Below are positions 1 to 64,000 of a stretch of 64,000 nucleotides of DNA, one piece after another. The first letter of the stretch is position 1. Every line of letters starts with the position of its first letter. The DNA lies in assembly GCA_035048485.1 (NCBI GenBank), contig CM068582.1, forward strand, positions 13,806,001 through 13,870,000, read 5' to 3'. This DNA comes from Pteria penguin (taxonomy: Eukaryota > Mollusca > Bivalvia > Pterioida > Pteriidae). Both the position numbers and the translations under genes were made by a program. The notes beneath the pieces were generated by a model. It was not told where the DNA came from, made no database searches, and was given only the letters and a program-made list of their open reading frames with translations.

Positions 1-2
1 TA

Positions 3-1214
3 CTGGAAACAAAAAACATTAATATTCCTTCGATTGTCTCTCTTTTAGAGCAGTACATTAATATTTCTAATGCATCGTATGGTCTGTTTAGCGTCAGATT
101 TCAATTAGAATTATCGAACCTTTGCCAAAGTCGTGTACGCAATATTTGGTATTGTCATGCTTTTGTTGAGATGCCTATGAAATGTTCAGCATTTGTTGTA
201 TATGATAAACCAGAGTATGAAATTCTCGACGGTAGAGCTTATTTAAAAGGGGTCAAAAGGGTATATGACAACGGAACATATCTAATACAGAATGAAAAGC
301 TTTACACGTGTTTTGTCCAACCGCGTACCAGTACAAATTGTTCGTACATGACATATCTGACTTGGTGTTGTTTAGCTGTGTCGGTACTTTCCCTTGTATT
401 TATAATCATTATTCACTGCTCTTTTACAGAATTTCTCAATTTGCACGGTAAGTGCATCGTCTCTTTGAGTGCAGTCCTTTGTTTTTCACAAAGCTTGATA
501 TTGATGCAGTCTTTCTTACCTGACATTTTGTGTCGACCAATAGCTGTCCTCTTGCATTATTCATGCCTGTCTGTTTTCACCTGGTGTGGAATTATAGGAT
601 ATGACTTGGCAAGAAAATTGAATATGTGGACCATGCTAAGTGTCAGTACATCAGATAATAAGCTATTATTCATAAAATACTCCTTGTTTGCATGGATCTT
701 CCCGGGTGTCCTCGTTGGCACTTGTGTAACAGTAGACGCAGTAAAGGGATGGACTGTACTAGAGTATGGCAAGAAACCTCTTCAGTTCTGTTGGATCGGA
801 AACTCCTCAGCTCTACTGTACGTCCTTATTTTGCCTTGTTCATTGATAATTTTGTCAAATATCATTTGTCTGTTTTTGGTCGTTTGTGGAATAGAAACTG
901 CAAAATGGAGTTCACGGAAAATTAAAAAGACACAGAAAGAGAAGGGAAGATGTGTCATGTATACTAAAATATTTTTACTCCTTGGTTTGTCGTGGATCAC
1001 CAGCTACCTGGCATCTGCTTTGCAAATGGACTGGATGTATGTCACAAACATAATTGTCAATGGATGTCAAGGACTATTTTTGTTGATAGGAGTTTTGTAC
1101 AATACAAAAATAACGAAGGTAATTCGAAAGCGAAAGTGCAAACGAAGTGAAAATACTAACAACCACATCTGGATCAGCAGGATCAATTTCTTAGCAAACA
1201 AGATACAGATGTGA
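3..1214 (+). CDS. Methuselah-like class B GPCR, 3' part of gene
   Basis: The frame is open from base 3 to the TGA at 1212-1214, so the gene starts left of the window; the first ATG in view (171) is probably internal. Numbering from it, seven hydrophobic segments lie near residues 62-83, 93-113, 124-145, 168-190, 213-238, 262-283 and 289-310. An HGKC motif precedes helix 2, as in Methuselah-type receptors. Cys121 at the start of helix 3 and Cys207 in the second extracellular loop (CWIG) are placed for the usual class B disulfide. The preceding Cys-rich stretch is the end of an extracellular domain. The cytoplasmic tail is short and basic. A pyrimidine-rich tract ending in AG at 49 could be an intron acceptor, making this the last exon. 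It should be a plasma-membrane receptor; ligand unknown. Confidence 0.8.
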   Translation: METKNINIPSIVSLLEQYINISNASYGLFSVRFQLELSNLCQSRVRNIWYCHAFVEMPMKCSAFVVYDKPEYEILDGRAYLKGVKRVYDNGTYLIQNEKLYTCFVQPRTSTNCSYMTYLTWCCLAVSVLSLVFIIIIHCSFTEFLNLHGKCIVSLSAVLCFSQSLILMQSFLPDILCRPIAVLLHYSCLSVFTWCGIIGYDLARKLNMWTMLSVSTSDNKLLFIKYSLFAWIFPGVLVGTCVTVDAVKGWTVLEYGKKPLQFCWIGNSSALLYVLILPCSLIILSNIICLFLVVCGIETAKWSSRKIKKTQKEKGRCVMYTKIFLLLGLSWITSYLASALQMDWMYVTNIIVNGCQGLFLLIGVLYNTKITKVIRKRKCKRSENTNNHIWISRINFLANKIQM

Positions 1215-1217
1215 AAT

Positions 1218-1268
1218 CCGAGGTCTCGATCATGAGCCAAGCATCTAACCAAGGAGCCACGGTAGCTC
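1218..1268 (-). repeat. tRNA-like SINE head fragment
   Basis: The segment with CTCGATCATGAGCC followed by an AGCATCTAACCA stretch matches the tRNA-like head of the reverse-strand SINE at 42835-42897. It begins just after the receptor stop codon, so the 3' UTR of that gene may contain SINE sequence. Only the head is visible. Confidence 0.5.
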
Positions 1269-1535
1269 CCGAAGAGAGATATGTCTGGTTTTATTACTAC
1301 CTAAAGAATAACATATCTATATTTTGCAGTTTTCTGTTATTTAGCACGAAATTGCAGAAAATTCTCAGAATATTACCTTAAATCGATTGTTACCAGATAT
1401 CAGTGTCACAATATGAAAATTGAAGCTATGTTTTAATTTAATTAGTTCCTATTAAATTAAAACGCAGCTGTTTTAATTGTTTATTCGTATTCATGTATAT
1501 ATACATTGCCGAATTATATTTATTTCGTCTGTATG
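1269..1535. other. Intergenic, AT-rich
   Basis: Short AT-rich spacer downstream of the receptor. I see no coding sequence or repeat in it. Confidence 0.5.
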
Positions 1536-1685
1536 TGAGGGCATTCAGGGTGGGTGTGTCTAGCCAAACAGGATACGCTCACTCCATCTTGGCACCTATT
1601 CCAATCTCTGAATTCCAGGGGTCAGTGTGGTACATTGTTGTTAGTGCCATTGTCATGTGAAAGATACTTTCGAATTTACATTATT
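1536..1685 (+). repeat. Dispersed repeat R3
   Basis: Contains a GGGTGGGTGTG core, an AGCCAAACAGG segment, a CAGGGGTC segment and TACATTGTTGTTAGTGCCAT in the same order as the copies at 25945-26115 and 25715-25775. It resembles a repeat I associate with bivalve genomes. It has no coding capacity that I can see. Confidence 0.6.
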
Positions 1686-3429
1686 ATTGGCAGTAAATTT
1701 CAGAAACCGTTTTTATATCTATATATGGTATGTACCACTTGTGTAGAACTTACGTAAACCATTTCGTTTATATTCATATTCATACATCGTTAAGGTTATT
1801 GTTAATGTTAATATGTTAGCTGTGATACTAATATTTAGAGACAGTAAGAACTCTGGCGGAATCAAAAGACAGTATTCAACAGTATGTCCGGTTTAGCGAA
1901 AACGATTTTCGATCGCTGAGTATTTACGTATTACATTTGCCGATTTTTGTTTTGGTGACGTTTTAATTCACTAGTGAGTCAATTAACAAATGAAATCGGC
2001 TGATTTTGTTTCCTGCAGCTTATCTTATGCCTACTATATGCTTTTAATGAGTCTACCAATGCAGATACTAACGTCCTCTCATCCTATGTCCTATGTAGTA
2101 TGCTTTCTATACGTTAACATCTTCGATTCACGTGTCCGAATGTATATTAACGCTAACATCTGTGCATAGTGTGTTCCTACATGTAGCTTGAAAACAACTA
2201 TATATGAACAATTAATTATAAAATACATTCATACGTTTGTACTTGTACATTTATACATAAATTTATATATTTAAAAATAGAATTGTGATATAGTCATCTG
2301 TGTGTTATAAATGAAAATTTTATTTGAAATTCAAACTTACCTATTAAATAATTGAATGGAAATGTTGAAATTCAACTTACTATAGTAAAATCTAGAGAAG
2401 GAAAAATTGGTGATGTGATGCAAATGATACGTGTTTGTGTATATATTAAATGTATAGATTTTTTTAAATACACTGATAAAGAATGTGTATTAATAATAAT
2501 ATACCAGTAAATTTTTTGATGTAGGACTAACCAATAAAAATTATAATGCCTCATACTTTCACTTTTTGTTTTATTGTATAACGAATGTCACTCCTTTCTT
2601 GATGGTATATCCAAAGGTGTTATCCGGTTTCCAGTTGAATATGCATGTATATGTAACAAGGATGATGTATAGCTTTGTATGTGGCTTATAAATGATGGTT
2701 ATTATATGTTGGTGAAATGTAATTATTTCTGAAAATGTTTAAATCATGGGTTAAAATAATACAATGGTAATTCCTTTGTCACGATGCGAAACAATTCACA
2801 CCAATTTTTCAGTTGCGTTTAAAGCCAAATAGTAATTGACTTGCATTGGCGGCACCTACCAGGTACACGAGCTAAAAGTATATGCAATGAACCTAAAGCT
2901 GTGCGGGTCCTATATGTGGCAGTGTATTACACGGGATGTGTGGTTTTATTTCTTGTGGGATAGGTCAATTTTGCACTCCTTGCAGTTGCTTTTACCCTCA
3001 AAGAAACTATGTATCCCAGATCGTTTTGGAGAAAATTAAATTTTTGGGATTCATTTTTAAGTTCGTCTCTTTCAGTTCCATTAATACTTTTTCTCCAAAT
3101 TTTGAATTTTTCTCCGATTGAGTGTTTTAATATAACTATTATGTCATCCAGGTCATGCACATTTCCCATGATAATCCCTATAATTCTTCAAAAGCCGTTA
3201 AAATTTGGCAGGACATCAGAGGCCAAAAGACATGGTGATAATTGCTGGTGACCCCCCCCCCCCCTCCCCCCGTAGCCGGGACTGAGGCAGTGTTGAGACA
3301 GCAGTCCCGATTATTTTGGTCCATTGTTGAATAAAATTTTGATCCAATCAGGGCATCTTAAGTAGCATCTATTCTTAGGATTATAGGAGGGTCGAAATCA
3401 TTTTGGGAAAATTTCATTCGTTCTTTTGC
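1686..3429. other. Intergenic, no gene seen
   Basis: AT-rich sequence with only short reading frames in all frames. A run of C (3251-3272) is the one low-complexity block. No recognisable exon or RNA gene. Confidence 0.5.
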
Positions 3430-3599
3430 AATCAATATAGGATTTCAACAAAAAAAAAACGAAGCAAATTCAAGACAACAGTAAAATTCTTAGAAAATCT
3501 CAGAAATTGAAAATAATGATCAAATGAAAAACAATATACATCGTAAAAACTACCTATCTCAAATCAAAGATCAATTACAACAATTAAGAAAAGAATATA

Positions 3600-4375
3600 T
3601 CAAGGGTGTATTTATTCAAACAAGGGCACAATCGATAGAGGAAGAAGAAAAACCCTCAAAAGATTTCTTGAGTTTATAAAAAACATGATTACGCAACCAA
3701 ATCTGTATCTAAATTTATAGACTCTAATGGCGCTGTGATATCTGATCAGTATAAAATACTTAAAGAAATCAAAAGTTTTTCCCACAAGTTATTTCCAAGT
3801 ATAGATGATAAATTAGAGAAAATTACTTCAGACGAATACTTGATATGTCTACCTTTAATATACTTGATGACACCCAGTCAGTCAAGCTAGAAGGAAATAT
3901 TAATTATCAAGAAATACTCAATGCATTGGAAAATACGAAGATGATGTCTCCTGGACCCAATGGTTTGACAGTAGAATTCTATATTTTTTTCTGGATAGGC
4001 ATAAGTAAATTTTTTATCAGATCACTGAATTCTGGATTAGAAAAGGCATGTTATCTCATACAAAGGAATGAGGCATAATTTCTATTTTACCAAAAGATAA
4101 TAAACATCAAGAATTTTTCAGAAATTGGAAAACAATTTCTCTCTTAAATTTGTCATGGTTTGTTTTTATCATATTGTATTCCTAATAGACTGAAATATGT
4201 TTTATGTTTTCTAATTCATGAAAATCAAAAAGAATTATTAATAGAAAGATATATTGGGGAAAATACCAGATTAATTTATGATTTACTTCTTACTGCTAAA
4301 GATAAAAACATTCCAGGAATGCTCCTTTTAATAGATTTTGAAAAAAACGTTTGACTCGGCCTTTTGATAGTGTTT
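3600..4375 (+). pseudogene. LINE A reverse transcriptase, N-terminal half
   Basis: Translated fragments read, in order, a SKFIDSNGAVISD linker with ILKEIKSF, then ILNALENTKMMSPGPNGLT (the RT palm entry motif SPGPDG with D changed to N) followed by EFYIFFW, and finally LLIDFEK before a frameshift into FDS. These are L1-clade RT blocks. The frame changes several times and stop codons interrupt it, so it is not translatable. The YxDD block should follow but is missing, apparently lost at the repeat insertion beginning near 4490. Confidence 0.8.
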
Positions 4376-4489
4376 ATTTAAAACACTGAAACAGTTCAAT
4401 TTCAGTCCAGATTCGATTAAATAAGTTGAAGTTTAAACGCTTATTTATGTGTTTTACAAAATGGTATTTTCTTTCATTTCTTTAAGATA

Positions 4490-4765
4490 TCACGTCACTG
4501 CCGTCAAAGTCATAATAAATATAGAACATATATTTTGTGCACCAGGTGCGCATTTCGACAACTTATGTCTCTTCAGTGATGCTCGTGGCCGAATGATTGG
4601 AATTCTCATAATATATAAATACTTGAAGAGCAGAGTTGAAACCAAAATGACCGAAAAGTAAACCAAAGAATCTATCTAGGGACAAAGCTATGCATAAGGG
4701 AGATACTCTTTAGTTTTAAAGTGATTTACTTAATTTGATGACTCAAAATTTGAAGAATATCTCTC
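4490..4765 (-). repeat. Repeat R2, single inverted copy inside LINE A
   Basis: The reverse complement matches the tandem unit at 53.3-54.4 kb, including GAGCATCACTGAAGAGACAT, the CATCTGGTGCAC-type block (here CACCTGGTGCAC) and the AAAATGACCGAAAAGT block. Here it interrupts the LINE RT domain, so it arrived after the LINE or replaced part of it. Confidence 0.8.
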
Positions 4766-4999
4766 ATAATCCTAATACGGCATAAATCAATAAAAAGTAT
4801 TAAAATCTGTGTGGAAGAATATGCTACAATATATGGATGACAATGTACAATTTTAGATGAAATTTTAAAAAGTGTAAACACTGCCCTCGACCTTCTGTTT
4901 CAATACGCAAAATACTCGGTTCTTAACCCAAATATTGATAACACTAAAACAGTTCCAAATTAACTGTAAAATTTCAATTTGCGAACCCTCTAACATCAG

Positions 5000-6261
5000 A
5001 TGGTCTACCATTTATTCATTAGTTTACCAAATCCGAATAATGATCAAATAAGAGACATAGAAAATATATTCTATAGATTCATTTGGAATAATAAAAATGA
5101 TAAAATAGCTAGAAAAACCCTTATCCAAGACTACTCAAAATGTAGATTACATATGATTAATGTTAGGTCTTTTGTTGAAAGCCTGAGAATTACATGGATG
5201 CATAGAATTACCACAAATTCAACTAAGACTTCTTGGTATAACTTGTTAATTGATACTCTGCTAAATAATTTCATCTATCATTTATCCTCTGATGGAAGCT
5301 ACTTTAAGAAAATAGCAAATCAACAGACAAACCCTTTTTTGGAAAGATGTCTTTCTACCATTTCAGAAATATTACAAATCGACATGACAATATATTTTTT
5401 CAATCCATATGGTATAACGACAAAATTAAAATAGATGGAAATATACCTTATTATAAGAAATGGTACAACAAAGGTATTGTTTATGTTTATGATTTGCTTG
5501 ATGACAATAGCAATATTTTAAGTTATGAAGATTTTTGTAACAAGTTTAGATTATACCCTGCTTTTACCGTATACTATGGAATTGTACAATGTATCAAAAA
5601 GATAATAAGAGAAACAAATATAGAATTTAACAGTACAAACATTCCTTTCAGACCAAAATTTATTGAAATATTAATGAAAAATTTAAAAGGTGTCAGGTAT
5701 ATCTATGATACCTTTATTGAGGATATTTATAATCCACCAAATAATGAAAGAAAATGGCAAATAGAGCTTAACTTTTATCTTGGACAGAAATGGTGGCATT
5801 GGCGAAATAGCGTAATTAGAGTACTAGGTAGTGACACAACACTTAAATGGTTTCAATATAGAATAATTCATAGAATTATAGGTACTAACTCCCTTCTATT
5901 TATGATAAACTTGATAGATTCCAATCTGTGTACCTTTTGTAAGGAATGCCCTGAAACAATTATACATATTTTTTGGTCATGCAATATAATATCTGAACTG
6001 TGGCTAACTTATATAATGTAGATGAAAAATGACCTGAATCTTGATGCTGACGTGAATAAAATTGACATAATATTTGGTAAAAACATGAATAATAGTTCAT
6101 TGAATTTTGCAATCTGTTTAGTTAAGAAATACATATACCAACAAAAACTGAACAAATGCATCCCTACTCTTATAGGTGCCAAAACATATATTAAAAGCTA
6201 TATTGTTACTGATAAATATATCCATATGAAGAACAATAAAATTGATGCTTTCTACACATAA
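5000..6261 (+). pseudogene. LINE A C-terminal domain with zinc knuckle
   Basis: Reads SLPNPNNDQIRDIENIFYRF, then IWNNKNDKIARKTLIQDYSK, typical of the L1 region after the RT palm. A frameshift near 5350-5430 moves the reading to another frame, which continues to the C-terminal knuckle CTFCKECPETIIHIFWSC (CxxC...HxxxxC) and is stopped by a TAG at 6019. The open frame resumes directly to 6261. With one frameshift and one stop in about 1.25 kb, this is the best preserved part of the element. Confidence 0.85.
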
Positions 6262-7138
6262 TGGGGGAATTTTACGAAATTACTTCATTAATTAAAGCTT
6301 GATTGACCAGAACATTATACATTATATATATATGCATTCCTGATTAAAGGATATGTGATATAAATCTCCATGCATGTATATGTTGGTGTACATATGTATA
6401 TGTGTGTAGATGCATGTGTGTGTATATTTATATATCTATGTATACAATTATTTATAATGATGATTAACATGTGTAAGTGTATATGCATATAAATTCTATA
6501 ATATTCTATTTACATAATAATTAATGAATTCATGGCTACATACCTGTGGTTTAAATTATTCTGTGTGAATGATGTATGAATGTAATGCTTGAAAGATGAT
6601 CTTGTTTTATTGTCCCTTGTAACTTTGTGTTGTCATAACCATTGTTTGAGAAATAAAAAAAATATGGTCTACTGAGCCCTTTAATATTCTTGGAGAAACA
6701 TGGACAGCAAATCTCAAAAATACTGAAAACCTCAACTTTAAAGCTAAAAGAACAAACATAAAACAGGAAATTAGTTTTTTGGTCAAAGAGAAATTTTGGA
6801 AAAAATAACTGTAGTAAAATTTATCCTACTGCGTAAATTTATTTCTCTTCCAAGACCATGCTAAAATGATAAAATTAATATTGTATATAGAACAGTAAAC
6901 AGGATAGGATATCTAGAAAAATCATCATCCAGGACTACCAAAATGGTGGATCTACAATGGTTCACAGAGAGTATTTTATAAAATCAGTTAAACTTACCTT
7001 GATCCATAGAGTGTATCTCTCAAATTGCAGATGGACATTTATTTTCACATATGTCATATGAAAAATTAAAAAATATAATACTATTCGGTCAGACTGTGTC
7101 AAATATACTGCAGAAAAAGTAACCTACACATTTTGGAG

Positions 7139-7322
7139 GGGGCAGGCTTGGTGTAGTGGTTAAGCGCTTGGCTTGCGGCGCCGACGATCCAGGTTCGATT
7201 CCCGAGTTGCGCTACTATGTTTAAAAGGTTGGCAACCTCCTGCTTCCATGTCGCGATATAAAAATATGAAATATTGTTGAAAGCGACGTAAAACACCAAT
7301 CAACCAACCAACAACCAACCAA
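7139..7322 (+). mobile_element. tRNA-derived SINE inserted in LINE B
   Basis: The head has a pol III A-box-like TGGTGTAGTGGTTAAGCGC and a B-box GGTTCGATTCC at tRNA spacing. The body includes CCTGCTTCCATGTCGCGATA and GCGACGTAAAACACCAATC, then a CAAC-rich tail. LINE sequence continues on both sides. I could not find a clear target-site duplication. Confidence 0.85.
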
Positions 7323-7712
7323 CCAACGAATTGTGGAAAGGTGGAAAGAAGTACGAGTTTATGTCAAACTCAATTCCAGAGGTACACATGATATTCCTAT
7401 ATCCCCCTTTGACCCAAATAAATCACCATATTTACCACGCTGCTATAAGAAAGGATTTGCTATGTTCAAAATCTGATATTTTGCAACAAAAATGTGTCCG
7501 GAAATTGATTTACTATGTGCATTTGGCTTTTCAATATTAGTGAGGACAGCCGTTTAACATTGTTTCACTTGAAATCGCAGCAACAAACAAATTTCTCAAT
7601 CTGATACATATAAAATATTCGCCTCTATGTAATATTTGCAAAACAACAGAAGACACTTTTTGGCACCTATTCATTTCCTTATCAAATGAAAGTAGTTGAT
7701 ATACTAACTACC

Positions 7713-7722
7713 GATAAAAATT
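7713..7722 (+). repeat. Target-site duplication, left
   Basis: GATAAAAATT, repeated at 7997-8006 on the far side of the SINE. Confidence 0.75.
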
Positions 7723-7996
7723 AAGCCGGCATGGCCTAGTGCTATCGCGTCGGACTCCTGATCGGAAGCCGGGGTTCGAGTCCCGCTCTGGTCATTCCGG
7801 TGTCATGTCTTTCGGATGAGACAGTATAAACCGAGGCCCCGTGTCGTGGTATACATGACACGTTAAAGATCCCTCACTGCTTCGGATGGGTCCGTTGCAA
7901 AGGTCAAAGTTTGTATGCCCCGCATCAGGCAGATCACCATATACGTGAAATATTCGTAGTGTGACGTAAAACAAAGAACTCAATCAATCAAAAACT
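7723..7996 (+). mobile_element. tRNA-derived SINE with conserved central domain, in LINE B
   Basis: The tRNA-like head carries GGCCTAGTGCTATCGCGTCGG (A box) and GGTTCGAGTCCC (B box). It is followed by TTTCGGATGAGACAGTATAA, CGTTAAAGATCCCTCACTGC and a tail GACGTAAAACAAAG with CAATCAATCA. The same family lies in reverse at 42632-42900. A perfect 10-bp flanking duplication marks a retrotransposed insertion into LINE B. Confidence 0.9.
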
Positions 7997-8006
7997 GATA
8001 AAAATT
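7997..8006 (+). repeat. Target-site duplication, right
   Basis: GATAAAAATT, the partner of 7713-7722. Confidence 0.75.
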
Positions 8007-8160
8007 TCATAATGCTTCTTACCAAATATTTCATACATATACAGTCCAGAAAATGATCTTAAAAGCTGTGTATATGATTACTATATTATGGAAAAATATA
8101 TGTTTGGAAGAAATATGAATGTGCAAAAATTTGAAAAGACCTGTTTTGAATTTTGAATTA

Positions 8161-8889
8161 TATAATTATATTTTTTATTATTAATATTATACAAAGTACA
8201 TTTAAATTGTGTTTGTAATTAATAGACAACTCTATAAATATCAGTTAGCAATATCAGTAAGTAAACACCTATCTTTCTTTTTTATAAGAACAACGGGAGA
8301 GCTCCAGGGACTACCAGAATCGTTTATAGCATTTTCCCCAACATATACTCGATTCCCTTTATAACATCTTTCATTTGTACCTCTACCTTTCCGAATGCAA
8401 AAGTGTAATAGGGACTTCACAATTTCAACTCAACGGGATATCCTCCCCTGAAGCGAATATAAGTCTAACTTCACTTTAAGTTTGGGAATATTTGCCATCT
8501 TCCCTTAGAGTATAAAGATTTTGCCCCTAATATTGTAATATCAGCTCCTTAATCAACAAACATAGTAAATTCTTTTCTACAAAATTTGACCTTTGCATTA
8601 TAATCAAGTTTTCTGCCCATTGCCACTGTATAGCCGTATTTCTGGGGTAGAGGTTAAAATCCCTATTTCATTTAAATTTGTATTCAAAGTTCGAAGGTTA
8701 TACCATTTTGATGCATTACCAAATAAATAATGTGTAGGGGTGTTTTATAATTAACACTGTCCCTGGATCTTCCACTTTTTGTTGCTCCGACTTCAAGCTG
8801 GACATTTGTAGGTTTTCCTGTAATCATGTATTTTCTCAGTGAGAGATAGTTTGCCCAATCTTGTATTTGTTTATTATTAGTTCACTACT
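8161..8889. other. Intergenic, no gene seen
   Basis: AT-rich; reading frames are short. I see no recognisable domain or repeat. Confidence 0.5.
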
Positions 8890-9440
8890 GTAGAAATTCT
8901 CTGAAGGGGACCTGAGGTTTGCACTCCGTCCGTCCGTCCTTCTGTCCGTCGGGCAAATCAGTTTTCCGCAATTTTGTTTTAGTCATGCTTGCAGATTAGC
9001 ATTCAATATTTGGTATATGACAACATGACAAGCTACAGATCAAGTTCGAATATAGTTCCACTTTGTTGATTTTGTGCTGAGTTATGACCATTGGACTCTG
9101 AAAAATAATGCAAATACTTCGTCAAATAGATGGAAAAAGTTATTTATCAATTATGGCAGGATACACTTGGATACACAGGATACACATTAATTATATTCCA
9201 AGAAATGCAAATACTTATTCCTCACTTCTTCGTGCTTGTAGATTATCATTTGATATTTGGTACATTGCTTTACTTTGACGAGTTACAGATGAAGTTCGAT
9301 TTTTTTTTTTCTTCCTCAAGGAGTGGGGAAAAATTACTCATCAATTATAGCAGAACACACTTATGTATTAAGTTTATTCCAAGAAATATATTTCAAGTAT
9401 CAGCCTCTTATAGATGTGTGGGCTGTAAAATTTGTTAGGG
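8890..9440 (+). repeat. GTCCGTCC-headed repeat with internal duplication
   Basis: Begins with a CCGTCCGTCCGTCC run at 8926-8940. Two imperfect copies of a block of about 180-240 bp follow, both containing ATATTTGGTA, ACAAGTTACAGAT-like sequence and TATTCCAAGAAAT (near 9195 and 9373). The family is unnamed here and the outer limits are uncertain. Confidence 0.45.
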
Positions 9441-10333
9441 ACGGTAGGGGGCATGTATTGCTTTAGCAATACTCTTACAATGATTATTTTGCTTGTAGAG
9501 ATTATGGTAATTTTGGACCCTATTATCCCTTTTGCTATGCTTTGTTCCGTTTTGTACATCGCTTTTTGTAATTTAAAAAAGTAATTGTCTAGGTAGTCCT
9601 TCATTTCTTTTAGGCATGAGACAATTCACTCTTGGCTCTTATTTTCCTTTGCATTTGTTTTTCCTGAAATAGCATTGACTCAGGCTGTTTTGCGGTGATA
9701 AATTATAACGTTTTGAATGTCATTAAGTTGCTCTATAGCTTTACTTTGAACATTTTGTATGTGACTTTTATTTTTTTCCATTGCGGGGAGAGACTAATTA
9801 TTCTTGCTCCTGGTGGGACATTTTGAAATGTAAAATTTTGGATCTATTTCATTTCTTATTAAATATGATTTCCCAGAATCGAATGCTATCTCTTAAGAAT
9901 TTGATATTTATGAAACACTGATCCCATTTTGTTCTGTAGCAAAATTTGCTACTTGGAATCACAACTTTTTCAGTGAGTTTTCATTGTTTCATCTGTTGTT
10001 TGAATGCGTATAACAATTATTATACTTATTTATGGTGACTCTATACCGTTAAACATCATTTAAAGGTCACAGGAAAAGACGTTTTTCTTTCGTTTGTTTA
10101 TTGTATGTAGGTCTCAACAATCGAAATCATTTTTTTTTTGCACATTATCACCACATTCAGCCGAGTATTTATTTACCTTTAAATCGACTCTTAAAAGAAT
10201 TATCGTTCTTACACGATTCAAGCAATTTCATTAGATAAATAGAAAGTGACATCATTTCTGCCAAACTCGAAAGAGAAAGTAATCACTTTAGTTGTAAATA
10301 TCACGATTGTAACGCCTATTTAAATTGGAGAAA
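9441..10333. other. Intergenic, no gene seen
   Basis: AT-rich sequence without a supported exon or RNA gene. Confidence 0.5.
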
Positions 10334-10495
10334 ATGGATTTTGACGACGTTGAATATGTCGTGAAGCCATACCAGTTTGTGCCTGACTAGTTTCAAAAGT
10401 TGGAAGAGCAGAAATACCAGCAAGTGAATACGGAGGAATCTGCATCTGACAGTTCAGAGACACATAGGATAGCGCTGTTGAAAACCCCCCTTTAG
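10334..10495 (+). pseudogene. Possible exon relic of a P2X7-C-terminal-like protein
   Basis: An ATG at 10334 opens MDFDDVEYVVKPYQFVPD, then a TAG at 10388-10390. The same frame continues for 34 codons (EEQKYQQVNTEESASDSSE region) to another TAG at 10495. The pattern of acidic start, PYQFEP-like motif and Ser/Glu-rich stretch resembles the first exon of invertebrate proteins with the cytosolic domain of P2X7. The zinc-binding part is not seen downstream. Could be chance. Confidence 0.3.
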
Positions 10496-11437
10496 ATCTA
10501 GATGAGTGGTACATAAGTCAATATTATAATATCTATGTATCTATACTGCAACACCCTCTTACGAGTAATATGTGTAGTGTAGTATCCAGTATTTTTCCGT
10601 AATAGCAATATCTTGATTATGATTTTTGTTTCTTCTTTGTAAAATATGTTGCACTAAATGTGAAATATAAGTAATTTCAGGTGCGTATCAATGTATGTTA
10701 TGATCGGTATCCTGACTCCTGTCGCTGTTTTTTTTTTTTTCTTTGATAAAATTCCTTACAGCTATCGCTTTCCTCCAGTTGCCGATCCAGAAGTTCGTCG
10801 GGGGAGTTCCTGATCTTTTAGTGTATTGGTGACATCAATGTTCCATTAGAGACATAGACTACTTTCTGTAATTTTAAGCAATCTTACTTTAAAGGGAGAG
10901 GGGGGCTTAATTCAAGATCCAAATGATATGTCCTGTAAAATATCGAAATTGTAATTGAAACAGTGGAAATAGGAATAGCTGGGCAAAGATACTATAGGTC
11001 AATCAATTGTAAAAATAAGAAAACATTACCTTAATCTTGTCGGTTTACGTATAGTTTTATTGCAATATATTTATATTTGATATATTTGTGTTCATAATTT
11101 TCTTTATATGATATTTTGGAAATTATTGTAAGGGGGGGGGGGCGCTTAAGCCCCAGCCCCCACTGTTACTACGCTCATGGATTTAAAGAATTTGACATCT
11201 GACTCCTGAGGGCTTTTTTTCGAAGCACCTAAACCCCATGGAATTACCTGTGCTTTCTCTCGTTTTTTTGTTCTTCATCTTTTTCTTTGTCATTGTTGTT
11301 TTGATAATTTTTTTGCGTTTTGTTTTTATTTTTACTGTATCCAAATACATACTTTCATAACAACTAACCATATCAATGCAAAGTTCTAAGAACGAGATTC
11401 AATACATTCCTTCAACCTTGGCTGATTAGGGCGTACC
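10496..11437. other. Intergenic, no gene seen
   Basis: Non-coding sequence with a T run (10728-10740), a G run (11132-11141) and an A/T-rich stretch around 11.3 kb. Nothing else is recognised. Confidence 0.5.
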
Positions 11438-11578
11438 ATTGCTTTCAACAATTTTTTAGTTACATTGCGACATGGAAGTAGGAGGATTAACAACAAAGTG
11501 GTGCAACCTATGAATTAAATCACATCCTTATGCACCGTAATGCAAGTGCCTAACTACTACACCAACACTCCCCCATCA
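11438..11578 (-). mobile_element. tRNA-derived SINE, degraded
   Basis: The reverse complement reads TTGGTGTAGTAGTTAGGCAC (A-box region) and CCTCCTACTTCCATGTCGCA, matching the SINE at 7139-7322 in order. The B box is blurred and the tail is absent. Confidence 0.65.
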
Positions 11579-11694
11579 CTTCAAAATTAGATCTTTTACA
11601 AATACAATTCTCTTTCCATACTAAAGGTCCTCCTGTGGTCATTGTGAAATGATGCCTACACAACTAAAGTGTTGTTGCTGCAAACAGTTTCCTC

Positions 11695-12187
11695 TACAGT
11701 TAGGTGCAGTCCTAACCTTACATAAAGTGCACTTCGAGTTAACTTTATGACTGCTTTTCAAGTTTACTTGGCGACAACAGAATAAACTTGGAATCAAGTT
11801 TAGTAGTAAACTTGATTCCAAGTTTAGTAGTAAACTTAATTCCAAGTTTACTCCAAGTGCACTTTAGGTTTAGTTTACTTTTTAAATACATGTAAATTTA
11901 CTATATTTTTCTATTAAAACAATCTTTTTATATAAAATATGCAATTGTAAATAATAAGACAATTATTTCTATCGTGTTATACGAAACTGGATAATTGTAA
12001 TAAACAAACGCGAAGGTAAACTTGGTGTCACGTGATAGTAAACTTAAAGACGGAATTACTTTAAACTAAACTTGTTATCAAGTGCACTTGACTAAACTTT
12101 ATGACTGGTTTTCAGGACGAAAAACTAAACTTGAAGTGCACTTGTCAAGTGCACTTGAATGTAAGGTTAGGACTGCACCCAACTGTA
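11695..12187. mobile_element. TA-flanked foldback MITE (element F1)
   Basis: Terminal inverted repeats start TACAGTTAGGTGCAGTCCTA on the left and, reversed, TACAGTTGGGTGCAGTCCTA on the right; they extend inward through AACCTTACAT. Both ends meet the flank at TA, consistent with the TA target of the Tc1/mariner group. Inside are repeated, mutually complementary blocks of the type AAACTTGATTCCAAGTTT and AAGTGCACTTGA, so most of the element can fold. It has no open frame. It shares its terminus with the element at 34581-35477. Confidence 0.8.
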
Positions 12188-12300
12188 TGTGTGCAGTTGA
12201 TGGAAGCAGCAGAACTTCATTTCATTACTGAACATGATCTAGAAGGACATGCAAAGACATATTGTTTTGGGTTCAGTTCTGAAATCAGATTTGTTTTTGT

Positions 12301-12342
12301 TTCCCCCCCCCTTTTTTTTTTGTTTTGTTTTGTTTTGTTTTT

Positions 12343-12379
<37 letters not shown>

Positions 12380-12430
12380 TTTGTTTTTTTTTTTGGGGGG
12401 GGGGGGGTGGGTTTATTATTATTATTAGAA
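12301..12430 (+). repeat. Homopolymer cluster (C, T, G runs)
   Basis: C run, then T-rich sequence with single G interruptions, then a G run and an ATT repeat. Any reading frame through it is spurious. Confidence 0.9.
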
Positions 12431-13222
12431 TTTGGAATTTGGATGCAGAAAAGAGCGATTATATTTCCTTTAATATTTGATCTCCTTTGATGCTTTAGTT
12501 TGGTTTCCTTTAATTACAGATATGGTAAGGATTGTAAATGAATAACAATTTTGTCCATAACTCAATATATTAAATATTGAATTTTTTACAAATTTCTTTG
12601 ACTTTTTCAACGTTGTTGCCAAAGGGGTATTTTTTCCTAATTCAGGACCATTGATTTATGATACTACAATTACAATCATAAAATTTATAATCCTCAAGAA
12701 TGACTTTAAGGTTATTTTGGCAATGTACTAAGTACATGTATGCATTCGGAAATCATGGAATAAATGTAAGAATCTTCATCGTAGTGCCATTAACGAATAA
12801 ACTCAAATATGCTAGTGGCTGTTAAAACAGTGTGCTATTACTTTACATCATGTGGAAGATCAATAATGACAAAACTGAAGATGTAAAGATAAAAAAAATG
12901 AAAAAATATTCTTAGGTATTATTACTGTTGTTAAAATGTAAATATAGTTTTAAAAGAATCTCACTTGATATTATCATGTGTTATGTTTGATAACCAGAGT
13001 TGGGAGATAACTATAATACATTGTATAAATATCCTCAGTTGAGTTTACACAAGACACGTATAGAAAAATGAAAATTGCCCCTGAACCCCTTAAATATAAA
13101 CTTATAGTGTTTTGTAGGTGCTCTTGCAGATACTTAAGCCATGATCATTTAATTTCGAAAGGTCTTTATACATATATCATAATACTTGTGACAAGAGTCC
13201 CAGGCAGAAACGAATATGTGTG

Positions 13223-13225
<3 letters not shown>
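12431..13225. other. Intergenic, no gene seen
   Basis: AT-rich sequence without recognisable features. Confidence 0.5.

Positions 13226-13306
<81 letters not shown>
13226..13306 (+). repeat. (GT)n microsatellite
   Basis: About 40 perfect GT units. Confidence 0.97.
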
Positions 13307-13307
<1 letters not shown>

Positions 13308-13861
13308 GATGCATACCATCATGTATGGTACAAATAAATTTTCATCAATAATCACATATTTATCTGTATCGGCTTAAATTTAATCCTCAGAAACTAATAG
13401 TATGTTTTAAAAATATGTATATCTATAAAGTAAACACATTTTAAGTATTTGTGAACATATCTTAATACGAAGAGACGGGAAAACGGCAGGGGTCACCATC
13501 TTTAAGTCTCAGCTGATTGAATCCTCCCGCTTTAGCAAGAAATGGATCTCGTGCAAAAAACAGTCAAAAGTGAAATGATCTGAACATATATGTTGTGACT
13601 TTTCTGGCATCCATAACTTGTCCAACCTAGTGCTACTTGGATCTGTACGATTGACGCGCACAACACAGTCCATATGAGCCTTTTCTCAATCCCCATTCCA
13701 TGTTCTCCAAAATTTCGAGAATTATAAGAAACTTAGTCTATGTCCGTACTGGTTTTGTTACATCAAAATACTACACAGTGGACCATGTTCCCATTCAAAA
13801 TTTTTATTTAATTATTGTTGACAAGTTCACAGCGTCTATAGGTTCCTCTAATTTCATTTAA
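13307..13861. other. Intergenic, no gene seen
   Basis: Ordinary AT-rich sequence up to the R1 repeat. Confidence 0.45.
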
Positions 13862-14745
13862 AAGAAAAAAAATGGAGTTACCGGCTCAGTTATGTGGCAG
13901 AAGTCACCATGGAGCTATACAATACATGAATATAAATAATATAATAGAACATTTAACACATTACAAAAATATTTGATTGTAGTGCAATTACGATACCGAC
14001 TTAGGACGGTCATTTAATTTGACAAAAGCCAAACAAATGGTGTGGTTAACCGGTTTACGGGCCCACCTTCCCACTCACCGTAACAGCAGAACAATCAAAA
14101 GACGTACATTTAAAAATTTATAAATAATCCTCCATGTAAAGAACAAGGGTCAACAGGTATCGCATATTGAGAGGTCATAAAAATATAAACACGTACGGTA
14201 TTGTAAAAAACATAATGGTATAAAAATATATGCGACATCAACATGATAAACCGTGCTCTGCCAGTCTGAAAGCGAGCTAAGACCCTAGATCTGTAGGAGT
14301 CCCGACTAACAGTCAGAGGGGACGAGGTTCAGGACCATGTCTCCTCTGAAAGAGGTTTGGACAAGGCCCGTCATATAGTCCCCACCGCCCTGTTAGTCAG
14401 CGTGCAACGTTCAAGTAAAAGTCTGCATAAGGCTGTAGAGGGGCCAAATACAAGACCTATAGTCTTTTTGATGATTTCAATAAACAATAACAGAAATGAC
14501 GTCACGCGCCGAATAAATACGGAGCTTTACGAATATTACCGAAAAATTACTATAAATAAATCCTCGTTTATAAAGAAATACGACCACGTATCGGACATTG
14601 GAGTAAGACGATTCTCGTTTAAGAGATGAAGAATTTTCAATGCTAAAATTGATTTATAATTTTAATGTTTCTGTGACCTTTAATGGTAACAAAACTCAAT
14701 CTCCTATTATTAATAAGAATTTGACCGTTCCTATACCAGTCTAGT
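13862..14745 (+). repeat. Dispersed repeat R1, most complete copy
   Basis: Landmarks in order: GGAGTTACCGGCTCAGTTAT, GTGTGGTTAACCGGTTTACG, CCCACTCACC, AATAATCCTCCATG, GGGTCAACAGG, then CTGTAGGAGTCCCGACTAAC, TGTCTCCTCTGAAAGAGG, GACAAGGCCCGTCATA, GCCCTGTTAGTCAGCG and GGCTGTAGAGGGGCC. Other copies lie at 19255, 20935, 21480, 25354, 39575, 44805, 52580, 57615 and 62330. No protein is evident. R1 lies beside PLE relics at 19.5, 52.6 and 62.4 kb, so it may be a PLE terminal region. Confidence 0.8.
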
Positions 14746-16575
14746 GAGGCCAGTTATGTTAACGGTTGTGTATCCGAACTCGTTTGTGCTCAGTATGGCG
14801 AGCGGATTGAATTGTACACTAAAAATTTGAGTTTCCCCATACAACGTCATAGTATTCTGTACTCATATTACTCGATGCCAAATTTCGAAGTGGTGTGGGC
14901 CGTTTTAAAAAGAATCATACGTACGACATTTTACGTACTTACAAAAAACTCCATAAGTCTGTTTGACAAAGCAAAATTTTCGTTACGGAAAATCCATAAC
15001 TTTATGGACAGCTGAAAGGTGTCTGAACTACTTAAGGAATTTCCTTACGTGCGAATTTTCCATAGATATGGCTGCCGTGTTTTAATGAATATAGCAGCTG
15101 ACATGCAAAGAAGAAAAGAGAAAGTATTTTGCGACAGGACTCAGATGCTGGACACCCTGAATGGATGAGTTGATCCAGCGATATCGCCTACAACGAGAGA
15201 GCCTCCCTAATTTAGTAGACATGGTCAAGTGGGATATAATCCACCCACAAATAGGTCACATTCTATTCTGGCCATTAAACAAGTAGGAATGATAATATTT
15301 TAGCAATCATAACAACACAAACACAACACAAAAATCCAACAATCATCCGTATAGACTAGAATTACCTTTACATAGGAGATTTCAATAGGGGCGTCTCTGC
15401 ATATTATCCCATTGGACAGAGACATTTGACTAAGCTGTATGTCAAAACTAACCAACGGGATTCATATGAAGCACGACAGTTAAAATATTAAAGCTATATA
15501 AAAATTAATTGCATTTCAAAACATTGGCACATTTTAATGACTCCCCAACTGAGGGATGAGGGGACTGCAACCCCTTCCTATATATAAAATATTTCACAAC
15601 AAAAGAGTTTTTTTATTAATTCTATGAACATATTCACTCGTTTCCACAGCTTTTGATTGTAAATTTTAGTCAGGGCATCGGGAAACTACACCCCGTTTGA
15701 AATATTCTTGATCTACCTTTGTTTGGCTAGGACAGTGACACAAAAATATAAAAATTAGTGACAAAAGTCGAATCTCGATTACTCAATTGTAGTGCATGTC
15801 ACTGATTGTATGACAAGTTCAAGGCCAGTAATACTCTAGAAACAAATAAACAAATAGTTCTCATCTAGTATTAAAACAACAGGCCTATAGGCGCAGATCC
15901 AGAGAGGAGCGGGGCGCACTGTTCAAAAACAATTAACATGTGTCCCCTACCAGGCAGTACCCATTGAAGTAGACACTGACCTCGTGCTTTTAATATTTTT
16001 TTCTGTTGATAACTGGACAAAACAAACGGTACACGATAGCTAATTGTATCAGGTCAAGTGGACTCAGAATGTTTGGTCCTCCATGTTATAGAACAAGTTA
16101 TAATAATACACGTATAATAAACACCGTTGTAAACGTCTCTCCAGAGTCTCGCGATATGCTAGTTATGTGTGCTTTTTCCTGTAAGCATACTCCTACTATC
16201 TTTCCTCGATAAAATGTAATCGGCGACGGAAACGTTCTCCATGCATTTATCTGACCCGACTCGATTTGGCACACCGCATATTTCTACACCTGATAGAAAA
16301 CATTTCAGTACATTGTCAGATGTATTATTGTCAGTACACCTTATGAACATGATCAATCCGGAATTCTGATAAAATTGAATATACAAGATTATATATATAT
16401 ATATATTTATATATATTAAAAATATTAACAATGTTCTTGGTACAGTTTGGTATATTAAAATGAAGTTTATATGTATATATATAATTATATGCATATAACA
16501 TGATGACTCGCACAGCGAAAAGGGATACATATGTAAACATATATGAACATACTACATACTCCTACTAATATTGAA

Positions 16576-16578
<3 letters not shown>
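14746..16578. other. Intergenic, no recognised gene
   Basis: Includes a modest open frame at 14812-15015 and adjoining sequence to about 15.28 kb with somewhat more even base composition. I recognise no domain in it. The rest is AT-rich, with a TATATA patch at 16389. Confidence 0.4.

Positions 16579-16643
<65 letters not shown>
16579..16643 (+). repeat. (AT)n microsatellite, first block
   Basis: About 32 AT units followed by GAGCTATT and a 50-bp AT-rich spacer that is repeated after the second block. Confidence 0.95.
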
Positions 16644-16646
<3 letters not shown>

Positions 16647-16696
16647 CTATTATTTTTGATTATTTTATACGAATTTATTTATAATTTATATTTTTA

Positions 16697-16980
<284 letters not shown>

Positions 16981-17035
16981 GAGCTATTTTTGATTATTTT
17001 ATACGAATTTATTTATAATTTATATTTTTACGTCT

Positions 17036-18030
17036 CCTTTTGCGAACGTTTAAACGAAATATTGACACGCTTCCTGAAACTTTAGGGGATGAAGTTTATC
17101 ATTTGCATTTGTTGGTTCAATGCAAATCATGTGAGACTATTCGACGCAATTATAATTCATTTAATCGACAGAAAATATGGGCGTGTGCTCATGAAATTTC
17201 TTAAGAAGAAATTCTTCCTGCTAATGCATTTGACGTAGCGTTATACCTCGCTAGCCTTGTGCAGACCAGCAAATCATCCGGTCCTGTTATTAGTTCTTTT
17301 TATGCCATTAAGCAGGCGCATAATTTTAAAAATGAGAATTCACCAACGGATTCGGATTTAGTGAGAAATATATGAAAAGGCACGAAGAGGACACTGAGAA
17401 AACCGGTACTAAGAAAGAACCTATTACTCATGATTTATTGCAGAAAATGTACGATACGTTATATCCTGAAGGAAATTTATATAATCAAAGAATTATTGTT
17501 GCTTGTCTTGTTTCTTTTGCTGGATGTTTTAGAGTGTCTGAACTTGTGAATTAAAAAAAGACTGATCTAAAATGTTTTGATACACATACGTCAGTCTTCA
17601 TAGAGAAAAGTAAAACAGATATTTATCGAGATGTAAACTGGATCGTTATTTCCCGTACTTATTCTGCGCTACGTCCCGTCAAAAATATGGAAGAATATTT
17701 TTCTTATTTGAATTCATATTCATTGATACAGTATTGTTTCAAAATGTAAATAAATCAGACAATGGTTTTGTTTTCCGAAATTTGAACAAATATTTGACTT
17801 ATTTTCGTATGAGAGAAACTTTGATTGAAGCTTTTTCGCCATTACTTCCAGACATAAAAATATGGATTACTTAGTTCGTGATGAGCAACTTCGGCAGCAG
17901 TAAGCGGTGTTCCAGATTGCTTATTTAAAAGACATGGACTTTGGCGTTCGAAGAAAAGATAGTTACATCAAAGATGAATTGTGGAAGCGATTATCAGTTT
18001 CTAAATGTTTAGGCATTAAGTTATTTTCTA
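17036..18030 (+). pseudogene. Tyrosine recombinase (integrase-like), broken
   Basis: An N-terminal SAM-like part reads FNRQKIWACAHEIS, a stop, then EEILPANAFDVALYLASLVQ. After a TGA and a shift near 17370, the catalytic part runs ITHDLLQKMYDTLYPEGNLY and SFAGCFRVSELVN (first catalytic Arg). VFIEKSKTDIYRDVNW follows. Near 17890-18010, past more stops, come ATSAAVSGVPDCLFKRHG (the ATxAAxxGVP box with the catalytic His) and SYIKDELWKRLSVSK (candidate nucleophile Tyr). Such enzymes mobilise Crypton elements and DIRS/Ngaro retroelements. No RT is visible nearby, so the element type is open. Confidence 0.75.
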
Positions 18031-18164
18031 TTTTTATTTTTACATGAAAAGCATTTATTTTTTTCACTATGTAATATGTTTTGTTTACTACTGATATTAA
18101 GATTACAAAATATAAAGTATAATTTTCATGTTAACTAATTTTAATTCTCTCGTTCTTTGTTGCC

Positions 18165-18275
18165 CGACAATGCATTATACGTATTCTATTTTGGATTGTT
18201 GTTCAATAATAAATTAATTCATTGGAATCTGTTTCAAGTTTATGCTTTGTATTCAATGATTTATTATAATCTATG
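18165..18275 (+). repeat. Direct repeat, copy 1
   Basis: Shares TTACGTATTCTATTTTG-like sequence, TTGTTCAA and TGGAATCTGTTTC with 18845-18965. The pair lies 3' of the recombinase relic. Confidence 0.55.
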
Positions 18276-18299
18276 AAGGGATTTAGAGAAATATAATTC

Positions 18300-18512
18300 C
18301 ATTCGTGTAAACAGAGTGCATTAGAATGAAATTAATTTCTCTTAATCTGAATAAAACTAATTGTTTTGCTGGTCGGCTGGAAATCAGATTTCACCAGAAC
18401 ATGACCCCTTGCGGAGTTTTGCCAGATCTGTATCCACATTGGGACAAATAGAGAAGTGGAATAAAGATATAGTTTAAAGCAGATTGGCTTTCTCTTAGTT
18501 TCGAACTGATAT
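18300..18512 (+). mobile_element. MITE, right half (same family as 61676-62025)
   Basis: TTCACCAGAACATGACCCCT, CACATTGGGACAAATAGAGA and GGAATAAAGATAT match the right end of the MITE at 61.7-62.0 kb. The left terminus is not recognisable. Confidence 0.55.
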
Positions 18513-18844
18513 AGGTGGCGCTTTATTTTCGCGCCAAGCGTGCTATTGTTCTCAGATTCGGTCATTCGACACGTAAACGCTCTTTCGTCAACACCTATTC
18601 GAAATTTTGCTAAATTTAAAGTGAAGGATTTTATGATATCGTCATCATTTTTGTTAAAGAAATCATAAGCAATAATGATGTTTTTCTTTAATATTTTAAT
18701 TACATTTATTTACTGTAAGGTTTTATGGGTGATTTGCAGTGATGCAATAGGTCTAAATGGATATATATTTTACAAATGGTTTTAGTTTTGATTAATTTTG
18801 TATCTGATATGAAATGTATTTAAAATCTGTATTAATCATGGTAC

Positions 18845-18965
18845 TGACATCTCGACATTGCGTTATTACGTATTCTATTTTGAATTTTTCTTGTTGTTCA
18901 ACAATGAATTCATTAAATGGAATCTGTTTCGTGTTTATGCTTTGCATTCATACAATCAATGAAGA
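18845..18965 (+). repeat. Direct repeat, copy 2
   Basis: Diverged second copy of 18165-18275. It could be a terminal repeat of the recombinase element. Confidence 0.5.
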
Positions 18966-19147
18966 AATTCCTTGTCGCAGAAATTTAGGAATGTTATATA
19001 CTGTAGGATCTCACTGTGAAAGTACCTACTTTGATTTCTCAGTTCCATATTTGATACATTCATTTCTCAATCGCATCATATCCGTTGTATTTTGATAATC
19101 CCAAAACCTGGAATTCAAATGTCAATTTACCCACAATGTCAACTGTA

Positions 19148-19198
19148 ATTTTTTATTTATTTATTTATTTATTTATTTATTTTTTTTTTTTTTTTTTC
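19148..19198 (+). repeat. (TTTA)n and poly-T
   Basis: TTTA units followed by a T run. Confidence 0.9.
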
Positions 19199-19254
19199 TT
19201 GACGTTATCACAAAACATTCATCTCGTCGGTTTCCACAAAAATTAAACACCATC

Positions 19255-19460
19255 AACACCGACAGTATGATCTAGAGATCATTGCAAAGACAATAAGTCT
19301 GATATTGAGCCCCTCTACAGCCTGACACACATTGACTAACAGGGTGGAAGGAACTCTATGACTGGCCTTCTCCCTCAGACTGTTATTCGGGACTCCTACA
19401 GATCAAGGACCTGAGCTCATTTACAGACGGTCAGAGCATAGTTGATTTATGCTATCGTTT
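19255..19460 (-). repeat. Repeat R1, 3' half
   Basis: The reverse complement carries GTAGGAGTCCCGAATAAC, the accordingly altered TCCCACCCTGTTAGTCA and GGCTGTAGAGGGGCT, matching 14300-14460. It sits next to a PLE relic. Confidence 0.7.
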
Positions 19461-19599
19461 AACATATTTTCACATAATACTAGCACATTGTTCCATAAGC
19501 CTTTCGTGTTATTTTAGAGGGTTTTATTTATTTATTTATTTATTTTTACCGTTCGACTTGAGAAGAATGTCAATTCTTGTTCTCTTTAAGATTATTGAA

Positions 19600-20010
19600 T
19601 TGTTAAATGTCTGTCTGGTGAATATTCTTGCATTGCGTCGTTAAAATCAGACGGAATGTTCTTACTCTAGTAGGGAACATTTCTGATAAGTAGGTAGAAA
19701 TCGTCACATTTGTCATTAAAATAAGTATGTAACTGACCATCCCTACCGATAGGCAAGGGCCCATAATTGCAGAGGAATACATATGGCGGAGATAATAATG
19801 AGAAACTTGATTATTTATGAACAGCCGTATCATCAGTGTAGTACAAGTATATCAGATCGAATTGAAAAATTAACGCTTCCCTGAAGAGAACAACATCTCA
19901 ATGAATTCTGCCTCGTATAAGTATAAAACAAATTCAGCAAGGAGAGCAATTGTAACCCCCATTGGAATTCCAATAATCTACTACAACAATATTGTCTAAC
20001 GTGACGCAAA
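19600..20010 (-). pseudogene. Penelope-like reverse transcriptase relic
   Basis: On the minus strand one frame reads GIPMGVTIALLAEFVLYLYE followed by AEFIEMLFSSG (the PLE G-I-P-x-G block). Another frame reads YLYYTDDTAVHK (motif C, YxDD). A third reads DKCDDFYLLIRNVPY with SKNIPSDF, matching the LYDKRDDFNF...FPF..SNIP block of PLE proteins. Three frames are needed, so it is dead. It is more diverged from the 55-kb PLE than that copy is from the ankyrin introns. Sequence up to about 20.5 kb may be its 5' part. Confidence 0.65.
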
Positions 20011-20666
20011 ATTAAAGTCCTTTCCGGTATCGAACGTTGGTCATTAGATGGGAAATTTCTGCGATACAGCTGAATTTTCCCAAATATATTACGAATCTCT
20101 GGCTACTCACCCTTTTTCACGTGAACGTGTATGTTATATTAGTACTGCGATCATCTGTAAATAAATGATGTGTCAGTGTATCCATATCAGAATTCGTAGG
20201 ATCAGTGGGAAACAGGAAGGTTTTCTCAATATGTAACTCTGAACAAATGTCCTTTATATGATCCATGCATATCCGTTGTCACTTTTCTCACATAACTGTG
20301 TTAGATGGCTTATTTCCGTCCTTCTACTGCATAGTGTCATACAGATTGAAGTTAATCACGGTAAATTAGACATGTAGCCTCGTAACAGTAAGTATGACTT
20401 TAATTTTCTATCGTCTTTCAACTGCAGATACTGATATGATCCTTCCCCAGGAACATTCTACCAAAGTATCTTAACATGAAACTCAATCCATCAGGCTTTT
20501 TCAACTCAAAAAAGGTTATAGCAGCTATATGTTGTCCAAGGTTAAACGTTATCAAGCTTCAATGAATAAGCTAATATGTGCTGCAAAGCAAAGAAGCATT
20601 CCGAAGTGTTTGGATATTCGTTAGGAAGTGTCATGTAGGTGTGTCGTGCGTATGCCCTTGTTTCTG

Positions 20667-20668
<2 letters not shown>

Positions 20669-20762
<94 letters not shown>
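20669..20762 (+). repeat. (GT)n microsatellite
   Basis: About 47 GT units. Confidence 0.97.
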
Positions 20763-20763
<1 letters not shown>

Positions 20764-20934
20764 ATTTATCTTGGTCACATATCTTCTATCATTTTTTTTC
20801 GGTGTAAAAATAAAATTTATACCGTAGAAATATGGCCAATCACACTTGATTTTAAAGATAAAATCCCAGACTTGTAAAGTTGCAATCACGTACTTTGAGA
20901 ACTTTGAGAGAGAACACAAAACTTTTATCTGTAT

Positions 20935-21225
20935 TTAGGAGAAAAAAGAAAAGTAACTGACTCAGCCGTATGACAGAAGTTACCTCGGAAATATACAGCA
21001 TATAGTGTAATGATATGAAAAAAACCACACAAGGATGTCGCAACAATATTCAATTATATTGCAGTTACGATGACGACCTAGTTCATTTGATATGACAGTT
21101 GTCAAACAATTGGTGTGGTTAGCCGGTTTATGAGCCTCCTTTCCCACTCACTGCAACAGCAGAATAATTAAAGGACACTCATTTGAAAATATAAATATTC
21201 CTCCATATACAAATTTCGCTTAGCT
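20935..21225 (+). repeat. Repeat R1, 5' half
   Basis: GTAACTGACTCAGCC, then GGTGTGGTTAGCCGGTTTAT, CCCACTCACTGCAACAGCAG and ATTCCTCCATATACA align with 13870-14150. It forms a facing pair with the inverted copy at 21480. Confidence 0.75.
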
Positions 21226-21479
21226 AGAAGGTGATGTTCCTAGACTCCCGTCATATGGTGTTAATTGAATCGGTTTGCTTGAGCCTGCACAAAGATATTG
21301 GATTTCCACAAAACTAAAAAAATAAATACAAATTACTTTCAAGCTTCTGACACAGGGTTACAGATATCATAAACTTCGAAAACCATTTGGGCAATATCTT
21401 ATTGAGACTTTTTTTTTCTAAATCTGCAAATGTGAATTTTAAAAAATACGTATTCAGCGGAAATCTGCATCCCAATTTC

Positions 21480-22090
21480 TACGATGAACTAGTGTACAAA
21501 CTAGGGACGGTCAAATGTTCCGATAAATTCATATCAACAAGTTCCTTAGATAATTAAACGCCTTCAACATCGATAGCATTATCCCGAGATCATCGCAAAA
21601 ACCGTAGGTCTTGCATTGGGTCCCTCTACATCCTTATACAGACTTTTACTTGAGCGATGCACGCTGACTGACAAGGCGGTGGGGACTCTATGACGGGCCT
21701 TGTCCACACCTTTTCAGAGGAGACAAGGTTCTGAGTCTTGTCCCTTGACTCTTAGTCGGAACTGCTATAGACCAGGGATCCGAACTCGCATACTGATGGA
21801 CAAAGAGCACGCTTTACATATGTTGCTCTCTCCTAATATATTATTATGTTCACTAAATAGAGGATTATACATAGATTTTTTAATGTGTGTCCTTTGATTG
21901 TGCTGCTTTTGTGGGGACTAGAAAGTTGAGTGCTCCTAAACTGGTTAACCACACCAGTTGAGTGATGTTAAAATTATCGACAGCCCTAATGCGGTATATT
22001 AACTGCAGTAAAATCGAAAATTGTGGCATGATCATGTTTTATGGACATGTTCTTGGTGATTTGTGTCATACAACCTGGTCAGATGTTATC
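21480..22090 (-). repeat. Repeat R1, nearly complete inverted copy
   Basis: The reverse complement shows the whole R1 order: ACCAGGTTGTATGACA, GGTGTGGTTAACCAGTTT, CTATAGCAGTTCCGACTAAG, TCTCCTCTGAAAAGGTGTGG and the GACGGTCAAATGTTCC-type 3' end. With 20935-21225 it makes a tail-to-tail inverted pair. Confidence 0.75.
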
Positions 22091-23532
22091 GGTCTTCTTT
22101 TTTCTATCTTAAAAGTGAGATTCTCACCCTTCGATATGACAACACGTATCCAGAATATTGAAAGATATTGGAAATTGAGACCTATTTCTTATTTAGTTGA
22201 CATTTTCCATACCTTTTATTGTTATCCATTATCCTATCATTAATGTTGTTGTTGCTGTTGTCATTATCGGTATAATTAGTATTGTTGTTGTGAATATTGT
22301 TGTTGATGATGATGTTGTCGATGCTGTTTACATAATGTTATTGCACAAGTGACATAAGGTCGTGCTGTTCGTAAGTGTTCATTATCTATTATTAAACACA
22401 TCGTGTTTATGGCCCAGACCCCTTTCATACAGATTGGATTTGTAGAAATTTAACTGGGCTTCCCAATACTGTCATTACAGAAAAAGCGTGGTTTAATCTA
22501 ACATTTGCAAACTGTAATATACAAACGATCCCGTATCAGCTATTTTCATTGTTTTCGTCCCAATGTTTTCAAGAAAAAGAAAAAATATATATAAAGCCAT
22601 ATATACTACTCATGCTGTCAGTTAAGATGCTCATGGTACACATTGAACATATTGATAGTCCTTATGACTGAAATTACGTTATTACACCAGGGATTTTTAT
22701 ATATATCCAAACATCGTTGAACACAATGGGTTTTCATTTTCAAACAATGAGATGATCCCGACAGATGACTTTGCATATTCTCTTCGGGTTTTATCTTCAG
22801 TTTCGAAATAAGATCTAATTTTGTGGTCTTATGCGTTATTATCATAATGCTGAAAATGAGAAATTAATTGTAATATAGATAGATCAATATAATTAGAACT
22901 GGTACATGTATATATAGCTGTATATTTGTAACTATGATTACTGCTCAACGTTCATGCGTTTATGAAAATAAATAATATTTTAAATTACTTCATATAATCT
23001 GTTATTTACTAGTCAGAATTTTGCTTTTTCCTCTTTTTTCTGGAAATTTGAAAACGCAGGCATCATAAACCTACTGTAAGGCAAGCTGCATACAGATATC
23101 ATTTTAAATTAAATTTAATTATATAATAGTATGATTGAATGAAAACGATTTCATTCATTGTTACAACAAAATAACCGTATGTTGCTGTCCGTGACATTTG
23201 ACATATATTAATTTCAACTAAAAATTCCGGTATGACAAAATTGTACTGGATCCGCTAGAGGAGTTCAAGTGGGCATGTTCTTGAAATCCGCCAAACTGTT
23301 TACGTTTACAGGCACCCGAATCGCGCTTTTTCACACAAATATAAAAATTGCGGCGTGCAATTTACATGCTTCATATTTAGTTTCATTATCCACTCATTCG
23401 CTTTCTTATATGTTTGCATTAGAATGCAGCTTTCTTTTTAAAAAGCCAAATAATTAAAAATATATATATATTAAAAAAATACTCTTTAGAGTTCTAATTG
23501 GAAGTGCACTGGTTATATTAATAAGAGCATTC
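22091..23532. other. Intergenic, no gene seen
   Basis: A GTTGTT/GATGATG-rich patch at 22240-22325 is the only notable feature. No exon is supported upstream of 23.67 kb, so the 5' end of the ankyrin gene is not located. Confidence 0.45.
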
Positions 23533-23669
23533 TCTCACGAATTTTCAGCTACTTAGCCTTATCAAGTTACAAAACGAATTACAATTTACCACAATGTGAA
23601 AGCCATGCTCATGCTAAAATGCTTCAGCTTTTATAACTTGAGCATGGATTAAACATTTGTCTTTTATCA
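23533..23669 (+). repeat. Direct duplication, copy 1 (upstream of exon 23677)
   Basis: About 130 bp almost identical to 24048-24179, for example TCTCACGAATTTTCAGCTAC and GAGCATGGATTAAACATTT. Copy 1 has a short extra CATGCT unit. Confidence 0.9.
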
Positions 23670-23676
23670 TTTCAAG

Positions 23677-23789
23677 TCCTTGAAGTGGCAGAGGCAGATG
23701 GTGCAGGTCGTGATGATGGAATAACTGAGAAGGCTAAGTTTGACTTTATCTATTCCAGGTCATATGAATCCCTTGTTCAAGAAATAAAG
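23677..23789 (+). CDS. Probable upstream exon of the ankyrin gene
   Basis: A pyrimidine-rich acceptor TTTATCATTTCAAG precedes it and the donor AAG|GTAAAT follows. With two leading bases, the frame reads LEVAEADGAGRDDGITEK, then a stretch ending YESLVQEIK, without stops, ending in phase 0 to join the ATG of the next exon. I recognise no domain; it is acidic and probably flexible. If it is real, the ATG at 24216 is internal. Confidence 0.5.
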
Positions 23790-26700
23790 GTAAATCTATG
23801 ATATTTTACAATTTACAGAACAATTATTCATATATATAAAGGTCCAACTGCTGCATTACAGGTTGAGGGGCTCTTGATCTATAACATGTTAAGTTAAGAA
23901 ATAGTTACACACTGTAGACTAAATAACTATAATCAACAATTTGTATGTATATCATCAGAAATTGTAACACTTCATGTTTTTCAACATACACATGGAATTA
24001 AATGTATATACAATGCGAGTCAAAATTACAACATGCCATCCATATTTCTCTCACGAATTTTCAGCTACTTAGCCTTATCAAGTTACAAAACGAATTACAA
24101 TTTACCACAATGTGAAATCCATGCTAAAATGCTTCAGCTTTTATAACTTGAGCATGGATTAAACATTTTATCTTTTATCTTTTTATTTTTAATTTGTCAT
24201 TTTCTTTCTTTTTAGATGGCATCACTAGAATTGTTTGAAGCGATAATTAGAGATGATGTAAAGGATGTCAAAAAATTACTGAAGACTGGGATAAGGATAA
24301 ATGAACGAAGCAGTGACTTTGTGAGTACAAATGTAACTTATCTGAAAAAATAAGGAAATCATGAATGTGATGACCTTGCCCGCATGCTTTGACTATATTA
24401 GTGTAATAATGATAAAGGAAGTAGTTTTATTTGATTTTGTTTATATTTTCTTTTATTCATTCATTTATTGGGGGTATTTTTTCTAATTATCATTATTTAT
24501 TTTTATTGCAAATCCCAAATGGGTTAAGATAAAGTGTTCTGGAGAAGAGAGCGTCTTCCACTGGTATAGGCCAGGAAAGTCTCGTAATGGCGTCACTTCC
24601 GGAATCCTCGCTGGAGATAAACAAACAATTACGCAGTTTCACTTTCGGTTAACTCTATCTTCCGTGTTGTTCACTGATTCCACTGAAGTCACTATGCTTT
24701 GTTTTGTTATAAATTGTTATCACCAAAGCTTACGTGAGACGTGTTCTTTTTTTTTTTTTCGATTTCCTAAGAAGAACTTAAAACAATGGGAAAAGTTATG
24801 CAGGTAGGTTCAATTTGTTATTAAATAGCAAGAAATTCCACCGTTAGTACAGAGTACGATATTGTAGCAGACGAATGCTTTTGCTAAGCTCGTCATTATT
24901 TTAACAATGCTGTATATTGAATAAATTGACAGCAAGCATGAGAGAAAACGGTTTCGAAATGGGTACAGTAGTGTAATCAGATGTATAAAGTACAGACTAC
25001 TGCAAAGCTCGATGGAATATCAGAATCTTGACTGTTGACATAATCATACTGATAGATAGGTCGGTTATTAGCAAATATACCAAAAGTGGCAAAACTATTT
25101 ATCTGCATATAATCTACAGCAAATCTTAATGCTGATACCCTTTTCTACAACATAATAATAGAATAGTTACATCAAACTGAGATGTTGAAGCAGACTTTTT
25201 TCCCTACATCCCTCCCAACCATATGCATTCCAAAGCTAACTGGGTGTATACCCAGTTTTGTCAGTAATGCACAGTACATAATAAACAGACATTGTTACCC
25301 TATTGATAATTATAGTCTGTTAATCATTATTAGTTAGTTTTAGTAGTGTATATGTGTTTTTTACAATACCTTACGTGTTTATATTTTTATGCCCTCTCAA
25401 TATGCGATACCTGTTGACCCTTGTTCTTTACATGGAGGATTATTTATAAATTTTTAAATGTACGTCTTTTGATTGTTCTGCTGTTACGGTGAGTGGGAAG
25501 GTGGGCCCGTAAACCGGTTAACCACACCATTTGTTTGGCTTTTGTCAAATTAAATGACCGTCCTAAGTCGGTATCGTAATTGCACTACAATCAAATATTT
25601 TTGTAATGTGTTAAATGTTCTATTATATTATTTATATTCATGTATTGTATAGCTCCATGGTGACTTCTGCCATATAACTGAGCCGGTAACTCCTCTTTTT
25701 TCTTGTGGTGTATATGTGGTACATTGTTGTTAGTGCCATAGTCATGTGACACCAGTTACTTTCGTATTTTGCATGAATGTCACACTTATTCCCTTTGCAG
25801 TGTGGAGCTCGTAAAAAGGTTCCCCGCGGAGGGTTTGACTTAAGTGTTATTATACCTTTTTCCTGATGTTATATGGCTTTGACACTTTCTATACAGTGTT
25901 TGTTCACATTCAATTATATATACAGTGTTGAATTATTGTTGTTTCGTCTGTGTTTAAGGACATTCGCGGCGGGTGTGGCTGGCCAAACAGGGGACGTTCA
26001 CTCCTCCCGGGCACCTGGTCTCACCTCTGAATTTCAGGGGTCCGTGAATGTCCACTGTGGTACATTGTTGTTAGTGCCATAGTCATTTGAAACCAGTTAC
26101 TGTCGTATTTTGCATTATACAGTTTAAATATACTATGTGTGCAGTCTGTAGGACTTAATCTTAGAGATTTGAATATGAATTTATATATTCACCATTTTTA
26201 GAAAGAAATATCGGACAGTGACAGAATCTGCAGCAGCCATTTCAAAGATTGAATGAAGCAGAATGGCCCCACCATATTTCCTTGGAATGAGGGAAAAGCT
26301 TTTAACTTTTAACGTCGGAGAGTCTGAACTCGCGCCCCTCCAAACTAAAATCCTACATCCGCCCCTGTATCTTTTTCTTTTTACAAGGAAATTGAAATGA
26401 AACCTGCAGCAATCACATGGATTATATGATAATATATGCACAATCAATGATACTTCAGATGAACTCATTCAACCGTGTTGTAATTCAAACACGTATAATA
26501 TCATTGTATAATTACAGTCGTGACGTCACACCGCTGCAATGTTAGGTTGCCATGGGACACAACATCAGAGGCTGTTTCTTTTAATTTGTAACTTCCCTCC
26601 GAATAGCTTCGCTGATGGGAATTATATATAAGAAAATGAAGTTTCTATAATGATATTTTGGAGTTAAAAGCGCATATATAATAGGTGTGTTATTTTGTGT

Positions 26701-29700
26701 ATTTATACAGGTATAAATTACAATGCTTGATGCATTTATGACATATAATGCGCATTAGATGTAATAAATGCATCAGCCATTGTATTTTATATCTAAATAA
26801 ATACAAAAAATAAGACACTTATCTTATAATTGTATGATTTTCTCTTTGACAATTACTGTTTTCAGCATATACATTTGTAATTCTTACTTTGTTGTAGATG
26901 CTGATATACACAACCCTTAAGCCGGACATGTTCAACATCACTAACGCAATATTGAAAAGATTTCCATTAAACTATGTCGATGGATGGGCACCTGCTACCA
27001 TTACGAGACGGGATCAACTTTTCATGACTCTCATGAAACTGAAGTTTAACAGCCCTAGCCTTGATCTTGCGGAGCGATTCTGCACAAGCAAAGCGACTGT
27101 ACACAACATTGTCATCACACATATATATGCATTGCATGAGGTTTTCTTTGACGGCATGATCAAGGACAACATGCCCTCGCTGCTCAAGTGCAAGTCCTAC
27201 ATGCCAGCTAGCTTTGGGGACCTCAGTTGTTGTTGCCTAGTCATTGATGGTACAGAGGTCACACAAGATGTGCCAGGTCAAGACATGAGAGCTCAATCAC
27301 AGACATACAGCTCTTACAAAAACCGTCACACTGTAAAGTCAGTAACTGGGGTTGCCCCTAATAGGGCAGTTGTATATGTAAGCAAATTGCACCCTAGTAG
27401 TACATCAGATGTTGCTATTGTTGGGCACAGCAATATGCTTGCTCAGTTATTCCCAGGAGATATGATATTGGCGGACAAGGGATTCACCATCCAGTCACTG
27501 CTCCCATCTGGAGTGCATTTAAACATTCCTCCTTTTTAAAGAACAAAGGCCAGTACACACCGGCAAAGGTTCAGATGTGCAGGAAGATTGCTCTACATCG
27601 TATCCACGTAGAAAGAGTAAATGAGAGGATTAAAAATTTTGAAATTCTTTCTCATATTTCTCAGCAATTTCGGCATATCAGCACAAAGATTTTTCAAGTG
27701 TGCTCAATGCTGGTAAACTTTCAACACCCTATGATTGCCGAAATTGAAGATAACTTTGCACAGAACGAATAATGTAAGAAAAGCCAATTTGAGGTCACAA
27801 GGTGAAAAGGTCTGATGTCAAGGTCACAAAGTCTTGCCAGAACAAATGTACATGTGTAACATGAAAGTCACAGTTAGTTTACTTCAAAAGTAATGACAAG
27901 GTCAAAAATGTTAAAATATAGGTCAGAAATAGAGGTTAAGGTCACAGAATGAAACATACTGGTGCCCTCAAGAAGATCTGGTCACAAGGAATACTCAAGG
28001 TTTACGAAGGTCAACTGTGGAGGCAAAGGTCACAGAATGAGAAACTTGGTGTGCTCAATACTGTTTTGACTCAAAGAAAACCCATCTATATGGTATACTT
28101 GTATAATTTTTAACTATTTATAATTAAATTTTCATAAATATTTTCAGGTGAAAGTATATTTATTTCAATTGTATTGAAAAGATGCATTTGCAGAAATTAT
28201 TAAATAAAAATGTGTAACATTCAATGTCATTGAAACCTTTCAATTGAAATAGAGATTGTCCACTTCAGGTATTCAATTCACAATAAACATGATTACTTTG
28301 CATTATGATGTATTGTTACAATGCATTGTTTGTTGTCTTGCATTGATATAGGTATTGATATTATATGGATATTTAACTGCTACTTTGTAAAATTTCAGTT
28401 TTATCTCCCGTGTTTGAAATATGAAAAGAAATAATTATAATTTTTCCATAGCATTTTATTGTCATTATTTGGATCGAATACCATCATTTTGACAAATCCT
28501 CTAAGTAAAGGTCACCAAAATGCTTTAAAATGTATATGTATATATATACTAGTGTTTCAATGATAAACAATTATATATCTATTGAGATTTTATACGGTCT
28601 TTTAAGAAATTCATTACCTTTACTGCATCTCTTTTACAAATTGCATTAATTGTCTTTTTGAAATATTTATCACACAAATTGTTACAATTAATACTAAAAC
28701 TGTCACGCATGGTTAAAACCAAACATAAAATACAACTGCATGTTACATGAAAATTGCAAGATATTGTGTGAAAATCTATTGTTGTATAATTGAAAGAATT
28801 TTTTAATTTTTTTGGTGTCCACATTGCATTTTGAACAACACGAACAATAGCAATGACCTTGGTAGTCCACACTACGAAGTCACAGGCAGACGTGTTGAGA
28901 ATATGTAGTTGTCTCTGCACTTGGTGGTAATAATGGCGATCCTCCTTCAATCTGTAGCTAGACTTTCCCTCGTGTGTTTGAATTTCTAGCAAGAAAAATA
29001 AGCATTCATGAAAAATGAGCTAACAACATGATTGTTTTCATCATGTTAATAGCACAAAATACCTTGAATCATAGAAAGCACAAGTCCTATTTTCATTTAA
29101 TAGACAGGACGCTAGAATTGGATTCAAACTCACATATTTGGCTTAAATGGATTGGTATATATATTGTCAGATCATGTTGATGTTGCTTCTACTCAAACTG
29201 CATTGGAAAAGACATCACTCACTCACTACCGAGGTCATTTCTGATTATTTTTTGTTACAGAGAGACTGTAAGAAAAACTGTTTAAAGAGGAGTATAGAAT
29301 CTTTCTTAAATGACTGGTCTTAAGGCTTTAAAGATATATTACCTAAACAAAAATTTTGCAGGACTTTATAGCTTCCTGGATGGTTAGGTGACGGGCACTA
29401 AATCGGCACTTAATTTCTAAGATTTCTGGCTTCAAACCCATGGCCTCCAGCTGCTCAGCTACTTCGGGATAAGATTTTGATGGCTGTAGTTGAAGGTTGC
29501 TGCACGGTGGATAATGCCATCTGGACTTGCCCCTAAGATTCAACTTTCATGAAGCCACACACCTGTTAGATTTTGAAGAAAGTATACATGTAGCCTCTGC
29601 AGTCTTGAATGTTATATGTTAAGTGTTTGATAGATGTGCATGAGGATTCACTTATCTGTCTCTGATACAACAGTATCACCATATAAGCAGTGCTGTTCTC

Positions 29701-32700
29701 TAGCAACTGACTTACTTGTTACTCCCCACAGGATGGCATCCTTAATTGACAAGTCATAAGATGACAGCAACTGTTTAAATAGTGATGGTGGAAACCTAAA
29801 TAAAATATGAAAATCAGCCATGACTCATTATCTTATGTTGATGACAGGTTCTAAACATACTTAATTTTTTTCTACTAGAGTTGTATTGGGTAATATTGCA
29901 TAAAAGTACAAGTATTCATTATAATTGCATAATAAGCATCTTAGTCACTTAAATTACCTATTTCTTTTAATGGCAGCAAGCACTGGACCAAAATTGGATG
30001 CTGTCAGACGATTTTTCTGATCATGGCCCACAGGTGGTTATTTATTTGTCCAGCAGTCAGTTTTGCTACCTGTAAGATAGCTTTATATTGAAGTATTCAT
30101 ATTTACATTATTTATTCTAATATCATGCATAAAATGGGTCATGTCCTTTAATCTCTTTAATATTGGCAAAATATATGAATTTAAATAAGACGTTATAATT
30201 GCTTTCCAATTGCATGTAGTTATAATAACATAACTATAGTTGTAATAAATTTTTCTAAATATTCCTTGATTATTTTTATTTTAACTGTAATTCCCACTAA
30301 ATTCTAAGTAATGATTGTGTGAAATAATGAAGAAATTGAATAACTGATGATGAACCTGCTGTATCTGCTCCCTGGTGATAGCGAGATTAATTTTGAGCCA
30401 CATCTGCTTGTCTGCTGTGCATGTATACTCCTGTGTAAGGAGCAAGTCCTCCACTCAGGGAATCTCAAGCTTTGGGGCAGGGGGCTCTTCAGAGACTATC
30501 CAATGCATAGCTGAAAAATGAATAATAAATAAAATAATGTAAAATCAACCACGATTTCAATCTAGATAGCCATTACCTAATTATTTGAAAAATCAAGATC
30601 GGTAGTTACTTCATACAGTCCTTTATCAATTAAAGTTATTCTATCTAGTATGTCATTTCATAAAATTACATTAAAACGATTATTCTAAGTTCTTTTCTTT
30701 ATAATGATCAGGCAGTTGGTCAATTAAACGGTGAAGTTATCCATGATTTTCTTTCATTGCAATAACTATACACTGTATATAGGTAAAAGATATGTCTGTT
30801 TCAATTTGTGACAAAATTACCTGCTTTTAAGAAAGACTAGCCTGCTAACATTAAACTAGCTTGTATTATTGCAGATCATAGAAAACTGTGACCTGGTTGT
30901 TGTTCAATTTGCTTAATACAGTAAAACAACAAAATAAACATAGAAAGTAACAAGAATGTAACCTTGCAGTTTGAAATCTTTGAGGAACATTACTGTATGT
31001 AGGCTTCAGAGAACATGGACTGTAACTAGAGATAATTGTAAAAATAAAATGAAACATAAACAGTTAATTTGCATTGGTATAACCTGAAAATCTACCAATA
31101 TTCCCCAACTTTTCAATTACGAAGGCAACATCTGTGGCATCAACAGGTCTTGCAGTAGCCCTACCAGATTACACGTACGAAATATGAAGAATTTAACATT
31201 CAAAATCCCTAGTTCACTATTGCTAATATTCTTGTTGTCATAAAATGTTAACACACTTTACTTCATTTCATAATCTTAAAAACATCAGTTGATGTAAACC
31301 GTTGACTATCTCTTACCGATATGTTGCCAGCTTCGGTGGTGGTGGAAACAATTCCTCCATTGTCATGGTCTTCTTTGGGGGCCTACTCTATGGATGCTGG
31401 ATCACATTTTTGTAGCTGCATTGCAATAATAGGACATCATTATGAGTAAATCAATACCAATGAATGAAGATTGATTGACAATTTAGCTTTACATAGTATG
31501 AAATATTGTAAATCCTTTAAACTGACACATATTTATACTTAATTGACAATTATTACTGATTTAAATTTACAAATAAACTTACAGAATGTTCAAGTTAGAA
31601 ATTCAATAAAAATTTAATAATTACCTATATAACAGGAGACATGCTTTATGGTGACACTTATCCTGTCCATTGACACAGTCGCACATGCTGTCTAGCATTG
31701 TATCATTCTCTCCCAATGTTAACTGAAAATAAAACTCATACAATAAAAAAGTTATGAATTTAACAGTATATTGTGCTGACAAATAACATTGAGTTATAAT
31801 TGATCTGTAACTCCTTGTATGAGCATACCATTGAATAAAAATTGCATGTATATCTTATTATAAATATAATATACAAATCTAGATATGGTACCAGGCCCTA
31901 ATAGTTCTTAGTGTACTCTCAGAGGGAATTAATTGTAATTGTAGCTTAGAGTGAGTCATCCAGACCACTTTTCTCATCCAGACCACTTTTCACTGTACAA
32001 AATCCTATTATAGATACAGAGATATCATACACCTTTGAGCACAGATTAAATATGGTTAAACGTATATACAGCTATATACAAGGCAATTGCATGGTAGAAA
32101 AGTACTAGCTCCAACGCAGAAAAGAAGGAGGAACTAATTTACAAGTAGTCAACTTCTCAAGTAGGCACTATTTTTGACATTTTGATGAAGTGTACATGTA
32201 CACTACTGTACAATACGTTAGTGTTCTGATGCTATCAATGATTTGATTGTCTGCATATCGATATAAAATAGTATTTTCTTATCGTATGCTAATCTGAAAT
32301 ATGCTTACTTACATTTATATGGTAGCTCCTGTATCTCATGCTGGCTTGAACCCTCCCTTGTACGTACTTCATTTCAGCGTCGTATGTAAATTTTAACACA
32401 TGATCCGATTTGACAGCCGTTTGCGATTTGTTGCTCATTTTTTTTTTTAGTACCATAACAAAAGTTAACCCAATAATAAAACCGACAATGCCATAATTAA
32501 ACGAAAATGCAAATGAAAAAAAAAAACACAAGCGATGGAAATGTCTTCGCAGACGTAGCTGGTGACATAACTAAGGAGTTTGTTTATCTCCAGTTAGCCA
32601 AGTCGTGTAAGATCTCGGAAAGTCTCGCACTTCCGGTTTCTCTTCCTATATAACACCTGTTGCAAATGTTCCATGGTACCCTCTCGTGTTCGGGAATAAA

Positions 32701-34984
32701 GCTATTTTTCAGATCGGTAAAAGGACGTACGGTACCGTCTATTGCAGTGTTCCAAAATGTCTTATTTTAACATTCTGGAAAGAGGAATATTATACTGTCC
32801 ATCAATATCTATGTATTAACCACGAAACTTCGTAAGAGAGGTTTGTGTTAGTATATTTAGTCGCTCCAAGTGAAGTCCCGAGTAAAATTTGAACCAGACC
32901 AACTTTATTTACAGAATAGGCTTTTCATTAGGGATAGTGTTTTTTTTTTATTTATTTTTTTTTTTTTTTTTTTTTTAATTTATTACCACTATTCCCCCCG
33001 AGCGGTAAGTCAAATTGATGAAGGACATCGAACAGAATTTTACCTTTAGATGATCTTTCATAAAAGGTTTGATATTTGAAAATCTTTCGTTTAATGTTTG
33101 TTTATTGATTTGAAACATTTGGTTTCTACTTTGATTGGTTTTATGGTCAAAGGTAATATTTCTTTACCTGACACATGCATGTATTACTGAGAAGTAAAGC
33201 ACTGGAATTTAATTGTGCGATCTTTTTGTATCATAGACTGCTAAGAAATTTAAATTATTGACATCTTTGTTAGAGTATGAAATAGTCTATATAATTTTTT
33301 CGTAAAGAAGGTCCAAATAGTTGCAAGAATATAGTTTATGCTAGACTGAATGGTAATTATGCAAATGCTAATGTGTTACCTTTACGTCATTTTCACTTTA
33401 TTCTAACAATATTCCTATCCTCAAACAAATTGAGCTACACATTTTCAGACAACCCGCGCAAAGGATCGAAGCAATACTCTTTGAACCATGTTAATGAAAC
33501 CTCATTTATCAATACTTAATAGCCGAAAGATGTCTTATGGGTATCGTTGACATAAAATTATGACTAAAAATATGCAGGAAGTAAAATATTTGGCATTCCG
33601 AATTTTCTACATGGTGGCACCATGAAATTCTTAGGCATGCACATTTAACCATCATAATTAAATGAAACTGTGTTTAATGTTATGAAATTGAAATTTATCT
33701 AATTTTTTTATGCAAGGACTATAACTCTCCACTCCATGTCGCTATTCTGTATGAAAGATTTGATACAATACAGCTTCTCTTGGACGCTAAAGCTGACGTC
33801 AATGCAAAGGGCAGAGTAAGTAATTAACGCACGAATTCCATCCCGGTAATAATTGAATAATACAATTATGAAAAAAAAAATGGAGTCATTGTCTTATATT
33901 ACTGTGTATTTTTTCATATAAAATTATCGTCATTCCTCTGCAATTTTATGTTTTATACAAGATTTGTTGGATTCTGTACGGCGATTTCTGTTTTATAACT
34001 GGAAAAGGAGAGGGTGCCAGTGCCCGTAAATCAGGGCTGATAAATACTGAGGTTAGCTCTTTGGATTTCAAGAGCATTTAAATTCAACGATATTTTAATA
34101 TTTGATTTCAAAACCTGGGTGTTATACGTTTTATATGATATATGAATTTTACACAACTGACCTAACGACTCATTACATGAAATCTGGGTGTTTTTTTTCA
34201 CGTATTTGTGTAATTTCAACGATAGGGGTATTTTTTACCTTTTTATATGTGATATTAATTATGAATTTAAGTAATCATTAAAGAAAATGTCTGCTAAAAG
34301 ACTGACATAAAAGATCACCATAGAAAGATCAATTTGGAATCAATACTTTACACAAACGATACTGGGGTGGAATACATGATGACGAACCTCTAATACAATT
34401 CAAACATTGGTATGTCAGAATGCCCATATATGGTCGACAGTCACTTTAGCCATATACGAGGTATTATGAAATGAGATTATTACACATTATCGGAAAGTTT
34501 GTGATGCTGAAATCGTAAATCGTCATCAATGTCGTGAGATATTTCTTACACTATACTTTCAAAATAATAATTCTTACATGTACAGATGGGTGCAGTCCTA
34601 ACATAACATGCACGTTAACGCGAAAGCGGTCTCGAGGACTGCTTTAGCACACGCGCTAGGGCTGCTCGACCGGACGCGCGTGCGCTTCTCACGTTAACGA
34701 GGGAGGATATTCGCGTTAACGCGATTTCTTCCCGCGTGAGCTCGGTTCCTGTCGCACGTTCACATGCCTACATTTGTAATTCTCTATGCAGTGGTAGAGA
34801 TGGAGGAAATAAAAGTGATCTAATCAAATTACCGAAAATGTCGGCATATGCTATAAAGAATCTAGGATACTTACATTCTAATTTTACTTTATTTACTTAT
34901 TTTATATCATTTCATTTATGTATTTATTTCTTATTTATGTATTTATTTCTTGTTCATCTGATTAATTTTTATTAATTTTATTGA

Positions 34985-35050
<66 letters not shown>

Positions 35051-38000
35051 CCTAAAATAAGAATAAATTTCATTATAGTCAATGTTCGGACAGTGTGTTC
35101 AATATTTAAAAAATTCATCCCTTAACTCGTAAGGGTTTTATTTAATTCTAAATATTAACTCACATGTACACATTAATGTTGTTATATTTAAATATACAAT
35201 GTATATATCGATTCTCCTTCAAATCCTTCTTTATGTATCTGTTATTATACGTTTTAAGTCATAAGCAAGCGAACATGGCTGTCAAGCACGTTCACGCTGC
35301 AGTCAAGCGCGTCAACGCGGCAGTCAAGCGCGTCAACGGGGTCTCGAAATTAAGTTCACGAGGAAATCTTCGTTAAAGCAAACACGTGTGCTCAGCAGTC
35401 CTGAGCGCACGAGGAAAGCAAATCTCACGTTAACGCGACGTTAACATAAAGTTATGTTAGGACTGCACCTCACTGTAAGCGTATTGTTATTGAAAGCTTT
35501 CTCTGAAGGTGTAAGTAGATGTGAATAAGGTGCTCGTCTCTTAACAGAGAGAGAGAGTTCCCGAGTTCGACTTCCGCCATAGACACCACGGTGTCTTTCA
35601 TATGTGACAGTAAAAACTGGGGTCCCGTAACGATGTGTGGATTATTAGTGACAACATGGCCGAAAGGACAATATCTAAGATAAGATGATGATCATTCACA
35701 AGAATGATGAAAGAGGGAGGGGTTTCCTAGATCCCTGCAACACGACAAAGTTTGCTATCGTATTTCTTGTCTACAACTAAAGTTGTTTAGCCATAGGACA
35801 CGCATTGAATATCGTTCAAAACTGACACAAAATTGAATCCATAGGTGCTTTTATTGATGAATCTGATTTCGATAAATACGATTCTCTTTTTTTTTTTTCT
35901 GTACGTTTTACCAAAGACAGTTTTGGATGTACATATTACACTTAGTTAAAGGTTTTCAGCAATAAGAATAATGGACCGTGTGAACATGGGCGGTTTCAGA
36001 GTTTAAAGGACATGAAAATGTATTTTTTGTCAAGATAAAGTCCAAACCTACAATCATATCGAAAATTGCAAAATGAAATATTCACATCATTATTCTGAAT
36101 TAGAGTTACAAACACGATAGATAATTGCTGAAGCATTTCTAATAATGTTTGCGTTAGCACCTTTAGAGGTCGGATAGGTTTTTTTTTTTCCATCACCGGA
36201 TCTTAATACATTGTGATATAATTTGATTTGGCATAATTGACTTACCTTGATATGATTATTCGGCTGCAGAGGTATTTAGCGAATTTTCTTTTTCTATATC
36301 CGGTCAGTCTCAGTATTTGCTAAAGATCGAACGATAGCCTGCGAGCTTGTGACGCTATAAAGTCAGTACTGCATACCAGGAAGCTTACAAGGATAAATCA
36401 TTATTTTATTATTATAATCCGAAATACGACGTCGGTAATTCCTCTATTTATTAGGCCTTCACAGAATATTTTGTTTTGTGCAATTTTGAGTCCCTATAGG
36501 TTTGCCGTTTTAGGTATCTACGATATAGAAAAACAAATTTTACTTTTTTCACGTATGCTTAATTCTCGAACACGTCGAAAAATTTCGATGTTCTTGTCTG
36601 GAACGTATTGCAGCATTTGTTTTCAATGGTTTCAATATATAAAATGCAATAAAACACTTTTTACCTTCGTTTTTAGTGGGGTCAATCGCCACTTCATGCA
36701 AGTTGTTACCAACGCAATACTGATATTACACGGCTATTGCTGGACACTCAAGCCGATATCAATGCCATGGACGAAGTAAGTAATAAAATATATGCCCTAG
36801 GTATTTAGGGTATTCTGATTATGCAGAAATAGTCTGGGTCTGGTGTTTAAGTAGACATTAACTAATTGATTTAGGAGGATATATTGCACAGTTCGAACTT
36901 TCTACGCGTTAAAATCAACAATGAATTGAAATAATTGTTAAATTACATAAAAAAAAACAATAATTAAAAACATTGCATTGCTACAGCTTGCATGAAATGA
37001 TCGGTGTCAGAATATAGGAATGAAACTCAAAAAATGTTGATAAATGTTATCTTAATTATCTATTCCGTTGTTTTGTTTGTTTTGTTTTGGGAGTTTTGTG
37101 TGTGTGTGTGTGGGGGGGGGGGGGGGTTAATGTTTCATTATATCACACACATAATAATATACTGATCTGCAGGTCTATATTTGCGATATTGCCTGCAGTG
37201 TAGATCGCAGGAAAATTAAACTCTGTTAAAATTCATCAAAGAATCATACTTATATTAAATAATCATTAAATAATAATAGAAAAGAGATATGGTCAGAATC
37301 CGGCTTAGAATTTTAGAGAAAAAAGAGTTTAGGTTAAACATTAATTGGCACCGGATTAGACATCAGTTATAACAACATTATTTGTGCTTTCCCTCTCTGA
37401 CGATGAGATGATAGACCGTGGGACGGTGCCACTTTACCTCCTCCGTTGAAAGAGATTTCCAGTATGTCTGTATGAAATTGTGTAAAAAATGCCGATTGTT
37501 TGACATTTCATTGGGGCATTATCAAGAAAGTGCCATTTAAAAAGTTGCAATTTCTCCCAAATCGTATGTTTCCATCTGGTCTTCCATATATTACTTCCTG
37601 TACGTAGACGATGTTGTAAGATATGTAAACACGTCACTACACGGTGGCATACATCTTGTATAAACACATGATAGGTGAGATATCTACAAAAGCCCAACAA
37701 GACAGGGTTACAGGGTTACACGGAGAGTCCTTGTCTATCACACACTTACATTCTACTTATTTTTCTCGGAAATAACTAAATAAAATGCAAATTACTAATG
37801 GAGAGATAAAATATAAATGAAAATAGTTTAAAGATAGTTCGAATTTTAATACTCCCGGCATTATACTGATAATTTAAATTTATCATCTTAAAACTAATTT
37901 ATTTCATCCCACCTGGAACATACTAACATTATATATATAAATAACCGTACTTCCGTAGTTATATTCATCAACGCTGCTATAATATATAATTCAGTTTTAT

Positions 38001-41000
38001 ATGAAGGGTCAATAGAGAAAGGCGAAAAAGCGTTACTTATTTTGCATGCAAAAACACAACGTTGCTTGTATTAACAGAGATATTGATGGACCGTGTTTTG
38101 TCCGCTGGGAACGCACGTGGGAATATAACCCATAGTTTAGCATTTTATGTTTTGTTTTATAGATAATCCATTTTGACTTCTGCTTGGTATCGTAGCACAT
38201 TACTCAAAACACTTTTGTTATTTACATTTTTCATACCTAGAGAGGTAGTACTCCACTTCACGTACGTTGTCAGAAAAACAACACTGGCATGATCAAGATG
38301 CTGCTAGATGCTCAAGCCGATGTGAATGCAGCGGACAACGTAAGTAGCTAAATATTGCGCACTTATCCCGATGCAAGTAGCTAAATATTACGTAGTTATC
38401 CCGATGTAAGTAGCTAAATATTACGTACTTATCACGATGTAAGTAGCTACATATTACGATGTAAGTAGCATATATTACGCAGTTATCCCGATGTAAGTAG
38501 CTAAATATTACGCACTTATCTCGATGTAAGTAGCTAAATATTACGCACGTGATTTTAATGTGTCCACTATAACAAATACTCTTCAGATTTGGATGTAAAA
38601 TTGACAAGAAAAAATATGGTAAAGTGATCATACAAATTTTAACTGACCATGGAACTATAAAATCGAAATTCCATGTCCACAATATTTGGAAATCATATAT
38701 TAATTCGACAGGAAGTGAAACTTACATTACGATAAAGATGGACAGTACAGTCAATCATCAATACATGTACCTCTTCAAGTCTTTGGGCTGTAAGATACAC
38801 ATGTACCTCAATTCTTTCCGTATTTTTTTTTTTCATTCTTTCTGTGACTGCCGATAATATTAATTCCCATATCCTTATGTCATCATAGCAGATGTGACCG
38901 GTCTGAGATGATGCTTAGTAACACTCCCCCCCCCCCCCTTGATCCCACCTTTGTTTTAACAGGGGTCCCGTGACTGCTTCTATTATATATACTGTCATGT
39001 TAATTGGACTTTGGGTTGTGTAAATCGGTATCTCAGATTTTTACTTGACCCATCAGTCTAGATAAGCATTCTGATTCCAATAGATAAAGTAAAACGAAAT
39101 AATAATCTAATATTAGAAGCAGTTTAGCCCACAGGATTTTCTGTCTAAAAATGTGATAAATTAATTTCTCATTATCTTGCTATATTCGTTTAATAAATGC
39201 TATCTATTTTGTTTCAACGAATCAAGCTATCAGCGTATTTTTCGTTGGGAAAATGGATTATTAACGAACCACCGATTGCAAATATAATAATATAAATAAA
39301 ACAAAGCCATTCATATTAGAAATTAAATACAATAGTGTCCTGATTATACTTTACTGGGGCTACAATACATCTCTTAACATTTTGTCTTTAGTTCATTTAT
39401 ATTTGCTATGTTGTACAACTACGTACAATGTTACCACAGTGCCAATATTATTGATACTACAGACCAAGACAGATGAAATTCAAATTCAACATAAAAATGT
39501 TGAGAAAGATAAGTCATATATTCTTCTCAAATTAACAGACTAATAACACCAGTAATATTATTTCACTAACGTATAATAGTATTGGTTAGCCACACCAACT
39601 ATGTGAGCTGATTACTTGAATTGACCGTCCTAAGACAGTATCGTAACTGCGGTACAATCGATTTTTTAAATGTGGTTTGTCTGTGTTTATGTGACTATCA
39701 TCTTGTTTTGTGTCCAACATTTGTAAGAATCATATAGATTTCTGGAGAAATATCGGAGGCACAGGTCGTGTATTTGAAATTCGGTGAAACTCAGATTATG
39801 ATAAAAATTGATTAGTTTTTACGAGTGAAGAATGCTCACTATTATGTTTTATTACATAGGATGATTGGACACCACTTCACGTAGCAGTTAAACATAATCA
39901 TCTTGATGTTATAAAGCTACTTTTGGACATAAAAGCGGATGTAAATGCAAAGAACAAGGTAAGAAGTAGCAGATTCAATTTTGTCAAAGCAATCCTTTTC
40001 CCTTTTACTCATATGTGCTTTACTTCACTGAAATTTAGATTTATATAGATCTCTCATTTATCTTTGAAATTCATTCTTATCAAGTGTAAATATATCATTG
40101 AGATATACCGATGTGTCACTGAGCATCTCCTGAGGTCAATGCATGAGTAATGCGATGATCTTTCCTGATAAACTGCTCATGCATATCTTCCATTAGATAG
40201 TGTATAGTTTAATATAATTCATAGAAGGTCCAACATATGTAGGAATTTAAAAAATATTAGGATCCTTTGGAATCCCAATACTTTGATGATCCTTACTTTG
40301 CACATAAAATAATCTCCATTAGAAAGTGGATAAAAAGACAATTACTAGAAGGTCCAACACGTGTACATGTAGGAATAAAAAAGATTGCTGGAGAAATACC
40401 CAGAGCTCTTTAAAATACAGATGTGTGTCTTTGATTTCTTTTGAAAACTCAGAGTATGGAAAACAATAGCTTAGTCTTAATAAGTCTTAGTCTTACTATT
40501 TTCACAATTGTGATTGCTGCATAGTATTATTGGGCAACCCTTCACGTAGCACTACAACATGATCTACCTGATGCTATAAAACCGTTTTGGGACATGAAAG
40601 CAAATGTAAATGCAAAAAACAAGCCTAGTTATATAAGCTATATTTCACTGAAATTCAGGTTTATAAATGTCACTAATTTATCTTACAATGTCATTTGTAT
40701 CCAATGCAAATATATCATTGAGAAAGCTTGGTGTGTCACTGAACATCAACAGGTCTAAGCGTTTCGCTTTTTGTGAAGATTTGGAAAACCAGGTCTACCA
40801 TTAGAGGATCGCCAAAAGTGTTCATTGGAATCCCAGCTATTTCATAAATATACCACCGTTTCAGTATTGAAGTCGATGCATGCAAGAAATGCTTCTCGCG
40901 CCATTACAAATAAGACTCGTATCACGAGATTACCTATTCATGGAAGTTCCAACATATATAGGAATCATATAGACTACTTGAGTAATATCCAGAGTTGTCT

Positions 41001-44000
41001 GAAGGTTGTATGTGTACATTAAAATCCTGTAAAATTCTGAGTATTGAACCAAAAAAATGGTGTAGTTTTCATAAAGTGTGATATTATGTTTTACTCTATA
41101 GAATGATAGTACAACTGATCGTCTTTATGTTAAAAAAGGACTCCTATTAGGAGGTCGCAACTGGAATCCAGTTCATTTGCTAATCCTCATTGATAAACTG
41201 CACATAAAATATTCTCAATCAGAAAGTGGGTAGCGTCGCATGTGACCAATGAAAAATGCTCACTAATTTGTTTTACTATATAGAATGATTGGACACCCCT
41301 TCACTTAGCAGTACAACATGATCATCCAGATGTCATAAAACTACTTTTGGACATGAAAGCGGATGTAAATGCACGGAATAAGGTTTGAAAGAAGTAGAAG
41401 AATCAATTTTGTTAAAGTATACCATCTCCATTTTAGTAACATTGCCTTATTTCACTGAAATATAAATGTCACAAATTTATCTCTCAAATTTATTTGTATG
41501 AAATGTACATATATCATTGAGATAGCTTGTTGTGTCATTGAAAATTCCCAACCGATCGTAATACTTCCTTTTGGAAGAGTTAAGTATCTCTCTAAAGAGG
41601 AGAAAAAAAGAGCTGTGCTGTAGGAGGATTGCAAATTGTATTTAGTGGAATCCCAGTCATTTTATAAATCTACGATTATGAAAGCAACTCCATGGAATAC
41701 CAATAATTTGTTGAATGTTACCCGTAAACTGTGTATAAATACTGTCCATTATAAAGTGGATAGCATTAAATAATTCACATAAAGTCGAACATTTGTAAGA
41801 ATCATAGAGGTTGATGAAAAATATCAAGGGCTCTCTGAAGTACAGATATGTATATTTGAACTGCGTCGAAATTCAGACTAAGGTAAAGAGTAGTTTAGTT
41901 TGAATAAGTGAAATATGTTCACTATTATATTTTACCATACAGAATGATTGGACACCGCTTCACGTAGCAGTTAAATATGGTCACCCTGCTGTTATAGAGC
42001 TACTTTTGGACACGACTTTGGATGTTAATGCTAAGGAAGGGGTAAGAAGAAACTGATTCAAATTTGATAAAGCAAGCCGCGCTATTTTATGTTATTTGTG
42101 CATTATTTCACTGAAATTTACGTTTATAAATCTTACTAATTTATCTTTCACAATTTTTATCAAGTGTACATATAGCCCTGAGATAGCTTGATGAACAAAA
42201 TTTTAATGTAAGAAAACTGAAGTAAATAACTAAATAACAACAAACATTCAGTTATATACACTGTACACTTTCAATACTAACACACTCGTTAATGAAAAAA
42301 ACAAATATATAAAACCATATTAATAATCATATTTCAAATCCAAATTACTATCCAGTTCAGTAAATAAAACAAAATACACACTATAGCGGCCAAAGTTCAT
42401 TGATTCCAACACTGACTTCTCTGAAGGTCTAAATTACTTTTTGCACCATAGACGTTTACCATTTTGGATATAATGTCATATTCTTTAATACTCGAAAAAT
42501 AGTAAAATAATCAGCCATTTACCTAACTTTACGTTGATACACTGGGTTTTGATATTCACAGCTATGCTCTGTTATGACATAGATGGTCTATCATACAAAC
42601 ATCATTCGTCACCTATAAATAATTGATTGATTGATTATTGTTTTACGTCACTCCACGAATATTTCACGTATTTAATAACGGCATCTGCCTGATGCATTGC
42701 ATACAAATTTAGACCTTTGCAACGGAACCACCCGAAGCAGTGAGGGATCTTTTACATGCCACGCCTACCGTGACACGGGACCTCGGTTTTTACTGTCTCA
42801 TCCCAAAAACAGAACACCGGTGTGCCCAGGGCGGGAGTCGAATCCGGGACCTCTCGATCATGAGCCGAGCACCTTATCCACCTGGCCACACCGGCTACTA
42901 ACGTACTGCAATTAATTAACCATCGTCTGGTAATAATTATACTATATGGACTTGAATACTTATTTATTATCTACAAATTTCATTCAAAATATTTAAATCT
43001 AAAAGTCGAAACAAAACCACTACTTACTGTAGATACGGTTATATTCCACAAACATGATACTATCCAGCTATTTTATCAGTCACCAATTCACTCATAATTT
43101 GTCCACACTGGTAATACAGCACAAAATTTATTCCACATGTGATCCACATAGATTTTCTCACAGGACCATATTTTCACACAGGAATATCATCTTGCGACAT
43201 ACACTTCATACGTGGATACTCTAGCTCTTTCTACAACTTCAACTTAACATAAAAGTGGATACTATTACATAGCTCATAAAAGTTCAAACATAGGTAGGAT
43301 ACATATAGAATACTGGAGAAATTTCCAGAGTTCTCTCAAGTAAAGATGTCTGTATGTAAACAAGGATGAAATCTCAGAGTATGGGAAACGAGAGCTTAGT
43401 TGAAATATTATGTTTTACTTTATAGAATGATTGGACACCCCTTCACGTAGCAGTACAACATGATCACCTTGATGTTATAAAGATACTTTTGGACATGAAA
43501 GCGGATGTAAATGCAAAGAACAAGGTGAGTAAGAAGAAACAGAGTCAACATTGTTAAAGCAAGTCTTTTTTAGTTATAAGAGCTTTATTTCACTGAAATT
43601 CAGGATTACATATTTCACAAATTTTTCTTTCAAATTCATCCTTATCGTGTGTATATATATCATTGAGATATCTTGATGTATCATTGCGCCTTCTCTTAAG
43701 ATTAAGGAGGGGGGGGGGCTACTTTAGGAGGATTGCAAAGTGTTCAATTATTTTCCAGCAGTCTGATAAATTTACAACTGTTTAGTGTTTGAAGTTGATG
43801 CATGGAATCCGTGTCATAGGTGTACGAAAACAAGTCTTCAAAATGTAAATCGTAATTACTATTCATAGAATCCCAATAATCTGTTGGATGTTTGGGAAAG
43901 GAGTCGGCCGCAGGATATGATAATATCAGTAGAGAAATAACATTAATAGGTCAACAAATAAATAACAAAGTTATCAACACTCAGTAACTTTAATGACCAC

Positions 44001-46959
44001 AACCAATATTGTTGCACAGAGTAATGATAAAGTTAAATACTTAAAATAAGATAATGAACTCACGACAATAAAGGAATCAGTAACTTAATAATTAATTATT
44101 CTTTACAATTTAGACAACAATGCAATCAGTTAATTCTAGAGTAAGGCAAATGAATAAATAGATAGATAGATAGATCCAAATAACGGGGGGATTCACTGTC
44201 TTAAGTTACCAACGTTTCAAGTGATCTTACATGGTAGCAAAAGTTGGTTTGGTAAATCTCAGCAGGTAGTGACGGCCCAGGCTTATATATGAAATGAGCC
44301 TTGTTTTATGATATGTATTAACTTAACGTAATAGCTATTTCGGTCATCAGATTAAAACTTATCCTGGATGAGGCTGATTTTAGAAGTTTTCGTTATACGG
44401 ACTGATTTAGACATAAACGATTATAGCACTTCTTATAACACACTACACCCATGTATACCATCACCTACTTCTAAATAGTAATTGATCAAGATTAAATTTA
44501 TAAATAAAGGTTTAGACCTGTTTTGATATTTCGAAATTTATTTATTTCATTTTACTTCTTTTTTTTTTTTTTTTTTTTTTATCAGAGAGTCATATCTACA
44601 GTTCGGCACTATTTCGAGAATCTTGAGCCACCCCTGAATTGCTATCAGTACAAAAATCCTATTACAAACCTTGTTTTTAATTACAGTGCAGCCACGCCTA
44701 ATCCAAATACTCTTGACTCTATTCCATCTTCCTGTTCATGCAATAAGTCTAAACTCATTTATCAGCCTGCGGGTCATATTATTACATGTGATCTTAATTG
44801 CTCTCTTATATGGAGGATTATTTATCAAATTTTTAAATATGTGTCCTTTCACTGTGCTGGTTTGGCGGTGATTGGGAAGGTTTACCACACCAATTGAGTT
44901 TGTTACTTTTATTAATCGTCTTAAGTCGGTATCTTAAATGAAGTGCAATCGAAAATTTTTGTAATGTCGTTTTCTGTGTATATTTTGATATAATCATGTT
45001 TAATGTGCATGTCCTTTGTGACTTTTGTCATACAACTTGGTCAGATGTCTATTGTTTTCTCCTTTATTGTTAATTCAATAAAGGATTAAAGTCATCTTAC
45101 CACTCTGTTAACGTCGTATCTTGGTGGAGCAAGGTTCAATTCCGGGGGGTATTTAGTAAATTAGGGGTGCATAAGATGATTATCTTCTATGTTACCGTTA
45201 ATTTGTAAATATGTTGTTATGTAATGTTAATTATAAAGTGAATTGCATTAATTGGCAGAAAGTCGAATATTTGTACGAACTATATAGGTTAGCGGAAAAG
45301 TATCCAGAGCTCTCAATTGTGTCTATTTTAACATTGTTGAAACTCAGATTACGATAAACAATAGTTTACATCAAAAAAGGGAAATATTCTTAATTCTGTG
45401 TTTAAATATATAGGATGATAGGACACCCCTTCACGTAGCAGTCGATTGTAATCATCTAGATGCTGTAAAGCTACTTTTGGACATGAAAGCCGATGTAAAT
45501 GCAAAGAACATGGTGAGTAAGAAGCATCAGATTCAATTTTGTTAAAGCAAGCAGTTTCATATTTAGGTATATGTGTATTATTTCAATGAAATTCAGGATT
45601 ATAAATGTCAATAATTTATCTTTCAAATCCATTCTTTTCAAGTGTAAATACATCATTGAGATCTCTTGATGTGTCATTGAACATTTCCAACAAAATGTCG
45701 AAATGTTTTTGCGTTTTGAAGTGTGAAGTCACTCTCTTAAGATTAGGAAAATGAGATCTATTAAGGGAGGATCGCAAAAAGTGCTCATTGAAATCCCAGA
45801 TATTTCATAAATATACAACGGTTAGACTTTTGAAGTAGATGCATTAAACAGGTTTCACATCATTTTAAGAAGGGACTCCTATCACGAGATCGGATGGAAT
45901 ATCCGCTTGAATCCCAATAGTTTGATGATCCTTCCTAATATACTCCACATAATATATTCTCCATTGACAAATGGATATTATGACGTAATTCAAAGAAGTT
46001 CCTATATATATAGGAATCATATAGACTGCTGGAGAATTATCCAGAGTTATCTGAAGGACAGATGTGTATATTGAAACTCGGAGTTCAGAAAACGATTGTG
46101 TGGTTCTAAAAAGTGTAATTATATTTTACTCTATAGAATTATCGGACACCCCTTCCCTTATCAAAAGAACATGAATCAGCAGTTTCAATTTTGACCCAAC
46201 ACAGCGTTCCTTATTTGTCGTATGTGCTTTATTTCACTAAAATTCGGTTTTATAAATGCATTAATTTATCAAACTTATTGGTATGAAGTGTAAATCATAT
46301 ATACCTTGATGTGTCATTGAACATCTCTAATAGAATGAAATGTTTTTATTTTTGAAGTGTGAAATCTCCCATTTAAGATTTAGGTTAAATTAGGGGAAAA
46401 TCACTATAAGTGTTCATTGGATTCCCAGTCATTTGGTAAATCTACAATGGTTTCATTTTTAACGTCGATGTATGAATACCTTTCATACGATTACGAAAAC
46501 AATTTCGCAACCAGGAGATCGCAATAAGTGTCCATGGAATCCAAATATCCATTGAATGTTACCGTTAAATTGTATAAAGATAATGCTCAGTAGAAAGAGC
46601 AAAATATTAAGCAATTCACGGCAGGTCGAACATTGGAGGAACCATATACATGTAGATAGCTGGAAAATAGAGGTACATATGTGTGATTTGAACTCTTTTT
46701 AAAACGCGGATTATGGAAAACAATAGCCTAACCTTAATCAGTGAAATCTGTTCAGTATTTTACTCTGCTATATTTTGTATAGAATGATTGGACACCCCTT
46801 CACGAAGCAGTAGAACATAATCATCTTGATATTATAAAGCTACTTTTGGAGATGAAAGCGGATGTAAACGCAAAGGATGTGGTGAGTAAGAAACAACAGA
46901 TTTAATATTTATTAAGGAAGCCATTGGTTTTTTGTTTTGTTTTGTTTTTTGTTTTTTTT

Positions 46960-47002
<43 letters not shown>

Positions 47003-50000
47003 TTTTTTTTTTTGTGGTTTTTTTTTTTTTTTTTTTGGTTTTTTATTTTTGGAGGGATTTTTTTTTTTTTTTTTGTTTTGTATTGGTTTTTAGTTTAATT
47101 TTTTAACAGAAATTCAGTCATACATGTTATTTTTCAAACTCATTTTTCTCAAGTGTAAATATGTCCCGGAAATAACTTGGTATGTCATTATACATCTAAA
47201 CAGATCGTAACGTTTCGCTTTAAGAGTGAAGTACTTTAAAGAGGTCGAAGTGTGCTATAGGAGGATCGAAATAAGTGTACACTGCAATGCCAGTCATTTA
47301 ATAAATGTACAACGGTTTTTAATTTAATGGTTGATGCATGAAATCTGATTCCAAAAACACGTTTCTTGTCAGGAGATCGCAAAAAGTGCTCGCTGAAATC
47401 CCAATAACTTGATTGCAAACCCCGTCGGGGGTTTGCATATTACGTTGTTGTCTAATCTGGAAATGCGCATGTGCGCCATGATTATGCTGCATGCTGGGAA
47501 AACATAGCCTCCAAAAAGTAGCAGCTTTAATTTACGAGGTCAGGCAGTATATGTTTTTTATTGTCCATGACATCGATATTTCTAATGCGCTTAAAAGGAA
47601 AGGGAATTATGAGGAATACCCTTGCTTTCAAAGACAATGTTCATTACTAAATCAATATTACAGTTGAGCGTTCCAAACAATAGTATTTATAGTATTTACC
47701 GTACTTTCAAAGGCAGAGAGGAGTATATGAGGATAGAGCTTTTAATAGGATAGACATTATGACTTGGGGGTGATTTCTTACGTGAATGCATATAAATGAT
47801 AAATAAATCTTACATGCAATGTATTCTAGAAATAGAAAAATACTTTAAAATATTTATTTTAAATAAATTAGTGGATGCAGAGACATATATATGTCTTTTG
47901 TGGATGCCACATAAACATGTATAAATATGAAGAATAATCATATTTTGGAAATCAACATTCGTGTAACCTTTCCCACGGCAGCAGTGGTATAATCCAACAG
48001 AATTTTCCCGCGTAATACTAATTAGATGTTCGTACCTTTTAGCGTAAGTACATGATCTAGCAATAGAAAATCTGGAAAAGTTCCGAGTAAATGAAGGCGG
48101 AGTATCAAGGTTTAATTGGTGGAGCAATTACTGCGCAGTTTGTAACATTCTTTGTACTTATGCAAACTTCCCCAGCTATTATTTGCGCACAAGAGGCCTC
48201 GACGGGGAGTTTGTGTTCTTTAGGTGTCGGAAGTTGGTGGAGCAAGCACTGTGTAGTTTGTATGATTTCTTCCATGTCTAACTGTACTTAGGGTGTTCGA
48301 AGTGTCTAAACGGTGACGTCCCGACGAATATGGTCAGCTTTCCCAACCCAAGTCTAAACATAAATAAACATTTGAAAGGAGGTATTAACTACTATTTAGA
48401 CAACGACCTAGCTAACATCATGCAAAAGGGTCTTCATTTTAAATTGACCCACAAGTACCATTTTCCTCGCATTTAAAAATGCTACAGGGTTTTCTTAAAG
48501 CTAAGCTTGTGATCTTTACTGATAAGCTGTACATAAATTATTCTCCGTCAGGAAGTTCCTAGTATTAAATAATACAAAGAAGGTCCAACATATGTAGGAA
48601 TGATATAGTTCGCCGGAGAAATATCCAGAGCTCTTTGAATTACTGACATATGAATTTAAACTATATTGAAAAATTTAGTTTCTTAAAGTTAAATATTCTC
48701 ACCATTGTGTTTTAATATATAGAATGAATGGACACCCCTTCACGTAGCAGTACAACATGATCATCCTGATGTTATAAACCTACTTTTGGACAAGAAAGCG
48801 GATGTGAATGAAAAGGATGAGGTGCGTACATATAAGAAGCAACTGTTCAATTTTGTTTAAGCAAGCCTTTTCATTGTTATACGCATATATATCTTTTTTA
48901 AAGCAACTCCTCTTTGATGAATCTTTGGTACAAAAGAGAAAGGGAAAGAATCTGACCACCAAGGAGATTTACAATAAAATTTGTGAACTCGTAATGCAAC
49001 ACATGCAATGACATTACAAAAATATTCATTGTGAAAGAACACCATATGAAGCATCTTGATACATTGGTTATATAAAGCTAAAATGTGTAAAGTTGTGTAA
49101 AATTTGCTGGAAATTTGGTAATTCAAGATTCGCAAAAGTAAGTACTATGCTTTGACCTTATCTATATTTACCACAGTTAGATTACATATATAGTTCTAGT
49201 TTGCATGACCCTAATTAAAATAAAGCGCAGGCGTATTATGTGCCGTTCAACGATACCCTATTTTTGCTATATGTATTTTATATGTGTAAATATATTCTGG
49301 AGATAGCTTGGTGTGTCATTGAAAATCTCCAACAGTAATGTTTCCCTTCTTGAAGAGTGAAGGCCTCATTACACATGTATGTTTGGATCGCAATAAGTGT
49401 TCACCGGAATCCCAGTACTCTACAACGATTTTTAAAGTTGATGTGTGAAATCCAATTCCAAAAATACTTTTCCTATCAGGAAATCGCAATAAGTATCCGC
49501 TGTACTCCCAATAATTTAATGATCCTTACTGATAAACTGTACAGAAAATATTCCCAATTAAAAAGTGGATAATACTACATACTTCACAGAAGGTCCTATA
49601 ATTGTAGGACTAATACAGATTACTGGATTGGTATCTAGGGCATGTTTAGATGACCGAAGTGTGAATTTAAACTCTGTTGAAAACACAGAGGGCAGGAAAC
49701 AATAGTTTAATATTTAAATGTGAAATATACTGAGTGTTCATTTTTTACAACATAGGATGATTGGACACCCCTTCACGTATCAGTACAACATGATCATCCT
49801 GATGTTATAAAGCTACTTTTGGACATGAATGCGCATGTGAATGCAAAGGATAAAGTGAGTAATAAGCAGTAGATTAAATTTTGTCGAAGCCGCTTCCATG
49901 TTAGTTATATGCTTTATTTCACTAAAACGCAGATTCATTAACGTCACCAATTTATTTTTCAAATTCAGTCACGTATGAATCTCATTGGTTTATTTTTGGG

Positions 50001-53000
50001 CAGTGAGGTCCATCTCTAAGAATGATGAAAAAAATAGGTCTAGTACAGGGAGATGGCAATAATTGTTCAATGGATTCCCAGGCATATCTTTCAAACGATA
50101 ATGAAAAAAAAATCTACAAGCTGGACATCGCATTTACTATCCATGGAATGCCAATAAATGTTTTAATCCTTAAACTGCACATAATATGTTAGAGAGCGCA
50201 TAGTACTACATAATTCAGAAGGTGGTGTAATATATGTAGGAATCACATAGATTACTGGAGAAATATTCAGAGCTATCTGAAAGACGGATGTTTGTATCAA
50301 ACCTTTGTTGAATATACTCAGAGTATGAAAAACGAGATTTCAGGTTTATAAAATGAAATATTATGTTTTACTTTTTAGAATGATTGGAGACCCCTTCACA
50401 TAGCAGTACACCAGAATTATTCTGAAGTTATAAAGCTACTCTTGGACAAGAAAGCGGATGTTAATGCAAAGAACAAGGTGAGAAGCAACCGTTTTCTTGT
50501 TCCTCATTCTTTGTTTGTGCTTTATTTTACTGAAATTCAGGTTTCTTAATCTTACGAATATATTTTTCAACTTCATTCGTATCTATCGATTGTATCATCG
50601 AAATTGGTTGACGCATCATTGAACATCTCCAACAGGTCATTATATTTCGCTTTTTCAAGAGTGAAAACCCTCTATCAAGATGAGGAAGAGAGGAATACGA
50701 TAGGAGGATCGCAACAAGTGTTCATGATAATCCCAGTAATTTGATAAATCTACAACTATTTCTTAACTGAAGTCGATACATCGAATTCCATTTCATATGA
50801 TTACAAAAAAGAAAGCCTGCAACTAGCAAATCACAGTGCAGCCAGTATCACTGTAACCACTGTAATTTCACGATCCTTATTGATGAATTGTACATATTTT
50901 TCTCCTATAGATTATATAATTATATGCTGAAATTCAGGTTTATGAATGTCAATAATTCATTTTTATTACGTATAAATATTTCATCGAGACAGGAATCCTA
51001 TAGATTACTTGAAAAATATCCAAAGCTAAAGACAAATGTGTGTATTTGAACAGCGTTGAAATATCACAATATGGGAAGCAGTAGTTTAATTTTAATAAGA
51101 GAAATATGCTTCTGATTATGTTTTACTATACAGGAGGATTGGACACCCCTTCACGTCGCAGTACAACATGATCATCCTGATGTTATAAAGCTACTTTTGG
51201 ACATGAAAGCGGATGTAAATGCAAAGAACAAGGTGAGTAAATCCCCCTCTTACGATTAATAAAAAGGTATCTACTATAAAGGGATCGAATAAGTATTCGA
51301 TGGAATCCCCGATATTTCATCTTTCTCTTTCATACGATTTCGGGAACAGTTCTGCTAACAGAAAATTGATATCAGTCTCCATGTTATTCCAAGAAATTGT
51401 TTATTCTTAGTGTTAAACTGTATGTAAATATTGTTCGTTAGAATGCCGATAGAATTTCATTATTCATGGAAATTTAGGAATCATATAGTGTTCTGGAAAA
51501 ATATTTTCAGCTCTCCGAACAACAAATATATGTATTTCAACTCTGTTCAAAAACCGAAATTTATGAGATAATTTATTAACTGTAACAAGTAAAATATTCT
51601 CAGTATTCTGTTTTACTAAATAGGACCATAGGTCACCCCTTCATGTAGCAGTAACACGTAATCATCCTGATGTTTTAAAGCAAATTTTGGACATGAATGC
51701 GGATGTAAATGCAACAGAAAAAGTAAGTAATAGGCAACTCATTTACTTTTGTTATAGCAAACCGCTTTATCGCACTGAAGTTCAGGTTCATAAATGTAAT
51801 ATATTTATCCTTCAAATTCATTCTTTTCTCGTATGAATTTATCATCAATTTGATTTTTTAAGTGGGAAGTCCTTCTCTAAAGATGAAGAGAAATATGTCT
51901 AGTACAGGATGATGCGATAAGTGTTCATTGGATTCCCGGTCATTTCATTCATCTTCAGCGGTTTGATTTTTCAAATCAATGCATGATATTTCTTTCATAC
52001 GATTATAAAAAAGCACAAGGCATTTAGTATCCATGGAATCCCAATAAATGTATTAGTCTAGTCAAACATTCAAACTGCACATAAATGTTCTCCGTTAGAG
52101 AGTGGATAGTGCTACATAATTCCGAAGGTGCAATATATATGTAGAAATCACATAGATTACTGGAGATATATTCAGAGCTATATGAAAGAAAGATGTGTGT
52201 ATTTAAACTCTGTTGAATACCCAGAGTATGAAAAACAATATTTCATTTTCAAAAAGTGAAATATTATGTTTTACTCTATAGAGTGATTGGACACCCCTTC
52301 ACATAGCAGTGCACCATGATTATCCTGAAGTTATAAAGCTGCTTTTGGACAAGGAAGCGGACGTTAATGCAAAGAGCAAGGTAAGATGCAGCAGGATGAG
52401 GGGTTTTTTTCCCTTTCATTCGTTGTATATGCTTTATTTCACTGAAATTCGGGTTTATTAATCTCACTAATATATTTGCCGAATTCATTCATTATCAAAT
52501 TTAAACATATCATCGAGATAGGTTGATATACCATTTAACATTTCCAACAGGTCATTATATTTCGCTTTTTCAAAGAGAAAACAAGACATCTTACAAAGCT
52601 GTATGACGCAGATCACCACGGACATGCACACAAAACATGATATTAGTAGAATATACACGGCAAAACGCCATTACAAAAATGTTCGATTGTGCTTCAGTTT
52701 CGATACCGATTTAGGACGGCCATTTGAAGTAACAAACTTCATTCAATTGGTGTGGTTAACCGATTTACGGGCGCCCACATTTCCACTCATTCACAAAAGC
52801 AGCACAATCAAAGGACACACATTAAAATTTATAAATAATCCCCTATATAGAGAACAAGGATCAACAGGTTACTCAAGAAGAGAGGTCATCAAAATTGTAT
52901 TCCATACGAAATGCTTATAGAATTATATGTTGCTATCAGAAATATGTAAGGCGACATAACATCAACATAAGTAAACCGTGTTTTTCCCTTCTGTAAGCCA

Positions 53001-56000
53001 GCTCAGATTCTTGATCAAAAAGGAGTCTCGACTAACGATCAGAGGGAATGAGGGTCAGGACCTTGTCTCCTCTGAAAAGGTTTGGACAAGGCCCGTCATA
53101 GAGTCTCTACCGCCCTGTTAGTTAGCGTGCAACGCTCAAGCAAAAGTCGAGTAATAATTTTATAACCCGCCGATATGAAATTATCGGAACCTTTGACCCT
53201 CCTGAGTTTATATACTAGTAGAAATTGGGATAGGATAATCCGTTGGGTACGAATTGTTGAAAAGTCACATATTCTGAGAATTCCAATCACTCGGCCACGA
53301 GCATCACTGCAGAGACATAAGTTGTCGAAACGCGCATGTGGTGCACAAAATGGAAAGGTATATATGTTCTATATTAATTATAACCACTAGGCCGGTGTCA
53401 CTGCTGGCGGACTGATAGTCCCCGAGGGCATCTTGAGTCTAGTTTTCAGTGCTATTGTACTGACGGTCTACGTATTAGTGCTTTTGTACTGACATGAAAT
53501 ATATACTTCAAATTTTCAGTCATCAAATTATGTAAATCACTCTAAAACTAAGGAGCATCTCCATGCATAGCTCTGTCCTTAGATAGATTCTTTGGTTCAC
53601 TTTTCGGTCATTTTAGCTTCAACAGTGCTCTTCAAATATTTATATATTCTGAGAATTCCAATCATTCGGCTACGAGCATCACTGAAGAGACATAAGATGT
53701 CGAAACGCGCATCTGGTGCACAAAATTGAAAAGTATATATGTTCTATATTAATTATAACTACTAGGCCAGTGTCACTCCTGGTGGACTGATAGTCCCGAG
53801 AGCATCATAAGTCTACTTTTCAGTACTTTTGTACTGACATGTTATACATGTATATACTTAAAATTCAGTCAACAAATTATGTAAATCATTCCTAAACTAA
53901 GGAGTATCTCCCTCATGCATAACTCTGTCCTTAAATTGATTATTTGGTTCACTTTTCGGTCATTTTAGTTTCAACACTGCTCTTCAAATATTTATATATA
54001 ATCTGAGAATTCCAATCAATCGGCCATGAGCATCACTGAAGAGACATAAGTCGTCGATTTTAGTTCTATAATTATTATAACTACTAGGTCGGCGTCACTG
54101 CTGGTGGACTGATATTCCCCGAGGGCATCATAAGTCTAGTTTCCAGTGCTCTTGTACTGACGGTCCACTTTTCAGTATTTTTGCACTGACATGTAATATA
54201 CATTAATACTTTAAAAGTAAGGAGTATCTTCCTCATCCAAGGCCTGTCCTTAGATTGATTCTTTGGTTCATTTTTCGGTCATTTTAGTTTCACTTTGCTC
54301 ATCAAATATTTATATATTCTGAAAATTCAAATTCGGCCTCGAGCATCACTGAAGAGATATAAGTTGTCCAAATGGCATCTGGTGCACAAAATTGAAGGTA
54401 TATAAGTCCTATAGTAGATAAAATGTCTAAATAAGATCTCTAAAATTTACCAAACGTATGAGTTTATGATAATTATAACGCTGAGTAATAAGTTTAGAAG
54501 TAATCTGGGATTTTTTGGGTTTTTTTTTTTTTTTTTGTTTGTTTTTGGAAATTCCAAAACATTAGTGCAGGCTCTAGCGAACAGAACCAAATGACTAATA
54601 TAAATACCATATGATGGGAGTCTGGGGAAATCACCATTTAGATACGGGAAATTTACAATAGGACATCCGAAATGGTTACGTTTATCATATACATGTATGT
54701 TGGTATGAATATTGTTTTTATTAAAAGTCCAAAAAAGGTGTTTTCCTGTCGAAAGTATTGAATTTGTTTAATTGAAATTCAGATGGATAAATGTCATTAG
54801 TACAGTTTTCAAACTTAGGGTTATCGATAACTAAAATATCATCGAGATATCTAGAGGTGCCATTGAACTTATCAAGTTTAAAGGTTTGAATAAAATGCAC
54901 AAAGTCCCTTTCATAACAGTATAAAAATAAATCCGCTATAAGGGTAGCGCAGTTAGTGCCAGTAGGAATCCCAGTAATCTGTTGATAAGTCTTGCCACTG
55001 AATTGTACATAAATATTATCCATCAAAATGTGATGGCATTACACAACTCAGAACAAGTCCATTATTTATAATCATCATATTGTTGAGAAACATCCATATG
55101 TAACTGACGTACAGAGGTATGATTTCGACTCTCTGTTGAAATACCGGCGTATGAGGGACAACAATTTGGTTTTGATTACATGTACATGTAAGACATGAGG
55201 TAGAGAGGTATATAATGTCGAAAAATCAAAAGTAGAAACGTTTTTGCCTCAAAATTTTTCAAACGCAATTTTTCAATGACTTCGTTAGAATTATTGATAG
55301 ACCAAAAGTAATTGAGGTTACTGTTGCTAAAAACAGCATTGCAATACTTGATATCATGGTCTTCAGCTGCAGTAAGAGCGGAGGTAATATGTTTAGAAAG
55401 CACAGTTGTAGATCAATGACTAGAATTGATATAAAACGTGATTTATATGGATGTTCGTGTAATTTGAAAAGCCAATACATTGGAAGATCGTTTTTCTCAA
55501 TGCCTAAATTGAATTCACACATAGCTTTACAATGGTCAGATAAGATCTTGTCTTTAAAGAATGGAGTTTCAACATACGTAGAAGTAGAGTTTAATTCAGT
55601 TTTAAGAACTTTAATATAGTATATTTTTCAAACAATGATAATATTATTAGCTGCTTTGTCAGCAGGTAGGACTCTTTTTTATAAACTGGACTAGTATATA
55701 GAGTGGTTGTTTAAATAAATGGGGATTAATTGTTAATTCGAACATCGATAATTTTAACGATTCACGTTTCCGGTCATTCAAGGCATGTATTTTTACACCA
55801 TCTTTTTACCCCATCAATTGTTTAATGTTTCTTCAACAATATCCCAGCATTTGGAAAAATCTATCCTAGAAGGTAATCTATAATTAAGTCCCTTATTAAA
55901 AAGTAGACGTAGATATTTGTCAAGAGTGAAACCCTCTTTCACAAAGAGGATAAAGAGGTATACGATAGGAGGATCGCAACAAGTGTACATTAGAATCACA

Positions 56001-59000
56001 GTAATTTGATACATCAACAACTATTTCTTGTTTGACGCCGATGCATGAAATTCCGTTTCATATGACTACAAAAAGGAAGTCCGCAAGTAGGACATCGCAG
56101 TCAGTATCCATGGAACCACAGTAATTTCACGATAAATTACTGACATATTGTACATACGGGTTTTTTCCTTTATATAGTGGACAGTATTACATAATGAATC
56201 GCTGAAATTTAGGTTTATAAATGTCACTTATTTATCTTTCAAACTCATTTTTATCACATAAATATCTGATCGAGATAGGTTTTCTATAGATTGCTAGATT
56301 AATATGAAAAGCTACCTGAAAGAGAGATGTGTGTATTTGAACAGCGTTGAAATTTCACTATATGGGAACTTCTGCTTATGTTTACTATATAGGAAGATTG
56401 GACACCCCTTCACATCGCAGTACAGTATGACCATCCAGATGTTATAAAACTACTTTTGGACATGAAAGCTGATGTATATGCAAGGGAAAGGGTGAGTAAA
56501 TCCCTCTCTTACAATTAATAAAATATATCTACTATAAAGGGATCGAATAAGTGTTCGACAGAATCCCTGACATTTGAAATGTCTACAACGCGTTCAGTTT
56601 TGAAGTCGATGCATGAAATCCCTTTCACACGATTTCGGGAACAATTCTGCCAACAAGACATCGACATTAGTATCCATATTATCCCACAAAATTGTTTATT
56701 CTTAGTGTCAAACTTTATATAAATATTTTTCCGTTAGAATGTGGATAGAATTCCATTATTCACAGAAATTTAGGAATCATAGAGAGTGCTGGAAGAATAT
56801 CCTCAGCCCACCGAAAACCAGATGTATGTATTTCAACTCTGTTCAAAACTCGGAATTTATGAGATAATTGTTTAACTGTAATAAGTGAAATATTACCAGT
56901 TTTCTCTTTTACTAAATAGGATCATAGGACACCCCTTCATGTAGCAGTAACACGTAATCATCCTGATGTTTTAAAGCTAATTTTGGACATGAATGCGGAT
57001 GTAAATGCAACGGAAAAAGTAAGTACGAGGCAACTCATTCACTTTTGTTATAGCAAACCGCTTTATCTCACTGAAGTTCAGGTTTATATATGTAATTTAT
57101 TTATCTTTCAAATTCATTCTTATCACGTATGAATTTATCATCGATTTGATTTTTAAAGAGGGAAGTCCTTCTCTAAAGATGTAGAAAAATAAGGATAGTA
57201 CAGGAGGATGGCAATAAGTGTTCAATGATTTTTCATTTGATAAATTTTATTTTTCAAATCGATGCATTATATAACTTACAAACGATAATGAAAATGAAAA
57301 AAAATCTCTGAGCAGGATATCGCATTAGTATCCGTGGAATGTTTTAATCAAACATTAAATTGCATATAAATATTCTCCATCTGAAGGATAGATGTGTATA
57401 CTGAAACTCGCAGAATGGAAACAATAGTGTAGTTCTAAAAAGAGAAATATTATGTTTTACTATACAGAATAATTGGACACCCCTTCATGTAGCAGTACAA
57501 CAAGATCATCCTGATGTTATAAAGCTACTTTTGGATATGAAAGCGGATGTAAATGCAAAGAACACAGTGAGTAGAAAGCAGCATTTCTTTTTTCATCCGA
57601 GCAGACCGTTTTCTTATTGTATAGCTCCATGCTGACTTCTGCCACATAACTGAGCCAGTAACTCCTCTTTTTCTTTTGTACGTGGTTTATTTCACTGAAA
57701 TTCAGGTTTAGTAATCTCACGTGTCTCTCAAATTCATTCTTATCAAGTGTAAATGTAATATTGAGATAGGTTGATGTGCCATTGGACATCTCCAATAGGT
57801 TATAGTGTTTCGCTTTTTCAAGAGAGAAACCGCTCTATTAAGCTGAGGTAAAAAGAGGTCTGCGATAGGAGGATCGCAATAAGTGTTCATTGGATACCAA
57901 ATCATTTGATATATCATCAGCGGTGTTATTTTTCAAGTCGATGCATAAAATCTCTTTTTATAAGATTACAAACATAATAAATCAAGGAGATCGCATGAAC
58001 TACCCATAGAATCCAAATTGTTTTAATCATGCTGGTTAACTGCACATAATTTTCCATTAGAAAGTAGATATCATTACATAATTCATAGAAGGTACAACAT
58101 ATGTAGTAATCTTAAAAATTGCTGGAATAATATGAAAAGCTATCTGAAAAACATATGTGTGTATTTGAAATCTCATGATATGGGAGAAATATAGTAATTT
58201 TGATTTAATAGGAGAATTATACTTTAGATTGTGTTTTACTATATAGAATGATTGGACACCCCTTCATATAGCAGTACAACATGACCATCCTGATATTATA
58301 AAGTTACTTTTAGACATGAAAGCGGATGTAAATGCAAAGGAAAAGGTGAGTAAACTCCCATCTTACGATTAATAAGTATAGTGGGATCGCATAAGCGTTC
58401 ATGGGACCTTTGATAAAACTAGAAGGCTTTTATTTTTGAAGTTTATGCATGAACTCCCTTTCATACGATTTTGGGAATAAATCTGCAATCAGGAGATCGC
58501 AGTTAGCATCCATGGAATCATAAGAATATGTTGATTCCTAGCGTTAAACTGTATATAGATATTGTCAGTTAGAGCGTGGATAGAATTACATAATTCACAG
58601 AAAGTCCTACATTTCTGGGAATGATATAGTTTGCTGGAAAATATCCTCAGCTCTCTGAAGAACAGATGCATTTAATTTACCTCCGTTCAAAACTCGGAGT
58701 ATGTTAGATAATGGTTTATTTTTAATAAGTGGAAAATTCTGTTGTGCTATATAGAATGATTTGACACCCCTTCACGTCGCAGTAGAATATAATCATCCTG
58801 ATGTTGTAAAGTTAATTTTGGACAAGAAAGCGGATGTAAATGCAACGGCAAAGGTAAGTAAAAAGCAACTGATTCAATTCTTTTATAGCAAACTTTTCCC
58901 TTTTAATTCAAATGTCCATTACCTCACTGAAATTCAGGTTTATAAATGGCACTAATTTTCTTTCAAATCCATTCTACTCAATTAGAAACATAATATCGAA

Positions 59001-60231
59001 ATAAGCTGATGAAGATCTCTCTAACAGGTTATTATATTTCGCGAATTCAAAGTCTACGATATGGGCATCGCAAGAAGCGTTCATTGCAATTCCAGTTACT
59101 TGATACATTTTCATTGGGTGGTTTTTTTTTTTCTCAAGTCGATGCATGAAATCCCTTTTATATGAAAAGACAAAAAAAAAAAAGATAAAAGGGAAAAAAA
59201 ACTCAGCGAAAATGAGATCGCATTAATTATTCATCCAAACATTTAAAAACAATGTTAACTGCATATAAAATTCTACATTGGTTGGAAAGTTGTTAGAATT
59301 ACATAATTCACAGCATCACATATCTAGGAATCCTATAGATTGCTGGAAAAATATGAAAAGCTACCTGATATATCGATGTCAGTATTTGAACTCCGTTGAA
59401 ATCTCAGAGTATGGGAAACAATAGCTTAATTTAATTAGAGATATATGCTTCTTACTATGTTTTACTATATAGGATGGTTGGACACCCCTTCACTTAGCAG
59501 TACAACATGACAATCCTAATATTATAAAACTACTTTTGGACATGAAACCGGATGTAAATGCAAAGGGAAAGGTGAGTAAGAAGCAATTATCAAATTTTGT
59601 TTCCGCAATCCATTTCCTTTTGAGGTATATTTGCTTATAAAATGACACTAATTTATCTTTCCAATTCAATCTTATCAAGTGTAAATATATATTGGAGATA
59701 GGTTGATATGTCATTGGACATCTACAACAGGTCGGAATGGAATCCCCGTCGTAAGGTTAATAACAGGAAATATAGTATATGGTGATGACATAAGTGTTCA
59801 TGGGAATACCAGCCATTTTAATAAATCTACAACATTTTCGAAGTCAATCCATTAAATCCCTTTCACAAATAGGGAAACAAGACCGCAATGAAGCCGATGT
59901 ATAAAATCCCTTTCACGATTAGGGAAACAAATCTGCAAGCAGGAGACTAGTATCCGTGGAATCTCAAGAATTTTTTCATTCCCAGCGACAATTTGCTAAA
60001 AGAATATTCTGAGCTCTCTGAAGAACAGATGTGCTGAAATCAACCCGTTTTTTTTTCCATTGGAATATGTCAGAAAATACTTTAATAGTGTTAGTAAGTG
60101 AAATATTCTCAGTATTGTGTTTCACTTAATAGGATGATGGGACACCTCTTCATGTAGCAGTAACACGTACTCATCCCGATGTTATAAAGCTTATTATGGA
60201 TATGGAAGCGGATGCAAATGCAAAGGACAAG
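23677..60231 (+). CDS. Large ankyrin-repeat gene (exons listed separately)
   Basis: A spliced gene with a 35-codon N-terminal cap exon (24216) and 22 intact exons of exactly 99 bp, all phase 0 at both ends, each coding one 33-residue ankyrin repeat with TPLH at positions 4-7 and KADVNA at 25-30. Counting exon 23677, about 800 residues are visible, with no transmembrane segment or partner domain. Ankyrin repeats bind protein partners; the specific role is unknown. Most repeats have Lys (sometimes Gln, Asn, Glu or Thr) where the family usually has Gly in GADVNA. From 39.8 kb the introns derive from antisense PLE sequence. The start, any upstream exons and the C-terminal exon are not identified. 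One exon (40525) has no donor. Confidence 0.8.
24048..24179 (+). repeat. Direct duplication, copy 2 (upstream of exon 24216)
   Basis: Second copy of 23533-23669, again directly before an exon's acceptor tract. The unit length is about 515 bp. Confidence 0.9.
24216..24320 (+). CDS. Ankyrin gene, N-terminal cap exon
   Basis: Starts at ATG after the acceptor TTTCTTTCTTTTTAG and ends at the donor TTT|GTGAGT. The 35 codons begin MASLELFEAIIRDDV and continue KDVKKLLKTG, a usual N-terminal half-repeat: helix A, helix B and the loop before the first full repeat. Phase 0 at the 3' end fits all 99-bp exons downstream. Confidence 0.75.
24611..24626 (+). repeat. Transposon terminal inverted repeat, inner left
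   Basis: CTGGAGATAAACAAAC, exact inverse of 32578-32593. Confidence 0.75.
25354..25702 (-). repeat. Repeat R1, 5' half, near-identical inverse of 13.9 kb copy
   Basis: The reverse complement matches about 350 bp from 13865 with only a few differences seen by eye, including GTGTGGTTAACCGGTTTACG and the segment ATGGAGCTATACAATACATG. It was inserted in the left arm of the DNA transposon. Confidence 0.9.
25715..25775 (+). repeat. Repeat R3, right part
   Basis: TGGTACATTGTTGTTAGTGC, CATAGTCATGTGA and TTTCGTATTTTGCAT, repeated at 26057-26115. Confidence 0.75.
25945..26115 (+). repeat. Repeat R3
   Basis: CATTCGCGGCGGGTGTGGCT, GGCCAAACAGGGGACG, TTCAGGGGTCCGTGAATG and the TACATTGTTGTTAGTGCCAT end. 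Best preserved of the three copies. Confidence 0.75.
26201..26305 (+). pseudogene. THAP-domain C-terminal half (transposase 5' exon)
   Basis: After an acceptor-like CATTTTTAG, one frame reads SDRICSSHFKD, TGA, then MKQNGPTIFPWNEGKAFNF. RICSSHF supplies the C-x2-H ligands of a THAP zinc finger, and PTIFPW is the usual end of the domain. The N-terminal CxxC part is not identified. It lies 600 bp upstream of the transposase core, as expected for THAP-DDE transposases. Confidence 0.6.
26898..27772 (+). pseudogene. DDE transposase (DDE_Tnp_4 type) with one frameshift
   Basis: The exon starts after the acceptor TTTGTTGTAG. The first frame (213 codons to 27539) has the helical lead-in TRRDQLFMTLMKLKF, then CLVIDGTE (catalytic Asp near residue 117), SYKNRHTVKSVTGVAPN and ILADKGF (Asp near 193). 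It ends at PPF plus TAA. The next frame carries on directly with KNKGQYTPAKVQ and IHVERVNERIKNFEI, which has the catalytic Glu (codon near 27611), to the TAA at 27772. A missing T in the run near 27533 explains the break; otherwise the protein looks complete, so the shift may be a recent mutation or a sequence error. Confidence 0.85.
29343..29603 (-). pseudogene. YqaJ catalytic exon
   Basis: Reads VWLHES, TGA, ILGASPDGI (metal-binding Asp of the SPDG box), then in another frame EILEIKCRFSARHLTIQEAI (the ExK pair Glu and Lys). The active-site residues survive while the frame does not. A TAG lies at the 3' junction. Confidence 0.8.
31625..31722 (-). pseudogene. SWIM zinc-finger exon
   Basis: CDCVNGQDKCHHKACLLLY has the CxCx5CxH spacing of a SWIM finger. 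This exon has no internal stop. Acceptor TTTTCAG; donor ATATAG|GTAAT. Confidence 0.8.
32578..32593 (-). repeat. Transposon terminal inverted repeat, inner right
   Basis: Inverse of 24611-24626. Confidence 0.75.
32651..33716. other. Intron, no other feature seen
   Basis: AT-rich with T runs at 32941-32977, ending in a TTTTTTTATGCAAG acceptor at 33716. Confidence 0.5.
33717..33815 (+). CDS. Ankyrin exon 1 (33 aa)
   Basis: Acceptor GCAAG, donor AGA|GTAAGT. Starts DYNSPLHVAILYER and ends KADVNAKGR. Diverged from the later repeats; its flanking intron is not PLE-like by eye, so it may be an older part of the gene. Confidence 0.8.
34581..35477. mobile_element. TA-flanked foldback MITE (element F2)
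   Basis: Inverted termini TACAGATGGGTGCAGTCCTA and TACAGTGAGGTGCAGTCCTA, both running into ACATAAC, with TA at each edge. GC-rich arms contain many GTTAACGCG and CACGTTAACG palindromic repeats and a tandem CAGTCAAGCGCGTCAACG block at 35290-35345. The centre is AT-rich with a (TTA)n tract. Its terminus is shared with element F1 at 11.7 kb but its interior is unrelated. It lies in an intron of the ankyrin gene. Confidence 0.8.
34985..35051 (+). repeat. (TTA)n microsatellite
   Basis: About 22 TTA units inside element F2. Confidence 0.95.
35505..35660 (+). mobile_element. tRNA-derived SINE, degraded
   Basis: AAGGTGCTCGTCTCTTAACAG and a B-box-like GAGTTCGACTTCC, then the central domain ACACCACGGTGTCTTTCATATG and TAAAAACTGGGGTCCCGTAA, parallel to 7770-7850. 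The tail is lost. Confidence 0.6.
35661..36676. other. Intron, no other feature seen
   Basis: AT-rich; reading frames only short. Confidence 0.45.
36677..36775 (+). CDS. Ankyrin exon 2 (33 aa)
   Basis: Acceptor CGTTTTTAG, donor GAA|GTAAGT. WGQSPLHASCYQRNT and LLLDTQADINAMDE. Gln stands where most repeats have Lys before ADxNA. As diverged as exon 1. Confidence 0.75.
36776..38240. other. Intron, no other feature seen
   Basis: A GT/G run at 37098-37127 is the only simple repeat. Confidence 0.45.
38241..38339 (+). CDS. Ankyrin exon 3 (33 aa)
   Basis: Acceptor CATACCTAG, donor AAC|GTAAGT. RGSTPLHVRCQKNNTG and LLDAQADVNAADN. The donor begins a minisatellite that repeats it. Confidence 0.8.
38340..38550 (+). 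repeat. Minisatellite of 33-34 bp containing the splice donor
   Basis: Six to seven units of GTAAGTAGCTAAATATTACG plus CACTTATCCCGAT, the first being the real donor of exon 3. Two units are shortened and one begins GCAAGT. Confidence 0.9.
38551..39574. other. Intron, no other feature seen
   Basis: Contains a C run near 38928-38938. No exon is supported. Confidence 0.45.
39575..39665 (-). repeat. Repeat R1 fragment
   Basis: GGTTAGCCACACCAACT, then TTGACCGTCCTAAGACAGTATCG and GTACAATCGATTTTT, parallel in reverse to 13975-14050. Confidence 0.6.
39860..39958 (+). CDS. Ankyrin exon 4 (33 aa), first of the homogeneous array
   Basis: Acceptor TTACATAG, donor AAG|GTAAGA. DDWTPLHVAVKHNHLD and IKLLLDIKADVNAKNK. 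From here on the exons are close copies of one another. Confidence 0.85.
40525..40623 (+). pseudogene. Ankyrin exon copy without splice donor
   Basis: An open 33-codon frame YYWATLHVALQHDLPD to ANVNAKNK after the acceptor CTGCATAG, but the bases after AAG are CCTAGT, so there is no donor. TPLH has become ATLH and LLL has become PFW. Most likely skipped in the mRNA. Confidence 0.75.
41101..41130 (+). pseudogene. Ankyrin exon relic
   Basis: CTATAG then AATGATAGTACAACTGATCG, after which intron sequence follows: the middle and end of the exon are deleted. Confidence 0.65.
41284..41382 (+). CDS. Ankyrin exon 5 (33 aa)
   Basis: Acceptor TATATAG; the donor AAG|GTTTGA is weaker than its neighbours. 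NDWTPLHLAVQHDHPD and LLLDMKADVNARNK. Confidence 0.8.
41943..42041 (+). CDS. Ankyrin exon 6 (33 aa)
   Basis: Acceptor CATACAG, donor GGG|GTAAGA. NDWTPLHVAVKYGHPAV has the classical GH pair of ankyrin helix 2. It ends TTLDVNAKEG, so Lys25-Ala26 are changed. Confidence 0.85.
42632..42900 (-). mobile_element. tRNA-derived SINE, full length, reverse
   Basis: Same family as 7723-7996 read backwards: TTGATTGATTGATTATTG tail, TTTTACGTCACTCCACG, GAAGCAGTGAGGGATCTTTT, GACACGGGACCTCGGTTTT and a tRNA-like head with GGGAGTCGAATCCGGGACCT and GAGCCGAGCACC. It lies in a lengthened ankyrin intron. Confidence 0.9.
43426..43524 (+). CDS. Ankyrin exon 7 (33 aa)
   Basis: Acceptor TTTATAG, donor AAG|GTGAGT. NDWTPLHVAVQHDHLD and KILLDMKADVNAKNK. 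Confidence 0.85.
43895..45190. mobile_element. Insertion of about 1.3 kb in a PLE-derived intron
   Basis: Intron consensus stops after CCCAATAATCTGTTGGATG and resumes near TTACCGTTAATTTGTAAATA. Between them lie AT-rich unknown sequence, a T run (44556-44580) and an inverted R1 copy. A B-box-like GGTTCAATTCC at 45150 hints at a SINE fragment. Confidence 0.5.
44805..45070 (-). repeat. Repeat R1, 5' half
   Basis: ATGGAGGATTATTTATCAAA, then GATTGGGAAGG, TTACCACACCAATTGAG, AAGTCGGTATCTTAAATG and GTCATACAACTTGGTCAG. Confidence 0.7.
45414..45512 (+). CDS. Ankyrin exon 8 (33 aa)
   Basis: Acceptor ATATATAG, donor ATG|GTGAGT. DDRTPLHVAVDCNHLDAV and LLLDMKADVNAKNM. Trp3 is replaced by Arg. Confidence 0.85.
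46137..46162 (+). pseudogene. Ankyrin exon relic
   Basis: CTATAG then AATTATCGGACACCCCTTCC, broken off after the TPLP-like codons; the following sequence is intron. Confidence 0.65.
46783..46881 (+). CDS. Ankyrin exon 9 (33 aa)
   Basis: Acceptor TTGTATAG, donor GTG|GTGAGT. NDWTPLHEAVEHNHLDII and LLLEMKADVNAKDV. Confidence 0.85.
46927..47085 (+). repeat. Long T/G homopolymer tract
   Basis: T runs broken by single G bases, inside an ankyrin intron. It may mark an old poly-A tail read in antisense, or be assembly noise. Confidence 0.85.
47415..48508. mobile_element. Insertion of about 1.1 kb starting with a perfect hairpin
   Basis: It begins at a 22-bp perfect palindrome (GCAAACCCCG plus its inverse, 47415-47436). 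Intron consensus runs up to CCCAATAACTTGAT and resumes at TGATCTTTACTGATAAGCTG. Near 48200 a GCCTCGACGGGGAGTTTG motif echoes the palindrome. No protein is recognised; it is probably a non-autonomous DNA element. Confidence 0.5.
48723..48821 (+). CDS. Ankyrin exon 10 (33 aa)
   Basis: Acceptor ATATAG, donor GAG|GTGCGT (slightly unusual). NEWTPLHVAVQHDHPD and NLLLDKKADVNEKDE; Glu replaces Ala30. Confidence 0.8.
49756..49854 (+). CDS. Ankyrin exon 11 (33 aa)
   Basis: Acceptor AACATAG, donor AAA|GTGAGT. DDWTPLHVSVQHDHPD and LLLDMNAHVNAKDK. Confidence 0.85.
50379..50477 (+). CDS. Ankyrin exon 12 (33 aa), type A of the three-exon unit
   Basis: Acceptor CTTTTTAG, donor AAG|GTGAGA. NDWRPLHIAVHQNYSEV and LLLDKKADVNAKNK. 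Closest to exon 52282. Confidence 0.85.
51134..51232 (+). CDS. Ankyrin exon 13 (33 aa), type B
   Basis: Acceptor CTATACAG, donor AAG|GTGAGT. EDWTPLHVAVQHDHPD and LLLDMKADVNAKNK. Followed by a short intron (391 bp) starting GTGAGTAAATCCCCCTCTTA, shared with exon 56393. Confidence 0.85.
51624..51722 (+). CDS. Ankyrin exon 14 (33 aa), type C
   Basis: Acceptor ACTAAATAG, donor AAA|GTAAGT. DHRSPLHVAVTRNHPD, KQILDMNADVNATEK. Differs from exon 56920 at only two residues. Confidence 0.85.
52282..52380 (+). CDS. Ankyrin exon 15 (33 aa), type A
   Basis: Acceptor CTCTATAG, donor AAG|GTAAGA. SDWTPLHIAVHHDYPEV and LLLDKEADVNAKSK. Confidence 0.85.
52580..53235 (+). repeat. Repeat R1, nearly complete
   Basis: GTGTGGTTAACCGATTTACG, AATAATCCCCTATATAGAGA, AGGAGTCTCGACTAACGATC, TTGTCTCCTCTGAAAAGGTT and GACAAGGCCCGTCATAGAGT. 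It lacks the GGGGCC tail part seen at 14.45 kb. Confidence 0.75.
53240..54410 (+). repeat. Repeat R2, tandem array of about 3.3 units
   Basis: The landmark GAGCATCACTG starts at 53299, 53674, 54028 and 54341, giving spacings of 375, 354 and 313 bp. Each unit has GACATAAG, CATCTGGTGCAC-type, GGTGGACTGATAGTCC, TTTTGTACTGACATG, AAACTAAGGAGTATCT and TTTTCGGTCATTTTAG blocks. The third unit has an internal deletion and the fourth is cut off. Confidence 0.85.
54690..55620 (-). pseudogene. Penelope-like element reverse transcriptase, decayed
   Basis: Minus-strand frames, N to C: LPMYWLFKLHEHPYKSRFI (PLE block), DIKYCNAVFSNSNLNYFWSI with NSNEVIEKLRLKNFEAKTF, a frame break where FDFSTLYT is expected, then YVQFSGKTYQQITGIPTGTN and ADLFLYCYERDFV (GIPxGTNCAP-type block). 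FNGTSRYLDDILVIDNPKFE (motif C YLDD) and IYPSEFQLNKFNT follow. At least two frameshifts. No GIY-YIG endonuclease part is seen. This copy identifies the origin of the surrounding introns. Confidence 0.85.
55814..55918 (-). pseudogene. PLE N-terminal region fragment
   Basis: LLFNKGLNYRLPSRIDFSKC then WDIVEETLNN resembles the region ahead of the RT in PLE proteins (LxxGLxFxxP motif). It lies at the 5' edge of the insertion, where its frame runs on into unrelated intron. Confidence 0.65.
56393..56491 (+). CDS. Ankyrin exon 16 (33 aa), type B
   Basis: Acceptor CTATATAG, donor AGG|GTGAGT. EDWTPLHIAVQYDHPD, LLLDMKADVYARER; Asn29 is replaced by Tyr. Confidence 0.85.
56920..57018 (+). CDS. Ankyrin exon 17 (33 aa), type C
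   Basis: Acceptor ACTAAATAG, donor AAA|GTAAGT. DHRTPLHVAVTRNHPD, KLILDMNADVNATEK. Confidence 0.85.
57468..57566 (+). CDS. Ankyrin exon 18 (33 aa), type A position
   Basis: Acceptor CTATACAG, donor ACA|GTGAGT. NNWTPLHVAVQQDHPD, LLLDMKADVNAKNT. The intron after it holds a small R1 end fragment. Confidence 0.85.
57615..57680 (-). repeat. Repeat R1 end fragment
   Basis: TTGTATAGCTCCATGCTGAC and ACATAACTGAGCCAGTAACT, the outer end of R1 only. Confidence 0.7.
58247..58345 (+). CDS. Ankyrin exon 19 (33 aa), type B
   Basis: Acceptor ACTATATAG, donor AAG|GTGAGT. NDWTPLHIAVQHDHPDII, LLLDMKADVNAKEK. Followed by a short type-B intron (409 bp). Confidence 0.85.
58755..58853 (+). CDS. Ankyrin exon 20 (33 aa), type C
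   Basis: Acceptor CTATATAG, donor AAG|GTAAGT. NDLTPLHVAVEYNHPDVV, KLILDKKADVNATAK; it shares LIL and NAT with the other C exons. Confidence 0.85.
59473..59571 (+). CDS. Ankyrin exon 21 (33 aa), type B
   Basis: Acceptor ACTATATAG, donor AAG|GTGAGT. DGWTPLHLAVQHDNPNII, LLLDMKPDVNAKGK; DG at positions 1-2 is the family-typical turn. Confidence 0.85.
60133..60231 (+). CDS. Ankyrin exon 22 (33 aa), type C, last intact
   Basis: Acceptor CTTAATAG, donor AAG|GTGAGT. DDGTPLHVAVTRTHPD, KLIMDMEADANAKDK. The good donor implies a further exon downstream, which I could not identify. Confidence 0.85.
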
Positions 60232-60351
60232 GTGAGTAAGAGGCAACCAATAAATTTTATTAAAGGAGTCCGTATCTTATTTGTACTAGCGGAAAAAGAA
60301 AAACTGTGTATACTTAAAAAAAAAAAAAAACATCAGGGGCAAAATTGATTG

Positions 60352-60690
60352 ACAGATGCCTTGCATGATTGAAAATGATCGTTTGCGTGCTATTGGGACG
60401 TTGGAATGTCTCAAAGCAATGGGGCAAGGCAGTTTGAAGTTCATGTTAACACTGTAATTGCTTTAAGGAGACGATATTAGAAAACTGGCATCGTTCGGGA
60501 CCGCCCACGATCAGGACGCCCTCGTGTGACGTCACATCGACAAGATACATTTATATGGACTTCACATTTGCGTTATTGATTCCAATCAGCTTCTTTCACC
60601 GCTAGAAACATCCCTGGGCATCGACAGTTAAGTCCCCTTACCGCAAGGAAGAGATTGCGAGAGACCAACATCCATCCTGGACGATATCAC
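60352..60690 (+). pseudogene. Tc1-like transposase N-terminal fragment
   Basis: Frames read ENDRLRAIG, RQFEVHVNTVIALRRRY, a stop, then KTGIVRDRPRSGRPRVTSHR, QDTFIWTSHLR and NIPGHRQLSPLTARKRLRET: the paired helix-turn-helix DNA-binding region and GRPR linker of Tc1-type transposases. The DDE domain is absent; PLE-derived intron sequence follows at once. It has lost about two thirds of the gene. Confidence 0.75.
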
Positions 60691-60904
60691 TAATGTATCT
60701 TTCAAAAATCTTTCCTTTATATCAAGCGTAAATATATTATCGAGATAGGTTGATGTGTCATTGAACATCTCCAAAAGGCCGAAACGTTGCGCTATTCGAA
60801 GAATGAAATACATGTACATCTCTTACGATTTGAAAGCGGGTTTTTTTTGGAATCCTAGACATTTGTATAATCTATAGCGGTTTTAAATTTATTTATTGTT
60901 TGAA

Positions 60905-61100
60905 TTTTTTTTTTTTTTGTTTGTTTTCGTTTTGGTTTTTTGTTTTTTTTTTTTTTTTGTTTGGTTGGGGGTTTTTTTTTTGGGGGGGGGGGGGGGGTGT
61001 TTGTTTGTTTATTTTTTATTTTGGGGTTTTTTTTTGGGGGGGGGGGGTTGTTTAGTTTTATTTTTTTTTTTTTTTTTGTTTGTTTGTTTGGTTGGGTTTT
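60905..61100 (+). repeat. T and G homopolymer tract
   Basis: Long T runs and two G runs. Frames through it are meaningless. Confidence 0.9.
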
Positions 61101-61250
61101 CATGGAATAAAATACTAGTATCAAAAATATATTAGACCCAACATATGGAAGAATCATTGCTGGAAAAATGTGTAATTGAACTCTGTTGAAAAGTCAGAGT
61201 ATGCGAAATAATATTTAAGTTTTGATGAATTATAGTATGTCATTGCATAG

Positions 61251-61284
61251 TCACGTAACAGTACACTAAGGTCATCTGAAGTAT
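61251..61284 (+). pseudogene. Ankyrin exon relic, front half
   Basis: TGCATAG followed by TCACGTAACAGTACACTAAG and GTCATCTGAAGT, matching codons 6-17 of the exon consensus; the rest is lost. Confidence 0.5.
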
Positions 61285-61555
61285 TGCTTTGAGGAGTGAA
61301 ATACCTGTCCGAATATTTGGAAGAAAAGTTAAAATATAAGATACATATATATATATAGCTTTACTTTGAATTTGAAATCCCTTTCATATGATTACAAAAA
61401 CAGGTTTGCTATCAGGAGATCGCAGTTAGTATCCACGGAATCCCAATAGCTTGTTGAATGTTACCATTTAACTGCGCATAAATAATATCAATTATAAAGT
61501 GGATAATATTGAATAATTCACAAAAAATCCATCATTTGTAGGTATCATATAGATT

Positions 61556-61618
61556 GCTGATATTAAAAAGTTACTTTTTAGAAAAGAAAGCTGATGCAAA
61601 TGCAGAGGAAAATTCTGT
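61556..61618 (+). pseudogene. Ankyrin exon relic, back half
   Basis: GATATTAAAAAGTTACTTTT, AGAAAAGAAAGCTGATGCAA and ATGCAGAGGAAAAT follow codons 16-32 with a frame change. No donor. Confidence 0.6.
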
Positions 61619-61675
61619 AAGAAGCAGTAGATTCAATGTTGTCAAACAGGCTGTTTCCTTATTGGTTATCTATCT

Positions 61676-62025
61676 GATTAAAGCCATATCCTTTTCCGCT
61701 TCTCTATTTATCCCAATGTGGATAAAGATCTGACGAAACCCCGTAAGGGGGTCATGTTTTCATGAACTCTGATGACGTTTCAGTCACTGAAACCGTTCTT
61801 TCCTATAGCCGATCAATGACTCGGCTAGGCACGTGCAAGTGACGCAATATGTAATAAACACTGTTCAATAACTACCTTGTAGGTCACGCATGCTGAGGAT
61901 ATTAATTTCACTCCTAGAAATTCGTAGCCGATCCACTGATTGGCTGAAAACCAGAGTTCACCAGAACATGACCCCTTACGGGGACAAATAAGAAAGCGGA
62001 ATAAAGATATGGTTTTAATCAAATT
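61676..62025. mobile_element. MITE with inverted termini
   Basis: The left arm (ATTAAAGCCATATCC, TTTTCCGCTTCTCTATTTAT, CCCCGTAAGGGGGTCATGTT) is inverted on the right (AACATGACCCCTTACGGGGA, AAAGCGGAATAAAGATATGG, TTTTAATCA). The interior contains a CCGATCAATGACTCGGCTAG hairpin. The same family is at 18300-18512. Confidence 0.7.
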
Positions 62026-62329
62026 GATTGGGTATATGCCTTATATTTCAATGAAATTTAGTGATAATGTCTAATATTTATCTTTCAAATTCATTCTTAT
62101 CAAGTGTAAATATAACATTGAGATAGCTTGATGTGTCATTGAATATCCCCATCTTGTCAAAAGGTCTTGTTCATTTATCGTCAATATATCATGTGGAATT
62201 TCTACTATAGCAAGGGATACCAAAGAAAGGGGGAAGAAGATATTTGACTAATATATGTGAGAGAAGTAGTCAGGGATTTTCAGTACATACAAGTATATGT
62301 TTATATTATATTATAAATTTATATTATGG

Positions 62330-62470
62330 TGTGACTAGCTGGTTTTCGGGTCCAACATCTCACTCACAAAAACATTAAGGTAGTACAATCAATGAATAAA
62401 TACATATATAATCCTCCATACAAGAAACAAGGTTCAACAGGTTACACAAATGCATAATGGGAGAAATCAA
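62330..62470 (+). repeat. Repeat R1 fragment
   Basis: GTGTGACTAGCTGGTTTTCG, ATAATCCTCCATACAAGAAA and CAAGGTTCAACAGGTTACAC. Confidence 0.6.
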
Positions 62471-62559
62471 TAAAATATAAATAGGAATATTATCATGAAA
62501 TAGATATGAAAATCAGATAAGCCCAATTTTCAGTGTTTCTCTTCTCTTCAAAAGTTTAT

Positions 62560-63420
62560 CGAAGTTTATAATATCTTCAAATTCATGTCAAAAGTTTGAA
62601 AGTAATTTCTGTATTTTTAATGAAGATCCAAAAGCTTTAACTAACTGGAAAAATGTATGCCATCAGATGGAGTCTAACCAGGGAAATCAAGCGTTAATAT
62701 ATCATCTTGATATGTCACTGAAGTTGTCAATGAAGCCGAAACGTATTGATTTTAGAAGTCCAAGAATGTAATCCCTCCCATAAGATTACAGTAATAGGTC
62801 TGCTATAAAAGGAACGTAGTTATGGAAATTAAAATAATTTAATGATAAATGTTGCTTTTAAATGAACATAACTATTGCATTTATGAAAGATGGCAGTCTT
62901 ACATGATTCATTCAAAGTCCAATATTTTCAAGAATCTGTTGCAGAAACATCCATAGTTATCTGATCAATGAAAGTTGTGTGTAAGGCTGCATTTGGGACC
63001 AGTAAGGATGTTATGGTCTGTAGTATGATGTCAGGGTCATTTTTCCATTGAGAAGGTATTTCATTTCCAAGAACCGGATTTAGTAAAACGATTGGAGCCC
63101 TTGTCGTTCATTATTTGTTATATCAGATCACCATAGAAATGGGAATAAAAGAGTTTCTAGGCACATTTGTTAACAAATCAGTTTAAATGTTCCATAACTT
63201 TTTCGACGTTATGATGTTTTTGACACTGTGTCAAAAGTTTACAGGAACCTTTGTAATTATTTTGAATGGAAATCTTAAACGACACCACATACTTTAACAA
63301 ATATATTATATGATTTACATGTAGGTCTAGGAAAATCACCACCTGACATTTGGAAATGTACAACAGGAAATATTTACATTACTACTTGACCGCCCGTTAC
63401 CCAATTATTCTTGTTGGACC
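62560..63420 (-). mobile_element. Degraded antisense PLE copy
   Basis: ATCATCTTGATATGTCACTG, AATCCCTCCCATAAGATTAC, TTACATGATTCATTCAAAGT and GCAGAAACATCCATAGTTAT follow the order of the ankyrin introns, but no exon follows. GGAAAATCACCACCTGACAT with AAATGTACAACAGG matches 54620-54660. Confidence 0.55.
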
Positions 63421-63948
63421 GGATTACCACAGAAAGTGCGCATTAATATTGTAATGGGCGGAGATTGTCTAGATCTAATAGTATAAGTTTTAAGTAGGTC
63501 GTATACTACTATTTACAGAAAATGATCCAAAATCGAAGTAAGTTCATTTTATAAAGATTTTAAAAAGATGTTGTAATGTAAATATTAGGAATTAGTGCCT
63601 TATTTTTGGTGTTCATGGAATATAATTTTTGTTCGTCACGCGCAGATTTATCGGGAAATTGAAAAAAAAATGAAAATAAATAAATAAATAAATGTATAAT
63701 TGGCATGAATAGTTTTTACATCATAGGTAATTTTAAAGAGCATAATCGTAAATGATGAAACTTTGGCTTTCAGAATTTTCGTTACATGAAGTGCTATTGA
63801 ATTATGTATTTTAGCATTTAATCCGTACAAACAGTTTATTGTTGAAATAAAGTCGTATATATCGAAATAAAGTTATTAGGGAATGTTGGCTAATGTCAGT
63901 CCACTTTTCCTACCAGAAAAATAGGATACTGCACTAAATCTAAAATTT

Positions 63949-63952
<4 letters not shown>
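63421..63952. other. No gene seen
   Basis: AT-rich; includes a short AAATA run at 63675-63692. Confidence 0.5.

Positions 63953-64000
<48 letters not shown>
63953..64000 (+). repeat. (AT)n microsatellite at window edge
   Basis: AT units to the last base; the true length is unknown. Confidence 0.9.

Follow-up and report, generated by a model that had tools for sequence, protein, structure and literature searches.

A tandem array of one-repeat ankyrin exons in Pteria with introns that appear to descend from an antisense Penelope-like reverse transcriptase

The window, i.e. the whole stretch of 64,000 nucleotides analysed here (C3:13806001-13870000 of the Pteria genome of 838 Mb in 49 contigs), has a G+C content of 33% and carries 20 ankyrin exons on the plus strand, E1 to E20, at 39860-60231. 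Every one of them is 99 bp long, in phase 0 and stop-free and encodes one ankyrin repeat. The acceptor is AG in 20/20 and the donor GT in 19/20 exons, with CC at the donor of E2. From the splice sites and the open exons we infer that E1 to E20 are spliced, while E2 with its CC donor probably does not undergo normal splicing. Seven joined repeats matched the Pfam ankyrin models above cut-off (Ank_2 E 4.2e-98, Ank E 1.4e-72), which places the product among the ankyrin repeat proteins. Upstream of E1 three more ankyrin exons of 99 bp were found on the plus strand, the starter exon E-2 (33717..33815) and the older-type exons E-1 (36677..36775) and E0 (38241..38339). The sequence-only reading had proposed about 20 phase-0 exons of 99 bp, which agrees with our data, and had set the limits of the array at 39860..60231, which proved too narrow: a decayed tail of PLE-RT units on the minus strand (60232..62982) with an exon remnant at 61556-61610 extends the array to about 63 kb, one more intact exon was detected shortly outside the window at 65111, and relatives are found on another chromosome. 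Equal-length phase-0 exons, splice sites and co-duplicating introns of common ancestry (see below) characterize the locus as a tandem exon duplication array.

The mean pairwise identity of the exons is 81%, with mean dN of 0.196, mean dS of 0.344 and a median dN/dS of 0.58, which is not low. All 20 exons are stop-free, whereas 2,000 runs of a neutral simulation with substitutions only left on average 11.6 and at most 19/20 exons without a stop. Thus the exons are kept open, and the repeats nonetheless diverge in sequence. A search for ankyrin homologues with 7,987 candidates scored did not reveal an orthologous array, the best 120 being at ≤40% identity.

The introns of the array carry sequence of a Penelope-like element (PLE)-type reverse transcriptase (RT), assigned to the minus strand throughout. 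The left edge of a PLE-bearing intron unit (39712..39859, entered on the plus strand; consensus 481-641) stands ahead of E1 (39860..39958). The antisense PLE-RT introns I1 (39959..40524), I2 (40624..41283) and I3 (41383..41942), the latter with the best single-intron match (E 1.2e-15), alternate with E2 (40525..40623), E3 (41284..41382) and E4 (41943..42041). I4 (42042..43425) consists of the unit ends at 42041-42193 and 43239-43425 with a later insertion in the middle. After E5 (43426..43524), I5 (43525..45413) combines a PLE-RT unit with another later insertion and includes a sense-strand piece at 44613-44837 that matches the N-terminal part of the protein P0027. E6 (45414..45512) is followed by I6 (45513..46782), where two units (45513-46136 and 46172-46772) flank a truncated exon remnant on the plus strand (46141..46174). 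Next to E7 (46783..46881), I7 (46882..48722) contains a PLE-RT unit and a T-rich insertion. PLE-RT units also make up I8 (48822..49755) between E8 (48723..48821) and E9 (49756..49854), I9 (49855..50378; recognized by the profile only) and, after E10 (50379..50477), I10 (50478..51133), which is 79% identical to I13.

In the second half of the array E11 (51134..51232) precedes I11 (51233..51623), in which the unit is matched from consensus position 208 onward only, a deletion common to I11, I14 and I17. E12 (51624..51722) shares 96% identity with E15 (56920..57018). I12 (51723..52281) is a PLE-RT unit, and E13 (52282..52380) is followed by I13 (52381..56392), a PLE-RT unit interrupted by a nested PLE copy in antisense (52581..55915). 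Beyond E14 (56393..56491) come I14 (56492..56919) with the common 5' deletion, the PLE-RT unit I15 (57019..57467) after E15, and E16 (57468..57566) with I16 (57567..58246), whose PLE-RT unit contains a dispersed repeat of high copy number at about 57615-57681. E17 (58247..58345) is followed by I17 (58346..58754), again with the 5' deletion, and E18 (58755..58853) by the PLE-RT unit I18 (58854..59472). E19 (59473..59571), I19 (59572..60132), a PLE-RT unit seen by the profile only, and E20 (60133..60231) complete the series.

Alignment of the introns yielded a mean pairwise identity of 67%, and a consensus of 641 nt was built from 15 units. In antisense the consensus matched PLE-type RT proteins of other origin with E values down to 2.7e-32 (seven proteins tried). 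Single introns were compared with the independent PLE proteins P0002 and P0038. Of I1 to I19, 10/19 matched in antisense and 0/19 in sense (E<1e-3), while no match was obtained with 1,140 dinucleotide-shuffled introns (0/1,140) or with five control stretches (0/5) that included introns of the older exons. At the DNA level blastn (E<0.01) aligned 15/20 introns with the PLE portion of 54590-55915; no blastn match was seen for I4, I7, I9, I11 and I19 or for the introns of E-2, E-1 and E0. Likewise, the introns after E-2 and E-1 and the left part of the E0 intron did not match in the PLE protein test. Introns that match neither the PLE DNA copy nor the PLE proteins are linked to the others through the common profile alone, and matches of the unit profiles within the window are not independent because the profiles were trained on it. 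Chance or low-complexity similarity of AT-rich introns to an RT, to which the low G+C content of the window might lend itself, is so improbable in view of 10/19 introns on a single strand against no match in shuffles and controls that we discarded it. The introns of the E1-E20 array thus appear to descend from a single common ancestor, an antisense PLE-type RT. Both points had been claimed by the sequence-only reading, which had staked its case on intron similarity beyond low complexity; such similarity was found.

The consensus matches the RT in two pieces, fragment A corresponding to residues 212-296 and fragment B to residues 157-247 of P0002, and fragment B contains a frame change within the RT alignment. 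Because the GIPMG region is present in both of the overlapping pieces, the intron unit is chimeric, composed of two RT fragments that overlap. A consensus block at about 245-300 that had been read as PLE N-terminus is in fact a second copy of the GIPMG region in the alignment. The RT alignments span consensus positions 41-289 and 301-569; the 5' side was extended to position 37 by one intron from contig C11 and the 3' side to position 604 by DNA alignments, so that about 36-40 nt at either end of the unit are not PLE-like. Around each exon the order is the same with B before and A after.

The PLE in I13 is a longer copy than the RT at 54.7-55.2 kb originally noticed. Its RT pieces extend from about 52.9 to 55.9 kb (C-terminal part 52916-53218, RT 54392-55841), with a 352-bp tandem repeat separating them. 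The RT has 2,606 protein relatives with a best E of 4.9e-131, and a search of the Pteria genome with P0002 (42,795 first-look candidates) gave full-length or nearly full-length matches with 73-74% identity in 88/88 scored cases. The RT is thus related to independent, dispersed element copies, and the 54.7-kb PLE is a real independent copy rather than one more decayed intron unit, the second point on which the initial proposal had been made to depend. The I13 unit, which resembles I10, halts at 52580 and picks up at 55915 with similar short sequences at both joints. Because it interrupts this I10-like unit, we take the 54.7-kb PLE to be a later nested insertion and not the ancestor of the introns.

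The classification of the element was approached by domain searches. Pfam gave no match on the RT pieces and RVT_1 on P0002 only E 0.09, and a PDB sequence search returned no RT among the matches. The predicted structure of P0002 was poor (pLDDT 53); its 8 best PDB matches were telomerase RTs, but with E values of 0.05-0.5. We take the element to be PLE-type from familiar RT motifs and this weak telomerase-like structural hint. A GIY-YIG endonuclease had no Pfam match in L028 ORF1, P0001, P0002, P0003, P0019, P0024 and P0027. Because endonuclease-deficient PLEs are described in a rotifer study (PMC3846280), this bars the canonical Penelope/Poseidon group only, and the source element is accordingly not filed there on the basis of its domains. 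Hammerhead_1 scored 26.7 bits in the 352-bp repeats of I13 (cut-off 34), and no hammerhead reached the gathering score in six PLE copies of 3.5 kb. Relatives of P0002 were absent from the collections of genome contigs and viral contigs searched.

We then compared exon and intron identities within the array. After double-centring (units 2-19), exon identities co-varied with those of the preceding (r 0.57) and the following intron (r 0.46; p 0.0002 each), and more weakly with those of an intron that is not a direct neighbour (offset +1; r 0.29, p 0.009), a pattern to be expected of block duplication; these p-values are to be read with the double-centred test being the second of two forms tried. 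The uncentred Mantel test showed nothing at the two offsets that correspond to the neighbouring introns (p 0.23 at offset -1 and p 0.57 at offset 0), and its isolated p of 0.01 at offset -2 is read as noise. Units 9-18 displayed a three-unit period (lag 3) in introns (p 0.0001) and exons (p 0.011), i.e. three-unit blocks recur in both alike, and I11, I14 and I17 have the deletion up to consensus position 208 in common. The linked similarity and the common deletions demonstrate a linkage of exon and intron and support the view that the two spread as a pair. This part of the initial proposal held; unequal crossing-over as the mechanism we infer.

The same cassette was found elsewhere in the genome. 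With the exon as query the best 40 of 149 candidates were scored, and 40/40 were located on C3 or C11. The intron query yielded 52 places (best 40 of 88 candidates scored), each of them either on C11 or at the C3 array, including places at about 10.97, 11.03, 11.27 and 11.31 Mb of C11 outside the stretches read. We read 160 kb of C11 and searched it with the window-trained profiles. Exon matches numbered 73 at eight places on C11, which together with 22 in the window, where the profile missed E-1 and E0 and counted one remnant, amount to 95, of which 86 are intact. Between adjacent exon matches at the nine loci including the window there are 86 gaps; in 69 of them one or both of the fragments A and B are present with 60 nt or more, and in 63 both reach this length. 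These comparisons demonstrate that the units on the two chromosomes have a common ancestor and the same chimeric architecture. Separate PLE insertions, one per intron and with no common captured unit, might be expected of so abundant a family, fresh copies of which do land in array introns. Yet, an A-then-B structure of overlapping RT fragments with the same ends on two chromosomes makes such insertions very improbable, and the common chimeric structure excludes them as the main process.

Three outlying places of the intron query were read, and each was beside decayed ankyrin exons. A confinement of the unit to this ankyrin family is supported within the limits of the searches; as a point against it, 6/173 unit matches in the stretches read were more than 1.5 kb away from a same-strand exon or on an exon-less strand, one of the six being the 54.7-kb PLE. 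An alternative is a Penelope-type mobilisation, in which an exon was caught between two PLE copies and spread as retroelement cargo. Such a spread is reported for intron-containing genes of a bdelloid rotifer, with PLEs that occur as partial tandems and are able to transport host genes together with their introns (PMC3846280). The order B-exon-A would place each exon between directly oriented pieces from two PLE copies. On the other hand, the units are head-to-tail inside genes in the arrays read, the three outlying units adjoin decayed ankyrin exons, and the PLE pieces are internal RT fragments instead of terminal repeats. We consider mobilisation improbable.

In the C11 array at 11.37 Mb the mean identity is 97.7% among eight introns with lengths of about 463 nt and 89.5% (minimum 73.6%) among eight introns of 877-926 nt, with exons at 93%, indicative of a recent expansion of this array. 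In the intron tree, which was rooted on a single PLE copy and thus cannot test intron monophyly and whose deep nodes are weakly supported, rows mostly cluster by locus; the C3 rows do not form one group, and the C11 10.99-11.37 Mb rows fall among them. At 15.2 Mb of C11, 10/17 gaps between exon matches are introns of 102-158 nt without PLE body, and the array multiplied nonetheless. These short introns share consensus 41-103 at 84%. Because this segment aligns with about residues 275-296 of the PLE, we take them to be deletion forms, i.e. the PLE body would have been lost. The opposite order, in which the short introns represent the state before PLE capture, is less favoured; it can draw on the weak direct match of the short-intron consensus to PLE (E 0.065).

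The genome contains 8 copies of the starter exon E-2 (8/8 scored), 1 on C3 and 7 on C11. The older exons in the window share the 99-bp phase-0 form without PLE, which favours an order in which the exon unit came first and the PLE later. A point against this order comes from three C11 loci where, unlike in the window, PLE unit sequence is present in the gap that follows the starter exon, so that starter exons without PLE are a feature of the window only.

Taken together, we put the probability at roughly 0.8 that a single antisense PLE-RT capture was followed by co-duplication of exon and intron and by gene copying, with the PLE most likely a passenger. The ancestral ankyrin gene would already have been built of 99-bp phase-0 one-repeat exons of the E-2 to E0 type when an antisense PLE-type RT fragment was taken up once, in the intron beside one exon. 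Exon and intron would then have been tandemly duplicated together, singly and in three-unit blocks, presumably by unequal crossing-over. Copying of whole genes may have led to arrays at further C11 places, one of which expanded recently. The introns would have been free to decay while the exons stayed open, and fresh PLE copies, including the 54.7-kb copy, probably inserted later in some introns. As a likely passenger in the repeat unit the PLE piece may have provided a longer stretch for misalignment that was dispensable once arrays existed.

A more active part of the PLE is conceivable. Fragments flanking one exon could have been the first long homology for unequal crossing-over of an exon that would otherwise have stayed single; a dead RT fragment beside a one-repeat exon would then have set off the growth of a repeat protein at nine or more loci. 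Within the window only the PLE-flanked exon type was amplified, whereas E-2, E-1 and E0 occur once each, E-2 has just the 8 copies mentioned above, and B before and A after each exon is as expected from two flanking PLE pieces. Yet, the association comes from one lineage (n=1), the C11 15.2-Mb array multiplied with most introns lacking blocks A and B, unit sequence follows the starter exon at three C11 loci as well, and any captured intron would give the same picture. We therefore regard the driver role as unlikely, though worth keeping in mind, and such an onset of growth at nine or more loci as similarly doubtful. Of the earlier proposal that the retroelement intron was the carrier of the array, the co-amplification of the pair is retained and the necessity of the retroelement is unproven, considering that the 15.2-Mb array grew with 10/17 short introns. 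Repeat proteins often grow via exon duplication, and the start of an array is seldom visible. A foreign marker in the intron makes capture, block duplications, gene spread and marker loss readable in one genome. Should the initial homology have come from the PLE pieces, the array would clearly exemplify how a piece of a retroelement can seed the growth of a repeat protein; otherwise a comparison, in one and the same animal, of arrays that have the PLE body with arrays that lack it still offers a clean test.

Arrays of tandemly duplicated exons that each encode one repeat are known, e.g. the 99-bp ankyrin exons of vertebrate ankyrin genes. The Pteria array resembles them in the one-repeat exon, the symmetric phase and the shared ancestry of the introns; it differs in an intron body made of antisense RT and in a cassette present at nine loci read on two chromosomes. 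Exon duplication may also be mediated by repeats, such as Alu-Alu, with pieces of mobile elements in introns. There the element pieces are likewise possible recombination partners, whereas the Pteria element belongs to the repeated unit and is common to most units. Introner-type mobile introns comprise many introns of one ancestry inserted at unrelated sites. The Pteria introns are also many and of one ancestry, but with the C3 array and C11 as the only locations of the 52 places (best 40 of 88 candidates scored) there was no sign of many unrelated sites, and we rejected this classification. Among titles and abstracts we found no described retroelement-derived intron in an ankyrin cassette. 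The nearest work found is the Penelope-linked expansion of intron-containing genes in the rotifer Adineta vaga (PMC3846280), where PLE sequence is tied to the growth of an intron-containing family as in Pteria. In the rotifer the terminal repeats enclose an entire gene and a target-site duplication is present, in contrast to internal RT fragments in introns and tandem growth in Pteria.

Finally, the PLE copies displayed an in-frame TGA after the motif PADKAGNNII.V in 14/14 copies read. The same TGA was present in one further C11 copy and, after PADKAANNIIIV, in the decayed PLE of I13; the I13 element and the C11 copy share 68% DNA identity. Among the 120 P0002 homologues listed 32 cover the TGA site, 17 of them with Cys and 15 with Trp at this position; another 16 start just past it. 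Of the 120 upstream-ORF relatives listed 57 reach the ORF end; 41 of these stop within ≤3 residues of the site (43-74% identity) and the remaining 16 read through, with Trp in 14 and Cys in 2. All these residue counts are at the protein level.

Rfam SECIS_1 was detected at the ORF end at gathering score in 5/6 and 7/8 copies, which like the TGA counts are not independent because the PLE copies share ancestry. A window fragment at 14319-14382 scored 36.6 bits for SECIS_1 and I13 33.6 bits, slightly under the cut-off of 35. We favor the view that the PLE is a candidate selenoprotein RT with the TGA predicted to be decoded as selenocysteine; plain readthrough of the TGA and a two-ORF layout are the rival readings. 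No report of a selenoprotein PLE RT was found among titles and abstracts, and this candidate may be more striking than the ankyrin array. In 4 of 6 copies another in-frame TGA occupies the position of a Ser.

PLE families of the Pteria penguin genome retain an in-frame TGA after the motif PADKA.NNII. It was present in all 14 PLE copies read outside the window (L026-L039) and also in the diverged, later nested copy within intron I13 of the ankyrin array. Among the matches listed, 32 homologues of the PLE reverse-transcriptase protein P0002 covered this part, and at the same site 17 of them carried Cys and 15 Trp. In addition, a SECIS_1 element overlapped the terminal TGA of the PLE ORF. The TGA and SECIS sites of the window are all on the minus strand, at 55666, 53131, 53044-53107 and 14319-14382. 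The PLE reverse transcriptase is a candidate selenocysteine-containing enzyme of a retrotransposon. Rival explanations of the TGA are readthrough of the codon and an organization as two ORFs. Among the protein-database relatives listed for the upstream ORF, 41 of the 57 that reached the site ended no more than 3 residues away from it.

At NKANT.DKST, where most homologues among the matches listed have Ser, four of the six PLE copies read at this site (L027, L028, L030 and L031) carry a further in-frame TGA. Own-genome matches to P0002 were scored for 88 copies out of 42,795 first-look candidates. At least one in-frame TGA was located inside the matched part in 86 of these 88, and TAA or TAG occurred there in 2 of 88.

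The nested PLE further contains a 352-bp tandem repeat (53366-54216). In it, the plus strand gave a type I hammerhead-like match whose score of 26.7 bits was under the cut-off. At 10.99 Mb of C11, another chromosome of the same genome, sequence related to this repeat adjoins a PLE copy. The repeat is perhaps retrozyme-like.

Among the ankyrin arrays read on C11, the one at 15.2 Mb (L008, L009, L020) has 17 gaps separating its exon hits, and 10 of these are short introns (102-158 nt) from which the PLE body has been lost. This array offers a natural control for the question of whether the PLE matters for array growth. The array at 11.37 Mb (L011, L012, L018) gave 20 exon hits, and its introns fall mainly into two forms, of 462-464 and 877-926 nt. 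Its units with the short form are almost identical; the array is recent.

Introns of the window's array also contain insertions. I16 contains a short high-copy dispersed repeat (57615-57681), which among the matches listed recurred with 88-98% identity at dozens of places on many contigs. The insertion in I4 gave a tRNA-like match of 30.1 bits on the minus strand (42823-42895) and is possibly a tRNA-derived SINE.

Finally, the plus strand of the window carries a secretin-family 7TM receptor reading frame (3-1211; Pfam 7tm_2), a DDE_Tnp_4 transposase fragment (26898-27536; Pfam) and a zf-RVT retroelement fragment (5308-6018) that scored slightly under its cut-off.
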